A DNA stretch of 64,000 bases from Acinetobacter larvae (GTDB lineage: Bacteria; Pseudomonadota; Gammaproteobacteria; Pseudomonadales; Moraxellaceae): positions 2,914,001-2,978,000 of the forward strand of contig NZ_CP016895.1 of NCBI RefSeq assembly GCF_001704115.1, read 5' to 3'. Of the stretch, positions 1 through 64,000 are shown in pieces (within the stretch, counting starts at the first letter, position 1; the number at the start of each line of letters is the position of its first letter). The position numbers and the translations under genes were made by a program. The notes under the pieces were generated by a model. That model saw only the letters and a program-made list of their open reading frames with translations. It did not search any database and was not told the DNA's origin.

Positions 1-1197
1 ATGCATAACTTGCTCTGCACCAGCTCGAGGAGGGTCTATTAATAATGCATCAAATCCTTGATTTGCCCAAGGATTTCTAGAAAAGTCTTTTGTTAAATCT
101 TGTGAGTAGAATGTAACATTTTCTATGCCATTTAGTTGCGCATTGTGACGCCCGCGTTGCACCATCTCCTCACTGGCTTCGACAGCAATCACTTGCCCTG
201 TGGCGCCTACACAACGTGCTAATGGCAATGAAAAATTGCCTAAACCACAAAATAAATCCAAAACGCGCTCGCCTGCTTGTAAGTCAAGCAAATCGCAAGC
301 CAACTTGACCATTTTGGCATTTACTTGTGGGTTGACTTGAATAAAATCTGTCGGTTTAAACTGCAAACGCACATCGAAGTCAGGCAAAGTATAACTCAAG
401 CAATGTTCATCGAGCAGAGAATCCGCCCGCTGCAGCTGATGTGCGGATGCTTGCAAATACAGCTGCCACTGCCGCTGTGCCGCAAAATCGCGTAAGCGCT
501 TTAAGTCAGAGGCATTAAGACGTCGCATATGCCGAACCAATAAGGCAACCTGTTGATCACCTTTGATCAGTTCAACATGACCGATATCACCACAAGCATG
601 TAATTGAGATAAACACTGCTTTAGCTCAGGCAAAGCCTGATCCAAATGCTGATCGAGTATGGCACAATGCTGAATTTCCGTTAAAAAATTGCTTTGTGCT
701 TGGCGAAAACCAAAGCGTAAACGCTTGGACTTGGGAAGGTAACGTACCCCTATACGGGTTTTATGCCGATAAGCACGTTCCGTAGCACGCACCGGGCTTA
801 GCCACTGCTGCGGCGCTAAACCAGCAAAATGGGTAAAGTGTGAAGCCAAAACTTGTTGCTTGGTCGCAATCTGTTGATCGGGATGCATATGTTGCAGACT
901 ACACCCACCACAGTCTTCAAAATGATCGCAAAAAGGTGCTATACGTTCGGGGCTCGGCGCAGACAGAATGTCCACCTGATGCGCCTCATCAAAACGTTTA
1001 TGCTGCTGATCGATTTCAGCAAGCACCAATTCGCCAGGTAAAGCAAAGCGAATAAACACTTTCTTGCCCTGCCATTCATGTGGATGATCGGCTTGATCGA
1101 CATAATGAGCAATGCCTCGCCCTTCATGTGATAAGCCCTCGATACGAAAAACATAACGAGCGGATGAAGATGCTGCTGTTTTGGCTTTATGCTTCAA
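1..1197 (-). CDS. rlmD: 23S rRNA (uracil-1939 C5)-methyltransferase RlmD, 3' end beyond the window
   Basis: SAM-dependent methyltransferase that makes m5U1939 in 23S rRNA. Reading the minus strand from 1197 gives an uninterrupted protein up to the window edge. It has an N-terminal TRAM-like part (FRIEGLSHEGRGIAH), iron-sulfur cysteines C90, C96, C99 and C178, a SAM-binding motif (VLDLFCGLGNFSLPLA) and DPPRAGA close to the edge. The catalytic cysteine of the family lies further on and is not seen. The start is not simple: a TTG at 1197 has GAG about 9 bases upstream and gives LKHKAKTAASSS. The nearby ATG at 1209, overlapping the stop of the upstream exonuclease gene, runs into TGA after a run of eight T, and would be in frame only with nine T. 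The neighbourhood rlmD-cysM-gacS is known from Acinetobacter and Pseudomonas. Confidence 0.93.
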   Translation of the reverse strand, partial: MKHKAKTAASSSARYVFRIEGLSHEGRGIAHYVDQADHPHEWQGKKVFIRFALPGELVLAEIDQQHKRFDEAHQVDILSAPSPERIAPFCDHFEDCGGCSLQHMHPDQQIATKQQVLASHFTHFAGLAPQQWLSPVRATERAYRHKTRIGVRYLPKSKRLRFGFRQAQSNFLTEIQHCAILDQHLDQALPELKQCLSQLHACGDIGHVELIKGDQQVALLVRHMRRLNASDLKRLRDFAAQRQWQLYLQASAHQLQRADSLLDEHCLSYTLPDFDVRLQFKPTDFIQVNPQVNAKMVKLACDLLDLQAGERVLDLFCGLGNFSLPLARCVGATGQVIAVEASEEMVQRGRHNAQLNGIENVTFYSQDLTKDFSRNPWANQGFDALLIDPPRAGAEQVMH

Positions 1198-1211
1198 AAA
1201 AAACGTCTCAT

Positions 1212-2030
1212 TTAAAAATTGAAATCTGTTGCAGTAAATGCAGTCTGTGATGCATTCTTCTGCCAAAGCGCTAAAAAGTCATGCTGCTGTGGCTGAGTTT
1301 GCACATATTGAATAGTGTGTTGTATCCACATGTGATGACTTTCTCGGTTCAGTTGCCCTTTTAACAGCAACCAACGTAAATAAATCAACCAACAGTTGAG
1401 CACATCACGTTCACAATATTGCGTAAGTTGCGACCAATGTTGCTGCTTCACCAGCTCCATCATGTCCTGACCACTCAGCTCGCCTTTACCCGGAAAGCCA
1501 AGTAAACGCGCAATATCATCCAACTTTTGGAATTGTTTGGCATGGAACATCGCCAACACATCCATCAAGTCGATATGACGCTGATGATAGCGATTTTGGT
1601 AGTTATTATAGCGTTTATTTCGATCAATTTCTCCTTGATCGAATAAACTTGGTGCAGATAGACCGTGATACATGGCACGCAGCATGATGACAGGAATGTC
1701 AAATTGCAAACCATTCCAACTGACCAAATTGGGTTGGCGCTTATCAAAAATAGACAAAAACTTGCTTAGAATTTGTGCTTCACTGTCCTGCGCTTGGCTA
1801 AAGGAAAACAAGGTATAGTTGCCTGATTCATCTACCCATAAACCTGAAATACAGACAATTTCATGTAAAGCCAAACGTTGAAAATCATGGCCAGATTCTT
1901 GACGGCGCAACTTGATCAAAGCCTGCTCTAGCGCTGCGGGAGGCAAATCTAGATGATATAAATGTGCGCCAGCCTTCAGGTCGGTCACAGTTTCTATATC
2001 GAAAACCATGACTGGCAAATTGATATTCAT
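1212..2030 (-). CDS. 3'-5' exonuclease of the DnaQ-like superfamily, DEDDy type (PolB-exonuclease related)
   Basis: Predicted single-domain 3'-5' exonuclease of about 272 residues. The three exonuclease motifs are visible: FDIETV near the N-terminus (motif I, D and E), WNGLQFDIP (motif II), and YCERDVL (motif III, tyrosine and aspartate), so the DEDDy class. This matches the family called predicted 3'-5' exonuclease related to the exonuclease domain of DNA polymerase B. I chose ATG at 2030 because GCGAGG lies 6-7 bases before it; an upstream TTG at 2057 would add nine residues without a better ribosome site. The stop codon sits a few bases before rlmD, so the two are probably cotranscribed. 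The substrate (DNA or RNA) cannot be read from the sequence. Confidence 0.85.
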   Translation of the reverse strand: MNINLPVMVFDIETVTDLKAGAHLYHLDLPPAALEQALIKLRRQESGHDFQRLALHEIVCISGLWVDESGNYTLFSFSQAQDSEAQILSKFLSIFDKRQPNLVSWNGLQFDIPVIMLRAMYHGLSAPSLFDQGEIDRNKRYNNYQNRYHQRHIDLMDVLAMFHAKQFQKLDDIARLLGFPGKGELSGQDMMELVKQQHWSQLTQYCERDVLNCWLIYLRWLLLKGQLNRESHHMWIQHTIQYVQTQPQQHDFLALWQKNASQTAFTATDFNF

Positions 2031-2162
2031 AGCATGCCTCGCGTGTAGCGATCTCAATTCAGTGCCAATTGACTGATATCAGCGATCCGCTGATTGCTCT
2101 GAGACCGTATGGTATTGAAAGGATCTAGATGGTCAAAATAATCTGCCCAAATGCTCGCAAAA

Positions 2163-3101
2163 TTAAGAACCTTCGACGGGGTCTTGTACTGAAAATAACC
2201 CAGTAGACAAATAACGATCACCACGGTCACAAATAATACAAACAATGACCGCATCTGGCTGTTGTTGTGCAATTTGCAAAGATGCCCACACCGCACCACC
2301 AGATGATGTTCCTGCGCAAATGCCTTCTTGCTGTGCCAAACGGCGCATGGTTCTTTCTGCTTCGATCTGTGGGATATCAATAATCTGATCGACACGACGA
2401 CGCTCAAAGATAGTCGGTAAATATGCTTCAGGCCAACGGCGAATTCCGGCAATACTGGCGCCATCTTCAGGTTGTAAGCCCACAATCTGAATGTCAGGAT
2501 TTTGTTCTTTCAGGTATTTCGATACCCCCATAATCGTGCCCGTTGTTCCCATCGAACTCACAAAATGGGTAATTTTCCCAGCTGTTTGCTGCCAGATTTC
2601 GGGACCAGTGCTGAGGTAATGTGCCTCGACATTATCTGGATTGCCAAATTGATTAAGCACCACACCCTGACCTTGCTGTTGCATTTTTAGTGCAAGATCA
2701 CGCGCACCTTCCATACCTTCAGCCTTAGTGACCTCAATGAGGGTTGCCCCATACGCACGCATGGCATCTTTGCGTTCCTGGCTCATATTGTCAGGCATAA
2801 TTAAAGTCATTTTATAGCCACGCATCGCCGCAACCATGGCCAAAGCAATACCGGTATTGCCACTGGTAGCTTCAATGAGCGTATCACCAGGACGAATCTC
2901 TCCACGACGTTCTGCTTGCATAATCATATTGTAAGCTGGGCGATCCTTGACAGAACCAGCAGGATTGTTTCCTTCCAACTTTGCCAATACCGTCGCTTGG
3001 GTATGCTGCGCCATACGCTGCAAACGCACCAATGGCGTATGCCCGACATAATGATCAAGTAAAAAAGAATCTGCTAGAAAATCGTGTTGTTTCAAACTCA
3101 T
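2163..3101 (-). CDS. cysM: cysteine synthase B (O-acetylserine sulfhydrylase)
   Basis: PLP enzyme of fold type II that makes cysteine from O-acetylserine and sulfide or thiosulfate. The PLP lysine is K52 in NPAGSVKDR, and the substrate loop TSGNTG is at 79-84. The glycine-rich phosphate-binding stretch SSMGTTGTIMG and the late CAGTSSGG motif are present. Length (312) fits CysM, and the motif RRWPEAYLP with a following ERR is typical of the CysM rather than the CysK branch. It is transcribed toward the exonuclease and rlmD, with about 130 bases between its stop and the exonuclease start, and is divergent from gacS. This position next to gacS is conserved in Acinetobacter and pseudomonads. Confidence 0.93.
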   Translation of the reverse strand: MSLKQHDFLADSFLLDHYVGHTPLVRLQRMAQHTQATVLAKLEGNNPAGSVKDRPAYNMIMQAERRGEIRPGDTLIEATSGNTGIALAMVAAMRGYKMTLIMPDNMSQERKDAMRAYGATLIEVTKAEGMEGARDLALKMQQQGQGVVLNQFGNPDNVEAHYLSTGPEIWQQTAGKITHFVSSMGTTGTIMGVSKYLKEQNPDIQIVGLQPEDGASIAGIRRWPEAYLPTIFERRRVDQIIDIPQIEAERTMRRLAQQEGICAGTSSGGAVWASLQIAQQQPDAVIVCIICDRGDRYLSTGLFSVQDPVEGS

Positions 3102-3231
3102 GGTCTACACCTATAACGAGGTGGGCCTATTGTATGAAAAAATGCTGTTGACCGCACCCATTTCAAAGTTATTTTAAGCAATATATTGATTGTAGGTTAA
3201 TGCACAGGCGTTTTGACTAAAGCATGTTAAT

Positions 3232-6066
3232 ATGCCAGCAAGGATAAAACCGGCGCTAGACATGTCAAATTTCAATAACAAAATCTTTAAAAGATTAAAG
3301 CTTAACCATGCCTATGGACAACTGATCGCTTTAATCTTTGTACCCATTACCATCTTGGCATGTGTTGGGGCTGCCTTAGTTTTGTATGAAACTTCACATT
3401 CAGAAAAAGCACAACAACGCTTTGCTGCAATTGCAATTTTGAGCCGTTATCAACATACCACCGAACAACTGGTTCATATTATAAAACACTATCCCGATCA
3501 AAAAAGTTGGGCACAGCATGTCTTGCAAAATATCCTCAATGAAAAATATTTACTCAGCGCAGCGATCTTAGATGATCAACAAAATAATATCGTCAGTGTA
3601 GGTTATAACGCGCAGCGCGCTTGGCCTAAATTCCCTAAAAACAATGCATTCTTTGGTCCGATACAACACCAAGGCAATCAAGTCTATGGCATGCGCCTTG
3701 GGAGCGACCAGTTGCTCAGCAGTCAATGGCTGGTGGTAGAAATGGATAGCCAGCCATTACAGATTTCCAAGTATCGGGTGTTGATTGTTTTACTGACCAC
3801 AGGCTTACTGACGCTACTCTTGCTGCTACTTTGCCTTAATTTTTATTCTCGGCGCTGGATTGCACCAATGTACGAGATTCGCATGCAATTGCAACGTCTC
3901 AATGCCGATAACCTCAACCAACATATGGTGGTGAACAGTACCGGTGAGCTGCGCCTATTGCAGCGCGATATTGCCAATGTGGTTAAGCGTCTACATGTCA
4001 GCTTTCTGGAACTGAAAGAACATACCGAACAAACAGAAGATGACTTGCGTCGCACCCTCGACACGCTCGAAGTACAAAATATCACCTATAAACAAGCACG
4101 CGATCAAGCCATCTCGGCCAACCAGTCGAAATCTGCTTTCTTGGCCAATATCAGCCACGAACTCCGTACCCCACTCAATAGTATCGATGGTTTTATTCAT
4201 CTGATGTTGCGTCAAGACAACCTGAGTCATGATCAAAGCCTCTATCTACAAACCATTCGCAAATCTTCAGCGCATTTATTGGCATTAATTAACGATGTAC
4301 TGGATTTCTCCAAAATTGATGCCGGCAAACTCGAACTGGAAACCGCGCCATTTGATCTCGAAGAAAGCGTTTTTGATGTGATGGATATGCTGTCCCCTCT
4401 GGCAGCGCAAAAACAAATCCATATGGCTTTTTATTATGCCCAAAATGTCCCACAGCATATTATTGGCGATGTACTACGGGTCAAACAAATCCTCACCAAC
4501 CTAATCTCCAATGCGATTAAATTTACCCCAGATGGTGAAATCATTGTCCGCGTGCGGCTAGAACAACGCGATAGCAAGCAATGTCAGCTACATTTTAGTG
4601 TTCAGGACAGTGGCATTGGCTTGAGTGGGACTGATCGTAAACGTTTATTTGAGTCCTTCTCACAGGGCGATGCTTCAGTGACACGTCAATATGGCGGAAC
4701 CGGTTTGGGCTTAGCCATTTCCAAGCAATTGGTCAGCTTAATGCATGGACAAATCGGCTTTGAAGACAACCAAGAACGTGCCCCGACCGAGAAAGGCTCA
4801 ACCTTCTGGTTTACGGCACGTTTTGAAATCAATCAAGAATACCTTACACCACAACCGCACTTTGAAGACTTACAGGTATTGTCTTATATTGCGCATCCGG
4901 CAACAGCCAATGTACTGCGCCATTACTTAGAAAATTATCAGGTTCAACATACTGAAGCCCAATCCTTACTAGATTTATTTAGTCGCTTACAACCGTTGGC
5001 AGCTGCAGGCAATCATACCTGGGTAATCGTCGACTATAGCGGTGATACAGGCGCATTATTAAAAGAAATCCGTGGGCGTTATCAGGGCAATGTCGCGGTC
5101 TATGGCTATCAAATGTCGATCAACCCCAATATGTTGCAACAATATAAAGCACAGCCGCTATTCCAACCGCTAAGTCGACACGCTTTAATCCAGTTACTCG
5201 AAAACAAACCCGTTTTAGAACCAGAACAGCATGATGACTTTAAGGATCTTAACCTACAAGTGTTGGCGGTCGATGACCATTTACCCAACCTGATCGTCCT
5301 TGAAGCGCTGCTCGGCGAATTAAACGTCAAAACCACCAAAGCCCTGAGTGGTCAGGAAGCGCTACAACATATTGAACAAGGTTTAGAACGCGGGCAAAAA
5401 CCATTTGACTTGATCTTTATGGATATTCAAATGCCCGTGATGTCGGGGATCGACACCACCCGCGCCATTCGCTCCTTAGAATCCACCCGTGAAGGCATCC
5501 GCATGCCGATTATTGCCTTGACAGCACATGCTCTTGCGGATGAAAAACAAAAATTACTAAAAGTCGGCATGGATGACTATGTCACCAAACCCATTCAAAT
5601 GCCGCAAATTATCCAAATTTTAACCCATTGGAGCAGCGAGAAATTCATTCAACAACCTGCCCTAAATGAAAAAAACAGCTTTCATGCCGACCACGATCAA
5701 CAGATTTTAGATTGGTCACTCAGCTTAGAGTTAGCTGCCAATAAAGAAGACCTCGCCTTGGATCTGCTACATATGTTGGTCGAGAGTTTCGGCACAGAGC
5801 TCAGTGAAATGCAACAGCTGATTGAATTGGAAGACTTCCCACAGCTTGAGCATGTTCTGCATCGGTTATATGGTGCCACGCGTTATGTGGGTACGCCCAA
5901 ACTCCAGAAAATCTGCGGTGAATTTGAGGGCTTTGTTGCTCAACTGCGGAAGCAACAACGCAAAGCCGATGCGCAGTTTATACACGATGTAATGCAACGT
6001 TTTAAAAGCTTAGAGCACAGCATGCAACAGCTAAGAGATGCCGCTGATAAAAAGCTAAACCCTTAA
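3232..6066 (+). CDS. gacS: hybrid sensor histidine kinase GacS/BarA
   Basis: Tripartite sensor kinase that signals to a GacA/UvrY response regulator, a global control of secondary metabolism, motility and virulence in relatives. Visible in order: transmembrane segment about 35-55, periplasmic sensor, transmembrane segment about 182-203, HAMP, dimerisation domain with H309 in NISHELRTPLN, ATPase domain with N box near 427 (NLISNAIKFT) and DSGIGL, a degenerate receiver-like stretch about 540-660, a receiver with phospho-acceptor D731 in FMDIQMPVMSG, and an Hpt domain with H877 in LHRLYGATRY. Length 944 is usual. The start is uncertain: ATG 3232 and ATG 3262 both lack a good ribosome site, and the shorter form (934 residues, MSNFNNKIFK) looks more like family members. 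It is divergent from cysM. Confidence 0.93.
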   Translation: MPARIKPALDMSNFNNKIFKRLKLNHAYGQLIALIFVPITILACVGAALVLYETSHSEKAQQRFAAIAILSRYQHTTEQLVHIIKHYPDQKSWAQHVLQNILNEKYLLSAAILDDQQNNIVSVGYNAQRAWPKFPKNNAFFGPIQHQGNQVYGMRLGSDQLLSSQWLVVEMDSQPLQISKYRVLIVLLTTGLLTLLLLLLCLNFYSRRWIAPMYEIRMQLQRLNADNLNQHMVVNSTGELRLLQRDIANVVKRLHVSFLELKEHTEQTEDDLRRTLDTLEVQNITYKQARDQAISANQSKSAFLANISHELRTPLNSIDGFIHLMLRQDNLSHDQSLYLQTIRKSSAHLLALINDVLDFSKIDAGKLELETAPFDLEESVFDVMDMLSPLAAQKQIHMAFYYAQNVPQHIIGDVLRVKQILTNLISNAIKFTPDGEIIVRVRLEQRDSKQCQLHFSVQDSGIGLSGTDRKRLFESFSQGDASVTRQYGGTGLGLAISKQLVSLMHGQIGFEDNQERAPTEKGSTFWFTARFEINQEYLTPQPHFEDLQVLSYIAHPATANVLRHYLENYQVQHTEAQSLLDLFSRLQPLAAAGNHTWVIVDYSGDTGALLKEIRGRYQGNVAVYGYQMSINPNMLQQYKAQPLFQPLSRHALIQLLENKPVLEPEQHDDFKDLNLQVLAVDDHLPNLIVLEALLGELNVKTTKALSGQEALQHIEQGLERGQKPFDLIFMDIQMPVMSGIDTTRAIRSLESTREGIRMPIIALTAHALADEKQKLLKVGMDDYVTKPIQMPQIIQILTHWSSEKFIQQPALNEKNSFHADHDQQILDWSLSLELAANKEDLALDLLHMLVESFGTELSEMQQLIELEDFPQLEHVLHRLYGATRYVGTPKLQKICGEFEGFVAQLRKQQRKADAQFIHDVMQRFKSLEHSMQQLRDAADKKLNP

Positions 6067-6090
6067 CATTAGGTATTTTTTAGCAGCACT

Positions 6091-6130
6091 CAGCGGTCAC
6101 ATTTTAGGTGACCGCTGTGTCAATTGTAAT
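6091..6130 (+). terminator. probable terminator after gacS
   Basis: A perfect 10-base inverted repeat, CAGCGGTCAC at 6091-6100 and GTGACCGCTG at 6108-6117 with a seven-base loop, follows the gacS stop by about 25 bases. The tail is only moderately T-rich, so termination may be partial. Confidence 0.6.
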
Positions 6131-6183
6131 TTTTGTAGCTATGCTATGCTTGCTCAAGTTTTACTATCAGGATGAGCTCAAAC

Positions 6184-6993
6184 ATGGCAACAAACGCATC
6201 AGAACAACTGGTCACGCTGGAAAAACAAGGTGGTTTGGCAATCGTTACCCTTAATCGTGCAGAAAAACGCAATGCGCTCAGCTTTGCCATGTTGCAACAA
6301 TTGATTGCGACTGCACGAAAAATTCAAAAAGATCGTAGCATTCGCTGTGTGATCCTTACTGGCAGTCATCAAGTCTTTAGTGCTGGCATTGATTTATCAG
6401 ATCTCAATGACCCTAAAAATCGCCTTTATGCTGCTTGGGAATTGCTACGCCCTGGTCAAAATCTTTTTCAAAAAGCATGTTTAATTTGGCAACAACTCCC
6501 CGTGCCCGTGATTGCCGCAATTGATGGCTATTGTTTTGGTGCAGGCATGCAATTGGCTTTGGGAACAGATATTCGTATTGTACATCCCAACACGCAACTG
6601 TCGATTATGGAAAGTCGCTGGGGCTTGGTACCAGATATGGGATTGAGCCGCTCTTTAAAAGCCCTAATTGGTCAAGACCTCGCCAAAGAACTCACCTTTA
6701 CCGCACGCGTTTTTGATGGTGCTTATGCACAAAACATTGGGCTAATGACCCATAGCGATGAACAACCACTCGAACGCGCCAAACAGTTGGCGGAAGAAAT
6801 CATGACCCGTTCACCTGATGCGGTACTGGCTGCAAAACGCGTCTTGGATGCCATGATCCATAAATCAGCCACATGTGCCTTGGCTTTGGAAAAAATCTGG
6901 CAATTTAAATTATTAGCAGGTAAAAACAGTCAATTGGCGCGTAAAATTGATAAAGATCCAAGCATACAATTTAGACCACGCCAATATCGCTAA
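6184..6993 (+). CDS. crotonase-family protein (enoyl-CoA hydratase or dienoyl-CoA isomerase like)
   Basis: Acyl-CoA enzyme of the crotonase fold, about 269 residues. The oxyanion-hole segments are SAGIDLSDL and CFGAGMQLALG. An acidic residue in MESRWGLVPD takes the place of the first catalytic glutamate of enoyl-CoA hydratases. The stretch GLVPDMG carries an aspartate where dienoyl-CoA isomerases have one, and KELTFTARVF also resembles those isomerases. The reaction could therefore be hydration or double-bond isomerisation of a fatty acyl-CoA; sequence alone does not settle it. I prefer ATG 6184 (GAG seven bases upstream) to ATG 6172. The gene stands alone between a terminator and the garR-like gene and is not in an obvious fatty-acid operon. 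Confidence 0.85.
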   Translation: MATNASEQLVTLEKQGGLAIVTLNRAEKRNALSFAMLQQLIATARKIQKDRSIRCVILTGSHQVFSAGIDLSDLNDPKNRLYAAWELLRPGQNLFQKACLIWQQLPVPVIAAIDGYCFGAGMQLALGTDIRIVHPNTQLSIMESRWGLVPDMGLSRSLKALIGQDLAKELTFTARVFDGAYAQNIGLMTHSDEQPLERAKQLAEEIMTRSPDAVLAAKRVLDAMIHKSATCALALEKIWQFKLLAGKNSQLARKIDKDPSIQFRPRQYR

Positions 6994-7030
6994 TGCCCAG
7001 CAGTCGTGCAGCTCAACACAGCACAACTGA

Positions 7031-7110
7031 CTTTAAACACCTGTAAGCTTGGAACGGCAATAATCTTGGAAAAACAGTGGTCTTTGAACAACTGTAGGCT
7101 TGGAACAGCA
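7031..7110. repeat. two-copy 29-base direct repeat upstream of the garR-like gene
   Basis: 7031-7059 and 7082-7110 agree at 25 of 29 bases, with a period of 51. The shared core is CTGTARGCTTGGAACRGCA. The copies lie in the 188-base leader between the crotonase and the reductase gene. They could be a duplicated regulator site or a chance local duplication. Confidence 0.75.
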
Positions 7111-7181
7111 GCACCAGATGGCCACGACACTCATCTGACCCTGGCGTGATTCGACATCACCGTGTACAGAAGGATTGACAC

Positions 7182-8066
7182 ATGACTGTAGCAAATACAA
7201 CACCCGCAATTGCTTTTTTAGGTATCGGCCTCATGGGCAGCCGCATGGCCAAACGCCTATTACAAGCGGATTATCCTGTTGCCGTGTGGAATCGTACAGC
7301 GACTGCCTGTCAAGAACTCCTCGCGCTGGGTGCCGAAGCCTTAGTGCTGGAACAAATTGGCAATTACCCCATCATCATGACGTGTTTGGCCGATGACGCC
7401 GCGGTTAAAAATGTATTTGATCAAGTCAAGCCCTATTTAAAATCACAAGTTTGGATCGACTTTTCTAGCCTTTCTGTTGCCATGACCCAACAACTGGCAG
7501 CACAAGCAGCAATGCAACACGTACAGTGGATTGACTCACCGGTCTCTGGTGGTGTCATGGGCGCTGAACAAGGGACATTGGTGGTTTTTGCTGGCGGTGA
7601 TGCAGCATTAATAGCCTCATTACACGATGTATATGCAGTATTGGCACAACGGGTCAGCTGTATGGGGGCTGTGGGCACTGGGCAAGCCACTAAAATTTGC
7701 AACCAACTCATCGTTGCAGCCAATAGTGCACTGATTGCCGAGGCGGTTCATTTGGCACAACATGCTGGGGTAGATACCAGCTTATTTGCCGCTGCGCTGG
7801 CGGGTGGTTTTGCTGACTCCAAACCCTTGCAGATCCTTGCGCCACGTATGGCAAGCCATCAGTTTGAGCCTGTACAATGGAAAGTACAAACCCTCACCAA
7901 AGATCTCGGAAACGCCGTACAACTGGCTAAACAGCAAGGTTGCACTTTAACTGTGGCGCAAAGTGCTTGGCAACAATTGCAACAACATCAAGCACAAGGT
8001 TTTGCACAAGCAGATTTGTCTAGTCTAATTGTGCAAATTGAAAAAGACTCGAATCAATCATCCTAA
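7182..8066 (+). CDS. garR: 2-hydroxy-3-oxopropionate reductase family (beta-hydroxyacid dehydrogenase)
   Basis: NAD(P)-dependent beta-hydroxyacid dehydrogenase of 294 residues. The dinucleotide fold motif is FLGIGLMGSRMA near residue 12. The substrate-binding motif is DSPVSGGVMGAEQGTL, and the catalytic lysine is K171 in GQATKICNQ. Family members reduce tartronate semialdehyde to glycerate (GarR/GlxR) or oxidise 3-hydroxyisobutyrate (MmsB). The downstream hydroxypyruvate isomerase, about 100 bases away on the same strand, favours the tartronate-semialdehyde reaction, because that isomerase links hydroxypyruvate and tartronate semialdehyde. AAGGA lies about eight bases before the ATG. No glyoxylate carboligase or glycerate kinase is in the window. 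Confidence 0.85.
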   Translation: MTVANTTPAIAFLGIGLMGSRMAKRLLQADYPVAVWNRTATACQELLALGAEALVLEQIGNYPIIMTCLADDAAVKNVFDQVKPYLKSQVWIDFSSLSVAMTQQLAAQAAMQHVQWIDSPVSGGVMGAEQGTLVVFAGGDAALIASLHDVYAVLAQRVSCMGAVGTGQATKICNQLIVAANSALIAEAVHLAQHAGVDTSLFAAALAGGFADSKPLQILAPRMASHQFEPVQWKVQTLTKDLGNAVQLAKQQGCTLTVAQSAWQQLQQHQAQGFAQADLSSLIVQIEKDSNQSS

Positions 8067-8067
8067 G

Positions 8068-8104
8068 CATCTCTATCATCAGTACATCTCTCATCAGTAC
8101 ATCT
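8068..8104. repeat. short tandem repeat between garR and hyi
   Basis: CATCTCTATCATCAGTA at 8068-8084 is followed directly by CATCTCTCATCAGTA at 8085-8099 and by the beginning of a third copy (CATCT). This is a small, slightly diverged tandem duplication. Confidence 0.75.
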
Positions 8105-8170
8105 AATAGAGATCCAGAAAATAAGCGATCTATCGCAATAGCTTTATTGGCATAAGGGCGAGCTACACGC

Positions 8171-8983
8171 ATGAAATTAGCAGTCAATCTTTCCACTATT
8201 TTTAGCGAAGTCCCTTTGCTGCAACGTTTTGCATTGGCACGGGCACAAGGCTTCGAGAACGTTGAGATTCAGTTTCCGTATACACTGTCGATAACCGAAA
8301 TTCAGCAACAACTACAACAACATCAACTACAACTCTGCCTCATCAATGTGCCCGCTGCTGACCTCATGCAAGGTGGTGCTGGACTCGCCTGCGTCGCCGG
8401 TCGTGAAGCAGCGTTTCAGCACGCCGTTACACAGGCGATCGACTATGCAACCCAGCTACAGGTTCCTCAAGTCAACATTCTGGCAGGACGTGTTGGGTCA
8501 GAACAAAGTGTCGAACACGGTTTAACCACCTTAATTGATAACCTCAAATGGGCTTGTCCACGTTTCAGTGCAGCAGGAATTACCCCGCTCATCGAAGTCA
8601 TCAATGGTCATAGCATGCCCAATTTCTTACTGCAAACCATGGCGCAAGCTCAGCAGGTCTTGCTTCAGGTTCAGCATCCAGCCTTAAAAATTCAATACGA
8701 CTGTTTTCATATCGCCATGATGGGTGAAGATATCTTGCAATGCTTCCAGCAATACCATGCCGATATTGCCCATATTCAATTTGCCGACTACCCCAACCGC
8801 CACGAACCCAATACTGGTACATTAGACTTTGCCGCATTTTTTCAATTGTTGGATCAATATCACTATACTGGCTTTGTCGCCGCCGAATATTTACCAGCGC
8901 AGCATTCGCAACAGTCCTTTGCTTGGCAACAACAGTTTTTTCCACCCCCATCAACACGCGCAGGCATAGATACACCGTCATGA
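8171..8983 (+). CDS. hyi: hydroxypyruvate isomerase family protein
   Basis: TIM-barrel isomerase of the Hyi/xylose-isomerase-like superfamily, 270 residues, interconverting hydroxypyruvate and tartronate semialdehyde. Likely metal and catalytic positions are visible: a glutamate in PLIEVINGHSM, the D and H of QYDCFHIAMM, a histidine plus glutamine in HIQFADYPNRHEPN, and the glutamate in FVAAEYLPA. MKLAVNLSTIF at the N-terminus is typical. The C-terminus after AAEYLPA is longer and proline-rich (FFPPPSTRAG), as in no standard Hyi I know, so the last 15 or so residues may be a recent extension. With the upstream reductase it would convert hydroxypyruvate to glycerate in the glyoxylate/glycerate branch. 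Confidence 0.85.
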   Translation: MKLAVNLSTIFSEVPLLQRFALARAQGFENVEIQFPYTLSITEIQQQLQQHQLQLCLINVPAADLMQGGAGLACVAGREAAFQHAVTQAIDYATQLQVPQVNILAGRVGSEQSVEHGLTTLIDNLKWACPRFSAAGITPLIEVINGHSMPNFLLQTMAQAQQVLLQVQHPALKIQYDCFHIAMMGEDILQCFQQYHADIAHIQFADYPNRHEPNTGTLDFAAFFQLLDQYHYTGFVAAEYLPAQHSQQSFAWQQQFFPPPSTRAGIDTPS

Positions 8984-9094
8984 TCAACCCCAGCCCATCA
9001 CTGATCATGGCTTGTGCTACATAGGTGCAATACACAAATTTAAGACATTGAATTTTATGGTCTTAATTTATTTATCCCCCTAAAAAGGCAAGAT

Positions 9095-9123
9095 TTGAAT
9101 TTTAGCAATAAACCCGTTATATT
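9095..9123 (+). promoter_or_regulatory. sigma70-type promoter of rsfS
   Basis: TTGAAT at 9095-9100 and TATATT at 9118-9123 are separated by exactly 17 bases. Transcription would begin near 9130, about 28 bases before the rsfS start, and AGGAA follows at about 9141. No other promoter-like pair fits as well in this 174-base gap. Confidence 0.65.
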
Positions 9124-9157
9124 ATAGGGTGCATATTTTTAGGAAAATATTACTTCT

Positions 9158-9559
9158 ATGAATTTAGAACCATCGCCCAGCGCTTCTAATTCTCACGATC
9201 TTTCCACAACACAAAAGCAAGATGTCGCAGCGTGTTTAGACGTTGTGCGTGAAGCCTTACTTGATGTAAAAGCCAAAGATATTATTGAAATGGATGTCAG
9301 CAGCATCAGCAATGTCTCCGATGCGATTATCATTGCCAGCGGCACATCAACCCGCCATGTTAAAGCCCTAGCCGACAATGTTGCTGATGAAGCACGTAAA
9401 GCTGGCTTTCGTCCTTTAGGCATTGAAGGTGAACGTGATGCCGAATGGATTTTAATCGATCTCGGCTTGGTTGTCGTGCATGTGATGCTCCCTACAGCAC
9501 GTAAATTTTACGATCTCGAAAGCTTATGGCGCAATCCACACAATGAATCTGTAGCTTAA
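9158..9559 (+). CDS. rsfS: ribosome silencing factor RsfS
   Basis: Protein of the Iojap/YbeB family (133 residues) that binds ribosomal protein L14 (uL14) and blocks subunit joining in starved cells. Characteristic segments are MDVSSISNVSDAIIIASG, TSTRHVKALADNV and the C-terminal VVHVMLPTARKFYDLESLW. An N-terminal extension of about 25 Ser/Thr/Gln-rich residues comes before the conserved domain. It has its own promoter and a strong terminator, so it is a single-gene unit here; no rlmH follows, unlike in enterobacteria. Confidence 0.95.
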   Translation: MNLEPSPSASNSHDLSTTQKQDVAACLDVVREALLDVKAKDIIEMDVSSISNVSDAIIIASGTSTRHVKALADNVADEARKAGFRPLGIEGERDAEWILIDLGLVVVHVMLPTARKFYDLESLWRNPHNESVA

Positions 9560-9563
9560 AGCC

Positions 9564-9592
9564 AAAAAGCGACCATCTTGGTCGCTTTTTTT
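9564..9592 (+). terminator. Rho-independent terminator of rsfS
   Basis: AAAAAGCGACC at 9564-9574 pairs perfectly with GGTCGCTTTTT at 9580-9590 around a five-base loop, and the T run continues to 9592. It begins five bases after the rsfS stop. The A-rich 5' arm means it could also act on the opposite strand, for the amt-like gene. Confidence 0.9.
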
Positions 9593-9624
9593 CAGCTATT
9601 CTCAATGAATACCGCTCACTCGCT

Positions 9625-10785
9625 TTAACGCATACGCATCACATGATTTTTAATCGCTCTTTTCGCCAAAACAAAATACCGCAATAAGCGAAACAGCACA
9701 TAGGCAACGCCAAAACTCCAAGCAAAAATGGTTAACACCCCAAATAACTGAGTCATCAAGCGTGCTTGATTCGCCCCGGCAATTAAATTTTCATCCACAC
9801 CACAGAGCGCCAAAGTCCCCCAAACCCCACACATGCCATGAACCACCACAATATCGCCAATACTTCTGACTGCAATATAGCGATTTACCAGAGGGGTTAA
9901 TAAATGGATAATCAAGGCAGCCCCTCCGCCAATCATCATGGCAACTGTACCGCTTACCAACGCACAACTGGCTGAAATTGCAATCAGTGCTCCCAATGCG
10001 GCTTTCATGAGCTCTTCGATATCAAAACGTTTTTGATATAACAGTGCCAGAAACATATAGGCCAGCACCGTACTAATCATGGCAATAAAAGTATGTTTGA
10101 CTACTTTTTGAATACTGATGTACTCGCCCGTAATCATACTGATATTTAAACTGGACCAGGCCAGCCACAAAATAAAAGTCGCAATGCCCAGCGACAATAA
10201 ATGGGAGTCATTTAAAATAGATGGCTGTCCATTGACTTCTTGTAATTGACGACGTCCCAACACCCAATACGCGGCTAAAATAATCCATGCTGCGGTAGAG
10301 TGCACCACACTGGCACCTGCGAAGTCAATGAAGCCTAAATAGCCACGGAGTAACAAAACCTCACCCCAGACCCAACGCTCCATAAAGGCAAAAATCACCC
10401 CAGAAATGACCAATCCAATCCAAAAATGATGAATCGAAGCCAAATCTCTGGGCAGCACACGGCTTACCAACATGCTAATGTTTAGCGCCATAAAGCTATG
10501 AAAAACCACAATATTCCAATACCAAGTAGGAATATTTGCCAAACTGATCTGTGCGCTACTCATGGGGCTATAAAACAATAAATAGCTCATAAAGAGCACA
10601 TTACCCAGTATTGCGGTAAATAAGTTTATGCAAAAAATAGTAAAAATTTTTCGATCAGGCTGAGTACGCCCTTCGATCACGGCGAAACCAATTTGCATAA
10701 ATAAAATGCACAGCCCACCCAATGCCATTAATTTAAAATCTGAGGAGCTGTTAAGGGATTGTATATCATCAATAATTGTTTGCAT
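9625..10785 (-). CDS. divergent ammonium-transporter (Amt/Rh) family membrane protein
   Basis: Integral membrane protein of about 386 residues with ten or eleven hydrophobic segments. Amt hallmarks can be recognised in weak form: GGLCILFMQIGFAVIEGR near the N-terminus, FAGASVVHSTAAW with the first pore histidine, LGIATFILWLAWSSLN, and VVVHGMCGVWGTLALCGV with the second histidine. The twin-histidine pore is therefore kept, but most other Amt positions differ, and no glnK lies beside it. It may carry ammonium or methylammonium, or act as an ammonium sensor. I chose ATG 10785 because CAGG lies six bases upstream; a GTG at 10815 would add ten residues. The 376 bases upstream hold the pnt terminator and otherwise AT-rich DNA. 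Confidence 0.75.
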   Translation of the reverse strand: MQTIIDDIQSLNSSSDFKLMALGGLCILFMQIGFAVIEGRTQPDRKIFTIFCINLFTAILGNVLFMSYLLFYSPMSSAQISLANIPTWYWNIVVFHSFMALNISMLVSRVLPRDLASIHHFWIGLVISGVIFAFMERWVWGEVLLLRGYLGFIDFAGASVVHSTAAWIILAAYWVLGRRQLQEVNGQPSILNDSHLLSLGIATFILWLAWSSLNISMITGEYISIQKVVKHTFIAMISTVLAYMFLALLYQKRFDIEELMKAALGALIAISASCALVSGTVAMMIGGGAALIIHLLTPLVNRYIAVRSIGDIVVVHGMCGVWGTLALCGVDENLIAGANQARLMTQLFGVLTIFAWSFGVAYVLFRLLRYFVLAKRAIKNHVMRMR

Positions 10786-11033
10786 TTTGGCCTGACAAGC
10801 ATAAGTTATCGGCACACTGAATATGGCTAGATCATTTTGGCTCAGTTCAGTGCTGCACTATTTCATTTAAAGTAAGCAGGTCTAATCTGTTATTCGGTTT
10901 ACTTAGCTTTTGCTAAATAATTTGACCAACAAAAATAACACATTTTAACAATTTATGCTTCACAATTTGCAAAAATTAATTTTTATTCTAAATAATCATA
11001 TACTTTTAAAACTTACAAAGATACGAAAATATA

Positions 11034-11063
11034 AAGCCAGTCAGTGCCATGCCTGACTGGCTT
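11034..11063 (-). terminator. probable terminator of the pnt operon
   Basis: A perfect 10-base inverted repeat, AAGCCAGTCA (11034-11043) and TGACTGGCTT (11054-11063), lies about 100 bases after the pntB stop. On the minus strand it is followed by TATATTTTC, a modest T-rich tail. Confidence 0.55.
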
Positions 11064-11161
11064 GTTGGTTTTTTCATATTAAAGCTGTAAAGCTGGATTA
11101 TGCTAAGGATATCATGCGATATCGCTCGCCTAAGCACAAACACCTATTAGCGATGACAAGC

Positions 11162-12616
11162 CTAGTGACCAGAACCACTAATTGACTTGGTCATTTCCTC
11201 AACCACTTTCTTAGCATCACCAAAGATCATCATGGTTTTTTCATTGTAGAACAGATCATTATCTAAGCCAGCATAACCTGTTGCCATTGAACGTTTGATC
11301 ACCATAATCGTTCTCGCTTTATGTGCTTCCAAAATTGGCATGCCATAAATAGGTGAGCTTGGATCATCTTTGGCTGCTGGGTTCACCACGTCATTGGCAC
11401 CAATCACCAAGACCACATCTGTAGCAGCAAAGTCAGAGTTAATCTCGTCCATTTCCAAGATATCTTCATAAGGCACATCTGCTTCAGCCAATAGCACGTT
11501 CATATGCCCTGGCATACGTCCAGCCACAGGGTGAATGGCAAAACGTACCGTTACACCTTGAGATTTGAGCAATTCAGACAATTCTTTGACTGCATTTTGG
11601 GCACGACCTTGTGCCATACCATAGCCGGGTACAATCACCACGCTATCGGCATTGGACATCAAGAAACCAGCATCATCGGCAGAACCTGAACGGTGATTAC
11701 GCTGCACTTGATTGCCACCACCTGCGGCCACCACCGCTGTCGCGCCCATGGTGCCACCAAATAATACGTTTAAGATATTACGGTTCATTGCCTTACACAT
11801 AATATAAGACAAGATTGCACCAGACGACCCCACCAATGAGCCAGCAACAATCAACATGTTGTTCTCAAGGGTAAAACCGATACCGGCTGCCGCCCAACCC
11901 GAGAAAGAGTTGAGCAAGGACACCACAACAGGCATATCCCCACCACCAACAGGTGCAATCCAAATCCAGCCAAAGATCAAGGCCAAGACCGTCATTGCCC
12001 AGAATGCTGGCATATTTCCAAAGCCGAAGAAGTAAATACCACAAGCCAACATCGCAATAAAGACTATGGCTTGCAAGGGTTTTACCCAAGCACCAGCAAT
12101 GGTTTTAGCCCATTTTTTTGCCGCCAGCTTGCCATAGGCAAAAACAGAAGCCGTGAAGGTAATTGCCCCCACAAAGCAACCAACAAAGAGTTCAAACAAA
12201 TGAACTTTGCTCATATGAGATGCTTGTACACCCGCCTCAGCAAGCCCTTGCGCATTGTAGGCAAATAGCGTGCTCAACTGGTTGTTATGCAAAATGGCAG
12301 CAATGGCAATCAAGACTGCTGCCAAACCCACCAAAGAGTGCATCAAAGCGACTGTTTCTGGCATTTGTGTCATAGGCACAGTTCGTGCGCGAGCAATACC
12401 GACCACAGCGCCCAATGCCATTGCTCCGACAATCATCCAGATCACAGGATTTTCTGCCACAAAGAAGGTCGTCAGTACCGCAATAGCCATGGCAATCATG
12501 CCGTAACGGTTACCAGCAATTGCAGTTTTTGGACCAGACAAACCACGCAAAGTTAAAATAAATAGGATGGCACCTACCAAGTACAACCAATCTGCGTACT
12601 CTCGAATCAATTCCAT
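11162..12616 (-). CDS. pntB: NAD(P) transhydrogenase subunit beta
   Basis: Beta subunit (484 residues) of the proton-translocating transhydrogenase, which uses the proton gradient to reduce NADP+ with NADH. The first two thirds are membrane segments, ending about residue 260. The rest is the NADP(H)-binding domain III with VVIVPGYGMAQGRAQ, HPVAGRMPGHMNVLLAEA and the late SMATGYAGLDN loop. It is the last gene of pntA1-pntA2-pntB, twelve bases after pntA2, so translation is probably coupled. All domain III motifs needed for NADPH binding are present and nothing is truncated. Confidence 0.95.
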   Translation of the reverse strand: MELIREYADWLYLVGAILFILTLRGLSGPKTAIAGNRYGMIAMAIAVLTTFFVAENPVIWMIVGAMALGAVVGIARARTVPMTQMPETVALMHSLVGLAAVLIAIAAILHNNQLSTLFAYNAQGLAEAGVQASHMSKVHLFELFVGCFVGAITFTASVFAYGKLAAKKWAKTIAGAWVKPLQAIVFIAMLACGIYFFGFGNMPAFWAMTVLALIFGWIWIAPVGGGDMPVVVSLLNSFSGWAAAGIGFTLENNMLIVAGSLVGSSGAILSYIMCKAMNRNILNVLFGGTMGATAVVAAGGGNQVQRNHRSGSADDAGFLMSNADSVVIVPGYGMAQGRAQNAVKELSELLKSQGVTVRFAIHPVAGRMPGHMNVLLAEADVPYEDILEMDEINSDFAATDVVLVIGANDVVNPAAKDDPSSPIYGMPILEAHKARTIMVIKRSMATGYAGLDNDLFYNEKTMMIFGDAKKVVEEMTKSISGSGH

Positions 12617-12628
12617 TGTCTGATCCCC

Positions 12629-12943
12629 TTATTTCTTTGCTTTCGGTTTGAACATTTCCAGCATGCGTGCTGTCACTGCAAAGCCGCCAAAAATATTGAT
12701 ACTGGCAAGGAATACGGCGATCGCACCCAACACACTCACCACGTTAATACTTTGAAAATCAACTTGTGCTTCCATCCCCAATACCGGCATACCGACGGTT
12801 TGAATCATGGCACCCACGATAATAATGGACGATAAAGCATTGGTTACTGCCATTAAGGGGGTATGTAAGGCAGGCGTTACCCCCCAAACCACGTAATACC
12901 CAACAAAGATGGCGAGTACAAAAATCGTAATTGTTTCAACCAT
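12629..12943 (-). CDS. pntAB: NAD(P) transhydrogenase subunit alpha, membrane part (PntA2)
   Basis: Short membrane protein (104 residues) equal to the C-terminal membrane piece of the one-chain PntA of E. coli. It shows three to four hydrophobic helices: [37 protein letters not shown] and [32 protein letters not shown] is a signature of the proton-channel domain II. It lies between pntA1 (11 bases) and pntB (12 bases). The split into three genes is the arrangement known from Rhodospirillum rubrum and common in Acinetobacter and Pseudomonas. Confidence 0.95.
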
Positions 12944-12954
12944 GATCTATCTCC

Positions 12955-14082
12955 TTAACCGCGCTTTAACAGCACTTGACCGTTATGGGTGAGCAAGAGG
13001 GCTTTCTGAATCTCATCCTCAAGGTTGATATTGAACTGCTGTGCTTCAGCACTGAGCGTATCTAAGAAATTAAAAACGTTACGCGCATAAAGTGCCGATG
13101 CTTCTGTTGCAACAGTCGATGGAATATTGGGTACACCCAAAATGGTCACACCATTTTCAGTCACCACGTTTTCACCACAGCGTGATCCTGCAACGTTACC
13201 GCCACTTTCAACGGCCATATCCAAAATAATAGAACCCGCTTTCATCTTGGCCACAGTATCAGCCTGAATTAAACGCGGCGCATCACGCCCAGGCAATAAA
13301 GCTGTGGTAATCACGATGTCTGCATTGGCAACGGCTTTATCGACAATCACAGCTTGATCCTGAATATACTGTGGTCCCGGTGTCCAGCCATAACCATTTT
13401 TCGCCGCCTCAGCTGCACGCTGTTGCTCTTCTTCAGACATCGGCACATCTAGCCATTTTCCACCAAGAGACTCAACCTGCTCTTTGGCTGTCGGACGTAA
13501 GTCTGTGGCTTCAACCACCGCTCCCAAGCGTTTTGCCGTTGCAATGGCTTGTAAACCAGCAACCCCAACGCCCATCACCACCACACGGGCCGGCTTTACC
13601 GTACCCGCAGCGGTCATCAGCATTGGAAACATCCGTTGATAGGCCGCTGCAGCAAGTAATACCGCTTTATAACCTGCCAAGTTGGCTTGAGAGGATAAAA
13701 CGTCCATATTCTGCGCACGAGATAAGGTCCGCGGCAATAACTCCAATGCAAATGCAGAAATCCCTTGTGCCGCAAATTTATCCAAATCCGGATTACGGTA
13801 TGGATCAAATAAAGCAACCACAATACTCCCCGTAGCAATATTTTGAATTTCGTCAGCTTGTGGCGCACGAACCTTCAAAATCACTTGGCTTCCCTGATAA
13901 GCATTGTCCACAATGGTGGCACCCGCTTGCTGATAAGCGGTATCAATATACGCAGCTCTGATACCAGCACCACGTTCAATCACCACATGATGACCAGCAT
14001 TGACTAATTTCTTGACTGTTTCGGGTGTCGCGGCAACTCGATGTTCACCGACAACCGTTTCTGTTGGAATTCCGATCTGCAT
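12955..14082 (-). CDS. pntAA: NAD(P) transhydrogenase subunit alpha, NAD-binding part (PntA1)
   Basis: Soluble NAD(H)-binding domain I (375 residues) of the transhydrogenase, related to alanine dehydrogenase. MQIGIPTETVVGEHRVAATPE is the typical N-terminus. VVVMGVGVAGLQAIATAKRLGA is the nucleotide fold, and the mobile loop with RPTAKEQVESLGGKW follows. It ends in a Leu/Lys-rich tail (LLLTHNGQVLLKRG) instead of membrane helices, which are in the next gene. It is the first gene of the pnt operon; the promoter must lie in the long AT-rich gap upstream. Confidence 0.95.
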   Translation of the reverse strand: MQIGIPTETVVGEHRVAATPETVKKLVNAGHHVVIERGAGIRAAYIDTAYQQAGATIVDNAYQGSQVILKVRAPQADEIQNIATGSIVVALFDPYRNPDLDKFAAQGISAFALELLPRTLSRAQNMDVLSSQANLAGYKAVLLAAAAYQRMFPMLMTAAGTVKPARVVVMGVGVAGLQAIATAKRLGAVVEATDLRPTAKEQVESLGGKWLDVPMSEEEQQRAAEAAKNGYGWTPGPQYIQDQAVIVDKAVANADIVITTALLPGRDAPRLIQADTVAKMKAGSIILDMAVESGGNVAGSRCGENVVTENGVTILGVPNIPSTVATEASALYARNVFNFLDTLSAEAQQFNINLEDEIQKALLLTHNGQVLLKRG

Positions 14083-15062
14083 GAGCGTTCCTCAAGCTAA
14101 CTATCCTTAAAGACAACATTGCCACAGCGGCAATATTTCCCACATTGGGTTGTACTGATTTTTTGGATTCTAATTGAACTAATTAAAATTACTACCCAAT
14201 ATTTATTTAATAAATGACCTTATTTTATTTTAACCATTCATAAAAAGTTGCTTTTTATTTATAATGTGAAAGATTTTCCTTGTCTATTTACCCAGCACAA
14301 TCAAGCGCATTTTTAGCAGCTCACGCTCGGAATACACCGCCTCAATAGAGCGCTGTTCTTCTCATAAAAAATCAATCAATACAACAATCTATTTATCTTT
14401 CACCCGAGCATTTTCAAGCCAATACACCGCATACAATACCGAGCAAAGCCAAGACCTAGCGTTCTTATAGCCAGACCCTAGGCAGAATCAGATTCTCATC
14501 ATGATGCCTAAGTCGCCATCACGCCAGCCTCTCAGCTGTGTGCCTGTGTAGGCAACCGGCTACACACAAATGGAGCAAGCTTCTTTGTCACGACAATAGC
14601 CTCCTTGGTTGTGCTGATCTATTGCGACATCTATGGCAATCTGTGGCAGAGACCCGACAGTCATTTTTAAAAAAGTTTTGCTAAAATACCTAAATACCAT
14701 TTTGCAGCATGATAATTAGCCCGATACCATGGCAATTCCGTGCAAAAATGCACCATTTTAAAGCAAAACCATCTATGCACCGTAGCACAGCGGATACGCT
14801 TCAAATGCCCAATACTATGGCAAAATTAAAATTGACAGCAGAATTGCAGCACTTATACTCGATAACAGATTGATCATACTGTGTATTGGTGTTCTGTGTA
14901 GATCTTCTGAATTGACCTTCTATATGAACTATATGGACTATATGAATCTTCTAGTCTAGACACGCGATATAGCACAAGCTCTGTGTCAGCTTTTTATATC
15001 ACTTTATATTGATATCGCTTTATATCACTCATCCTATACCCGACCGCACCTACGACTATTTT
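14083..15062. other. long gene-free stretch upstream of pnt and the EamA gene
   Basis: About 980 bases with no supportable gene in any frame. The first 200 bases are AT-rich and probably hold the pnt promoter. Near the right end there are small repeats. CTATATGAA/CTATATGGA/CTATATGAA occur in tandem at 14920-14946, with a short palindrome TCTAGTCTAGA at 14950-14960. TTTATATCAC occurs at 14993-15002 and again at 15019-15028. The middle 500 bases show no recognisable structure. Confidence 0.6.
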
Positions 15063-16004
15063 ATGCCTGCCTCTCAACCCGCTCCCCCCTTGTTGTCCTC
15101 TGCACAACTTGGCGTTATTTTTGGTTTGATTGCTGCTTTTCTATTTAGCAGCAAAGCCATATTGATTAAACAGGCTTATGCTGTGTCTCCTACGGTTGAT
15201 GCCAATATCTTAATGTTCTTGCGTATGAGTTCGGCACTGCCATTCTTTTTATGCATCGCTTGGTTCAATCGCCAGCATAGTCGACAGATTGCAAAAATGG
15301 ATTGGTTTCTACTGCTGATTGCCGGCTTAGTCGGCTATTATATTGCCAGTTATTTAGACTTTATCGGACTCATGTACATCAGCGCATCGCTGGAACGGAT
15401 TATTTTATTTTTATATCCAACCTTAACCGTTATTGCAATTAGCCTGTTTTATCGGCAGCCCTTGCGCCCCATCATGATCTTGGCACTGCTACTCAGCTAT
15501 GGTGGTACGGTCATCGTACTGCAACAAGAACAACAACTGCTAAAGCAAAACAATTTTTGGTTAGGTGCTAGCCTAGTCTTTGCCAGTGCCGTGATGTTTG
15601 CTTGCTATCTATTGCTCACACCGCGCTTAATTCAACGCTTTGGCAGCTGGAATTTTACGGGATTGGCACTCAGCATTGCCTGTCTTGGTACCATGCTGCA
15701 CTTTTGGCTGGCAACACCACAGCCACTACAGCACTTACAAAGCTTACCGGCAGAAATCTGGTGCTATGGTTTGCTGCTTGGTTTTTTTGTGACGGTATTA
15801 CCCACCTTGTTGTTAGCACAAAGCATTAAACGTCTGGGGGCATCTCACTCAGCCATCATTGCCTCACTCGGTCCTGTACTGACCATTATACTGGCGGTGT
15901 TATTACTGGGTGAACAAATGAATAGCATTCAATATCTAGGCTGTTTGCTCAATATTATTGGTGTTATGCTGATTACGCTTTCAAAAAATAGACTCGCACA
16001 CTAA
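15063..16004 (+). CDS. EamA/DMT-family transporter
   Basis: Membrane protein of about 313 residues with ten predicted helices in two EamA repeats: the first begins LGVIFGLIAAFLFSSKAILI, the second WLGASLVFASAVMFACYLL. The second repeat ends ASHSAIIASLGPVLTIILAV and VLLLGEQMNSIQYLGCLLN, typical of the drug/metabolite exporter group. The substrate is unknown; relatives export amino acids, metabolites or drugs. I take ATG 15063 (MPASQPAPP) as start; a TTG at 15009 in frame would add 18 unlike residues. Neither has a strong ribosome site. The LD-carboxypeptidase gene follows after 18 bases, so the two are probably one operon, perhaps connecting peptide recycling and export. Confidence 0.85.
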   Translation: MPASQPAPPLLSSAQLGVIFGLIAAFLFSSKAILIKQAYAVSPTVDANILMFLRMSSALPFFLCIAWFNRQHSRQIAKMDWFLLLIAGLVGYYIASYLDFIGLMYISASLERIILFLYPTLTVIAISLFYRQPLRPIMILALLLSYGGTVIVLQQEQQLLKQNNFWLGASLVFASAVMFACYLLLTPRLIQRFGSWNFTGLALSIACLGTMLHFWLATPQPLQHLQSLPAEIWCYGLLLGFFVTVLPTLLLAQSIKRLGASHSAIIASLGPVLTIILAVLLLGEQMNSIQYLGCLLNIIGVMLITLSKNRLAH

Positions 16005-16022
16005 GCCCGAATTGGATCTGAT

Positions 16023-16925
16023 ATGCATTTTTATATTACAGCGCCCAGTAGTTGTGTCGAACCAGAAGATATTTTACTGGCACAACAACAGCTCGAACAA
16101 CGTGGCCATCAGGTCAGCTTATCCAAACACATTTTTGCACAACATCGCTATTTGGCGGGTCGTATTGAGCAACGCCTACAAGACTTATATACAGGATGGC
16201 AGGATGCCACGGTTGATGCCATCTGGTGTGGTCGAGGCGGTACAGGTGCAGCGCAGCTATTACCTGCTTTATCACAGTCTCATCTGGACTGGTCTACACT
16301 CCCGCCTTTAATCGGTTATTCAGACAATACTGCTTTACTTCATTTTTTGGCGCAACGTGGCGCAGCGGCTTTGCATGGTCCGGTATTTCAAGAAATTGCC
16401 AGTAAAAATTTGCCAGAGCAAGCCCTGCTCTCGCAAGATGCTGAGCGGGTGCTTGACTGTATTGCAGATGCACAAAAAATCCAGATCTTTCAGCTAGAAG
16501 CCTTTAACCATATGGCACATTTGCATGCTTTACAAGACACCGCTGTGCAAGTGCTCGGTGGCAATCTCACGGTATTATGTACCCTACAAGGCACAGCCCA
16601 TGCCTTAACCTTGACACGACCGAGTGTATTACTGTTGGAAGATGTTGGTGAGGCTTACTACAGTCTAGAACGTAGCCTAACGCAACTGTTGCAGAGTATC
16701 GATACACAACATCTTAAGGCGGTGGTCATGGGCGATTTTTATAACTGCCCACAAAAAAATGTTCCCCATGCATTGCCACAAATTTTTGCAGAGCACCTCA
16801 ATGCCTTGGGCGTTGCATTATATCTATGCCGTGACTTTGGGCATGGTGCACACAACCAAGCTTTTTGGTTGGGCAAAACAGCACGATTTGCCCCCTCAAA
16901 ACTCTTGATCGGCGGCACTGACTAA
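16023..16925 (+). CDS. ldcA: LD-carboxypeptidase, peptidase family S66 (LdcA/MccF-like)
   Basis: Cytoplasmic serine peptidase of family S66, 300 residues. Family members trim the terminal D-Ala from recycled murein tetrapeptides (LdcA) or cleave microcin C type compounds (MccF). The nucleophile is the serine of GYSDNTALLHFL. The Glu is in LLLEDVGEAYYSLER, and the His is in DFGHGAHN. AIWCGRGGTGAAQLLP is the conserved glycine-rich segment before the nucleophile. The N-terminus MHFYITAPSSCVEPED is typical of LdcA. Its 3' end overlaps the convergent soxR by 30 bases. Murein recycling is the more probable role, since no microcin genes are near. Confidence 0.9.
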   Translation: MHFYITAPSSCVEPEDILLAQQQLEQRGHQVSLSKHIFAQHRYLAGRIEQRLQDLYTGWQDATVDAIWCGRGGTGAAQLLPALSQSHLDWSTLPPLIGYSDNTALLHFLAQRGAAALHGPVFQEIASKNLPEQALLSQDAERVLDCIADAQKIQIFQLEAFNHMAHLHALQDTAVQVLGGNLTVLCTLQGTAHALTLTRPSVLLLEDVGEAYYSLERSLTQLLQSIDTQHLKAVVMGDFYNCPQKNVPHALPQIFAEHLNALGVALYLCRDFGHGAHNQAFWLGKTARFAPSKLLIGGTD

Positions 16926-17399
16926 GAACTTTTCTTTGAGTAAGCTCAATAACTCCTGCTGAAAATGCGCACCGGGCGAGTGCTGCCCCATGTTATCGCC
17001 AGGATTGCGCAGCGGGCAGTGCGCTAAAGACAAACAACCACAGCCAATGCATTGATCCAGCTGTAGTCGAATTTGCAGTAAGCCCAAAATTTGCTGATCG
17101 AGGTCTTGTTGCCATTGTGCCGACATTTTTTGCCAGTCCGCTTTAGAGGCAATGCGGTTTTTGGGCAAAATAGCAAAAGCCTTTTTAATCTGTTGCAGAC
17201 TCATTCCCACCTGCTGCGCTGCTTTGACAATGGCGACGCGGCGCAACATGGCACGCTGATATCGACGTTGATTACCCGTGGTCCGGACACTCCAAATCAG
17301 CTGTTTTTCTTCATAAAAACGTATTGCAGATACTGCGACACCACTACGCACCGCCAACTCACCAATCGTCAACCACTGTGCAGCACTTTTTTCTGTCAT
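16896..17399 (-). CDS. soxR: redox-sensitive transcriptional activator SoxR
   Basis: MerR-family regulator (167 residues) with a [2Fe-2S] cluster that senses redox-cycling compounds. The winged helix starts LTIGELAVRSGVAVSAIRFYEE, a long dimerisation helix follows, and the cluster cysteines are C117, C120, C122 and C128 in CIGCGCLSLAHC, followed by LRNPGD. E. coli SoxR has the same spacing. I take ATG 17399; a longer reading to 17489 would run across the regulatory region. There is no soxS here. The gene is divergent from a RidA/MFS pair and the shared gap holds a clear SoxR site, so that pair is the probable direct target. Its end overlaps the convergent ldcA. Confidence 0.95.
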   Translation of the reverse strand: MTEKSAAQWLTIGELAVRSGVAVSAIRFYEEKQLIWSVRTTGNQRRYQRAMLRRVAIVKAAQQVGMSLQQIKKAFAILPKNRIASKADWQKMSAQWQQDLDQQILGLLQIRLQLDQCIGCGCLSLAHCPLRNPGDNMGQHSPGAHFQQELLSLLKEKFLVSAADQEF

Positions 17400-17404
17400 G
17401 ACAC

Positions 17405-17435
17405 TTGACCTCAAGTTAAGTTGAGCTTTGATACT
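17405..17435 (+). promoter_or_regulatory. SoxR-controlled promoter of ridA/MFS with 19-base spacer
   Basis: TTGACC (17405-17410) and GATACT (17430-17435) are separated by 19 bases, the over-long spacer typical of MerR-family promoters. The near-palindrome CCTCAAGTTAAGTTGAGC at 17409-17426 lies across this spacer and agrees closely with the known SoxR box (CCTCAAGTTAACTTGAGG). The direction is rightward, toward the RidA-like gene. Confidence 0.85.
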
Positions 17436-17465
17436 AGCACAATCCCTTATTTGAGTAATATACGC

Positions 17466-17897
17466 ATGTCCGACCTCTCTCATATCCATCGCTTAAAAAG
17501 CTTCCAATTGCATAATCCAAACAGCTTACATAACCCTAAAAGTTTAGCCTATAGTCATGTCGCCGAAGTTCGGCACTTTTTACGCATCTTACATATTTCT
17601 GGGCAAAGCGGCGAAAACGCCCAAGGCATCTTGGCACAAAATTTTGCCTTACAAGCCGAACAAGCATTTCAAAATATCCTATTCGCCTTAGAAGATTGCG
17701 ATGCTACACTACATGACATTGCTGTACTGCGTATTTTTGTGGTTGATCACAATTCACAAAAGCACCAACAGCTCATCACCATCATGCAACAGTTATGGCA
17801 ACACCATGACTTTCCTGCATGCACCTTAATTCCTGTTCCAGCGCTTGCCTTACCCGGTATGCAAATTGAAGTTGAAGCCACGGCTTACAGCTTATAG
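17466..17897 (+). CDS. RidA (YjgF/YER057c) family protein
   Basis: Small protein of 143 residues with the RidA chorismate-mutase-like fold. RidA proteins hydrolyse reactive enamine/imine intermediates to ketones. Seen are AYSHVAEVRHFLRILHISGQ, QAEQAFQNILFALEDCDATLHDIAVLRIFV and the C-terminal ALPGMQIEVEATAYSL. The arginine of family motif (usually RxxV before PA) is not obvious: the sequence has DFPACTLIPVPALA, so deaminase activity is doubtful and this may be an Rid subfamily with another role. I take ATG 17466; a TTG at 17421 would lie inside the SoxR box. The MFS gene follows after 42 bases. Confidence 0.85.
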   Translation: MSDLSHIHRLKSFQLHNPNSLHNPKSLAYSHVAEVRHFLRILHISGQSGENAQGILAQNFALQAEQAFQNILFALEDCDATLHDIAVLRIFVVDHNSQKHQQLITIMQQLWQHHDFPACTLIPVPALALPGMQIEVEATAYSL

Positions 17898-17939
17898 GTA
17901 TTTCGGCTGCGTGATGATATTGCGTCAATTGGAGAGAAA

Positions 17940-19130
17940 ATGAGCCCATCTTTAGATATTAGCAACAACAAACCTTTATTATGGCTAATGGCAATGGCTT
18001 GTGGCTTATGTGCAGGTATTAACTACTATTGCCAACCACTGATTCGCTCAATACAACAATATTTTGCAGTCACTGAATCTCAAGCCGCATTAACCGTCAC
18101 CTTTGCTCAGGTTTCCTATGCCTTTGGCTTACTGTTTATTGTACCGCTGGGGGACATGGTCAATAAAACCAAGTTTATTCCGCTCTTGATGTACTTGGCA
18201 GCACTGGGGTTGTTGATCAGTGCTTGTGCCGTCAATCTTCCCATGCTCTGGCTGGGTACCATTATGGGTGGCTTATTTGCAGTGGCGGCACAAGTGCTGA
18301 TTCCGCTTGCGGTATTTGCCTCCCACCCCAATAAAACCGGTGAAGTGATCGGCTTTCTCATGAGCGGATTATTGGTTGGGATCTTATTGTCTACCAGTTT
18401 GGCGGGGCTATTGTCTTATCTCGCCAATTGGCAATTGATTTACTGGGTCAGTGCGATCAGCATGCTGCTATTAGCCACTGCTCTCAAACGTCGTTTGCCC
18501 TTTGTCCCCAGCAGCAAAATGCCGTACTTTGCCATTTTTCGTTCTATGGCAGAATTATTAGCCAGTGAAAAACGCTTATTGTTACGCGGTCTAATCGGTG
18601 GGCTGAGTTTTGGCGCCATGAGTATTTTATTTTCAACCATTGCCGTATTACTCACCGCCCCACCCTTTGCGCTCAATGATGTGCTGGTCGGTGTGGTAGC
18701 GTTGGTTGGGGTATTTGGTGCATTGTCGACCGCAAAATTCGGCAAAATCGCCGACAAAGGTCATACCAAAGCCTTGGCTTGGATTGGGCTATTGATTTTG
18801 GCTAGCAGTTGGTTGTTTTTATACCTTGGTGGGCAGTACTTGATCAGCTATATCATTGGCTATGGCCTCATCAACCTAGGACTTGCCATGGTCCATACCA
18901 GTAATCAAAATATTATTTTTAAATTACGTCCCGATGCCAAATCTCGAATAAATGCCATTTATATGACCATTTATTTTATTGGTGGAGCTTGTGGCTCAGC
19001 CCTTGGCGTCTATGCATGGCACCATGGCGGCTGGTCGATGGTGTGTATGACTGGCTTGTTGTTAATTGTGCTGGCCAGCCTGATCAATCTATTTGATCAA
19101 CGACTCGCAACAGCGGCAAATGCGTTATAG
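17940..19130 (+). CDS. MFS transporter, probable efflux permease
   Basis: Major facilitator of 396 residues with twelve hydrophobic segments. The loop 2-3 motif appears as PLGDMVNKTKFIPLL, and the helix 5 region QVLIPLAVFASHPNKTGEVIGFLMSGLLVGILLS resembles the proton-antiport motif C of exporters. A second-half copy of the loop motif is KFGKIADKGHTKALAW. GGAGAG lies six bases before ATG. The gene follows the RidA-like gene behind the SoxR-type promoter, which suggests export of a redox-cycling compound or toxic product induced by SoxR. The actual substrate cannot be told. Confidence 0.88.
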   Translation: MSPSLDISNNKPLLWLMAMACGLCAGINYYCQPLIRSIQQYFAVTESQAALTVTFAQVSYAFGLLFIVPLGDMVNKTKFIPLLMYLAALGLLISACAVNLPMLWLGTIMGGLFAVAAQVLIPLAVFASHPNKTGEVIGFLMSGLLVGILLSTSLAGLLSYLANWQLIYWVSAISMLLLATALKRRLPFVPSSKMPYFAIFRSMAELLASEKRLLLRGLIGGLSFGAMSILFSTIAVLLTAPPFALNDVLVGVVALVGVFGALSTAKFGKIADKGHTKALAWIGLLILASSWLFLYLGGQYLISYIIGYGLINLGLAMVHTSNQNIIFKLRPDAKSRINAIYMTIYFIGGACGSALGVYAWHHGGWSMVCMTGLLLIVLASLINLFDQRLATAANAL

Positions 19131-19154
19131 CATGCTATAGCGCACTATCAAACC

Positions 19155-19207
19155 ATTCAGCATAAAACGATTCAACATAAAATCATTCCGCTTAAAATCA
19201 TTCCGCG
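19155..19207. repeat. 15-base tandem repeat, 3.5 copies
   Basis: ATTCAGCATAAAACG, ATTCAACATAAAATC and ATTCCGCTTAAAATC follow each other from 19155 to 19199, with a partial fourth copy (ATTCCGCG). The copies differ by two to four bases. They lie right after the MFS stop. Confidence 0.85.
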
Positions 19208-19232
19208 ATACACATACTGACTGATCGCTGCT

Positions 19233-19274
19233 CGAAGTCCAATTGTCGAAGTCTGATTGTCTAAGTCAAATTAT
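19233..19274. repeat. 14-base tandem repeat, three copies
   Basis: CGAAGTCCAATTGT (19233-19246), CGAAGTCTGATTGT (19247-19260) and CTAAGTCAAATTAT (19261-19274) follow each other without gap. The third copy is the most diverged. Confidence 0.75.
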
Positions 19275-19276
19275 TT

Positions 19277-19313
19277 ACTGTCCGATTGCCTCATCCTGTG
19301 CCAATCGGACAGT
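19277..19313. terminator. inverted repeat between convergent MFS and permease genes
   Basis: ACTGTCCGATTG (19277-19288) and CAATCGGACAGT (19302-19313) pair over 12 bases with a 13-base loop. It lies between two convergent genes and could stop transcription in both directions, but there is no clear T run on either side. Confidence 0.45.
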
Positions 19314-19360
19314 GCCATACTCAAAACATCAAACAGATAACACATGCAAATATAAGCAGC

Positions 19361-20770
19361 TTATTGATCATCAATTCGTGCAAACTCTTGTTCCGGAGTC
19401 CCGGCAACCAAATGATGACGACTATAAACCAGAAAATACACAATAAACACGCCATAAATCACAGCTGCCAATAACCAAACTTTTGGATTGACCATCAACC
19501 CAGCCACTACCGCAATTGCCGCCAATAGCAATGCCACACTAGAAGTTAAAACCCCGCCAGGTGTGCGATAAGGGCGTGCCAAATCAGGGCGTTTCCAACG
19601 TAACCGTATATGTGACAGCATCATCAGTACATAAGAAATAGTTGCACCAAAAACTGCCATTAAAATCAATAAATCACCTTCACCGGTCAAGGACAAAATA
19701 AAGCCAATCATCCCCGGGACAATAATGGCTAGCGTCGGTGCTTTGTTGCGGTTGGTCAAGGAAAGTTTTTGCGGTAAATAGCCCGCCCGAGACAAAGCGA
19801 AAATCTGCCGTGAATAGGCATAAATAATCGAAAAAAAACTTGCGACCAAACCAGCCAAGCCAACGAAATTGACAAAACTTGCTAAGGCGGTATGTTGCCC
19901 ATAGACAATTTTTAAGGCGTCGACCAAGGGTGCGCCAGAGTTTTTAATCTGCTCAGCACCCGCAGCCCCAGCACTTAAAAACAAAATCAGCATGGCAAAT
20001 GCAGCGAGAATCAACATCGCCCCAATTAAACCACGGGGCAAAGCCTGTGCTGGATTTTTGACTTCTTCTGCCGCCAAGGGCACGCCTTCAACCGCCAAAA
20101 AAAACCAGATCGCATAAGGTACCGCAGCCCAGATGCCTAAATACCCCATCGGTAAAAAGCTACTGGCACCTGTTTGCGTCCCTGCGGCAATATTAAAAAG
20201 ATTCTTGCTGTCAAAATGTGGGAACATCGCGACAATAAAAACAAACAGTGCAATACAAGCGACCGAAGTGATGCCAAACATGATTTTTAATGCCTCACCT
20301 GCCCCCTTTAGATGAATCGTGATAAAAATCACATAGCACAACAAGTAAATAATCCAGCCTCCAATACCAAATAAAGACTCGCAATACGCCCCAATAAAAA
20401 CCGCAATAGCCGCAGGTGCAATGGCGTACTCGATTAAAATCGCCGTGCCTGTGAGATAGCCACCCAAAGGGCCAAAAGCAATACGGGCAAAACTATAGCC
20501 GCCGCCAGCCGTTGGCAACATGGTCGACATTTCCGACATTGCCAAGCTCATACACAAATACATCAAGGCGACAATTGCCGTGGCAATAAACATACCGCCC
20601 CAACCACCTTGGGCTAAACCAAAATTCCATCCAGCAAAGTCCCCCGAGATTACATAAGACACCCCCAGCCCCACCAATAAGAGCCATCCCACAGCACCTT
20701 GTTTGAGCTGTCGTTTAGCAAAATAGTCACTGGAATCTGTTGCTTGTAGCTTAATTTCTGAAGATTTCAT
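19361..20770 (-). CDS. eat: ethanolamine permease (APC superfamily)
   Basis: Amino acid/polyamine/organocation transporter of 469 residues with twelve helices. The N-terminal third (LVGLGVSYVISGDFAGWNFG, MSLAMSEMSTMLPTAGGGYS, FARIAFGPLGGYLTG) is very close to what I know of the bacterial ethanolamine permease family. PYAIWFFLAVEGVPLAAEEV is the conserved middle segment, and DLARPYRTPGG follows helix 10. It would take up ethanolamine or a similar amino alcohol. It is divergent from the APH-type kinase gene at 20961 with a 190-base shared promoter region, and lies in a cluster with an AraC regulator and an AGXT2L-type PLP enzyme. The substrate assignment is by resemblance only. Confidence 0.82.
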   Translation of the reverse strand: MKSSEIKLQATDSSDYFAKRQLKQGAVGWLLLVGLGVSYVISGDFAGWNFGLAQGGWGGMFIATAIVALMYLCMSLAMSEMSTMLPTAGGGYSFARIAFGPLGGYLTGTAILIEYAIAPAAIAVFIGAYCESLFGIGGWIIYLLCYVIFITIHLKGAGEALKIMFGITSVACIALFVFIVAMFPHFDSKNLFNIAAGTQTGASSFLPMGYLGIWAAVPYAIWFFLAVEGVPLAAEEVKNPAQALPRGLIGAMLILAAFAMLILFLSAGAAGAEQIKNSGAPLVDALKIVYGQHTALASFVNFVGLAGLVASFFSIIYAYSRQIFALSRAGYLPQKLSLTNRNKAPTLAIIVPGMIGFILSLTGEGDLLILMAVFGATISYVLMMLSHIRLRWKRPDLARPYRTPGGVLTSSVALLLAAIAVVAGLMVNPKVWLLAAVIYGVFIVYFLVYSRHHLVAGTPEQEFARIDDQ

Positions 20771-20960
20771 TTGATCTGTACATCCTATACAGCTAACCAG
20801 TCTTCATACTGCGCAAAAAAAAGTTCTAAGACTTGACTTTAAAATGCTGCAAAATCGTTTAGGGTCAAGTTGTTAATTTTCTTCTTGAATAAGATCAAAG
20901 TCATAGCTCGCGATTGGTGATATTGGATACGCGACAATTTATGAAGCATGGAGCATCGCT

Positions 20961-21962
20961 ATGACTGTTGAACAAAATGAATTTTTAACGCAAACACAAT
21001 TACGGCAATTGGCACAACAAGCTATGGCTTTATACCCAACGGATTATCAAGGTGAAATTCGCCTCCTGTGCCAATCTGAAAATGCCACTTTTCTCATTCG
21101 TACCGCCCAAAAACGCTATGCATTACGTATTCATCGACCGCACTATCATAGTTATCAAGATATCGTCAGTGAGCTGGATTGGCTCAATGCCTTGAGCCAA
21201 TCGGGTATTGCAGTCCCACAAGCCATTTTAAGTCGTGACGGTGAACGGGTTATTCGTCTGCATCTCGGTCAGGACATCGAACGCTATGCTGTATTATTTC
21301 ATTGGATTGAAGGCAGCATGCCCACTGTCGATGTTAGCCCAGTCGCCTTTGAACAATTGGGTGAAATCACCTGCCGCCTGCATCAACACAGTAAGCAATG
21401 GCAGGCGCCGCAGCAGTTTAAACGAATCGTTTGGAATCATGAGACCATGCTCAGCCCACAAGGACATTGGGGCGATTGGCGTCATGCGCCACACTTAAAA
21501 GCTGAAGACCATGTGGTGATCGAAGAAGCCATCGCAGAGATTGCACGGCGCTTAACACAATTTGGTCAGTCGGCAGATCGCTATGGTTTAATTCATGCTG
21601 ATCTACGCCTTACCAATTTACTGCTCAATCAACAGCACATTGGTGTGATTGATTTTGATGATTGTGGTATGGGCTGGTTTATGCATGACTTGGCTGCCGC
21701 CATTAGTTTTAATGAGCATCTGGCTGCAGCACCCGATTGGGTCGAGCATTGGCTAAAAGGCTATGAACGCATTGGGCATATTGATGATGCCGAATATGAC
21801 ATGCTGCCCAGCTTTATCATGCAAAGACGCATTCAAATGATGGCCTGGAATGGTTCACATGCACAAACTGAAATGGCGCAAAGTCTTGGCGATCAATGGA
21901 GCAATGAAACTGTACGTTTGTGCAAAAAATACTTAGACAAGCAAATGCCAATCGGTGTATAA
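20961..21962 (+). CDS. APH-family small-molecule kinase, candidate ethanolamine (amino alcohol) kinase
   Basis: Aminoglycoside-phosphotransferase fold kinase of 333 residues. The catalytic loop is LIHADLRLTNLLL with H212, D214 and N219, and the magnesium aspartates are in VIDFDDCGMGW. YALRIHRPHYHSYQDIVSELDWL holds the ATP-side arginine/histidine region and the conserved glutamate. Aminoglycoside resistance is improbable, since this branch includes choline, ethanolamine, homoserine and hydroxylysine kinases. Divergent ethanolamine permease and a nearby AGXT2L-type enzyme make phosphorylation of ethanolamine or 5-hydroxylysine the natural hypothesis. AGCATGGAGC stands before the ATG (GGAG at about -12). 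Confidence 0.82.
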   Translation: MTVEQNEFLTQTQLRQLAQQAMALYPTDYQGEIRLLCQSENATFLIRTAQKRYALRIHRPHYHSYQDIVSELDWLNALSQSGIAVPQAILSRDGERVIRLHLGQDIERYAVLFHWIEGSMPTVDVSPVAFEQLGEITCRLHQHSKQWQAPQQFKRIVWNHETMLSPQGHWGDWRHAPHLKAEDHVVIEEAIAEIARRLTQFGQSADRYGLIHADLRLTNLLLNQQHIGVIDFDDCGMGWFMHDLAAAISFNEHLAAAPDWVEHWLKGYERIGHIDDAEYDMLPSFIMQRRIQMMAWNGSHAQTEMAQSLGDQWSNETVRLCKKYLDKQMPIGV

Positions 21963-22521
21963 CAAAACGCTGTCAGTACATTATGGGCTGGGAGCTGTGG
22001 CAACAATGGACGCCCAGCCTCAGCCCAAGTCGACACCCGTCACACAGGGAGGGCGTGCTATTTTTACAGATCATATGTGCCTAAACATCGTGTTTATGCA
22101 CATTGTTTTAGATGCTGTTTGACAGATTTTAGCCCTGTTATTTTCATTCATGGAGATGATGCTCAATAACAGAATAATCATTTAGATTGCACAGATGCTT
22201 ATGGATAAGCCACCACGACCCAGAACACCGCGTTGTTCAGCCAAAATCATCAACAAAGCTTTGTCATCACGACTTGGTCATCTTGTAAACATTGCTTTGT
22301 CATAATATCGGCCACAGCAACATCATGGATGATGAAGAAGAACCGAATGATCGCCAACCGCATCACCTCAGCTCTACATCCATGCCCCAACGTGACATCT
22401 TCAGGTCTTGCTACAGCCAGTCCAACACGCTGCACAGCTCGGTTCAGACGGAGTTGGCAACTTATCCATGTGGTATGCATCTTGCTCTAAGGATTTCACC
22501 AAAACAATAATAGGTGTCCGT
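21963..22521. other. intergenic stretch before the AraC-type gene
   Basis: About 560 bases between the kinase and the AraC-type regulator. Short open frames on both strands (60-85 codons) overlap each other and have no ribosome site or recognisable protein. An upstream in-frame extension of the regulator from 22408 reads as nonsense-like sequence. I see nothing definite. Confidence 0.5.
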
Positions 22522-23562
22522 ATGATCCACATCAATTTGGCGCATGGGCAAGCAGATAATATGCTAATGAGTAATCAAGGGGTACTCTCCGCCGCTGCCG
22601 CAGGCTTGAGTGATTTTATGCAGCAACAAGGAGCCGATGTCGATCGCGTGTTTGGCTATAGCGGCATCAATCCTGAAGCGCTAATCAGCCCAACCCTCAG
22701 TCTGGCATTGCCCAACTATTGCACCGTTTTAGAACAAGCCGCACAACAATCAGGTTGTGATAATTTTGGTTTGTATTATGGGCAACAGTTTCACCCCAAA
22801 TCCTTGGGGCTAATTGGCTATATTGCACTTTGCTCAGCCACACTCGAAGATGCGCTCAAACACATGAGTCGCTATTTTTATCTTCACCAAAAAGACACGC
22901 TCACACGCATGGTTGACTTAGGGGATGCTTGGCGTATTGACTATCAAATACAACATGGCGCCATTCTCACCCGACGGCAAGATGCAGAGCTCACGCTCGG
23001 GATGTTTATCAATGTGATTCGCGAAGTGCTTGGACCGCACTACGCCCCCCGAGCGATCCACTTTGAACATACCCGCCCAGAGGCTTGGCAAGAACACAGT
23101 AAGCTGTTTCATGCAACCGTCTATTTTGAACAACCTTATAATTCCATTATTGTCGCCAAACAAGACTTACAACATCGCATGCCCATGCAAGATCCCATGC
23201 TGTTAAATGTCATGTTAGAAAGCTTGCATTTACTCAACTTAGAACGACCACAACAAAGCTTGAGCAACCAAGTCCGTAGCCATATCCAATTGCAGCTCAG
23301 TCAGGGCGAACCGAGCTTAGAAAAAATTGCCGCCGATCTTGGACTCAGTGCCGGTATGCTCACGCGACGCCTTAAAGCTGAAGGCAGCAGCTTCAGTGCC
23401 TTACTCGACGCTGTGCGCTATGAGCTTGCCAATTATTATATACAACAAAAAAATATTGCTATTTCTGAGATGGCATTTCTATTGGGCTATTCTGAACTAA
23501 GTGCATTTTCACGCGCCTTTAAACGCTGGCATGGCGTCAATCCTCGGCAACTACGCCACTAG
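22522..23562 (+). CDS. AraC-family transcriptional regulator
   Basis: Regulator of 346 residues. The N-terminal two thirds resemble the arabinose-binding-like domain common in OruR/ArgR-type AraC proteins (LPNYCTVLEQAAQQSGCDNFGLYYGQQF, then PKSLGLIGYIALCSATLEDALKHMSRYF). The C-terminal 100 residues are the double helix-turn-helix: SLEKIAADLGLSAGMLTRRL and ISEMAFLLGYSELSAFSRAF, ending KRWHGVNPRQLRH. ATG 22522 is chosen because AGGTG lies six bases before it. It sits between the kinase and the AGXT2L-type gene and is the probable local activator of that pathway, with ethanolamine or its phosphate as candidate inducer (inference). Confidence 0.88.
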   Translation: MIHINLAHGQADNMLMSNQGVLSAAAAGLSDFMQQQGADVDRVFGYSGINPEALISPTLSLALPNYCTVLEQAAQQSGCDNFGLYYGQQFHPKSLGLIGYIALCSATLEDALKHMSRYFYLHQKDTLTRMVDLGDAWRIDYQIQHGAILTRRQDAELTLGMFINVIREVLGPHYAPRAIHFEHTRPEAWQEHSKLFHATVYFEQPYNSIIVAKQDLQHRMPMQDPMLLNVMLESLHLLNLERPQQSLSNQVRSHIQLQLSQGEPSLEKIAADLGLSAGMLTRRLKAEGSSFSALLDAVRYELANYYIQQKNIAISEMAFLLGYSELSAFSRAFKRWHGVNPRQLRH

Positions 23563-23822
23563 TCCAACACCACCAATACGCCATCTTTTTTCATCACATC
23601 CAGCCAATAGCAGTGTATTTACCAGCTGCTCTTGGTGATTTTTTTCACATGGAACCATAGATGGATCAGGATAACTTAGCAGCGCTTTCAATCGAGAGCC
23701 TCAAAAAAAAACACCGTATATCACATCAAGGATATACAGTGTGCGGATTACAAGATCCCAAGGAGATTTCAACGATTTAGCGTATTGCCATAGAGCGTAT
23801 GTGATACACCGCTCGAGGCAAT

Positions 23823-25166
23823 TTATTTTTTCAGGGTGCTCAGTGCTTGATCCAATGCACCCACCAACCAATCAATATCTTGTGCTTGGAAAGCCAAGGG
23901 TGGACGTAGCTTCAATACATTGCCATATGGACCAGCAACCGAGGTCAATACCCGATGCTGATTACGAAGTTCCTCAATCAAATCAAGTGCCAACTGTTTA
24001 TCAGGCGTTTTCAATACAGGATCTGACACCAACTCAAACCCAATAAACAAACCAGCCCCGCGCACATCGCCAATACAATCATGCTTTGCCATCAATGCTT
24101 GCAATTCAGCCAAGAGCAATTGCCCCATTTTTTGGCTATGTGCTTGCAACTGTTCTTGCTCAATCACATCCAAAACGGCTTGTGCAGCAGCCATCGCCAC
24201 AGGATTCCCCCCAAAGGTATTGAAATAAGGAATATGGTCACTAAAAGACGCCATCACAGCACTTTTGGCCAATAAACCAGACACCGGAATACCATTGCCC
24301 ATCGGTTTACCAGTGGTAATGATATCGGGCACAATGCCATGTCGCGCAAAGCCCCAAAAGGCATCCCCCGTGCGTGCAAAACCCGGTTGCACTTCATCGG
24401 CAATAAACACCCCACCATTGGCATGAACCACATCTACAGCCTTCTTCAAAAAGCCGATCGGATTGGGCATCACACCATCGGATGAGAAAATTGAATCGGC
24501 AAGAAAACCAGCAAATTTAATACCATGTGCTTGCATATCATCAATTTGACGTTGAATCTGTGCAGCAAACCAATCCCCCAAATCGCCATTTTGGTGACGA
24601 TAATCATCGGGGGCTGGTACCAAGCGCGTGGTGCTGGCAAGTCCTTGTCCCGTCCCCAATGCAGGTGAACATCCCGAGGTCAAATCACTGGTGCCATGAT
24701 AAGCTTCTTGCGACACAATAATACCCGTCCCACCGCTATAGCTACGCGCCATGCGAATCGCCAGATCATTGGCTTCTGAGCCTGTACACATATACATGGC
24801 ACGATCAACTTCGGCAGGCGCGGTCGCCAATAAACGTTCGCTATAATCCAAAATAGTTTCATGTAAATAACGGGTATGGGTATTGAGCTGTTGCATTTGT
24901 TGATGTACTGCATCAATCACTGCCGGATGACAATGACCTATACTGGCGACATTGTTATAAGCATCTAGATATTTATTGCCATCGGCATCCCATAAATACT
25001 GGCCTTGACCTTTGACCAAATGTACTGGATTTCGATAAAACAAACGATAAGACTCACCTAAAACACGGCTACGTTTATCGGTTAGACGACGGGTTTCAGC
25101 ATCCAATGCTGATGCATGTTCTGCTCTAAAGCTATTGGTATCCATAATGGTCGAACGTGTTGCCAT
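23823..25166 (-). CDS. class III aminotransferase-fold enzyme of the AGXT2L type, candidate ethanolamine-phosphate phospho-lyase
   Basis: PLP fold type I protein of 447 residues. The PLP lysine is about K287 in ITTGKPMGNG, preceded by FIADEVQPGF. Several stretches follow human ETNPPL/PHYKPL closely: YLDAYNNVASIGHCHPAV, GSEANDLAIRMAR, GDVRGAGLFIGFEL and VLKLRPPLAF. Those enzymes are not aminotransferases but cleave phosphoethanolamine to acetaldehyde, ammonia and phosphate, or phosphohydroxylysine similarly. With a permease and an APH kinase nearby, a phospho-lyase is more probable than an aminotransferase. Automatic annotation would call it aspartate or alanine-glyoxylate aminotransferase. 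GGAG lies eight bases before ATG. Divergent from the DeoR gene. Confidence 0.85.
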   Translation of the reverse strand: MATRSTIMDTNSFRAEHASALDAETRRLTDKRSRVLGESYRLFYRNPVHLVKGQGQYLWDADGNKYLDAYNNVASIGHCHPAVIDAVHQQMQQLNTHTRYLHETILDYSERLLATAPAEVDRAMYMCTGSEANDLAIRMARSYSGGTGIIVSQEAYHGTSDLTSGCSPALGTGQGLASTTRLVPAPDDYRHQNGDLGDWFAAQIQRQIDDMQAHGIKFAGFLADSIFSSDGVMPNPIGFLKKAVDVVHANGGVFIADEVQPGFARTGDAFWGFARHGIVPDIITTGKPMGNGIPVSGLLAKSAVMASFSDHIPYFNTFGGNPVAMAAAQAVLDVIEQEQLQAHSQKMGQLLLAELQALMAKHDCIGDVRGAGLFIGFELVSDPVLKTPDKQLALDLIEELRNQHRVLTSVAGPYGNVLKLRPPLAFQAQDIDWLVGALDQALSTLKK

Positions 25167-25560
25167 ATCTGTTACTCCTTGGGCATCAAGCTACACCTTT
25201 GCTGATCTGATGCATGTGGTTTGGGCTATTTCCTATCTCGACTGCCTTGCGTACATCATTTGCATCAATCCCCTCGCATATTTGCCCTCGACTCGATTGG
25301 TTGATGTATCGATGGCTGTGCTGGCGTTTAATCATTGTCACATTGAGCACGTACTGCATTCATATTGGTTTAGAAAATTGACACAGCGGCTTCCTGCCTC
25401 ACCGTGGTCAATTTTCATGCTTTAAGCATAATCTGCTTTTTTAAAAAATACAACAAAATACACAAATACTTTTATTTACACATTTGCTTTCGTATTTCAT
25501 TTGGCTTTATGATGCCTAAAGTCAGATTTGACAGAATGATTTTGCTGAGGAATCTAAGGC
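25167..25560. other. divergent regulatory region between the PLP enzyme and DeoR genes
   Basis: About 390 bases without a gene. It must hold promoters for both divergent genes. The part nearest the DeoR start (25430-25530) is very AT-rich. No clear operator palindrome was found by eye. Confidence 0.5.
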
Positions 25561-26337
25561 ATGTTGCAACAAGAACGACTCCATCGCATACAAGCGTTAT
25601 TACAACAGCGCCATAACATCACCACAGAACGGGTCATGGCGGAACTGAATATTTCACGCGAAACCGCGCGGCGTGATTTTATAGAATTGGAAGCGCAAGG
25701 CATTGCCAAACGTGTGCATGGCGGTCTGGTCAGCACCACCCAAATTGCCACTGAAGCCCCCCTACAAATACGTCATGGTCAATATGCCAAAGAAAAACGC
25801 GCCATTGCGCGCTGTGCGGTCCAGCAATTATCCGCTGGGCAGACGGTGTTTATCGATGCCGGCAGCACCACGGCCATCTTGGCAGAGGAACTGAGAACCC
25901 TGTCAGGTCTGACCATTATCAGCAATAGCTTGCAGGTTATCCTCAACCTAAGCATGGGCAATGAGCAAGATTATCTCAATCACGAATTGATTTTATTGGG
26001 TGGGCGTGTACAGCAACGCATGCAAAGTCAGGGTGAGCAAGTCATTAGAGAAATCGAACGTTATCAAGCAGATCTCTGTATGCTTTCGCCTGTAGGACTC
26101 GACTTAGAGCAGGGAGCAAGTAGTTATTATTTAGAAGAAGCCAATATTGCAGCAGCCATGCGACAACACAGTCGTGACTGTATGCTTCTCATGGACCATA
26201 GTAAGCTCAATGTCCACAGTCGGGTCAACTATGCCCGACTGGATCAGATCAGTGCTTTGATTACCGATGTCGGCAGTCAAAAACTGGCGAATTTTGCAGA
26301 TTATCAAACACAGCTCAAACAGGTCATTTTGGCCTAA
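25561..26337 (+). CDS. DeoR/GlpR-family transcriptional regulator
   Basis: Repressor of 258 residues. The N-terminal winged helix reads RLHRIQALLQQRHNITTERV, ELNISRETARRDFIELEAQG and AKRVHGGLVS, the DeoR signature. The C-terminal DeoRC sensor domain has the phosphate-binding segment FIDAGSTTAILAEEL. DeoR proteins usually bind a phosphorylated intermediate, which would fit a pathway that runs through a phospho-amine (inference). GAGGA lies about nine bases before ATG. The stop is only 15 bases from the convergent DUF1090 gene. Confidence 0.9.
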   Translation: MLQQERLHRIQALLQQRHNITTERVMAELNISRETARRDFIELEAQGIAKRVHGGLVSTTQIATEAPLQIRHGQYAKEKRAIARCAVQQLSAGQTVFIDAGSTTAILAEELRTLSGLTIISNSLQVILNLSMGNEQDYLNHELILLGGRVQQRMQSQGEQVIREIERYQADLCMLSPVGLDLEQGASSYYLEEANIAAAMRQHSRDCMLLMDHSKLNVHSRVNYARLDQISALITDVGSQKLANFADYQTQLKQVILA

Positions 26338-26352
26338 GCGCTAGCATCAACA

Positions 26353-26754
26353 TCAAAGTTGATCAATTTGCTGTTGTAGCTTTTGGATCTCAAACTGCTT
26401 ATCGCGAATTTTACGCTGGTATTTGCCGACTTTATTAAAATCACCTTTGCTGCGTGCTTTGTCAATATTGCCTTGCAACTTAGTGATTTCAGCTTGTTTT
26501 TCTTGTTGTTTGGCTTGGAGTTTAGCGACTTGATCCGCTTGATCTTGCTGTAGCTGTTGATCCGTGCAATGTTGCTCGACTTGGCTTAAAGCACGTTGCA
26601 AGCCAGCAAGCCGTTGACTATTGCCATGTTGTTGAGCATAAGTGATTTGGGTTTGAATATTCTGCCGCTTTTCCTGACAGCTTTGTGCTGCCCACAATGG
26701 ACTACTCAACACACAGCCCAGCACGATGCATAACCCTTGTTTGACCTGAAGCAT
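26353..26754 (-). CDS. DUF1090 family periplasmic protein
   Basis: Small exported protein of 133 residues, YqjC-like (DUF1090). A signal peptide (residues 1 to about 22, ending SSPLWAA) is followed by QSCQEKRQNIQTQI. The rest is a long charged, glutamine- and lysine-rich helix, very probably a coiled coil (KQQEKQAEITKLQGNIDKAR). Two cysteines, in QSCQEK and EQHCTDQ, could form a disulfide in the periplasm. The function of the family is not known. GAGGAG lies eight bases before ATG. It is a single gene convergent with the DeoR regulator. Confidence 0.88.
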   Translation of the reverse strand: MLQVKQGLCIVLGCVLSSPLWAAQSCQEKRQNIQTQITYAQQHGNSQRLAGLQRALSQVEQHCTDQQLQQDQADQVAKLQAKQQEKQAEITKLQGNIDKARSKGDFNKVGKYQRKIRDKQFEIQKLQQQIDQL

Positions 26755-27142
26755 CTAAAACTCTCCTCATGCAAGATATCGTTTGGCTCAACTACGCGAT
26801 GTAGACATCATCCTGATCATTGCGGATCATCATGACAGTGCAATGCAATGCACAATCGCGCGCTCATTTCTTTTTCACAATACAACAAACTGAAACTTAT
26901 AAAATTTTTACAGCGCATAGGCATACTAGCACAGCGCTTGTATTTCTCAAGTTTAGCCGTTGTTTCGGCACCATAATGCTACATCACATTCAAGAAAGCT
27001 TCATGATTGCACGGACACTTCTCTGTCAGTCAAAGCCAAAACCGCATAACTCATCAAGCGCTTGTTGCGCATTGCCATATTGTTCTAGATTGCATGCTTA
27101 TGCTAAAGACGACAGCAAGACAAACTAGCATGAACTCAAATC
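26755..27142. other. intergenic stretch between DUF1090 and the capsule locus
   Basis: About 390 bases. A 102-codon open frame on the plus strand (26820-27128) has no ribosome site and an unlike composition, so I do not call it. This is the left border of the capsule locus; no insertion sequence or tRNA marks the junction. Confidence 0.5.
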
Positions 27143-27165
27143 AAAAAAGACCTCCATGGAGGTCT
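27143..27165 (-). terminator. Rho-independent terminator of the kpsC-kpsS unit
   Basis: The 18-base palindrome AGACCTCCATGGAGGTCT (27148-27165) is followed on the minus strand by six T. It lies about 45 bases after the kpsS stop and closes the minus-strand kpsC-kpsS transcript. Confidence 0.85.
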
Positions 27166-27207
27166 CAAATGCACTAAGCGCTAAGCAATAGTCAATTAAG
27201 AAATAAA

Positions 27208-28473
27208 TTAAGATGCACTTTTATTGTTGATATTGTTTAAAAAACACGGCTTTTGACTCATGATCACTTGACGATCATATCGCTGCATCCAAGGAGATAA
27301 GCCATAATATGCCCCATTCAACTGGGAATATTCAATCAAGCTATAGCGAAAAAAATGAAAATAGCCAGCATCCACTGCTGTAGGTTGCATCCAGAATTGA
27401 TCCAATGCATGTTGACAGGTTAAACGTGGCAAGTCATATAATGCCCGCCCCAACACCTTCACTGGGATCTCATGATATAACGCTTGTATACCCGTCGTAC
27501 TATTAATCGTTACCATACCGCGACTATTTTTCAATAAAGTCGGCAAATGAATATCACAGAAATAATGCACTCGTCCGCTGATGCCATACTGTGCGGCACA
27601 GCGCTGAATTAACACAGCATAATTGCGATAACCACGATCCATTGGATGATGTTTTAACACCAGATGATGTTCTGCATCGGCATAATCACTAAAAGACCGA
27701 ATCACTTTTTCAATATAGCTTTCCATTTTTTTCAGATCACTGTGGACACGAATCTGAAAATCATTATGCACTTGCAAGGCAAAAACAAAATATTGCTTAG
27801 CATGTTGTTGTAAAAAGCCTTGAAAGCGTCGCGGTTCCAAAAAATAATTTTTCAAACGCCGATAGCCCGAGATCAACCAATAATATAATTCTTGATCAGG
27901 ACGCATACCACGGTGATGTTTATAGTGCGGAAAATACCAACTAGCTAAAATCCACATCAAATAATAAACAAATGCGCAGCACAACATTTTACGATAGCTA
28001 TTATGTACCACATCATAATGCACAGCAGGGCGAGCTTCTCCAGTTTCGGCTTGCGCGGCTAAATACTGTTTAAAATTGGAAAAGAAATTAACCCCATCTT
28101 GCTCAAAAGTAATGTAGTTCGGTCGTATATAGCCTTCTTCACAAGCAAAAAAACCAATGCCTAATTTCAAAGAAACTTCACGCGCGATTCGATGATACTT
28201 CCGACAATCCCCAAAACACAGCAGCGCATCAATCTGATGCGCATTGATAAAATCTTGTAACCACAGATTAAAGTCACCGACCCGACCACGAAAATTATAG
28301 GCATTCTGACATTGGTGATGAAACCACCAATCTCCACCATTAAAATTTACTTTAAAAGTCTCAATCTGATGCTGTTCGAGCCATTGGGCCAACTGATTGA
28401 AGTAATCTCCCATTGGTCCTTGCAGTAATAATACTTTTTTTGATGATAAAAGTTCATCAAGATGCACAGACAT
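27208..28473 (-). CDS. kpsS: capsule polysaccharide Kdo-linker transferase KpsS
   Basis: Kdo transferase of 421 residues that, in characterised systems, puts the first beta-Kdo on lyso-phosphatidylglycerol and thereby starts the lipid anchor of ABC-exported capsules. Seen are KVLLLQGPMGDYFNQLA at the N-terminus, LLCFGDCRKYHRIARE, the conserved FACEEGYIRPNYITFE, VLKHHPMDRGYR and TINSTTGIQALYHEIPVKVLG. Length is close to E. coli KpsS. It is separated from kpsC by one base, so the two are translationally coupled, and a strong terminator follows. It acts at the cytoplasmic face of the inner membrane. Confidence 0.95.
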   Translation of the reverse strand: MSVHLDELLSSKKVLLLQGPMGDYFNQLAQWLEQHQIETFKVNFNGGDWWFHHQCQNAYNFRGRVGDFNLWLQDFINAHQIDALLCFGDCRKYHRIAREVSLKLGIGFFACEEGYIRPNYITFEQDGVNFFSNFKQYLAAQAETGEARPAVHYDVVHNSYRKMLCCAFVYYLMWILASWYFPHYKHHRGMRPDQELYYWLISGYRRLKNYFLEPRRFQGFLQQHAKQYFVFALQVHNDFQIRVHSDLKKMESYIEKVIRSFSDYADAEHHLVLKHHPMDRGYRNYAVLIQRCAAQYGISGRVHYFCDIHLPTLLKNSRGMVTINSTTGIQALYHEIPVKVLGRALYDLPRLTCQHALDQFWMQPTAVDAGYFHFFRYSLIEYSQLNGAYYGLSPWMQRYDRQVIMSQKPCFLNNINNKSAS

Positions 28474-28474
28474 A

Positions 28475-30511
28475 CTAATTAAGCTTTCCTATTCTCAAAC
28501 GCCGCATCGTGGTAAAAAGCTTGGCTAGCCATGATTTTTTGCGCGCGATGGGGTTTAACCTTTCTTGCTGTAAATAATCAATAACTTGCTCCACCCCTAC
28601 ACGCGGTATACACATATGATCTGCTACAGGTAAGTTATATACCGAGTAGTCTATTAAAGTGATATAAACCAATTCTTCTAAGCTCAATTGACGCTGACGT
28701 CGCTGGCATACATGACGATCATGTGTTAATCCCCATCCTGCATAAAATGGTAAACCATAGCAACACACAGTTACACCACGTAACAAAGCTTCAAAGCCAG
28801 TTAACGAGCTAATAGTATGTATTTCATCACATATTTTAAAACAGTCAATAATTGAAGCAAACAATTCTATACAATTTGCATATTGTAGCACTATATTGTC
28901 AGAAAGTTGCCCTTTTCTAAGCCCAGCATGCACATCGGGGTGCGGTTTATAAATAATATAAGCATCAGGATGATCTTGGCGTACTTGCTGCAATAAGCTT
29001 AGATTCGTCTTGATGTCTACGCCACCGAGTTGCACAGAAAGATCATCATCAACCTGACCAATCACCAATAAGACACGTTGTGAAGTTGCTGGACGTAATA
29101 AGCTTTTGTTTTGTCCAACATTGTATTTGGAAATCCCGGTTTGCTTGATTGTTGCAATTAATGCGCGCGCACGTTGTAACTGTGCTGCATCCAACTGCGC
29201 CTGATTAAGTTGCTGTTCCAAACTCGATGGCTGTGTCGCATCATAGTAAATGCCAAGTTCATCAAACACCAAAGCATAAGGTCGAATCAACGCAGCACCT
29301 AAGCCCAAGGAGCGAATAAAACCATCTTCTACCGTACATACCTTGCTATAGCCTTGTGCTTTCAAGGCTTTGGCTTTTTTCCCCCAAGCCACGATCTGCT
29401 GTGTTTTTTTCGGTTTTAAAAAACAATGGAATCGCACCTGAGTCTGCGGAAAAGCCAGATATGCCCGTATAAATTCACGCTTCCAACGACTAAAACCATA
29501 GGCTTGTAAGGCTGAAGGCAAAGTCGTTTGGGCTTGAATATTGGGGATTAAAATCGCTAAGATCTGTTCGAGTGTGCAAGGTTGCCCAGTAATGGGAGAC
29601 ACATAACGCGCATACTGCAGATATGCGCAATCGAAAAGCTGCGCCAGACTCCGCGCTTGTTGGCGTCGCCCCTTTAAAATATGTAAGGGGGCATGTTGAT
29701 CATCTGTCAGCCCCCATGCGGCATACCAGGGTACCCCAAAGCAATGTACCGTCTTCTCACAGAGTAAAGCTTCAAAGCCCAACTGTGAACTCACCACATA
29801 GACTTCATCCATTGCTTGCAATAGGGCAAAGGGATTGTAGTTAGCCGTTAAGGTTTGAATGCGCGGATGTTGTAAATCTTGTGCTTGGAAATGTCCTTGG
29901 GCACGTCCAGCCAAAACATCGGGATGGGTTTTTACCCAAATCACTGCATCTGGATGGTCCTGTAAGGCCTGTTGTAACATGTACTGAAAAGTTGCTGGAC
30001 GCGCCCCCGCATAATGGATCGACTGATCTCCAAAGGTTTGATCCACCACTAAAATATTTTTTTGACCCGCAAATAGCGCGGCATGAAAGGCTTCAAATTT
30101 TTGATTATATTTGGTAATACCATAGCTTTTAATCGTTGCGATGGCTGACAAGGCTCGAGGCGCGTCATGCTGTTGCATCTGAGCAATCAATTGTTCTAAA
30201 TCAGATGTTTGTAAGGCATCAAAATAAATACCACGCCGATCCATTACCAAAGACAAGGCGGGATACCCCGCCTTCCCTAGACCTAGGGAACGGATAAAAC
30301 CATCTTCGAGGCAAATACAGTCAAGACCATACTGTGCGGCATAGCGCTGCGCACGAAAAAAACTGGCTTTGCGTCCCCAGCCAGCAATTTCACGATGTTG
30401 TTTTAAGCGTTTCTTTCTAAGCAAATAATTGTTGGTCCATAAATCGCAACGATCATTGAGTAGCCCCTTAAGGCTAGCTGATTGTGCTATTTTTCTTGAA
30501 CTAACCAACAT
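28475..30511 (-). CDS. kpsC: capsule polysaccharide poly-Kdo transferase KpsC
   Basis: Dual-domain Kdo transferase of 678 residues that lengthens the Kdo linker with alternating linkages in known systems. The two homologous halves can both be seen: CLEDGFIRSLGLG near residue 70 with WVKTHPDVLAGR, and TVEDGFIRSLGLG near residue 390 with IYKPHPDVHAGL. Each half also has SSQLGFEALL or SSLTGFEALL. Neither half has lost its motif, so both are probably active. ATG 30511 is chosen because GGTGG lies before it; a TTG at 30550 would add 13 residues. First gene of kpsC-kpsS, divergent from the CgeB-like glycosyltransferase. Confidence 0.95.
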   Translation of the reverse strand: MLVSSRKIAQSASLKGLLNDRCDLWTNNYLLRKKRLKQHREIAGWGRKASFFRAQRYAAQYGLDCICLEDGFIRSLGLGKAGYPALSLVMDRRGIYFDALQTSDLEQLIAQMQQHDAPRALSAIATIKSYGITKYNQKFEAFHAALFAGQKNILVVDQTFGDQSIHYAGARPATFQYMLQQALQDHPDAVIWVKTHPDVLAGRAQGHFQAQDLQHPRIQTLTANYNPFALLQAMDEVYVVSSQLGFEALLCEKTVHCFGVPWYAAWGLTDDQHAPLHILKGRRQQARSLAQLFDCAYLQYARYVSPITGQPCTLEQILAILIPNIQAQTTLPSALQAYGFSRWKREFIRAYLAFPQTQVRFHCFLKPKKTQQIVAWGKKAKALKAQGYSKVCTVEDGFIRSLGLGAALIRPYALVFDELGIYYDATQPSSLEQQLNQAQLDAAQLQRARALIATIKQTGISKYNVGQNKSLLRPATSQRVLLVIGQVDDDLSVQLGGVDIKTNLSLLQQVRQDHPDAYIIYKPHPDVHAGLRKGQLSDNIVLQYANCIELFASIIDCFKICDEIHTISSLTGFEALLRGVTVCCYGLPFYAGWGLTHDRHVCQRRQRQLSLEELVYITLIDYSVYNLPVADHMCIPRVGVEQVIDYLQQERLNPIARKKSWLAKLFTTMRRLRIGKLN

Positions 30512-30714
30512 AAAGCAAATACCACCATGAAATTTATCGCATTTTAGCAAAAAATTTACTACTATTATAAAAAGTCCGCTCTAAATTTTTTTATGCTTCA
30601 TGCACTAACACTTTAAATTAAATGATTAGGTAACTAGATTTTTATTGACTAAACTAGCGTGTCTTATCCGTTACATTAAGCTCCATATCTTTCAAATTCA
30701 ACTGTAAGTGATCC

Positions 30715-31746
30715 ATGATTTTCACCTTTAAAACTAAGCCTCAATTCAATATTCTATCTATCTTAGATCATTTTACAGAGCAAGCTTTAAGCTTAGAGCC
30801 CCATGTTAATTTAATTCCAGCAAAAACAAGGTTTAGACCATTATTTAGCACTAAAATAGACATGTTATTGGTTGAGTCGACGTGGCTTGGAAATCAAGGT
30901 CATTGGCAATATCAAGTTGCAAGCTATCCTGAACATCCACAACGTAATAATATTAAACTCAAAAAACTAATCGATTGGGCAAAGAACAAAGGCATACCTA
31001 CCGTTTTTTGGAATAAAGAAGACCCTTTTCATTTTGAACAATTCATAGCGTCTGCTTCTTTATTTGACTATATCTTCACCACCGATAAAAATATGATCAA
31101 CCATTATAAAAAAAGGCTCAATCATACCCATATTTATAGTCTTATGTTTCCAATACAACCTAAAATTCATTATGCAACCCCACTCATAAATATCAAGCAT
31201 AAATCCAGTATCTTCATTGGAAGTTACATAAAACACATGCATAGTGAAAGGCAACAATGGCAAGATACATATTTTCCAATAGCGGCTCAATATGGTGGTT
31301 TAACCATCGTCGATCGTCATGCACAGAACACTCATGAACACTACCAATTTCCACAATTAGCCAATACCACCTACTTGGCTCAAGTGCCATATGAGCAAAC
31401 AGGACATTTATATCGGCAATACCAACAAGCATTAAATGTGAATACGATTACAGATTCACCCACTATGTTTTCGCGACGTTTACTTGAAATCATGGCATGC
31501 GGTCGACTGGCAATCAGTAATCCTTGTTTAGCCATAAACGAACATTTTAAAGCGTGTTGCGAAGTGATAGAAAACCAACAACAGGCACAACAGCTATTTA
31601 AGCAATTAGAATATGGCTATCTACCCGAACAAGTGGAAAAAATAAATTACGCATGCCACTACGTGCAACAAAATTTTAATGTACAGTCTTGGCTACAACA
31701 GATTCTACGTACGTGTAATATCGATCACCCTTATTTAACACTTTAA
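30715..31746 (+). CDS. CgeB-like glycosyltransferase of the capsule locus
   Basis: Cytoplasmic protein of 343 residues resembling CgeB/GT-B-type glycosyltransferases (glycosyl transferases group 1, second family). Motifs: VESTWLGNQGHWQYQ, GIPTVFWNKEDPFHFEQF, FDYIFTTDKNMINHY, and a C-terminal nucleotide-sugar part MFSRRLLEIMACGRLAISN. The same motifs (ESAWQGKESLWKAKV, LFWNKEDPVHFGTF, VFTTDIDCIGQY, FARRVFEMLASNTIVLSN) occur in the middle of the 1416-residue protein at 37136-41386, so the two are paralogs inside one locus. It is followed after 17 bases by the GT2 gene. It probably adds a sugar to the capsule repeat; donor and acceptor are unknown. Confidence 0.8.
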   Translation: MIFTFKTKPQFNILSILDHFTEQALSLEPHVNLIPAKTRFRPLFSTKIDMLLVESTWLGNQGHWQYQVASYPEHPQRNNIKLKKLIDWAKNKGIPTVFWNKEDPFHFEQFIASASLFDYIFTTDKNMINHYKKRLNHTHIYSLMFPIQPKIHYATPLINIKHKSSIFIGSYIKHMHSERQQWQDTYFPIAAQYGGLTIVDRHAQNTHEHYQFPQLANTTYLAQVPYEQTGHLYRQYQQALNVNTITDSPTMFSRRLLEIMACGRLAISNPCLAINEHFKACCEVIENQQQAQQLFKQLEYGYLPEQVEKINYACHYVQQNFNVQSWLQQILRTCNIDHPYLTL

Positions 31747-31763
31747 AGTGACAGGACATTATT

Positions 31764-32735
31764 TTGACTGCTCTACCCAATGACCTTGACCTAAGTATCA
31801 TCATACCAATCGATTTTAATCGTCGTGCATGGAATATTTATCAACATTGTAAGTTACTTAAAACGCAACTCAATCATCATAATGTACAGGTCATTTTAGG
31901 TTGTGTACCACAACCAGCTTTTTGGTATAAACGTTTAATTAATCTATTTAAAGATAGCCCCAATATTCATATCGTACAGACCAACACCCAGTCTAGTCAT
32001 CTATCTGAATTACGCAATCAAGCACTGCAACAGGTCACTACAACATATGTCATGTTTTTAGACATTGATATCTATTGTTCTTTTGCACAAATACAGCAAA
32101 GTTATCTTGATGTGTTGGCGCATCCCCAGCAGATTTGCATGTACCCATGTTTATATCTGAGTGCCAAAGGCAGTAAAAAAATCAATCGACTCAAACCTAA
32201 TGATTTTAAAAAAGCATATTTTCATTTTAAACGTGATTTAATTTTACATTTAGCGTTCCCCTCTTCCATCATTATCTGTGACATGCAAAGTGTTCAAAAG
32301 ATTAATGGCTTTGATCCAGCTTATATTGGACATGGATATGAGGATTTTGATTTTATGCTGCGATTATTCCATCATAAAGAGTTACTCAGTTATAGCCCTG
32401 AAATCTTAATCGATGAGCCCTATCGTGCGCCACTCATGAGCAGAGGCTTCCGTGCAATGATGGCTGAAATACAATTAGAACAACTATTAGAAGACAATTA
32501 TTTTATTCATCTATACCATAAAAAAAATAAACAAGAACGCTATTATCAAAAACGTAATAACAATCAAGCTTATTTTTTAGAAAAATTTCAGCATTTAATC
32601 AATACAGAATCAACACTAGATCGTGCTCCCCCCTATTTGCTACAACAGTTTTTTCAATTACTCAAAGAAAAACAGCATAATCGCTTGGATTATGCTGTAC
32701 TTTGGGCTGAGTTAGAGGGGCATTGGTTGAGGTGA
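31764..32735 (+). CDS. glycosyltransferase family 2 with galactosyltransferase-type C-terminal motif
   Basis: GT-A enzyme of 323 residues. The N-terminus LDLSIIIPIDFNRRAW starts the nucleotide-binding fold. The DxD-type motif is in FLDIDIY near residue 100. INGFDPAYIGHGYEDFDFML near 190 is the GT-A C-terminal motif found in chondroitin/heparosan-type polymerases and galactosyltransferases. The start codon is TTG with AGGA seven bases upstream; there is no better ATG. Its stop is five bases from the convergent DUF6270 gene. It probably forms one glycosidic bond of the capsule repeat unit; a hexosamine or galactose donor is possible by analogy only. Confidence 0.82.
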   Translation: MTALPNDLDLSIIIPIDFNRRAWNIYQHCKLLKTQLNHHNVQVILGCVPQPAFWYKRLINLFKDSPNIHIVQTNTQSSHLSELRNQALQQVTTTYVMFLDIDIYCSFAQIQQSYLDVLAHPQQICMYPCLYLSAKGSKKINRLKPNDFKKAYFHFKRDLILHLAFPSSIIICDMQSVQKINGFDPAYIGHGYEDFDFMLRLFHHKELLSYSPEILIDEPYRAPLMSRGFRAMMAEIQLEQLLEDNYFIHLYHKKNKQERYYQKRNNNQAYFLEKFQHLINTESTLDRAPPYLLQQFFQLLKEKQHNRLDYAVLWAELEGHWLR

Positions 32736-32740
32736 GAAAC

Positions 32741-33460
32741 TTAAGTAATACTTTTAATGACATAATGATAGTAGTCATCTATAAAATGAAATGGAGAAAC
32801 TCCCCATTTATGATCAGACTTTGCGATTATCAAATCTAAAGGAATCTCTATAAATTGATCTTTTTTAAGATATCTCTCCAAATATAAATACATTTGTTCT
32901 AACTTTTCATTTTCTTGAAGAACTTGTTCATCACTAATATTTTCAATTTTACTGCCACTATCTAATTCATTTGTCCAAAAAGTTCTCTGCAACTTAATAG
33001 TATTAATAGTTCCTTTTTCGTCTAGTATACTAAAAAAATTATCAACTCCCTGTTTCCATAAATCAAAAAACTTATCACTATGTGTATTTATTAAACTTTT
33101 AGGCTTAATTTTTGTTTTTAAAAATTCGTTTGAACGCGTTACCAACTGATTATTATCTAATAGTGCTAAATGAAAACGTTCATCTATTAAGTCCATCAAC
33201 AAAACATCATATTCAGAACTAACTATAGATTTTAAAATTGAATGTTGTAAATCATATTCAACAATACGCTTTTGAAACTTAGATTCAATGTTATTTAAAG
33301 AAGTTATAAAACTATTACTGGCTACTGGATTAGTATAGTTAAGAGTAGCTAAAGAGCTTCTTGCAAAATAATTAATTAATGAATATTCTCTATTAGATAT
33401 AAATTCCAAAGAGTCTCTAGAAACACAACTACCATATATTAATATACTCAAATTTTTCAT
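32741..33460 (-). CDS. DUF6270 domain protein (SGNH-hydrolase-like)
   Basis: Protein of 239 residues, low GC. The N-terminus ILIYGSCVSRDSLEFI and the C-terminal DHKWGVSPFHFIDDYYHYVI agree with the DUF6270 family, often met in polysaccharide loci. The GSCxSRD and the late D-x-x-H-like region recall SGNH/GDSL hydrolases, with the usual serine loop shifted. A role in adding or removing an acyl group from capsule sugars is possible but not shown. No signal peptide, so cytoplasmic. It lies downstream of the heparinase-like gene on the same strand, with 371 AT-rich bases between them. Confidence 0.75.
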   Translation of the reverse strand: MKNLSILIYGSCVSRDSLEFISNREYSLINYFARSSLATLNYTNPVASNSFITSLNNIESKFQKRIVEYDLQHSILKSIVSSEYDVLLMDLIDERFHLALLDNNQLVTRSNEFLKTKIKPKSLINTHSDKFFDLWKQGVDNFFSILDEKGTINTIKLQRTFWTNELDSGSKIENISDEQVLQENEKLEQMYLYLERYLKKDQFIEIPLDLIIAKSDHKWGVSPFHFIDDYYHYVIKSIT

Positions 33461-33831
33461 AATTTAGCCTTTAAACGAAACTTAAATGTAATAGCTACAA
33501 ACGAATTTTATAGCGTAAATTAATAATCCTCGGTCAAAAAATTAATTCCAGAATAATAATCAACCGACCCATTAAAATAGATCTTAAGGGAAAAAGGAGC
33601 GATAATAAACTCTATCTAGACATTAAATCAATATATTAGGAAAACAACTACAACCTAACAATAATAACTAAATTGCATATAATCTTAACTCCTATTTATT
33701 CACCTTAATGATAAATACATGCTCACATATAGATACATATACAACAGAAAAATATCACTATAAAAACAATAATTTCTAGTCCACTACATCTCTAAATAAT
33801 AATATCTACATTATATCAATAACATAAAATA
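33461..33831. other. very AT-rich gap between DUF6270 and heparinase-like genes
   Basis: About 370 bases, strongly AT-rich, with no open frame of note on either strand. It probably contains the promoter of the DUF6270 gene, but the base composition makes hexamer searches by eye meaningless. Confidence 0.5.
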
Positions 33832-35652
33832 TTAGAAAAGAGGTTTTATACTCCAGATAATCTGATTAAAGCGGTCATTCAAATATATCCGCAAATTAAA
33901 AACATTAAAACTCTTATAATAAGTTGGACTTACTCTACCTTCATTTACATGATTATCACCATGAGAAACAACTACATCTTCGTATCCACTATGCAACTTT
34001 ATTTCAACAATTTCTTTATTATTTTTCTTAACCTTTATTACACCATTTTTATTAGAAATAAATATACCATGATTAAATAGTAAATTTAAATAAACTCTTC
34101 CATCAAAATCATTTTTTACAACAGAATCTTTAAATAAAATTTCACCATTTGAAAAGACATCAATTTTACGTTTCCATTTAAATATATTTTTATTATTTAA
34201 TAGAGAGGAATATCCACCTAGGGAACAATCAACATCTTCAGAAAGACATTCATCTTTAAAAACAAAACTTTGATTAAGTTGAACATCTTGCGGATAAAAG
34301 ATATTATCTTCAATACACAAAACATTATGGGCACGATCAGAGGTGAAATATTTTCTAAAATCACTATGATCGTAACTATACTTACCACCATCAGCAAAAA
34401 TATTTTGACCAAAAACACCATATATAAAACTTAAATTATCAGCATGTTTATGAATTAGATTTTTATTACTAGCACTAAAACATAAAAAAGTATGCAATTC
34501 TTCAAACTTTCTATATACAATATAGTTAGAATCAATTAAATTTAGTAAATAGTATTTTTTGGCAGAATCATAATAATTATTATCACCAACAAAATTAACA
34601 CCTTTACCTTCAGTATCACCTATTGTAAAAAGATTGCCATCATAATCAGTAAACCATGATAAAATTTTATTTTTATTTCTTTTTATAGCTAAGATACGTT
34701 CATTATCTTTTACAAAAAGCTCCTCAGGAATTACACTCAAAAGATCACACAAATATAGATGATAATATGGAGAGTTCTCACTTGAAAAACCATCCTTATT
34801 GATAAGACTATTAAGTAATAAAGTCATCATATCTTCACTATAATTTAGTATATCATTATATTTTTCACCATTATATGATATAACAAGCATTCGAAGTGAT
34901 ATCATTTGCCATACACCATGATTCCCATGTGATAAAAATTCTTTGTTAAATAATTTTTCAATATGAAGATCATATAAATGCTGTAACTTCTCTACTTCAA
35001 CATTCGAAAAAATATTATTTACTAGATTAATATTATTAATTTCAAAAAACAAAGCAAGATGAATACCTCTTAACGCACAAGACATATCATACCATAAAAA
35101 CTCTTTTCTCCTGCTATCACCATTATAAATAAAATCATAATATTCCAATATCTTATCTTTTATTTCCAAAATATAATTACAATTATAAGTTTTGAAAAAT
35201 TCATTCCAAATTGGGGAGAGAAAACGCCAAGAGTTTAAATTAAATGCAAGGTTTCTATCTTTATTTATCCAGTTTATTTTTTCAAAAACATTAAAGTATT
35301 TAGCATCATTTCTACACTTATACCCTTTTTCTTTTAAGATTTTATAATCACCCAAAATTATCGTTCTATATTTACTTCTAACATCATTGACTAATAATAA
35401 TTCTTTTGATTCAAATATTTTTTTAGATATTTCATTACTAACATAATACACTAAAATTCTAATTTTTTTATTTAAAAGATCAAAGGCGTTAAAATGAAAA
35501 TTTAATGATTTAAAGTAAAAAATCTTAATTTTCTTTTTTCCTTCAAACACATACAAAATAAAAGAATCGCCATCTGATTTTACTTCTAAATTTTGGATTT
35601 CAATTAGATATCTTTTTTTTGAAGAATTATACGAACAAACCACGCCAACCAT
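33832..35652 (-). CDS. heparinase II/III family protein without signal peptide
   Basis: Polysaccharide-lyase-type protein of 606 residues. Family motifs in order: WYDMSCALRGIHLALFF, SHGNHGVWQM near 240, GFSSENSPYYHLYLCDLL, IGDTEGKG, HKHADNLSFIYG near 399 and SDRAHNVL near 439. These are the helix-barrel and beta-sandwich elements of heparinase II/III and alginate lyases, and the usual catalytic His/Tyr/Asn candidates are present. The N-terminus (MVGVVCSYNSSKKRYL) has no signal peptide, so it seems to stay in the cytoplasm. The first 100 residues are a beta-rich module. GGGAG precedes the ATG. GC is far below the kps genes, a sign of separate origin. It may degrade or edit uronic-acid capsule inside the cell. 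Confidence 0.85.
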   Translation of the reverse strand: MVGVVCSYNSSKKRYLIEIQNLEVKSDGDSFILYVFEGKKKIKIFYFKSLNFHFNAFDLLNKKIRILVYYVSNEISKKIFESKELLLVNDVRSKYRTIILGDYKILKEKGYKCRNDAKYFNVFEKINWINKDRNLAFNLNSWRFLSPIWNEFFKTYNCNYILEIKDKILEYYDFIYNGDSRRKEFLWYDMSCALRGIHLALFFEINNINLVNNIFSNVEVEKLQHLYDLHIEKLFNKEFLSHGNHGVWQMISLRMLVISYNGEKYNDILNYSEDMMTLLLNSLINKDGFSSENSPYYHLYLCDLLSVIPEELFVKDNERILAIKRNKNKILSWFTDYDGNLFTIGDTEGKGVNFVGDNNYYDSAKKYYLLNLIDSNYIVYRKFEELHTFLCFSASNKNLIHKHADNLSFIYGVFGQNIFADGGKYSYDHSDFRKYFTSDRAHNVLCIEDNIFYPQDVQLNQSFVFKDECLSEDVDCSLGGYSSLLNNKNIFKWKRKIDVFSNGEILFKDSVVKNDFDGRVYLNLLFNHGIFISNKNGVIKVKKNNKEIVEIKLHSGYEDVVVSHGDNHVNEGRVSPTYYKSFNVFNLRIYLNDRFNQIIWSIKPLF

Positions 35653-35813
35653 ATACCACTCCCAAATTCATATATCATAATACATTCTTTTATGTAAAAC
35701 AATTTAATTCTCATATACTTTATAAGAATTGATTTTGTATAATACATCTACAACTTTACAACTGTTGACCGATAGAGGTCTAAAGCACAGTTCACTTAAT
35801 ACAGGATACTTTA

Positions 35814-37073
35814 ATGTTAAACTCTCTCAAGCACATTTTTAACCTAAAAAAAGTTAAATGGCTTTCTAACTTTAATGAAAGTGAAAATGAAATAAATTTT
35901 AGTTTTAAATCTCAAGCATCTTTTAAATATCTAGAATCTGACAAATTTAGTATCGACGATGCAAAAGGAAAATGCTTAAGTTTTATAACATCAACCCCAA
36001 CCAATTTAAGTTTTATTATTATATATTTTAATGGAAGTGAAAAGCTAAGTTTGCAAGGGTTCTACTCTCATAAAATTCAAGAATTAATTATTCCTATCGA
36101 TGCAACACATTTTAAATTATGTTTAAGAGTAGTTCCTTCTGAAAATATTAACATTAATTACTTTAAATTTACCAATAAAATAAATATAGAGAAGGATTAT
36201 TTAAATTTATTTTCATTCAAAGCGCAGTTTAATGAATGTAAGCCATCAATTAAGCAAGTAAAAATAATAATTGAGACTTTGTTTTGCGACACAGAAAAAA
36301 ATGAGATAACTTTAGATAAATATTTAAGTTTTCTAGAAGCGCAACTATTTATATACTCACAAAATCAATATAATATTGAAAATATATACTGGGTAGTACA
36401 TATTTCATCAGATAAACAAAAGTATATTAATAAAATCAACATTTTTAAAAAAAAATACTCTATAAAAAATATTTACATCAACATATATAACCACTTAAAA
36501 TCTTATCAATCCAATGAAAATAGTATTGATAAAAGAGTCAAACCAAATTTATTTTATCCAAACTATAACCGTTTATTTGAAAATTTTTTAAAAAAACTTC
36601 CTAGAAACTTCCATCTAAAAAACTATATTATACGCATAGGATTAGACGATGATGACTTCCTATCGAACGATCATTATTTAAAAATTTTTAATACTGTAAA
36701 AAAATATATCAGTAATATTAAGTCTAATTCAGAAACTTATATTGGTTTCCCTGAATGTAATTTGGTTTATTATAAGTTTGATGGTAAGATTCTACTAAAA
36801 AAACAAATTCTTCGAAGAATTATGACTGGAAATAGATTTGTTATCTCTTACAATAAAATACCACAAACATCACCATTTTCACTAACAGAGGATTTCACAA
36901 AACAATCATCAGAAAACTATATTATAGAATCATCAGAAAATCCAACTTTCTTTTACAATAGGCATGGAAATAACTTATCTAATAACTCTAAAGATCATCA
37001 TACCCATACAAATATATCTGAAATAGATTTTAATAATCATCAGGAACTATTAAACTATATTATTTCCAAATAA
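35814..37073 (+). CDS. putative glycosyltransferase with N-terminal beta-sandwich module
   Basis: Protein of 419 residues from the low-GC centre of the locus. The C-terminal half has IIRIGLDDDDFLSNDHYLK near 270, the pattern of GT-A-like transferases related to the putative rhamnosyltransferase group, with the acidic run as metal and donor site. IETLFCDTEKNEITLDKYL and IYWVVHISS begin that domain. The first 120 residues (FSFKSQASFKYL, IPIDATHFKLCLRVVPS) look like a beta-sandwich and resemble, faintly, the two beta modules inside the 1416-residue transferase. AGGAT lies about six bases before ATG. I do not recognise the exact family; glycosyl transfer is an inference from the motif and location. 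Confidence 0.65.
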   Translation: MLNSLKHIFNLKKVKWLSNFNESENEINFSFKSQASFKYLESDKFSIDDAKGKCLSFITSTPTNLSFIIIYFNGSEKLSLQGFYSHKIQELIIPIDATHFKLCLRVVPSENININYFKFTNKINIEKDYLNLFSFKAQFNECKPSIKQVKIIIETLFCDTEKNEITLDKYLSFLEAQLFIYSQNQYNIENIYWVVHISSDKQKYINKINIFKKKYSIKNIYINIYNHLKSYQSNENSIDKRVKPNLFYPNYNRLFENFLKKLPRNFHLKNYIIRIGLDDDDFLSNDHYLKIFNTVKKYISNIKSNSETYIGFPECNLVYYKFDGKILLKKQILRRIMTGNRFVISYNKIPQTSPFSLTEDFTKQSSENYIIESSENPTFFYNRHGNNLSNNSKDHHTHTNISEIDFNNHQELLNYIISK

Positions 37074-37135
37074 AATTAAATAACCGCAATATATAAATAT
37101 TGCGGTTTACAATAATTAAAATTTGATATTATTAG

Positions 37136-40100
37136 TTAGAACAACTTTAATTCTTTACCAATCGTTTCGTCAAATCCACATTGGTTAATTACCCGTTTAG
37201 ATGCATGAGCACTAAGTTTCTTATATTTTTTATAGTCTTTCGTAAGACTATAAATACCATTTGCCATTGCTGTATAATCTTCACCAGCTACTAAGATACC
37301 ACACTCATCATCGACAAATTCTGGGATAGCCGTTACTGCGGTCGTTACAGGAACTAAGCCAGAAGACATTGCTTCATCTCTAGATACACCTTGACTATCC
37401 ATACGTGTCGGTACAATAAAAACACCATATTCTTTATGTAAAGCAGCTATTTGACTATGGTTCAGAAAAGTTTTATTTAAACTCACATTTCCAAACTTTT
37501 GCAATGGTTGGGTAATTTCATCAAATAATGGTCCATCACCATATATTGCAATATCAAACTTATTAAAACCCGGTTTTTTTGCTAACTCTTCAATTGTTTT
37601 AACCGTTAAATCATTAGCATATTTGCGACTTGCAAATGGCCGGATTGATAATAGTTTAAAACGTTGTGATGCTGGTTTTTCCACATAATTAAAAAAATCA
37701 GTATCTATATAGTTATGAATGATATGACACTGATTTTTAGGAAATTTAATACCCAAATCTGCTTCTGATTCTTCAAGAAAGTACTGAGAAACAAAAATAA
37801 ATTGTGTACGATTTTTTAACTCTTTTTGCACAAGATCACGCCAAAAGTTTCTACGTTGATTACTTAGTTTCTTTTGACGCTCTATTTCTTGTCCGCTCAT
37901 ACGCTCAAATTCAAATTCACGACGTTGCCAAACTTGTATCTCTGCTCCATGAACCCATACTAATATCTGCACGGTATCTTGGTATTTCTTTAATACATCC
38001 CAAATTTTCTTATCTATTAAATGTACACAAACCCTACTATATGTGCCCGAAGCCAATAATCTATCCAACATTTCATGATCATGACTAAAGATATCTACCC
38101 CTTCAAACTCGGAAAAGCCAAATTGATCTGCTACAGTTGTAACTTTAAACATATCTGTAAGTTGATCTTCTTTTTTATATGCTTTTAAACGAGTATGTAA
38201 GAACCCATATTTATAAAGATCATGATAAGAAGGATATTGCTTTGCCACCACCAATATTCTGGATTTTGCAATAAAGTCATTAATTTGGTTTTTGACTACA
38301 CCGATGTCTAATGATTTTATTGTAGTAAGTCCTGTACCAACTACCTTAAAACCAATACGTATATATTTACAATGCATAGGAATAGCTAAGGCATGACCTC
38401 CAACAATAGAGTTCATAGAATGTGATATTTTTACTTGATTTTCATCTTGGAACTCAAAAACAATTCGCACATCTTCAGCAGTAGTTGCAGCCTTTAGTTC
38501 AAACTCACTATTTAATACTAGGTTGAGCTCTTCTCGAGTATAAATTTTACGCATATACATATAAGCGTGTTTAGTTGGTGCTAATGTGGTTTTTATAACA
38601 AACTGATCATCATTCTTATCAAATTGAATTTGCTTAGATGTAGGTTTGACTAGATATTGTTCAAAATCTGTCGGCAATAATGAAATGATACTACTGTTTT
38701 TTATTTTACTCTCATTAGGATTCGTCTCATTTATGGTTCTATAACTTAATTGCGTTAAGCTGATGCTTCCAGAACCTTTAAGCCGTACAGAAATATCTAT
38801 ACTTCTAGCATTATCTGGTACTTCTATTTCTTGTAATTTATTTAATTCAAATAGCTTAAATGCTATTTTTTCCTTATTTTCATTATAGAACTCAACTGCA
38901 ACCAGATTATCTATTTCGGCCTTCCCAATTAATTCTACACAAATTTTATTGGATGACAGTTCTAAACCTTTTATCAAAAACACATAACGATGTGTTTTTT
39001 TATCTAGCTTAGACTGCAAACTAAAACCTTGATTATTTTCAACAATATTGATCAATTTATGATTGGTTTTGACATACTGTTGGAAATAATTTCCATCATA
39101 AATCCCAACTATCTCATCGTTATTACGTTTAGCTATAATTTTTTCAGCAAAGGGCAATAAGCGTTGTTTTAATTGCACACCATAATCTAAATATGGCATT
39201 TCAGTATTTATTAAGTCCAGTTGTTGCTCAGAAGGTAACTGTACATTTTCAATATAATTAAAACGATCAATTGCAAAAGCACTATCCTTAACAACGAATT
39301 GTTCATTATCAATAAGATGGGTAATATTTTCTACATGTGATTGAACATATTCGACACTCAATACTGCACGATTCAGTTTAAATTGTGATACAACCTGATA
39401 TTCAACACCTTGTTGTAAATTACTAAACTGATCATAAAAGCTATCCTTGGTTACTACAGCAATATTCTGGTACTTCAAGTATTTAAAACTAAGTAACATA
39501 TCAACTAGATAGTGTGCACTGTAATAGTCCAGAACACTTAAAGGTGCAATATAACCAATACTTTTATCCGCAAGTGAACTTAATAAATCTTCTCCGTTAT
39601 TAAGCTCATAAACTCCCTCTTCGTTTATAAGTTTTAATTGATCTGGATTGTATATAAATAAAACTTTATCAGTATAAAGCTGCTGCTTAAACATTTTTAG
39701 TATATGCTGAAGTTCTTTCTGAGTATGGACTATTGCAAAAACTGCAACTTTATATTTATTATTTTCAGCCTCTATTTTCAGTTTCTCTAAGATATACTCA
39801 ATACGGTCTTCATAAGTATGCTCAGCAAGTACTTTACGTAAGCCCAGCGCTTTAAATTTATCTACAGTATTTTTATCATGCACAATTTGATTGAGTTTTC
39901 TTTCAAGCTCTTGAGGATTATCTGAACAAAGAACCAAATCACCAAAAAAGTTTCTCACGCCACGCGAATAATTACTGAGTACAATGGTGTTGGACGCCAA
40001 CATTTCAAATACACGACGTGCAAACATAGATTGAGATTGCTTTATGGTATTCATATTAATACCATAAATATAGCCTTTATAGGCTTTATCTATCTCATGT

Positions 40101-41386
40101 GGTTCTAATCTACCCAAAATATACTGCTGATATTGCTCAGGAAATGTATAGTGTGGATGTGGTTTATTAAAGTTGCGATCATAAATATCTAGTTTTCGAA
40201 ACTTTGTTGCCACAGCTGTTAAATTAACAAAATCACGTTGTCTTTCTGGATATTTTAAATAAAATGATCCAGCAAAGTTAAATGCATCTTTACGTTGATA
40301 CTTTTCAATAGGATTATGTGTTTGCGGCTGAGCTGCGAAAGGCATTAAATAAACATGGTCATGTTTAACATGAGCTTTATATTGCCCAATACAATCTATA
40401 TCTGTCGTAAATACCACATCAACTTGTTTAGCAACTTCAATAAAAGTCCCAAAATGTACAGGGTCTTCTTTATTCCAAAATAAGGATTTAATTTTATTAA
40501 TTTTACAATAATTGATTAGATTAACCAGCTCAGTAGAATTCTGACTGACTTTTGCTTTCCATAAGCTTTCTTTACCTTGCCAAGCTGACTCAATAAATAA
40601 TATATCAGGTTTAAAGCTAACAATTTCATCTAGCCAATGCTCTGGGGTTAACTGCAATAAATCTGCTTCTGGTGCAAAGCAAAAATATGTAAACTCATCC
40701 ATAATACAAGCTATCTTTAATTTTTTATTGTTTTCAAGTACTGTATCTTGAAGAATTTTCGCCTGATTATTTTCAGTTTGAGTATGAGGGGATTTTACGA
40801 TAGCTATCGGTGTCTGTGCCTCAGTAGAATTGCTACTTTTTTTAATCTCTAAACTATTCTCTTTTTTTAACTCAACAAACTGACCATCAACAGGGTTTTT
40901 CTCGGACAACTGTTGTTCTGTAGCATCTAACTGTTTAACTATTTCTTTTAATGCTGAAACCACGCCTTTTTTAAAGTTATCTTGTTCTAGTAGTTTTTTA
41001 TATCTTAAAACATTATAAATTTTCTTTTGAAATACAGTTAAATCTTCTTTATTTTTACGCTCCATAGCCTCTACAAATAAGTTTAGACCTACAACCGGTA
41101 AATGGCTTATTTTTTTATTGCCATTAAAAATATCAATGATATTTTTACCTAATTGGAATGCAATGGTTTGGTGTTCCTTACGAGAAAAGCGTACTGCAAC
41201 TTGATGGCGAATTGAGTTATTTTCGCTGGATAGTTGATTCACTTTTTTTTGCAGTTCAATCACCTGATCTTTGGGAATATATTGGGTATCAATGAATACT
41301 TGAAGATTATTGATCAGTGTATTTTTATCATTTTGATTTAAATCACTATAGTTCAATAAACCATTTAAAAGTTGTTCTAAGCTCAT
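37136..41386 (-). CDS. giant multi-domain capsule glycosyltransferase
   Basis: Protein of 1416 residues, the last gene of the kpsMTED-wecBC operon. Visible modules: an N-terminal helical, partly coiled-coil region (1-200); a CgeB-like GT-B domain (about 220-545) with LFWNKEDPVHFGTF and FARRVFEMLASNTIVLSN; a region about 545-740 resembling a transferase remnant; two beta-sandwich-like modules (about 780-890 and 920-1030); and a C-terminal GT4 domain (1037-1416) with LLSIRPFASRKYANDL and SQGVSRDEAMSSGLVPV. Two complete GT-B domains in one chain suggest a polymerase adding two sugars in turn. I take ATG 41386 (GGG seven bases upstream); a TTG at 41416 or ATG at 41392 are alternatives. No membrane helix or signal peptide. 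Confidence 0.82.
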   Translation of the reverse strand: MSLEQLLNGLLNYSDLNQNDKNTLINNLQVFIDTQYIPKDQVIELQKKVNQLSSENNSIRHQVAVRFSRKEHQTIAFQLGKNIIDIFNGNKKISHLPVVGLNLFVEAMERKNKEDLTVFQKKIYNVLRYKKLLEQDNFKKGVVSALKEIVKQLDATEQQLSEKNPVDGQFVELKKENSLEIKKSSNSTEAQTPIAIVKSPHTQTENNQAKILQDTVLENNKKLKIACIMDEFTYFCFAPEADLLQLTPEHWLDEIVSFKPDILFIESAWQGKESLWKAKVSQNSTELVNLINYCKINKIKSLFWNKEDPVHFGTFIEVAKQVDVVFTTDIDCIGQYKAHVKHDHVYLMPFAAQPQTHNPIEKYQRKDAFNFAGSFYLKYPERQRDFVNLTAVATKFRKLDIYDRNFNKPHPHYTFPEQYQQYILGRLEPHEIDKAYKGYIYGINMNTIKQSQSMFARRVFEMLASNTIVLSNYSRGVRNFFGDLVLCSDNPQELERKLNQIVHDKNTVDKFKALGLRKVLAEHTYEDRIEYILEKLKIEAENNKYKVAVFAIVHTQKELQHILKMFKQQLYTDKVLFIYNPDQLKLINEEGVYELNNGEDLLSSLADKSIGYIAPLSVLDYYSAHYLVDMLLSFKYLKYQNIAVVTKDSFYDQFSNLQQGVEYQVVSQFKLNRAVLSVEYVQSHVENITHLIDNEQFVVKDSAFAIDRFNYIENVQLPSEQQLDLINTEMPYLDYGVQLKQRLLPFAEKIIAKRNNDEIVGIYDGNYFQQYVKTNHKLINIVENNQGFSLQSKLDKKTHRYVFLIKGLELSSNKICVELIGKAEIDNLVAVEFYNENKEKIAFKLFELNKLQEIEVPDNARSIDISVRLKGSGSISLTQLSYRTINETNPNESKIKNSSIISLLPTDFEQYLVKPTSKQIQFDKNDDQFVIKTTLAPTKHAYMYMRKIYTREELNLVLNSEFELKAATTAEDVRIVFEFQDENQVKISHSMNSIVGGHALAIPMHCKYIRIGFKVVGTGLTTIKSLDIGVVKNQINDFIAKSRILVVAKQYPSYHDLYKYGFLHTRLKAYKKEDQLTDMFKVTTVADQFGFSEFEGVDIFSHDHEMLDRLLASGTYSRVCVHLIDKKIWDVLKKYQDTVQILVWVHGAEIQVWQRREFEFERMSGQEIERQKKLSNQRRNFWRDLVQKELKNRTQFIFVSQYFLEESEADLGIKFPKNQCHIIHNYIDTDFFNYVEKPASQRFKLLSIRPFASRKYANDLTVKTIEELAKKPGFNKFDIAIYGDGPLFDEITQPLQKFGNVSLNKTFLNHSQIAALHKEYGVFIVPTRMDSQGVSRDEAMSSGLVPVTTAVTAIPEFVDDECGILVAGEDYTAMANGIYSLTKDYKKYKKLSAHASKRVINQCGFDETIGKELKLF

Positions 41387-41443
41387 TGTCATGCCCAATA
41401 TATTCCAATTTATCAAATTACGATTTAATATTTTTGACCGATC

Positions 41444-42679
41444 TTAAATATCGGATACAAAACTTAATATACTCTTTTCAGCTAATTGATTCTGCAAATT
41501 AGCAAACTGAGAATGATTTACTAATATTGCAACTAAGTCAGCCTCATTCACATCATTTTGTTCAATTAATTTTGCTGCATTAAGTTTCTGCGGAATAGTG
41601 TCAATATTTGGTTCTACAATTAGGACCTCATACAGGCTTTTCTCGACTACTTTCTCAGCAATTTCAATCGCAGGACTTTCACGTAGATCATCAATATTCG
41701 GTTTAAAAGCTAAACCTAATAATGCTACTTTAGGTTTACGTCCTAAGTCACCGAGCTGCTCTACAGCCTGCTCAATTTTTTTAACGACCCACTCTGGTTT
41801 ATGATCATTTACTTTACGTGCAGTATCTACCATACGCGCAAGATCTGGCGTTTTATTAACAATAAACCATGGATCAACAGCGATACAGTGACCACCGACC
41901 CCAGCACCTGGTTGTAAAATATTTACCCGTGGATGATGGTTGGCGAGTTTAATCAATTCCCAAACATTGATATCTAAACGATCACTAATCAATGACAGCT
42001 CATTGGCAAAAGCAATGTTGACATCACGGAAAGCATTTTCTGTCAGTTTGGTCATTTCTGCAGTACGTGCATTGGTTTCTAGCAAATCGCCTTTTACAAA
42101 TATTTGATATACTGCCTTAGCCTTTTGGGTACACGCTGGTGTAATCCCACCAATGGTACGGTCATTTTCAACGAGTTCACGTACAACTTGCCCCGGCAAT
42201 ACACGTTCAGGACAGTAAGCCACGTAAATGTCTATATTTTCATCTGTTGCAGATTTTGGAAAGTTTAAATCTGGACGTTGTTCAGCCAGCCACTCTACCA
42301 TTTGCTCTGTAGCACCGACGGGCGAAGTAGACTCCAGAATGACTACATTACCTTTTTGTAACACTGGTGCAATGGCCTTAGCGGCAGCCTGAATATAACT
42401 TAGATCAGGTGTATGGTCCTCACCTTTAAATGGCGTAGGCACTGCAATTAGAAATGCATCCGCTTCCTCTGCTGTATTTGATGCTTTTAAATGTCCTGAA
42501 GCAACAACTTTCTTGACAATCTCTTCTAAGCCAGGCTCAACAATATGGATTCTTCCTTGATTGATTGTATCAATCGCATGTTGGTTAACATCTAAACCAA
42601 TTACTGTAGCCCCATAATGAGCAAACATTGTTGCGGTTGGTAAGCCAATATATCCTAGTCCACTAACAGAAACTTTCAT
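41444..42679 (-). CDS. wecC: UDP-N-acetyl-D-mannosamine dehydrogenase
   Basis: NAD-dependent UDP-sugar 6-dehydrogenase of 411 residues that turns UDP-ManNAc into UDP-ManNAcA. The Rossmann motif is VSGLGYIGLPTATMFAHYG. AVPTPFKGEDHTPDLSYI, LESTSPVGATEQ and the catalytic cysteine in GVGGHCIAVDPWF are typical of WecC. ALLGLAFKPNIDDLRESPA opens the C-terminal domain. It follows wecB, whose product is its substrate, by 30 bases. In this locus it supplies the uronic acid precursor for the capsule rather than enterobacterial common antigen, since no other ECA genes are present. UDP-glucose dehydrogenase is less probable given the fit and the wecB neighbour. Confidence 0.92.
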   Translation of the reverse strand: MKVSVSGLGYIGLPTATMFAHYGATVIGLDVNQHAIDTINQGRIHIVEPGLEEIVKKVVASGHLKASNTAEEADAFLIAVPTPFKGEDHTPDLSYIQAAAKAIAPVLQKGNVVILESTSPVGATEQMVEWLAEQRPDLNFPKSATDENIDIYVAYCPERVLPGQVVRELVENDRTIGGITPACTQKAKAVYQIFVKGDLLETNARTAEMTKLTENAFRDVNIAFANELSLISDRLDINVWELIKLANHHPRVNILQPGAGVGGHCIAVDPWFIVNKTPDLARMVDTARKVNDHKPEWVVKKIEQAVEQLGDLGRKPKVALLGLAFKPNIDDLRESPAIEIAEKVVEKSLYEVLIVEPNIDTIPQKLNAAKLIEQNDVNEADLVAILVNHSQFANLQNQLAEKSILSFVSDI

Positions 42680-42709
42680 AAAACCAAACTCTATGTAACT
42701 TATATAATA

Positions 42710-43855
42710 TTAATCAATAAAAAAATGTGCTGAAAAACGTTTTTTAATCGCTGCGACAATGCGTTGACAAGCTTCTCCATCCCCATATGGATTGTGCGCT
42801 TTAGACATTTGCTCATAAACTTCTTTATTTTCTAAAAGCTCAACCACATTATTTACAATATTGGCAACATCCGTTCCAACGAGCTTCACTGTTCCAGCAG
42901 CTACCGCTTCTGGGCGTTCAGTGGTATCACGCATCACCAACACAGGTAAGCCAAGAGAAGGAGCTTCTTCCTGTATGCCGCCTGAGTCCGTCAACAATAA
43001 ATCGCTATGCAACATGAGCCAAATAAATGGCAAATATTCTTGAGGTTCTATTAATTTAATATTCTCAAAACCTTTTAATAGCCGATTCACAGGTTCACGG
43101 ACATTTGGGTTGAGATGCATTGGGTAAACAAATTCAACCTCAGGAAAACGGCTAGCGAGTTGTTGCAATGCATTACAGATATCTTCAAAACCTTGACCAA
43201 AGTTTTCACGACGATGCCCTGTAATCAATACACGCTTTTTAGTCAAATCAAGACTACTATAGTGTTCACGCATTTCTTGATCGATACAGTCATGATGTTC
43301 AAGTTTGGCTTTAATTGTCAGTAAGGCATCAATGACTGTATTTCCGGTTACATAGATATCTTCTGCTTTGACAAATTCTTGTTTTAAATGTTGTTCTGCG
43401 GTAGTGGTTGGTGCAAAGTGCATGCTTGCCAATACCCCAGTAAGTTGTCTATTGCCTTCTTCTGGCCATGGTGAATAGAGCTGATAAGTACGCAATCCAG
43501 CCTCAACATGCCCAACAGGAATTCGATTATAAAATGCTGCCATAGATGCGCAGAAAGTAGTACTGGTATCCCCATGTACCAACACCAAATCAGGCTTAAA
43601 CTCTTTGAGTACAGGATCTAGTTTCAACAACATATTGGCGGTCATTTCAGTCAGAGACTGACCTGCCTTCATAATATTTAGATCATATTGTGGTGTAATT
43701 TCAAATAGTTGCAACACAGAATCCAACATTTGACGATGTTGTGCTGTTACACATACCCTTGCATCAATTTTTGCTTCTGCATTCAAAGCATGCACCAAAG
43801 GTGCCATTTTAATAGCTTCTGGTCGTGTACCAAAAACGATGAGTACTTTTAACAT
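42710..43855 (-). CDS. wecB: UDP-N-acetylglucosamine 2-epimerase (non-hydrolysing)
   Basis: Epimerase of 381 residues that converts UDP-GlcNAc to UDP-ManNAc. Seen: [21 protein letters not shown] at the N-terminus, [19 protein letters not shown], the active-site [37 protein letters not shown], and [15 protein letters not shown] with [11 protein letters not shown]. All are standard for the non-hydrolysing family. It lies between kpsD (15 bases) and wecC (30 bases) in the capsule operon. The pair resembles nmaA-nmaB of the Mannheimia haemolytica A1 capsule locus, where the capsule contains N-acetylmannosaminuronic acid. Confidence 0.94.
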
Positions 43856-43870
43856 GTTTTCTCTCTTCCC

Positions 43871-45571
43871 CTACCAATCCAACGCGATCTTCGCGCCAAC
43901 TGCGATTTGATAAATAATCTGAGTAATACCCCGTACCACTTCAATCGATTTAGATTGAACCTTCGGTAATACTAGAATCTCATCGCCTTGTTGAATCTTA
44001 TAACTCTTCGATAAAAGCTCTGCTTCACCATTGGCATGCATCACAATCACTTTAGATTTATTGGACTTCTGACTAAAACCACCAACCTGTGAAATATAAT
44101 CAGCAGCTGTTAGATTAGGCTGAAAACCTATCGCATTTGGAAAAGCGACTTCGCCATGGACCATAATCACCGAACTAATTTCTGGTACTACCAGCACATC
44201 CCCTTGTTCTAAAATCACGTCATTATAATTTTCAGGGTTAAGCACCACTTGTCCTTTGGGCTGTACACTACGTGCCTTGGCAATAAACTGCTTGACCAAC
44301 TCAGCGTCTTTAACCCGTAAGTTGGCTTCTTCTTGCGTGCTAGAACGCGCATTAAAAGTGGCGTTTTCAAGATTATCGAGTGCGACATTGAGCATTTCTT
44401 TTTGACGCTTTGCCACAGATGGGCGATAAAGCTGTAATGCATTGACATTGGATAAGACATTCGGGGTAATTTGCGTAAGAACTTGCGAAAGTTTGGCACC
44501 ATAAGGCAGTACAATGGCATGTGGACCATTATGCGCACCTTCCACCCGGACTTGAATACTGCCTGCATAACGATCTGCAGTGACATTGAGAATATCACCA
44601 TCTTGTACAGTGACATTTTGCGCATCATTCAATGAATAATATTCACTACGGAATTCATTACCCTGACGTCTTAAAATACTGACGTTGGTTGCGCCCGGTT
44701 TAGGCTTAGCAATGGCTAATGCTTGTGCAACAGAAATTTGCCCAGCATTAAACTCAAAATCATAGGCATTATAAACTTCACCGCCAATGTTAAAGGTATG
44801 CGTACGTGGACCCACCACAATAATATCGCCATCACGGAAGGAGAAAGGTTGTACGCGACCGGATATTAAAAACTCATATAGATCGACACGCTGCATCAAA
44901 CGACCAGCGCGCATAATATCGACATTAATATAACTGCCACGTTCGGCATCTACCCCACCAGCCCGGTCTAAATAGGCCACCACAGTATCATTGGCAACAC
45001 CACCATAATTCCCCGGTTGACTCACATAACCAGTCACGAGCACTTGTACGGGTTGTGCTTTTTCTAAGGCAGCATATACACCAACATTGGCTACATATAT
45101 TTTACGTACATGACTGCTAATTAACGCTTGTAAATTACCATTGCTGGTACCCGCAACTTTTACTGGACCAACATTGGGTAAGAATATATTCCCTTCAGGA
45201 TCTACTGTTAAATTCCCTGCAAACTGATAAGCGCCCCATAAGCGCACATTAATATGATCCCCTGGGTTAATGCGATAACTGTCATTAAAAGTCGAGCCAG
45301 CTGTATTGGCAAAGGCACCTTTAAACAACTGTGCACCGAACATATTTTTAGCATTGGGATCAATCAAATTTTGTGCAGTCTGACCCGTGAGATTTAGCAC
45401 CGATTGGTTAGGTAAAATCGTTTGATCCGCTGCATTATTTAAACTACGGTCTTGACCACTTGCAGCACTTTGTATTGCCTGTCCTGCATCTGGCAACATA
45501 TTTTGATTATATGCCGCGTGCACAATCGAAATGCTGGTACTTAGTATAGATAACAGTAGAATTCTTTTCAT
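43871..45571 (-). CDS. kpsD: capsule export outer-membrane channel component KpsD
   Basis: Periplasmic/outer-membrane polysaccharide export protein of 566 residues. The signal peptide runs to about residue 19 (ILSTSISIVHA). The polysaccharide-export domain follows at about 95-180 (YRINPGDHINVRLWGAYQFA, VDPEGNIFLPNVGPVKVAG). Then come several SLBB-type domains (VLVTGYVSQPGNYGGV, FNIGGEVYNAYDFEFNAGQ, VMVHGEVAFPNAIGFQPNLT). It has no lipobox cysteine, like E. coli KpsD and unlike Wza, and the length is near the 558 of E. coli KpsD. With KpsE and KpsMT it forms the trans-envelope exporter. The start is three bases after the kpsE stop. Confidence 0.93.
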   Translation of the reverse strand: MKRILLLSILSTSISIVHAAYNQNMLPDAGQAIQSAASGQDRSLNNAADQTILPNQSVLNLTGQTAQNLIDPNAKNMFGAQLFKGAFANTAGSTFNDSYRINPGDHINVRLWGAYQFAGNLTVDPEGNIFLPNVGPVKVAGTSNGNLQALISSHVRKIYVANVGVYAALEKAQPVQVLVTGYVSQPGNYGGVANDTVVAYLDRAGGVDAERGSYINVDIMRAGRLMQRVDLYEFLISGRVQPFSFRDGDIIVVGPRTHTFNIGGEVYNAYDFEFNAGQISVAQALAIAKPKPGATNVSILRRQGNEFRSEYYSLNDAQNVTVQDGDILNVTADRYAGSIQVRVEGAHNGPHAIVLPYGAKLSQVLTQITPNVLSNVNALQLYRPSVAKRQKEMLNVALDNLENATFNARSSTQEEANLRVKDAELVKQFIAKARSVQPKGQVVLNPENYNDVILEQGDVLVVPEISSVIMVHGEVAFPNAIGFQPNLTAADYISQVGGFSQKSNKSKVIVMHANGEAELLSKSYKIQQGDEILVLPKVQSKSIEVVRGITQIIYQIAVGAKIALDW

Positions 45572-45574
45572 GAT

Positions 45575-46672
45575 TTATTCTCTATGCTCGCGGACAATGG
45601 AATGAACAAGTAACCCAATCGCAAATAAAATATTGAGTAAGATAAATGCGGTAATGCTTAAGTAAACTTTACGTGGATACAATGCATCTTGTGCCAAACG
45701 TGGTTGTTCGATGACGATCAATTTCTTTAATTTACGAGCGACTTCTAGACGTGATTTTTCAAGTGATGCCAAAGACAATTTATAGAGATCCGTAGCAAAA
45801 GTAACTTGCGCTTTTAACGCTTCAAAATCGGCAATATTACGGTTTAATTTTTCATTACCGGGAGAGGTCAGTTTGGCATTTTCATCTTCTATTTGCTTTT
45901 GCACCGATTCCATTTGGCTACGAATTGCAACCACTTGCGGTGCTTCTGGGTTTAAGTAACTCAGCAAAGTACGTTCTTCTGTACGGAGCTGAGCCAAACT
46001 ACTTTGTAAACTCGCAACAATCGTCGACACAGCCTGTGCTTGGATTTCCGGATCAAACATTTTATGTTTATTTTGATAGGTCAATAAATCTTCACGTGAC
46101 TGATTCAGTTTATGCGCTGCCTCTTTTAATTGTGTTTCTGCAAATTTTAATTGTTCATCGGCTATGCTTTGAGAGATATGGTTAATAAAGTCATCACTTT
46201 GTTTCAGGATGGCATTATTCAATTTTAAAGAGAACGCAGGGCTAAAACCTTGGCTAGAGACTTTTAGCATCATGGTTTTTTCATCCAGATTCACACTTAC
46301 GCGACTCTGGAAATACTTCACTAATTCTTCGATACTCGGCTCTTTCTTTAAAGAGAAAATCGGGTCACCTGAAATATGGAACTGTTGTCTTAGCTTTAAC
46401 TCTTTATCAAGTTTCTCCACCATATCACGAGATGTCACATATTCTTTTAAGATATTGGCATCTTCTGTACTGGTATTGGCAACACCTAATAATGCCGAAA
46501 TTCCAGTGGTATCGGCTGGTGTCGTATCGGCAACTTGTTTCACCAGAACCAGAGAAGAGGACTCATAGCGGTCTTTGGCCAATACTGTTAAATATAAAAT
46601 AACCAACAGTAGCGGTAGTAGAACCACTATGCTATAGAGCATAATTAGGCGCTTATTGAGTTTAGACTGCAT
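45575..46672 (-). CDS. kpsE: capsule export inner-membrane/periplasmic protein KpsE
   Basis: Polysaccharide co-polymerase type 3 (PCP-3) protein of 365 residues. It has one N-terminal membrane helix (LIMLYSIVVLLPLLLVILYL), a large periplasmic part with coiled coil (LKEAAHKLNQSREDLLTYQN, RTEERTLLSYLNPEAPQV) and a C-terminal helix (KVYLSITAFILLNILFAIGL). SSSLVLVKQVADTTPADT is the conserved segment after the first helix, and ALYPRKVYLS stands before the last helix as in KpsE/CtrB/BexC. It connects KpsM to KpsD. The start overlaps kpsT by 11 bases. Confidence 0.93.
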   Translation of the reverse strand: MQSKLNKRLIMLYSIVVLLPLLLVILYLTVLAKDRYESSSLVLVKQVADTTPADTTGISALLGVANTSTEDANILKEYVTSRDMVEKLDKELKLRQQFHISGDPIFSLKKEPSIEELVKYFQSRVSVNLDEKTMMLKVSSQGFSPAFSLKLNNAILKQSDDFINHISQSIADEQLKFAETQLKEAAHKLNQSREDLLTYQNKHKMFDPEIQAQAVSTIVASLQSSLAQLRTEERTLLSYLNPEAPQVVAIRSQMESVQKQIEDENAKLTSPGNEKLNRNIADFEALKAQVTFATDLYKLSLASLEKSRLEVARKLKKLIVIEQPRLAQDALYPRKVYLSITAFILLNILFAIGLLVHSIVREHRE

Positions 46673-47324
46673 ATTGTTTATATACCTCTACCGCATGTTC
46701 GACATTATCAAAATATTCTGCTTGACCATCACGTACCAAAAAAGCCACATCACAATTCCGAGTCAAGTCATTTAGATCGTGAGAAACCATAATAATATTA
46801 GAATGTTGTTTTAATTCATTAAGTAAAGACTGACTTTTTTTACGAAAAGACGCATCGCCTACTGCGCCAGCTTCATCTAGCAAGTAGTAATCAAAATTAA
46901 ATGCCATACTCAGACCAAAACCGATTCGGCTACGCATCCCCGAAGAATAACTTTTAATCGGCATATCGAAATATTTACCAATTTCAGCAAAGTCTTCGAC
47001 AAAATCGACCACCTGTTGCACTTCCTCTTCACTCGAAACATAAAGCCTTGCCACAAAACGGACATTTTGCCGTGCCGTCATACTGCCCTGAAAACCACCA
47101 GACAGTGCCACAGGCCAAGAAATTGATTTATTGGTTATTACCCGCCCAGAGTCAGCATAATCAATCCCACCAATAATGCGCAGCAAGGTACTTTTACCCG
47201 CGCCATTTTTCCCCAATAAAGCGACACTTTTATTTTCAGGCAATATGGCATTTAGATTTTTAAAAACATAATGACGCCCTTTCGGCGTGGCATAAGATTT
47301 AGTCAGGTTTTTTAATTCAATCAT
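46662..47324 (-). CDS. kpsT: capsule ABC exporter ATPase KpsT
   Basis: ABC ATPase of 220 residues powering export of finished capsule. Walker A is LLGKNGAGKSTLL near residue 40. The signature loop is YSSGMRSRIGFGL, typical of the ABC-2 polysaccharide subfamily, instead of LSGGQ. Walker B is FDYYLLDEAGAVGD, followed by the switch histidine in IIMVSHDLNDL. The glycine and lysine needed for ATP are intact. It has the short length of KpsT/CtrD, without a C-terminal carbohydrate-binding domain such as that of Wzt O9a, so export is probably not tied to a chain terminator. It overlaps kpsM by four bases (ATGA). Confidence 0.95.
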   Translation of the reverse strand: MIELKNLTKSYATPKGRHYVFKNLNAILPENKSVALLGKNGAGKSTLLRIIGGIDYADSGRVITNKSISWPVALSGGFQGSMTARQNVRFVARLYVSSEEEVQQVVDFVEDFAEIGKYFDMPIKSYSSGMRSRIGFGLSMAFNFDYYLLDEAGAVGDASFRKKSQSLLNELKQHSNIIMVSHDLNDLTRNCDVAFLVRDGQAEYFDNVEHAVEVYKQYAV

Positions 47325-48148
47325 TTTGACCTCACTAAGCGACGCTCAAAACGTTTATACAGTAATAGCCCAATCAATAAGGTAATGAAGGTCCAAGTCC
47401 AAAAATAGCCTAGACTAATGCCTTGTACCAAGGGATAACTCGGCGCCACGGCATGACGCATATTTTCAAATATATGTATCAGTGGGTTATAAAGTAGATA
47501 CTGTTGATATTGTGTAGGGATAATATGGATCGAATAAATAATACCCGATAAAAAATATAATAATAAAAAAAGTATAGTCAGGAATTTATTCAGTTCACTT
47601 GAAAAACTTCCTAACACCATAAATACTAAACTAGCCGCTAGCATAAATATAAATAGAGATAACCAATAACCCAGTAACTGAGGAATCGCCTCAAAACTCA
47701 TGCTATAACCAAACCATAACACCAAGCCAGTAAAAAACACATAAGCACAAAAACTTAAAAATAATTCTAATATATTGCGTGCTAACACAGCATCTATTGG
47801 TCTAACTGGTCTATAGGCAAATAATCCTTTATTAGCATCAGAAGCACTGACAGCTTGCGTTAGTCCTTTACGAAGCATAAAAAAAGGAATAATGCCATTA
47901 ATCAGGAATATCTCATAGTCAATACCCGGTAGGGTTTTTTTCATTATTGTGCCAAATAATATAAGCAACACACCGATATTGAACATAGGCTCAATAAAAA
48001 TCCAAAGATACCCTAAACGATATTGACCAAAACGCGTTTGTAACTCGCGCAAGAATAAAGCACGAATTGCTGCGTACATCACCATTAAGCCATTACGCGG
48101 CTTTAGGCGAGGCAACTTTTTAAGGTTATTGTGATTTTGCGCCGACAT
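47321..48148 (-). CDS. kpsM: capsule ABC exporter permease KpsM
   Basis: ABC-2 permease of about 275 residues with six membrane helices. Hallmarks: RALFLRELQTRFGQYRLGYL with the amphipathic entry helix, WIFIEPMFNIGVLLILFG, FLINGIIPFFMLRKGL, LFAYRPVRPIDAVLARNILE, and YFLSGIIYSIHIIPTQYQQY before HIFENMRHAV. The start is uncertain: ATG 48148 is chosen, but a GTG at 48169 would add seven residues; neither has a good ribosome site. It is the first gene of the operon kpsM-kpsT-kpsE-kpsD-wecB-wecC-glycosyltransferase. The promoter must lie in the AT-rich DNA up to about 48.5 kb, where a 9-base inverted repeat (AGCTAAATT at 48226 and AATTTAGCT at 48269) is found. Confidence 0.93.
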   Translation of the reverse strand: MSAQNHNNLKKLPRLKPRNGLMVMYAAIRALFLRELQTRFGQYRLGYLWIFIEPMFNIGVLLILFGTIMKKTLPGIDYEIFLINGIIPFFMLRKGLTQAVSASDANKGLFAYRPVRPIDAVLARNILELFLSFCAYVFFTGLVLWFGYSMSFEAIPQLLGYWLSLFIFMLAASLVFMVLGSFSSELNKFLTILFLLLYFLSGIIYSIHIIPTQYQQYLLYNPLIHIFENMRHAVAPSYPLVQGISLGYFWTWTFITLLIGLLLYKRFERRLVRSK

Positions 48149-48169
48149 AGAGTGTGTTATGGAATGCAC

Positions 48170-49319
48170 ATAAATGAAAAGTTACATGATTATACACATT
48201 TTTCGAATAATTCCGACTAGAACAAAGCTAAATTTAGTGTTTTTTGCTATACATTGCATTTTTTGCATAATTTAGCTACAAACAGAATAAAATCACTTCA
48301 TATTTTGCTGTCTATTTCATTGAAAAATAATTTATTTTTTATGAGATAGCAATTCACACAAAAACCAAGATAAGCACAACTAAATTTAAATACCTTATGA
48401 AATACATCAAGTTAAAATTTTTTATTACAAACTTGCTATACTCTTGCCTACATAGATTAAGAAAAAGTATTTTTAATTCTCGTCTCGTTATCATCCATAA
48501 TGACTCAGTTTTAGCAACTTAATAATTAACCACACTAAAATAACTTAATATTTATTTAAAAAAACTAATTTATTAAAAATAAATACTCATCAAACGAACT
48601 AAAGAATAAACTTCCATTGAGGCACTTAAAACAATACTACCTAGGATCACATCGACAAGCTCCATACTTGTTTTAATTTTTTTAAATAGGCAGCACCAAT
48701 AACCACGACAACATCCTTCGGTAATGCTCCCCATATAGCATCGACAGCTTAAATCCTATTCGGAGCAATCGAAGGCAGAAGCCTCGGTACGTCATTTTTA
48801 TGCAATGCTGCATGCTCAGCAAGATGGCTTAAATTTAATTTCGTGATAATATGCGGCGCGATCAGAAGTGTCTAATGAAGTGAAGTGGATTGAGTATATC
48901 TTTTGGTTCTAGAGCGGCGGCTCGGGGAATTTAAACAACCCTCTTCATTGAACGATATCTCTATCGCATCAGATAACTGTATATCTTGTATCGTCTTTAA
49001 CCAGTAAAATATTGGGATTTTTTTCTGTCTCAGCTTTGAGTGTTTTGCCCCAGTTGTCTGCGGTTGTTTGAGTCCAAAAGTTTTACTTTGTTGTCTTCAG
49101 AAAAACCCTGAGCTCTCAATCCCTAAACCTAAATACATCTTGCAGCATAAAATGTGTTGTGCCAGCGGTGAGTATGCGAATAGTAATTGATGCGATACAA
49201 TTTACGCCTTCAATGCAAATTTTAGCAAAGACCTAAACTGTGGTGTAATCCAACAGATTGCAGTCGCTTAAAATGTGTTAGCACAGGTTATTAAATTTAA
49301 TGTAAGAGTATGATTTTAA
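48170..49319. other. gene-free border of the capsule locus with decayed coding traces
   Basis: About 1150 bases with no gene of normal length. The first 350 are AT-rich and should hold the kpsM promoter. Between about 48570 and 49090 several short stretches look like former coding DNA, broken by stops. On minus, AVDAIWGALPKDVVVVIGAA ends near 48660 and partly overlaps a 53-codon frame starting MGSITEGCCRGYW near 48738. Also on minus, NWGKTLKAETEKNPNILLVK lies at about 48985-49055. On plus, SKAEASVRHFYAMLHAQQDG lies at about 48769-48828. The DVVVVI segment faintly recalls the DDE part of IS630-type transposases, which would make this an old insertion scar. None is complete enough to call a gene. 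Confidence 0.45.
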
Positions 49320-50351
49320 ATGAAAAATCTTCAAACCATTGATAATAAAAGAGATGTGCGCATCAGCGTTGCCCCGATGATGGACTGGACTACGGCAGAT
49401 TTTCGTTTCTTCGCGCGACTATTTAATCCCAACATTATTTTATATACCGAGATGGTCACGACTGGCGCAATTTTATTTGGTGATGCTGCACGCCATCTAG
49501 ATTTTAATCAGGAAGAACACCCGATTGTGCTACAACTTGGTGGCTCCAATCCACAGCAATTAGCCGAATGCAGTAAAATGGCGCAAGACTGGGGCTATGA
49601 TGAAATTAACCTCAATGTAGGCTGTCCTAGTGATCGCGTGCAAAATAACAAAATCGGTGCTTGTCTGATGGCAGAACCGGAACTGGTGGCAGAATGTATT
49701 GCCGCGATGCAACACGCTGTAGATCTTCCAGTCAGTGTGAAACACCGCATCGGTATCGATCACATGCAGTCTTATGAAGAAATGCTACATTTTGTCGACA
49801 CCGTTGCCGCAACGGGCTGTCGTAACTTTATTGTGCATGCTCGTATAGCGCTACTACAAGGTTTATCTCCCAAAGAAAACCGTGATGTCCCACCATTACG
49901 ATATGAAGATGTTTATCGCCTAAAAAGAGAACGCCCAGCACTTTGTATTGAAATCAATGGTGGTATTAAGAGCTTGGCAGAAACCAAGCAACACTTAGCA
50001 CATGTCGATGGCGTGATGATTGGGCGTGAAGCTTATCATAACCCTTATCTCTTAGCTGAATTGGGTCAACTTTGGGGATTAGCAAACGTAGACCGTTATG
50101 CGATCATGGAAAAAATGTTGCCCTATATCGAACAACGTTTGGCACAAGGGGCACCGTTGTCGATTATCACACGACATATTTTAGGTTTATTTCAAAACCT
50201 GCCTGGTGCACGTAAATGGCGTCAAGCACTCAGTGGTGGCAATGCAAAACAGTTAGCCGATGTACAACAAGCACTGGAGAATATTCAATTGGCGATGCAA
50301 CGCACTGAAGCATATATTGCCGCACAGCCCCATCACACCGCATCATCATGA
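49320..50351 (+). CDS. dusA: tRNA-dihydrouridine synthase DusA
   Basis: FMN-dependent tRNA dihydrouridine synthase of 343 residues, acting on U20/U20a in E. coli. SVAPMMDWTTADFRFFARL is the DusA-type FMN segment. YTEMVTTGAILFGD, LQLGGSNPQQLAEC and the catalytic cysteine in NLNVGCPSDRVQNNKIGACL follow. FIVHARIALLQGLSPKENR is DusA-specific, and VDGVMIGREAYHNPYLLAEL binds the FMN phosphate. All catalytic residues are intact. The next gene, the acyltransferase, begins ten bases after the stop, so they are probably cotranscribed. dusA is a known attachment site for mobile elements in other proteobacteria, but no integrase is seen near it. Confidence 0.94.
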   Translation: MKNLQTIDNKRDVRISVAPMMDWTTADFRFFARLFNPNIILYTEMVTTGAILFGDAARHLDFNQEEHPIVLQLGGSNPQQLAECSKMAQDWGYDEINLNVGCPSDRVQNNKIGACLMAEPELVAECIAAMQHAVDLPVSVKHRIGIDHMQSYEEMLHFVDTVAATGCRNFIVHARIALLQGLSPKENRDVPPLRYEDVYRLKRERPALCIEINGGIKSLAETKQHLAHVDGVMIGREAYHNPYLLAELGQLWGLANVDRYAIMEKMLPYIEQRLAQGAPLSIITRHILGLFQNLPGARKWRQALSGGNAKQLADVQQALENIQLAMQRTEAYIAAQPHHTASS

Positions 50352-50360
50352 CATACAGCG

Positions 50361-51323
50361 ATGCGACCAACATTTTTGAGATCGCATCGCATAGCCCCTT
50401 TGAGCAAAAACCTTATGACAATACTGCCAGCACTACGCTATCTCCCCTTAAGTGTGTTACGTGCTGCTGCACAAGCCGTTGCGTGGTGGCTTAAACGCTC
50501 TCCCCACAAAAGTATGCTCTGGAAAACGCGCGTCAATATTGCATTAGCCTACCCTGAACGAACCGACCAACAACAAGAGCAATTGGCTCGACAAAGTATA
50601 GAAGAACAATGTCTATCTTATGTTGAATCACTAAAATGCTGGGCTATGCCAGCAGCATGGAGTGTGGCGCAAATTCGCCATGTAGAACACTTAGAGCGGC
50701 TCACCACGGCGCTGAAAAACCCCAATGGTGCGCTGATTATTACCCCACACTTGGGCGTTTGGGAAATGATGAATGCTTGGGTACATCAATATGGCACCCC
50801 CACCATTTTATATAAGCCGATGCAAAACCCTCACATCAACGCCTTTGTGCTGCAAGCACGACAACGTCTTCATGCACAATTGGTTGCTACCGATGCATCC
50901 GGTGTAAAAGCATTATTTAAGACCTTAAAACAAGGTGGCTTTGGCGTTATTTTGCCAGACCATGTGCCGCAGCCTTCCGGGGGGATTGACGCCGCATTTT
51001 TTGGCGTAGAAACCCTAAGTAGTACGCTTGCCAGCAAAATGGCACAAAAAACACGCTGCGCCCTGATTGGCTTGAGTTGCTTTCGTCGTGAGGATGGTCA
51101 GGGCTTTGATGTGTATTGTGATGCTTTGAATGATGCCGCACTGTATGACAGCGACTTACAGACTGCCACCACGGCACTCAATCATGCGATAGAACACATG
51201 ATCGTACGCAATGCTGCCAGCTATATGTGGGGTTATAAACGCTTTAAGCACATCGCCGCACACGATGATGTCTATGCCCTAGAGATTGAGCATATTCGGC
51301 AATGGCGGCGGAAGCTATTGTAG
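50361..51323 (+). CDS. LpxL/LpxM-family acyltransferase (lysophospholipid acyltransferase superfamily)
   Basis: Acyltransferase of the HtrB/MsbB family, 320 residues (302 from the second ATG at 50415). The catalytic HX4E motif is in TPHLGVWEMMN, and the inner helix of the family is YLPLSVLRAAAQAVAWWL. GVILPDHVPQPSGGIDAAFFG corresponds to the conserved DQ-x3-G substrate loop of LpxL-type enzymes, and KTRVNIALAYPE to the N-terminal basic motif. It would transfer a secondary acyl chain to lipid A or a precursor at the inner membrane. Whether it is LpxL or another paralog cannot be told by eye. It is cotranscribed with dusA. The first ATG (50361) has no clear ribosome site. Confidence 0.85.
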   Translation: MRPTFLRSHRIAPLSKNLMTILPALRYLPLSVLRAAAQAVAWWLKRSPHKSMLWKTRVNIALAYPERTDQQQEQLARQSIEEQCLSYVESLKCWAMPAAWSVAQIRHVEHLERLTTALKNPNGALIITPHLGVWEMMNAWVHQYGTPTILYKPMQNPHINAFVLQARQRLHAQLVATDASGVKALFKTLKQGGFGVILPDHVPQPSGGIDAAFFGVETLSSTLASKMAQKTRCALIGLSCFRREDGQGFDVYCDALNDAALYDSDLQTATTALNHAIEHMIVRNAASYMWGYKRFKHIAAHDDVYALEIEHIRQWRRKLL

Positions 51324-51372
51324 TCTCGCGATCTCGCCAAATTATTGCTCACCCATTGCAAGTCGCTGACAG

Positions 51373-51407
51373 GCAAAAAATAACCCGCACACTTTATGCG
51401 GGTTATT
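51373..51407 (-). terminator. Rho-independent terminator of the ilvIHC operon
   Basis: AATAACCCGCA (51379-51389) pairs over eleven bases with TGCGGGTTATT (51397-51407) around a seven-base loop. On the minus strand six T follow. It lies about 90 bases after the ilvC stop. Confidence 0.88.
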
Positions 51408-51493
51408 GAGATTGAGTTCGTATTGTCTAGGTGCGATAGCATCATCTGAGCAATACGACATCATGCGATACGACGCTTCGCACGAAGATCAAC

Positions 51494-52534
<1,041 letters not shown>

Positions 52535-52681
52535 TCACTGTATCTATAACAAGATACGTAATTGCTTAAATCGTATTGTTACTAAGGTGGTACTGTTCAT
52601 ACAGTACTGAATAAAAAGTGTTTTGCAAAGTAGGGGCTATACACGCGTATAAATCCCTACTCAGCACATCAAAACATGCGA

Positions 52682-53173
52682 TTAGATGGTCAGTACTTTT
52701 TCGCCACGTGCGATACCGGATACCCCAGAACGCACCACTTCGAGAATGGTGTTTTCCGCAATCGCATCAATAAATGCATCAACTTTTTCAGTCGTCCCTG
52801 TAATCTGAATGGTATAGGTGGTCGGGGTAACATCGACAATCTGACCACGAAAAATATCGGAAGTGCGTTTGATTTCATCACGCGCTACGCCAGATGCTTT
52901 GACTTTAATCAACATCAACTCGCGCTCGATATGCGGACCTTCAGATAAGTCCACCACCTTAACCACTTCAACCAGTTTATTGAGTTGCTTGGTAATTTGT
53001 TCAATCTTATGGTCATCACCATAAGTGGTCAGGGTCAAACGCGATAGCGTGGCATCTTCGGTGGGTGCAACATTGAGCGTTTCAATGTTATAGCCACGTT
53101 GTGAAAATAGCCCGACCAAACGTGATAGCGCGCCAGATTCGTTTTCAACCAAAACCGAGATTATATGTCTCAT
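52682..53173 (-). CDS. ilvH: acetolactate synthase small (regulatory) subunit
   Basis: Regulatory subunit of acetohydroxyacid synthase, 163 residues. It binds valine, the feedback inhibitor, in its ACT domain. [20 protein letters not shown] is the ACT start, RGYNIETLNVAPTEDATLSR follows, and LVEVVKVVDLSEGPHIEREL is the link to the C-terminal domain. The start is fixed by the TGATG overlap with the ilvI stop and by GGGGAG about eight bases upstream; a longer reading to 53200 would run inside ilvI. The stop of ilvI and the start of ilvH share one base, so translation is coupled. Confidence 0.95.
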   Translation of the reverse strand: MRHIISVLVENESGALSRLVGLFSQRGYNIETLNVAPTEDATLSRLTLTTYGDDHKIEQITKQLNKLVEVVKVVDLSEGPHIERELMLIKVKASGVARDEIKRTSDIFRGQIVDVTPTTYTIQITGTTEKVDAFIDAIAENTILEVVRSGVSGIARGEKVLTI

Positions 53174-54897
53174 CAGGTACGCTCCCCTTTTGCTAACCAC
53201 ATATCACACATGGATTGACCCGCGATCTGCATCGGATATACATGTTCTGAACGGTCGATCATGACATTAATGAACACGCATTTATCATGAATTGCCATGG
53301 CTTCTGCCAATTTAGACTCTAACTCATCGGCATGATCGATCTGAATCCCGACATGCCCATACGCTTCCATTAACTTGGCAAAGTCTGGTAATGACTCGAC
53401 ATAAGAGCTGGAATGACGTCCCTCATAATTCATGTCTTGCCATTGTTTCACCATACCCAAGGCACGGTTATTCAAGCATAAAATTTTAACGTTCAAGCCG
53501 TACTGGGTACAGGTTGACAGTTCTTGAATACACATCTGGATCGATGCTTCACCGGTAATACAAACCACTTGCTCATTGGGGAAAGCCAATTTGGCAGCCA
53601 TGGCATAAGGTAAGCCTACCCCCATAGTTCCCAAACCGCCTGAGTTAACCCATTGACGTGGACGTTTGTATTTATAATACAAAGCCGCAAACATTTGATG
53701 CTGTCCAACGTCCGACGTAATGATGGCATCACCGTTGGTCACTTTATATAAAGCTTCAACAACTTGTTGTGGCTTCATGGTGCCATCATCGAGACGTTGA
53801 TATGCTAAACCATGTACTTTACGCCACTGGTTGATCTGTTCCCACCATGCAGCCAAGGCTTCAGGATTGGGTTTTTCTACATCCATCTGCTTCAACTGTA
53901 CCAACATTTCTTGTAATACAGGCTCAACCGCACCCACGATAGGAATCTGCGCCATGATGGTTTTAGAAATAGCTGCTGGATCGATATCAATATGAATGAC
54001 CCGTGCATTTGGACAGAATTTTCTTGGGTTGTTGGTGACACGGTCATCAAAACGTGCCCCGACAGCCAAAATTACATCGGCATGGTGCATAGCATGGTTG
54101 GCTTCATAGGTACCATGCATCCCAAGCATGCCAATGAACTGTGGGTCATCTCCAGGGAAACCACCCAAGCCCATCAAGGTATTGGTAACTGGAAAACCAA
54201 GACGATGTGCCAATTCGGTCAATAATGCTGCGGCATTGCCTTGTACCACACCACCACCACTATAAATAATCGGGCGTTTGGCATGAATAAGTTCTTCGAT
54301 TGCTTTACGAATCTGCCCTGAGTGACCGCGTGAAGGCGGCTGATAAGAACGCATCTTAATTTTTTCAGGATATTCGTAAGCGAATTTTTCAACAGGATTG
54401 GTTGTGTCTTTGGGAATATCGACGACCACAGGTCCTGGACGTCCACTGGCTGCGATATAAAAAGCTTTTTTGATAATGCTTGGAATTTCGCTGGCGTGAC
54501 GGACTTGAAAGCTATGCTTGACGATTGGGCGTGATACACCAACCATGTCGGTTTCTTGGAATGCGTCTTCACCAATCAGATGTGAAGCGACCTGACCAGA
54601 AATCACCACCATGGGGATTGAGTCCATAAACGCCGTTGCAATTGCAGTCACGGTATTGGTTGCGCCGGGACCTGAAGTCACCAGCACCACACCTGTTTTA
54701 CCTGTAGTCCGCGAATAAGCGTCAGCCATATGACCTGCGGCTTGTTCGTGACGAACGAGGTAATGCTTAACTTTGTCTTGTCGAAAGATAGCGTCGTAGA
54801 TATGTAAAACTGCGCCGCCTGGATAACCAAAAACATGCTCAACGCCCTCGTCTGCTAAAGCGCGAACGAGCATTTCACCACCAGATAAAAGTTCCAA
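53173..54897 (-). CDS. ilvI: acetolactate synthase large (catalytic) subunit
   Basis: TPP- and FAD-dependent catalytic subunit of acetohydroxyacid synthase, 574 residues. Seen: [20 protein letters not shown], the TPP glutamate in [38 protein letters not shown], and [20 protein letters not shown]. The TPP-magnesium motif is [13 protein letters not shown] to LCLNN, with E in place of the more usual GDG aspartate, as I remember from the Pseudomonas/Acinetobacter branch. [15 protein letters not shown] follows. The start is a TTG at 54897 with AGGGTGA seven bases before it, giving [10 protein letters not shown], which fits relatives; the first in-frame ATG is eight codons later. The gene is first of ilvI-ilvH-ilvC. 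Confidence 0.95.
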
Positions 54898-58067
<3,170 letters not shown>

Positions 58068-58115
58068 TCGACAAGATTGTTTTATTGCAATCGCACAGAA
58101 AAATAGAGGTTCAGC

Positions 58116-58670
58116 ATGCACTTTGTTCAACGTATAGCCGCTATCGTGATCACGCTTGGATTGAGTGCAAGCATGGTAGGCTGTGCTGGTTTCCATCTTA
58201 AAGGGACCAGTGCAACCACTGCGCCGCTCAGCTATAGCAAACTCCAACTCGCTTTGCCTGCCGATGCACGCCCCCTAGAAAAACGCCTAAGCGTTGATCT
58301 GACGGCTGCCGGTATTCAAATGACCGCGGCAGAAGATGCTTATGTATTGCGTATTTTAGAATACCAACCACGTCGTTTAGAACTGAGTGGTAAATTGGTA
58401 GAAACGCTGTTAAGACTGAGCGTAACCTTTCAGATTGAAGATCGACAAGGTCGTTTAATTACCGAACCACGGACTGTGATGGCAAATCGTAGCTATCAAT
58501 ATGACGTCGCGACAGTAAACACCGAAGATCAACAAAACCGTTACCTACAACAAGTCTTAATTGATGACATTGCTCGGCAGATTACCCACCAAGTGGTCAA
58601 TAATCGCCTGCCTAAAGCACAAGGTACGCTGCCCTCTTTTGCGGAACAAGTGCAGCAAGAGCAAAAATAA
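58116..58670 (+). CDS. lptE: LPS assembly lipoprotein LptE
   Basis: Outer-membrane lipoprotein of 184 residues that plugs the LptD barrel and helps insert lipooligosaccharide in the outer leaflet. The signal peptide IAAIVITLGLSASMVGC gives a lipid-carrying cysteine C23, followed by AGFHLKG, the usual LptE beginning. LQLALPADARPLEKRL and a region VETLLRLSVTFQIEDRQGRL are consistent with the alpha/beta fold. It ends with a Gln/Glu-rich tail. It lies between leuS and holA as in E. coli, where the order leuS-lptE-holA is conserved. About 180 bases separate it from holA; a spacer without clear signals. Confidence 0.92.
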   Translation: MHFVQRIAAIVITLGLSASMVGCAGFHLKGTSATTAPLSYSKLQLALPADARPLEKRLSVDLTAAGIQMTAAEDAYVLRILEYQPRRLELSGKLVETLLRLSVTFQIEDRQGRLITEPRTVMANRSYQYDVATVNTEDQQNRYLQQVLIDDIARQITHQVVNNRLPKAQGTLPSFAEQVQQEQK

Positions 58671-58853
58671 GCAGCCTATACGCTGTTCCAGTCAAGCAAC
58701 CCCGTTGAGCTGCTGGGCGTGTTCTCTATTGGTAGCTGCAAAGTTGTACACGATGGCTGGCGTATCAAATACGATCCAGCCATTCTTTATTCATGATGAG
58801 ATCATGGATGATAATGTCGCATCACTCCTGCCACCCAGCAAGATGTTTAAGAT

Positions 58854-59840
58854 ATGAAGATCGATTATTTACAAGCGTTAAAACGTATTCATGCGGCACG
58901 TGGTGTCTGGCTCATGCAAGGTCAGGAACCCTTGCTGGAGCAAAATCTCTTACAAGCCTTTCGCAAAGACTGGCAACAACACAATGTAGAGCGGCAACGT
59001 TTTGATTTAAATAGTGTTGCCGACTGGAAAACCGTATTTAACGCCCTCAATAGTCTGTCATTATTTTCCCAGCAACTGGCCATTGAAGTGCATGGCAATA
59101 TCAAACCCGATGCTGCCAGCTTAAAACTTCTTAAGCAGTATATTCAGCACAATGAGCATAATTTATTGTTGATTGTGATGCCCAAACAAGACAGCAATAG
59201 CCTGAAATCCAGCTTCTTTCAGACGGTAGAAGCCAACGGAACACTGGTAAATCTCATTGCCAACTCCGCACGTGACCGACAAAATATTTTAAATATCGAA
59301 GCGCAAGCTTTGGGTATTCAGCTCACCTATAATGCTTGGCAATGGTTAGAGCAACACCATGAACATAATCTATTGGCAGCCAAAAATAGTTTAATGCGAG
59401 TTGCCGATACCTTCCCAGAACAGCAGCAGATTGAGATCGAACATCTGCAACAATGCTTACAAGATCAATCGCGCTACAGTAGTTTTGACCTGAGTGATGC
59501 TGTACTCCGGGGAGATCTCGCGCAAGCCACCAAGATTTTGCAATATTTACAGCAGTCAGGCGAAGCAGCAAGCTTAATACTTTGGACACTGAGTAAAGAA
59601 ATGCGCTTACTGATGCAGCTCTATGAACAGCCACAAAATGCGATTCAATTGGGTATCTGGCGTAATAAAGTTGCTATGTATCAACATGCTTTAGCGCGCC
59701 TGTCTGCACAGCAGTTTCTGACCTGGCCGAGTTTGCTGTTACGCGTCGATGCCGCCATCAAAGGCATGCGTGCTGAAAACCCACAATTGCTCTTACAACA
59801 ATGCGTTGCTGAACTCTGTGGGCGCCCACTATGGCATTAA
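58854..59840 (+). CDS. holA: DNA polymerase III subunit delta
   Basis: Clamp-loader delta subunit of 328 residues, which opens the beta sliding clamp. MKIDYLQALKRIHAARGVWLM and QGQEPLLEQNLLQAFRKDW are typical of the N-terminal domain. FDLNSVADWKTVFNALNSLSLFSQQ carries the clamp-binding leucine/phenylalanine region. NLLLIVMPKQDSNSLKSSFF is the AAA+ like core without a Walker A, as expected for delta, and YSSFDLSDAVLRGD opens the last domain. It is the last gene of the leuS-lptE-holA group. No terminator is seen, only the repeat region described next. Confidence 0.92.
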   Translation: MKIDYLQALKRIHAARGVWLMQGQEPLLEQNLLQAFRKDWQQHNVERQRFDLNSVADWKTVFNALNSLSLFSQQLAIEVHGNIKPDAASLKLLKQYIQHNEHNLLLIVMPKQDSNSLKSSFFQTVEANGTLVNLIANSARDRQNILNIEAQALGIQLTYNAWQWLEQHHEHNLLAAKNSLMRVADTFPEQQQIEIEHLQQCLQDQSRYSSFDLSDAVLRGDLAQATKILQYLQQSGEAASLILWTLSKEMRLLMQLYEQPQNAIQLGIWRNKVAMYQHALARLSAQQFLTWPSLLLRVDAAIKGMRAENPQLLLQQCVAELCGRPLWH

Positions 59841-59878
59841 CTTAACATCACATCTCCAATCACATCACCAAGCATTTT

Positions 59879-60063
59879 CAGTTTAAGCTGGTTGAATTGA
59901 ATTAAGCTGAATTTAAACAGATTTAATAACAGCTTGTTGAATTGAAGCTGACTTAAAGCTGGTTTAACTGGCGCTGGTTTAATTGAAACAGGCTTAAAGC
60001 TGGGTTTAACTGGCGCTGGTTTAATTGAAGCGAGCTTAAAGCTGGGTTTAATTAAACGCTGAC
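59879..60063. repeat. degenerate minisatellite between holA and macA
   Basis: Two nearly equal units of 41 and 42 bases begin CTTAAAGCTGGKTTAACTGG at 59952 and 59993. A third partial unit starts at 60035. Older, more diverged pieces with the same GCTGGTTGAATTGAA or GCTTGTTGAATTGAA words reach back to about 59879. The minus strand is open through it and would spell a repeat of SFKPVSIKPAPVKP type; I do not regard it as a gene because there is no ribosome site and the composition follows the DNA repeat. Confidence 0.85.
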
Positions 60064-60315
60064 TTGGATTTAAATAGGGTGTTGGCTTTAGAACAACTAA
60101 AACCCAAACAAGCTGTACTGAAGGGTTAAAAAGCATCCGCTTAAATGCTTTATCGCAACAAAAAATTCATTTAAAATCTGCCAACGCCAAAGAAAAAATC
60201 CCTGTATTTTGTGTTACATATCACTCCATTTTCTATTCAAAAAATATTCACGCTTTATCCTTAATTAAACTTTATAATCAGCCGACATTTATTGACCTGC
60301 TCATGCTTGATTATC

Positions 60316-61656
60316 ATGCCTAAAATAAAACCAACCAAAGTTATTATCATTGCAGTCTGTATCGCTATTTTAGCCATTGTCGCTTGGGTCTTTTTAAAAC
60401 CCAAACCACAAACACCGCAATTCATTACGGCACCAATTAGCCGTGGTGATATAGAAAATGCCGTATTGGCAACTGGTAATCTTGAAGCAACCAAAATCGT
60501 CAGTGTCGGTGCGCAGGTGTCTGGTCAGGTCAAAAAAATGTACGTCAAACTAGGCGATCAGGTCGAACAAGGTCAATTGATTGCACAAATTGACTCGGTA
60601 CGCCAAGAAAATGACCTCAAAACAGCTGAAGCCAATATTAAAAATCAACAAGCGCAATTGGCCGTGAATCAAGCCAACTTAGCCAAAGTTGAAGCAGAAT
60701 ATCAACGGCAAAAAAATATGTATGCGCAAGATGCGACATCGCGTGCAGAATATGAAAGTGCTTTGGCTGCATTTAAAACAGCACAAGCCAATATCGCCTC
60801 GATCAATGCGCAAATTGAACAATCTCGTTTGAACTTAGACACAGCCAAAGAAAATGTGGGTTATACCCGCATTGTGGCACCGATGAGTGGTACGGTGGTT
60901 GCCATCGTGACGGAAGAAGGTCAAACCGTAAACGCGAACCAAAGCGCACCAACCATTGTTAAGCTGGCACAACTCGATACCATGACAGTCAAAGCACAAG
61001 TGTCTGAAGCAGATGTCATGAAAGTGGAAGCGGGACAAAAAGTCTACTTTACCACCTTGGGCGATAGCGAGAAAAAACGCTATGCCACTTTGCGTCAAGT
61101 CGAACCTGCCCCGAGCTCAATCAACACCGAAAGCAGCAACAACTCCACCTCTTCAAGCTCTAGCAGTAGTGCAATTTACTACAACGCATTATTTGATGCC
61201 CCCAATGATGATGGCAAGCTGCGTATTGATATGACTGCACAAGTTTATATCATTCTCGCCGAAGCCAAAGATGTCCTCATGGTACCCGCATCCGCTTTAC
61301 AAAATACGCAACGTCAACGTAGCGGTAGCGCAGCCCCTGCACGCAATAGTGATCGCGCTGCAGCACGTGCTGATAGAAGTAATAGTAACAACAGCAAAGC
61401 CCCACAATTTGAACGCCTCAACCTTACTGCCGAAGAAAAAGCTTTAGTTGATCAAGGCAAGGCCTCTGTGGCAACAGTTCGTGTTTTACAAGCAGATGGT
61501 AGTGCCAAACCACAACAAATTCTAATTGGTCTCAATAACCGTGTGAATGCGCAAGTACTGCGTGGCTTAAAACAAAATGACCAAGTGATCATTGCTGATG
61601 GTGCAGATGCCAGTAACAATGCCGCTAAACGCAGCAACGGTCCAATGAGATTTTAA
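60316..61656 (+). CDS. macA: MacA periplasmic adaptor (membrane fusion protein)
   Basis: Adaptor of the MacAB tripartite efflux system, 446 residues. It has an N-terminal membrane anchor (VIIIAVCIAILAIVAWVFL), the lipoyl halves around VSVGAQVSGQVKKMYVKLGD and YTRIVAPMSGTVVAIVTEEG, a long coiled-coil hairpin between them, and a beta-barrel domain. Odd features: a serine-rich linker near residues 275-290 (NNSTSSSSSSSAIYY) and a low-complexity Arg/Ala/Ser/Asn insert around 330-360 (RSGSAAPARNSDRAAARADR), which may be flexible. ATG 60316 is chosen over an in-frame TTG at 60292. macB starts two bases after its stop. Confidence 0.93.
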   Translation: MPKIKPTKVIIIAVCIAILAIVAWVFLKPKPQTPQFITAPISRGDIENAVLATGNLEATKIVSVGAQVSGQVKKMYVKLGDQVEQGQLIAQIDSVRQENDLKTAEANIKNQQAQLAVNQANLAKVEAEYQRQKNMYAQDATSRAEYESALAAFKTAQANIASINAQIEQSRLNLDTAKENVGYTRIVAPMSGTVVAIVTEEGQTVNANQSAPTIVKLAQLDTMTVKAQVSEADVMKVEAGQKVYFTTLGDSEKKRYATLRQVEPAPSSINTESSNNSTSSSSSSSAIYYNALFDAPNDDGKLRIDMTAQVYIILAEAKDVLMVPASALQNTQRQRSGSAAPARNSDRAAARADRSNSNNSKAPQFERLNLTAEEKALVDQGKASVATVRVLQADGSAKPQQILIGLNNRVNAQVLRGLKQNDQVIIADGADASNNAAKRSNGPMRF

Positions 61657-61658
61657 TC

Positions 61659-63635
61659 ATGAATCAAAAACGCGCTTTACTGGAAGTAAAAGATCTGATT
61701 CGTGAATTTCCAGCAGGTGAATCGACGGTACAAATTCTCAAAGGCATCGATCTCACCATCTATGCTGGCGAGTTGGTTGCCATCGTTGGTCAGTCTGGTT
61801 CGGGTAAATCTACCCTGATGAATATTTTAGGCTGCTTGGACAAACCCAGTGCTGGTAGCTATCAGGTCAATGGTCGTGAAACAGGACGCTTAAGTCCTGA
61901 TGAGTTGGCACAATTGCGCCGTGAATATTTCGGCTTTATTTTCCAACGTTACCATTTGCTCAATGACTTAAATGCAGCAGGCAACGTAGAAGTCCCAGCA
62001 GTCTATGCTGGAGTAGATGCGAGCGAACGTCAGCAACGCGCAGTCCAATTACTCAGTGACTTAGGTTTATCTGACAAAACCCAAAACCGCCCGAATCAAC
62101 TTTCAGGCGGGCAACAACAACGGGTTTCGATTGCACGTGCCTTGATGAATGGTGGTGAAGTCATTTTAGCCGATGAGCCCACTGGTGCGCTCGACAAAAA
62201 TAGTGGTATTGAAGTGATGCGCATTTTGCGTGAACTCAATCAAAATGGTCATACCATTATTTTGGTCACCCACGATCACCAAGTTGCCAAGAATGCCACG
62301 CGTATCATTGAGATCAGTGATGGTCAAATCATTTCTGACCAACCCAATGTTCCTGAAATCGCGGCGGATCTCGATTCGGCAGCAGTCAAAGAAACCACAA
62401 CTCAGCAAAAAAAATCAGCGCCTTGGCGCGCTGCGATTGATCGCTTTAGCGAAGCCTTCCGTATGGCATTGTTGGCAATGAATGCACATCGTATGCGCAC
62501 ATTTCTGACCATGCTGGGGATTATCATCGGGATTGCTTCGGTGGTCTCTGTGGTTGCGCTGGGGAATGGTTCACAGAAGCAGATCTTAGAAAATATCAGT
62601 AGTTTGGGCACCAATACTATTACTGTATTCCAAGGGCGTGGCTTTGGTGACAACTCCAAAACCGCTCAAGCCAAGACTCTGATCCCCGCTGATGCCGAAG
62701 CCTTGGCTGAGCAACCCTATGTCGATGGGGTCAGTCCAACTGCCACCAGTAATGTCACTGCGCGCTATAAAGAAATCGAGGCAGCGACTACGGTCAATGG
62801 TGTCAGTGAAGACTATTTTTATGTCAAAGGCATGACCTTTAAATATGGGCAAAGTTTTGATAAAAACAGCGTCCAACACCGTGCCCAAGATGTCGTCATC
62901 GACTCCAACACCGCCAATACCTTTTTCCCCAATACCAATAACCCAGTGGGTGAAGTGATTTTATTGGGCAGCGTGCCGAGTCGTATTATTGGCGTCACCG
63001 ATGCACAAAAAGGTATGTTTAACAATGACAGCCTCAATGTCTACCTGCCCTATTCCACCGTTATGAGCCGTATGCTAGGACAAAGTAATGTACGCAGTGT
63101 GATTGTGCGCATTAAAGATGAATACTCGAGTGCGGCGGCAGAAAATGCCATTATCTCCTTACTCGAACAACGTCATGGCGCACAGGATATCTTTACCCAA
63201 AACTCAGACAGTATTCGTGAAGCCATTGAGCAAACCACAGCAACCATGACCCTGCTAATCTCAGCAATTGCTGTTATTTCACTGGTAGTTGGCGGCATTG
63301 GGGTGATGAATATTATGCTGGTTTCCGTGACTGAACGGACCCAAGAAATCGGGGTACGCATGGCGGTAGGCGCACGACAAAGTGATATTTTGCAGCAATT
63401 CTTAATCGAAGCAATTTTAGTCTGTATTTTAGGTGGGGGACTTGGCGTATTACTGTCCTTGGCAGTGGGTCAAGTGATTAGTCATTTTGCTGGTGCCAGT
63501 TTCCAAATGGCTTACTCCAGCTCATCGATTATTGCTGCATTTGTCTGCTCAACCTTGATTGGGGTAGTTTTTGGCTTTATCCCTGCCCGTAATGCCGCAC
63601 AGCTCGACCCTGTCGACGCTTTGTCTCGAGAATAA
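61659..63635 (+). CDS. macB: MacB ABC transporter, ATPase-permease fusion
   Basis: Macrolide/heat-stable-toxin type exporter half-transporter of 658 residues. The ATPase comes first: Walker A GQSGSGKSTLMN near 44, signature QLSGGQQQRVSIAR, Walker B VILADEPTGALD, and the H-loop in ILVTHDHQVA. One helix follows at about 275-300 (TFLTMLGIIIGIASVVSVVA), then a large periplasmic domain about 300-530. The last three helices include AIAVISLVVGGIGVMNIMLV, and ERTQEIGVRMAVGAR is a signature of the FtsX/MacB core. In E. coli MacAB works with TolC in mechanotransmission, not in membrane transport of drugs. The outer-membrane partner is encoded directly downstream. Confidence 0.95.
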   Translation: MNQKRALLEVKDLIREFPAGESTVQILKGIDLTIYAGELVAIVGQSGSGKSTLMNILGCLDKPSAGSYQVNGRETGRLSPDELAQLRREYFGFIFQRYHLLNDLNAAGNVEVPAVYAGVDASERQQRAVQLLSDLGLSDKTQNRPNQLSGGQQQRVSIARALMNGGEVILADEPTGALDKNSGIEVMRILRELNQNGHTIILVTHDHQVAKNATRIIEISDGQIISDQPNVPEIAADLDSAAVKETTTQQKKSAPWRAAIDRFSEAFRMALLAMNAHRMRTFLTMLGIIIGIASVVSVVALGNGSQKQILENISSLGTNTITVFQGRGFGDNSKTAQAKTLIPADAEALAEQPYVDGVSPTATSNVTARYKEIEAATTVNGVSEDYFYVKGMTFKYGQSFDKNSVQHRAQDVVIDSNTANTFFPNTNNPVGEVILLGSVPSRIIGVTDAQKGMFNNDSLNVYLPYSTVMSRMLGQSNVRSVIVRIKDEYSSAAAENAIISLLEQRHGAQDIFTQNSDSIREAIEQTTATMTLLISAIAVISLVVGGIGVMNIMLVSVTERTQEIGVRMAVGARQSDILQQFLIEAILVCILGGGLGVLLSLAVGQVISHFAGASFQMAYSSSSIIAAFVCSTLIGVVFGFIPARNAAQLDPVDALSRE

Positions 63636-63654
63636 GTCTAATAAGGAGTCTATG

Positions 63655-64000
63655 ATGTCAATTCATCATGTTAAAACCACCGGCTGTATCGCATTATTAA
63701 GCCAGCTCCTGATTGGCTGTCAGGCAATCGTCAAAAGCGACTATCAAGCCCCCAATGTTAGCGTGCCGCAGCAATTTGCCTATGCGACATCAACGGCCAA
63801 TGCCTATCCTGCACAATATGCAGATCAATGGTGGACCTTATTTCAAGATCCCCAGCTCAACCAGTTGGTACAGCAAGTGATTGCGCGTAATGGCAACTTG
63901 GCAGTTGCTGGCATTAACCTGCAACAAGCACAGCTCAAAGCCGGGCTGGCACAAGCCCAACAAGGGATTCGTGTCAGTGATGCCTCAATCAGTACAGGAC
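63655..64000 (+). CDS. NodT/TolC-type outer-membrane efflux lipoprotein, 3' part beyond the window
   Basis: Start of an outer-membrane factor, 115 residues seen. A signal peptide with lipobox LLIGC predicts a lipid-modified cysteine, after which come SDYQAPNVSVPQQFAY and QWWTLFQDPQLNQLVQQVI. The latter is the usual N-terminal motif of NodT/OprM-type efflux proteins. NLAVAGINLQQAQLKAGLAQ starts the first coiled coil. I prefer ATG 63655, six bases after AAGGAG, to ATG 63652. It lies 19 bases after macB and should be the outer-membrane partner of MacAB. Confidence 0.9.
   Translation, partial: MSIHHVKTTGCIALLSQLLIGCQAIVKSDYQAPNVSVPQQFAYATSTANAYPAQYADQWWTLFQDPQLNQLVQQVIARNGNLAVAGINLQQAQLKAGLAQAQQGIRVSDASISTG

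Follow-up and report, generated by a model that had tools for sequence, protein, structure and literature searches.

The 64,000-nucleotide stretch of Acinetobacter larvae DNA that we analyzed (the window) very likely contains a capsule locus of the ABC-transporter-dependent (group 2-like) type that is complete and probably functional; the same genome also carries a Wzx/Wzy K locus. The locus occupies window positions 27208 to 48169 in the order kpsM-T-E-D, wecB-wecC, serotype region, kpsC-kpsS (Table 1). An earlier note on this DNA had listed complete kpsM, T, E, D, C and S genes together with wecB and wecC, and all of these were found there, on the minus strand, by family matches and coordinates. 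The reading frames of all 14 locus genes are open, and none is broken. The same note had described kpsC-kpsS as a pair detached from the other kps genes by 17 kb, a description we do not retain because Acinetobacter kps loci usually run M-T-E-D, variable region, C-S. The loci of A. lwoffii, A. towneri, A. terrae, A. rudis, A. higginsii, A. equi and others share this order and carry other serotype genes.

Table 1. Features of the capsule locus and its flank, in window coordinates
Feature	Position	Strand	Assignment	Support
hairpin after kpsS	27147..27166	-	terminator-like	8-pair stem and T run
kpsS	27208..28473	-	421 aa; predicted first beta-Kdo transferase onto phosphatidylglycerol	PF05159 (Pfam Capsule_synth) E 9e-71; NF050054 376.7 bits, under NCBI cut-off 600
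kpsC	28475..30550	-	691 aa as listed; dual-module beta-Kdo transferase, predicted extender of Kdo linker	PF05159 in 3 stretches, E 1.5e-87
gtA	30715..31746	+	CgeB-like GT-B glycosyltransferase, divergent from kpsC	PF13524 E 3.4e-10
gtB	31764..32735	+	GT2-type glycosyltransferase, gtA partner	PF10111 E 3.8e-23
DUF6270 protein	32741..33460	-		PF19786 E 1.2e-65; GC 25.4%
heparinase II/III-like protein	33832..35652	-		PF07940 E 2.8e-10; GC 24.5%
419-aa glycosyltransferase	35814..37073	+	putative, from fold only	GT-A fold, invariant DDDD
1426-aa protein	37136..41416	-	two glycosyltransferase domains	CgeB-like PF13524 E 1.7e-16; GT4 PF00534 E 2.2e-16
wecC	41444..42679	-	UDP-ManNAc dehydrogenase, to UDP-ManNAcA	NF008286 635.1 bits, above cut-off 459
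wecB	42710..43855	-	UDP-GlcNAc 2-epimerase, to UDP-ManNAc	TIGR00236 530.9 bits, above cut-off 210.15
kpsD	43871..45571	-	566 aa; polysaccharide export protein	PF02563 E 9.5e-19
kpsE	45575..46672	-	inner-membrane export protein	TIGR01010 311.1 bits, under cut-off 437.5
kpsT	46662..47324	-	ABC transporter ATPase	PF00005 E 3.6e-15
kpsM	47321..48169	-	ABC transporter permease	NF050053 182.1 bits, under cut-off 300
dusA	49320..50351	+	flank gene, outside capsule system	NF008774 497.5 bits

The hallmarks of a group 2-like system, a type known chiefly from E. coli and Neisseria, are present. Variable serotype genes are flanked by conserved blocks, a KpsM-KpsT exporter stands with KpsE and KpsD (for KpsM and KpsE these families are the best matches yet score below the NCBIfam cut-offs), and KpsS accompanies a bimodular KpsC with QXXXD motifs. 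KpsT has the Walker A motif GKNGAGKS. Compared with other Acinetobacter kps loci, identity was 79 to 90% for KpsT, 53 to 62% for KpsC, 52 to 68% for KpsS and 66 to 76% for KpsD (some KpsD rows being partial, with one 56% fragment in L046). The locus resembles the E. coli group 2 loci (K1/K5) in having KpsM, T, E, D, C and S around a serotype region and in its dual-module KpsC with QXXXD motifs, but it does not fit the E. coli group 2 definition in the strict sense, having no kpsF or kpsU. E. coli group 2 loci have both genes inside the locus and an order different from M-T-E-D-serotype-C-S, and the window KpsC is about 42 to 45% identical to enterobacterial ones.

All three predicted beta-Kdo transferase modules, two in KpsC and one in KpsS, have the QXXXD motif. 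In KpsC, Q171-D175 and Q499-D503, with E82 and E408, are invariant across 20 aligned KpsC proteins, and the EDGF glutamate is kept in both modules; in KpsS, Q234-D238 is invariant across 20 aligned KpsS proteins. Passages of PMC10148158 and PMC12887879 treat the transferase mechanism behind these motifs. Both halves of KpsC matched solved KpsC modules (6mgc, E 9.8e-68; 6mgd, E 6.6e-65), and searches of solved structures with KpsS alone and with gtA and KpsS profiles gave no useful match. Judging from its relatives, KpsC likely starts later than listed. The earlier note's observation that kpsF and kpsU are missing stands: the 14 locus genes include neither, and the sole KpsF/KpsU-type genes found sit elsewhere in the genome. 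These are one KdsB gene (TIGR00466, 249.3 bits against a cut-off of 155.2) and one KdsD gene above cut-off (TIGR00393, 342.3 bits against 203.7), both outside the kps locus, and a CMP-Kdo supply is encoded by these single chromosomal genes.

The serotype region holds five glycosyltransferase domains, in agreement with the at least four candidates claimed earlier: one each in gtA and gtB, two in the 1426-aa protein and one, by fold only, in the 419-aa ORF, which had no match in Pfam or NCBIfam. The 1426-aa protein is likely the main capsule polymerase; among the database matches listed, 13 besides itself were 55 to 61% identical over 99%. The DUF6270 protein has relatives in four other kps loci, and it carries motifs that we take to be SGNH-like, which suggests a polymer-modifying acyltransferase or esterase. 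The heparinase II/III-like protein is possibly a lyase or epimerase acting on a uronic-acid polymer; neither it nor gtB gave a useful match to solved structures. Heparinase-like proteins were tried and dropped as a marker of the wecBC type, since the search returned the window protein alone and a candidate in L057 proved to be a GT2 protein.

The gtA and gtB genes occur together in 10 of 10 wecBC-type kps loci and in none of 16 other Acinetobacter kps loci (Fisher p 1.9e-7, ignoring relatedness), counting loci with a complete kpsD-kpsC interval and judging the 16 on 20 kb. Five loci (L038, L040, L046, L062 and L063) ran into a contig end or had a cut interval; they remained untyped and were left out, and gtA is present in three of them. 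In one wecBC locus (G017), gtA/gtB turned up only in an additional stretch. We did not count as wecBC the weakly related dehydrogenases or epimerases of L054, L059 and L064, nor as gtB the weak gtB-like domains inside larger proteins of L035, L061 and L070. On the KpsC tree, the joint wecBC and gtA/gtB type needs at least four changes, and the wecBC type is clustered (8 of 500 shuffles were equally low), so the loci are less independent than the Fisher p implies. Outside Acinetobacter, gtA lies near kpsC with no wecB/wecC match in the stretch examined in three Ignatzschineria loci (L092, L131 and L142), one of Rodentibacter (L122) and one of Burkholderia (L146), and gtA is therefore not strictly tied to ManNAcA. 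The predicted GtA model (mean pLDDT 92) matched the GT-B type and gave no sugar specificity, with general GT-B/GT4-like matches only at a TM of about 0.6 or less. On the strength of the 10-of-10 against 0-of-16 distribution, together with position, GtA and GtB are candidates for the step that couples a ManNAcA-containing polymer to the Kdo linker. The job thus proposed for them is that of the Actinobacillus pleuropneumoniae transition transferases CpsA/CpsC, which according to the part of PMC11666461 consulted add glycerol-3-phosphate, whereas GtA is a CgeB-like GT-B protein and GtB is of the GT2 type. The co-occurrence of gtA/gtB with wecBC kps loci seems to be new.

The genome encodes two capsule systems. 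A Wzx/Wzy K locus lies at about 119 to 146 kb of the same genome (G000:C1), about 0.92 Mb from kps, and contains genes for Wza, Wzb, Wzc, Wzx, an EpsG-type Wzy and an initiating sugar transferase. It differs from kps in its Wzx, Wzy, Wzc and initiating sugar transferase, and the 14-gene kps locus contains none of these. The earlier note had placed Acinetobacter K loci, as a rule, between fkpA and lldP; this one does stand beside FKBP-type isomerase genes, but lldP was not seen at its far end, where a malic enzyme follows pgm. That note had also proposed that the strain has or had a second, lipid-anchored capsule. With the K locus present in the same genome, kps is indeed a second system, and "has" is better supported than "had" because no kps-locus gene is broken; the lipid anchor is a prediction. 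Wzc was absent in nine kps carriers, which had been picked for low Poly_export counts and were examined with three controls, so kps may be the sole capsule pathway there, a role that may also be new.

A kpsC/kpsS-type set occurs in 33 of 175 Acinetobacter species genomes; a separate contig search gave matches with a KpsC alignment and none with a single KpsC. kpsS was seen in 32 of the 33, the contig of G135 ending after kpsC, and 31 sets (30 plus the window) were examined as loci, those of G004 and G100 lying on tiny contigs. The rarity of such loci in the genus had thus been overstated. The expectation that kps is not a general Acinetobacter trait at this position was borne out by the 33 carriers and by 29 other Acinetobacter dusA sites, none of which had adjoining kps within 1.5 kb on each side. 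The idea that the locus is foreign to the group did not survive: PF05159 genes occur in 126 of 348 family genomes, and the KpsC tree groups the Acinetobacter copies with Moraxellaceae. All 31 Acinetobacter copies compared, including that of the window, form one 100/100 group in this tree, and Acinetobacter, Alkanindiges and Psychrobacter are parted by a 100/99 branch (midpoint root) from 17 other rows, which include Enterobacteria and Pasteurellaceae. Alkanindiges and Psychrobacter are the nearest KpsC relatives outside Acinetobacter; kpsC adjoins kpsS in the Alkanindiges locus (L091, KpsC 54% identical), and the Psychrobacter loci (L130, L135 and L154, KpsC 40 to 43% identical) have kpsM-T-E-D and then kpsC-kpsS. 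Judged from these sequences, kps looks like an old family trait that has been patchily kept and not like a recent import.

Where their flanks were seen, other Acinetobacter kps loci are bordered by malic enzyme/BolA or DadA-Lrp-Alr genes, and they lie 31 to 63 kb from wza in the 15 carriers listed (the nearer wza being taken where there were two); the window locus is at dusA instead. A search for a kps remnant at the other carriers' site, over 40 kb past malic enzyme, gave only general ABC-ATPase matches. dusA is a used insertion site in the genus: of 29 other Acinetobacter genomes, 13 have an integrase gene upstream of it. Two of these 13 integrases are short pieces (113 and 133 aa), and the three tested are Phage_integrase. 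We considered a dusA-borne island at the window and rejected it, since a search of 18 flank proteins gave no integrase and a search for att repeats gave none, and IS or plasmid debris between kpsM and dusA was dropped with no match in plasmids. The terminator-like hairpin after kpsS is of a kind expected once per region by chance (1 found against 1.1 in shuffles), and an Rfam scan of the whole window gave no match.

We regard it as unlikely that the kps locus is silent or decaying, that is, unexpressed, with the Wzx/Wzy K locus now doing its work. The AT-rich 1.15-kb gap between kpsM and dusA has no ORF of 100 aa and holds 2 promoter-like sites against 5.2 in shuffles, which would fit such a fate, as would the GC content of 24 to 25% in three serotype genes against 45% outside, from which some of these genes may be recent arrivals. 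However, all 14 genes are unbroken, KpsC and KpsS retain the residues that are invariant in relatives, and a sigma-70-like site (10 of 12, correct strand, 48874-48846) lies about 0.7 kb upstream of kpsM, although such matches are not functional evidence. It is highly improbable that a group 2 locus of enterobacteria or Pasteurellaceae was recently acquired by horizontal transfer at the dusA site. Such an import would account for a locus abutting dusA, a gene so often preceded by an integrase, at a site unlike that of the 15 other carriers, and for a locus GC of 34.6% against 45.0% outside. Against it stand the place of the window copy inside the Acinetobacter KpsC group and the branch that separates this group and its neighbors from Enterobacteria and Pasteurellaceae; moreover, no integrase is among the 18 window flank proteins scanned, and the dusA end had only short blastn matches in the window. 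Movement of kps within the genus Acinetobacter is possible.

We give still less credence to the view that the polymer is a secreted or LOS-linked glycan and not a capsule, or that KpsC and KpsS add a nonulosonic acid other than Kdo. PF05159 proteins are not always Kdo transferases, as the part of PMC12887879 consulted calls a pseudaminic acid transferase of an A. baumannii capsule a KpsC homologue. The window KpsC, however, is bimodular, matches true KpsC structures over both modules and stands with KpsMTED, and no nonulosonic acid synthase family matched any of the 14 locus proteins.

Under the reading that we prefer, a working group 2-like capsule locus, KpsS would place beta-Kdo onto phosphatidylglycerol and KpsC would extend it to a short Kdo linker, with CMP-Kdo drawn from the chromosomal KdsD/KdsB pathway common to LOS. 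WecB and WecC would produce UDP-ManNAcA, GtA and GtB would add the first residues onto the linker, and the two-domain 1426-aa protein and the 419-aa GT-A enzyme would assemble a ManNAcA-containing heteropolymer. This polymer, possibly modified by the DUF6270 protein and the heparinase-like one, would be exported by KpsMT with KpsE and KpsD.

More tentatively, and with considerable doubt, one could picture two capsule lineages in Acinetobacter: the K locus and an old Moraxellaceae kps, found in about one-fifth of species. In at least eight near-complete genomes kps would be the sole capsule exporter, and its ManNAcA types would be defined by a co-travelling wecB-wecC-gtA-gtB set in which GtA and GtB couple the polymer to the Kdo linker.

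Our searches of open-access main texts turned up no account of a kps locus in Acinetobacter; the CapsuleFinder tables (PMC5542703) may list some of these genomes. In the parts consulted, PMC12505892 and PMC12904642 regard capsule in Acinetobacter as Wzx/Wzy (group 1), and the kps genes listed by PMC12323661 stand in its E. coli section. PMC8144575, with a gene set usual in E. coli typing, reports that 47 of 200 A. baumannii isolates were PCR-positive for kpsMII, and the part consulted describes no locus. Should Kdo-lipid-anchored capsules prove common in Acinetobacter, typing by the K locus only would be incomplete, and in carriers that lack Wzc it would be aimed at the wrong locus. For group 2 capsules in general, the enzymes that connect the serotype polymer to its Kdo linker are still debated, and a single genus with both wecBC and non-wecBC kps loci offers a natural experiment on this point.

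The capsule locus that the earlier note had read in the window was borne out: kpsM, kpsT, kpsE, kpsD, kpsC and kpsS, with wecB and wecC, were all identified by Pfam and NCBIfam models, KpsS, KpsM and KpsE scoring under the NCBI cut-offs. The minus-strand order is kpsM-kpsT-kpsE-kpsD-wecB-wecC and the gene for a 1426-aa glycosyltransferase, followed by a mixed-strand serotype block and then kpsC-kpsS. A terminator-like hairpin lies 3′ of kpsS, but chance alone would give about one such site in the stretch. All 14 of 14 locus frames are open with normal stop codons, and KpsC matches the N and C modules of solved KpsC. According to the accessible parts of two reports (PMC10148158, PMC12887879), the catalytic Asp sits in a QXXXD motif and the general base of Escherichia coli KpsC-N is Glu66. 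The window KpsC has two QXXXD motifs as well as E82 and E408, each within EDGF, and E82 appears to be the counterpart of Glu66 in the alignment with the solved modules, if the chain numbering is offset by one. KpsS has its own QXXXD, and all these positions, the two glutamates of KpsC included, were invariant among 20 aligned KpsC and 20 aligned KpsS sequences, window copies included. Judged from its sequence, the capsule locus is real and intact, and its type is group 2-like.

Features of the kps locus and its surroundings, in window coordinates
Feature	Position	Strand	Description
kps locus	27208-48169		ABC-transporter-dependent, group 2-like
gtA	30715-31746	+	CgeB-like GT-B, divergent from kpsC
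gtB	31764-32735	+	GT2-type, divergent from kpsC
DUF6270	32741-33460	-	middle serotype gene
Heparinase-like	33832-35652	-	middle serotype gene
419-aa ORF	35814-37073	+	middle serotype gene
Grouped genes	19361-25166		amino acid permease, APH-family phosphotransferase, AraC-type regulator, class-III aminotransferase; resembles an amino-acid catabolic cluster

WecB and WecC scored well above the NCBI cut-offs, so UDP-ManNAcA is the sole sugar donor that can be read confidently from the locus. The wecBC pair was present in 10 of 31 kps loci examined, and all 10 also carried gtA and gtB (in G017, after a further stretch was read). Neither was found in the 16 loci with a complete kpsD-to-kpsC interval lacking wecBC, weak gtB-like domains within larger proteins being left out of the gtB count and 5 of the 31 loci being untyped and outside both groups (Fisher p = 1.9e-7, relatedness ignored). 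On a 26-row KpsC tree the joint type requires 5 changes, of which well-supported branches demand no fewer than 4, so wecB, wecC, gtA and gtB were gained or lost together several times; the type is also clustered on this tree (8 of 500 shuffles as low). Outside the genus, gtA lies near kpsC in Avibacterium, where wecBC is present, and in Ignatzschineria, Rodentibacter and Burkholderia loci with no visible wecBC, the view in most of these loci being about 10 kb or less per side; the latter loci speak against tying gtA simply to ManNAcA. Our tentative reading, held with low confidence, is that GtA and GtB connect the Kdo linker to the polymer; in this proposed role they are like the transition transferases described in the accessible part of PMC11666461 but differ from them in family.

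The 1426-aa protein combines two domains, one CgeB-like and one GT4, both with many invariant residues across 23 aligned relatives, and its named relatives include Psychrobacter, Wohlfahrtiimonas and Ignatzschineria proteins; Ignatzschineria sp. F8392 has such a relative, DUF6270 and gtA beside kpsC. Neither Pfam nor NCBIfam has a model that matches the 419-aa ORF, for which 11 other relatives were found in the database; its predicted structure (mean pLDDT 77) has a GT-A domain at 145-403 with the invariant DDDD. With GSC-SRD at its start and a DxxH-like motif at its end, the DUF6270 protein is reminiscent of SGNH enzymes; an SGNH-like role is our guess, as is a possible lyase or epimerase activity of the heparinase-like protein. 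GC content is 24-25% in the three middle genes versus 45% outside, and in the window the serotype genes may therefore be a younger part than the kps frame. Serotype regions of other Acinetobacter kps loci (L035, L046, L054, L058, L065, L070) encode large proteins (~730-1180 aa) with an additional PF05159 match; these proteins might insert Kdo, or a sugar akin to it, within the polymer.

The window belongs to a single 3.74-Mb contig. Two Poly_export proteins are encoded in the genome: KpsD in the window and Wza at 124 kb. Around Wza lie FKBP-type isomerases (the fkpA position), Wzc, Wzb, a TviB-type dehydrogenase, Wzx, an EpsG-type Wzy and glycosyltransferases, and this K locus also has an initiating sugar transferase, GalU, GalE and Pgm, then malic enzyme. 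The earlier note had suggested checking for a Wzx/Wzy locus between fkpA and lldP; the fkpA side held, and no lldP was seen in the stretches read around the K locus, malic enzyme being there instead. The two loci are ~0.92 Mb apart, assuming a circular contig, and we read kps as a second capsule system in this strain. CMP-Kdo can be supplied by KdsB and KdsD, encoded by one gene each. Co-occurrence of both capsule kinds is already known, since the accessible part of PMC5542703 states that, among genomes having an ABC-dependent capsule, over half carry a Group I capsule as well. Type I secretion genes lie near the K locus (stretch L192, 4791-9663; G000:C1 ~152.8-157.7 kb), encoding an LssB-type ATPase (above cut-off), an HlyD-type fusion protein and an outer membrane efflux protein.

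The distance between kpsS and wza is 31-63 kb in the 15 carriers for which both genes were listed on the same contig. Several other kps loci are flanked by malic enzyme/PhyH and BolA-SirB-ParA, or by DadA-Lrp-Alr; the window locus adjoins dusA. Of 29 other Acinetobacter genomes (L157-L185), 13 have a whole or partial phage-type integrase gene immediately upstream of dusA, with a Phage_integrase match in 3 of 3 tested, and dusA therefore serves as an insertion site in the genus. Neither an integrase nor an end repeat turned up at the window kps locus, so its insertion at dusA by an integrase-type element is only a guess. A search of the window genome at the site usual in other carriers found no kps trace.

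Our search of the literature on Acinetobacter with kps, capsule transport or Kdo turned up no paper that describes a kps locus in the genus. The accessible part of PMC8144575 gives 47 of 200 A. baumannii isolates as kpsMII positive by PCR, with products that may or may not be true kpsM. Among 175 Acinetobacter genomes, 43 have PF05159 and 33 have at least three matches, the KpsC-plus-KpsS pattern; both proteins were seen in 32 of the 33, the contig of G135 stopping after kpsC. The other 10 comprise 3 with a divergent kps system (G013, G019, G023) and 7 with a single weaker match, perhaps, at a guess, pseudaminic acid transferases of K loci. Against the window, the divergent system (L047, L051, L052) stands at 39-42% for KpsS, 26-27% for KpsE and 42-43% for KpsT.

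Nine carriers, chosen for lack of a Wza-like match, showed no Wzc (G071, G100, G111, G118, G144, G153, G156, G162, G163), their best match being E 8.7e-5 or weaker, or none; controls G000, G050 and G037 gave E 1.6e-157 or better. The Poly_export count was 1 in these genomes, and 0 in G100 and G156. Completeness is at least 98% in 8 of the 9 and 80% in G156, and since most assemblies are in many contigs, the case for Wzc absence is strong but not final; kps may be the only capsule pathway of these nine. Three Poly_export proteins occur in each of G050, G055, G062, G081, G135, G160 and G161, with two Wza-sized copies in G050, G055 and G062 and two Wzc in G050; certain carriers may thus export polysaccharide through three systems.

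Across the family, which we take to be Moraxellaceae (the named members fit), PF05159 occurs in 126 of 348 genomes and 8 of 16 genera, a match by itself not amounting to a kps locus. A midpoint-rooted tree of 53 KpsC proteins places all 31 Acinetobacter sequences in one 100/100 group neighboring Psychrobacter and Alkanindiges. Nested within it is one contig from a metagenome-assembled genome labeled Wohlfahrtiimonas (L085, CANRJJ010000046.1), with an Acinetobacter-type kps locus; it is probably mis-binned, because the same sample yielded an Acinetobacter kps contig (L080). Given this grouping and the spread in the family, the kps locus looks like an old family trait, patchily kept or exchanged. 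The surprise is how widely kps is spread in Acinetobacter, together with the existence of species that seem to lack Wzc.
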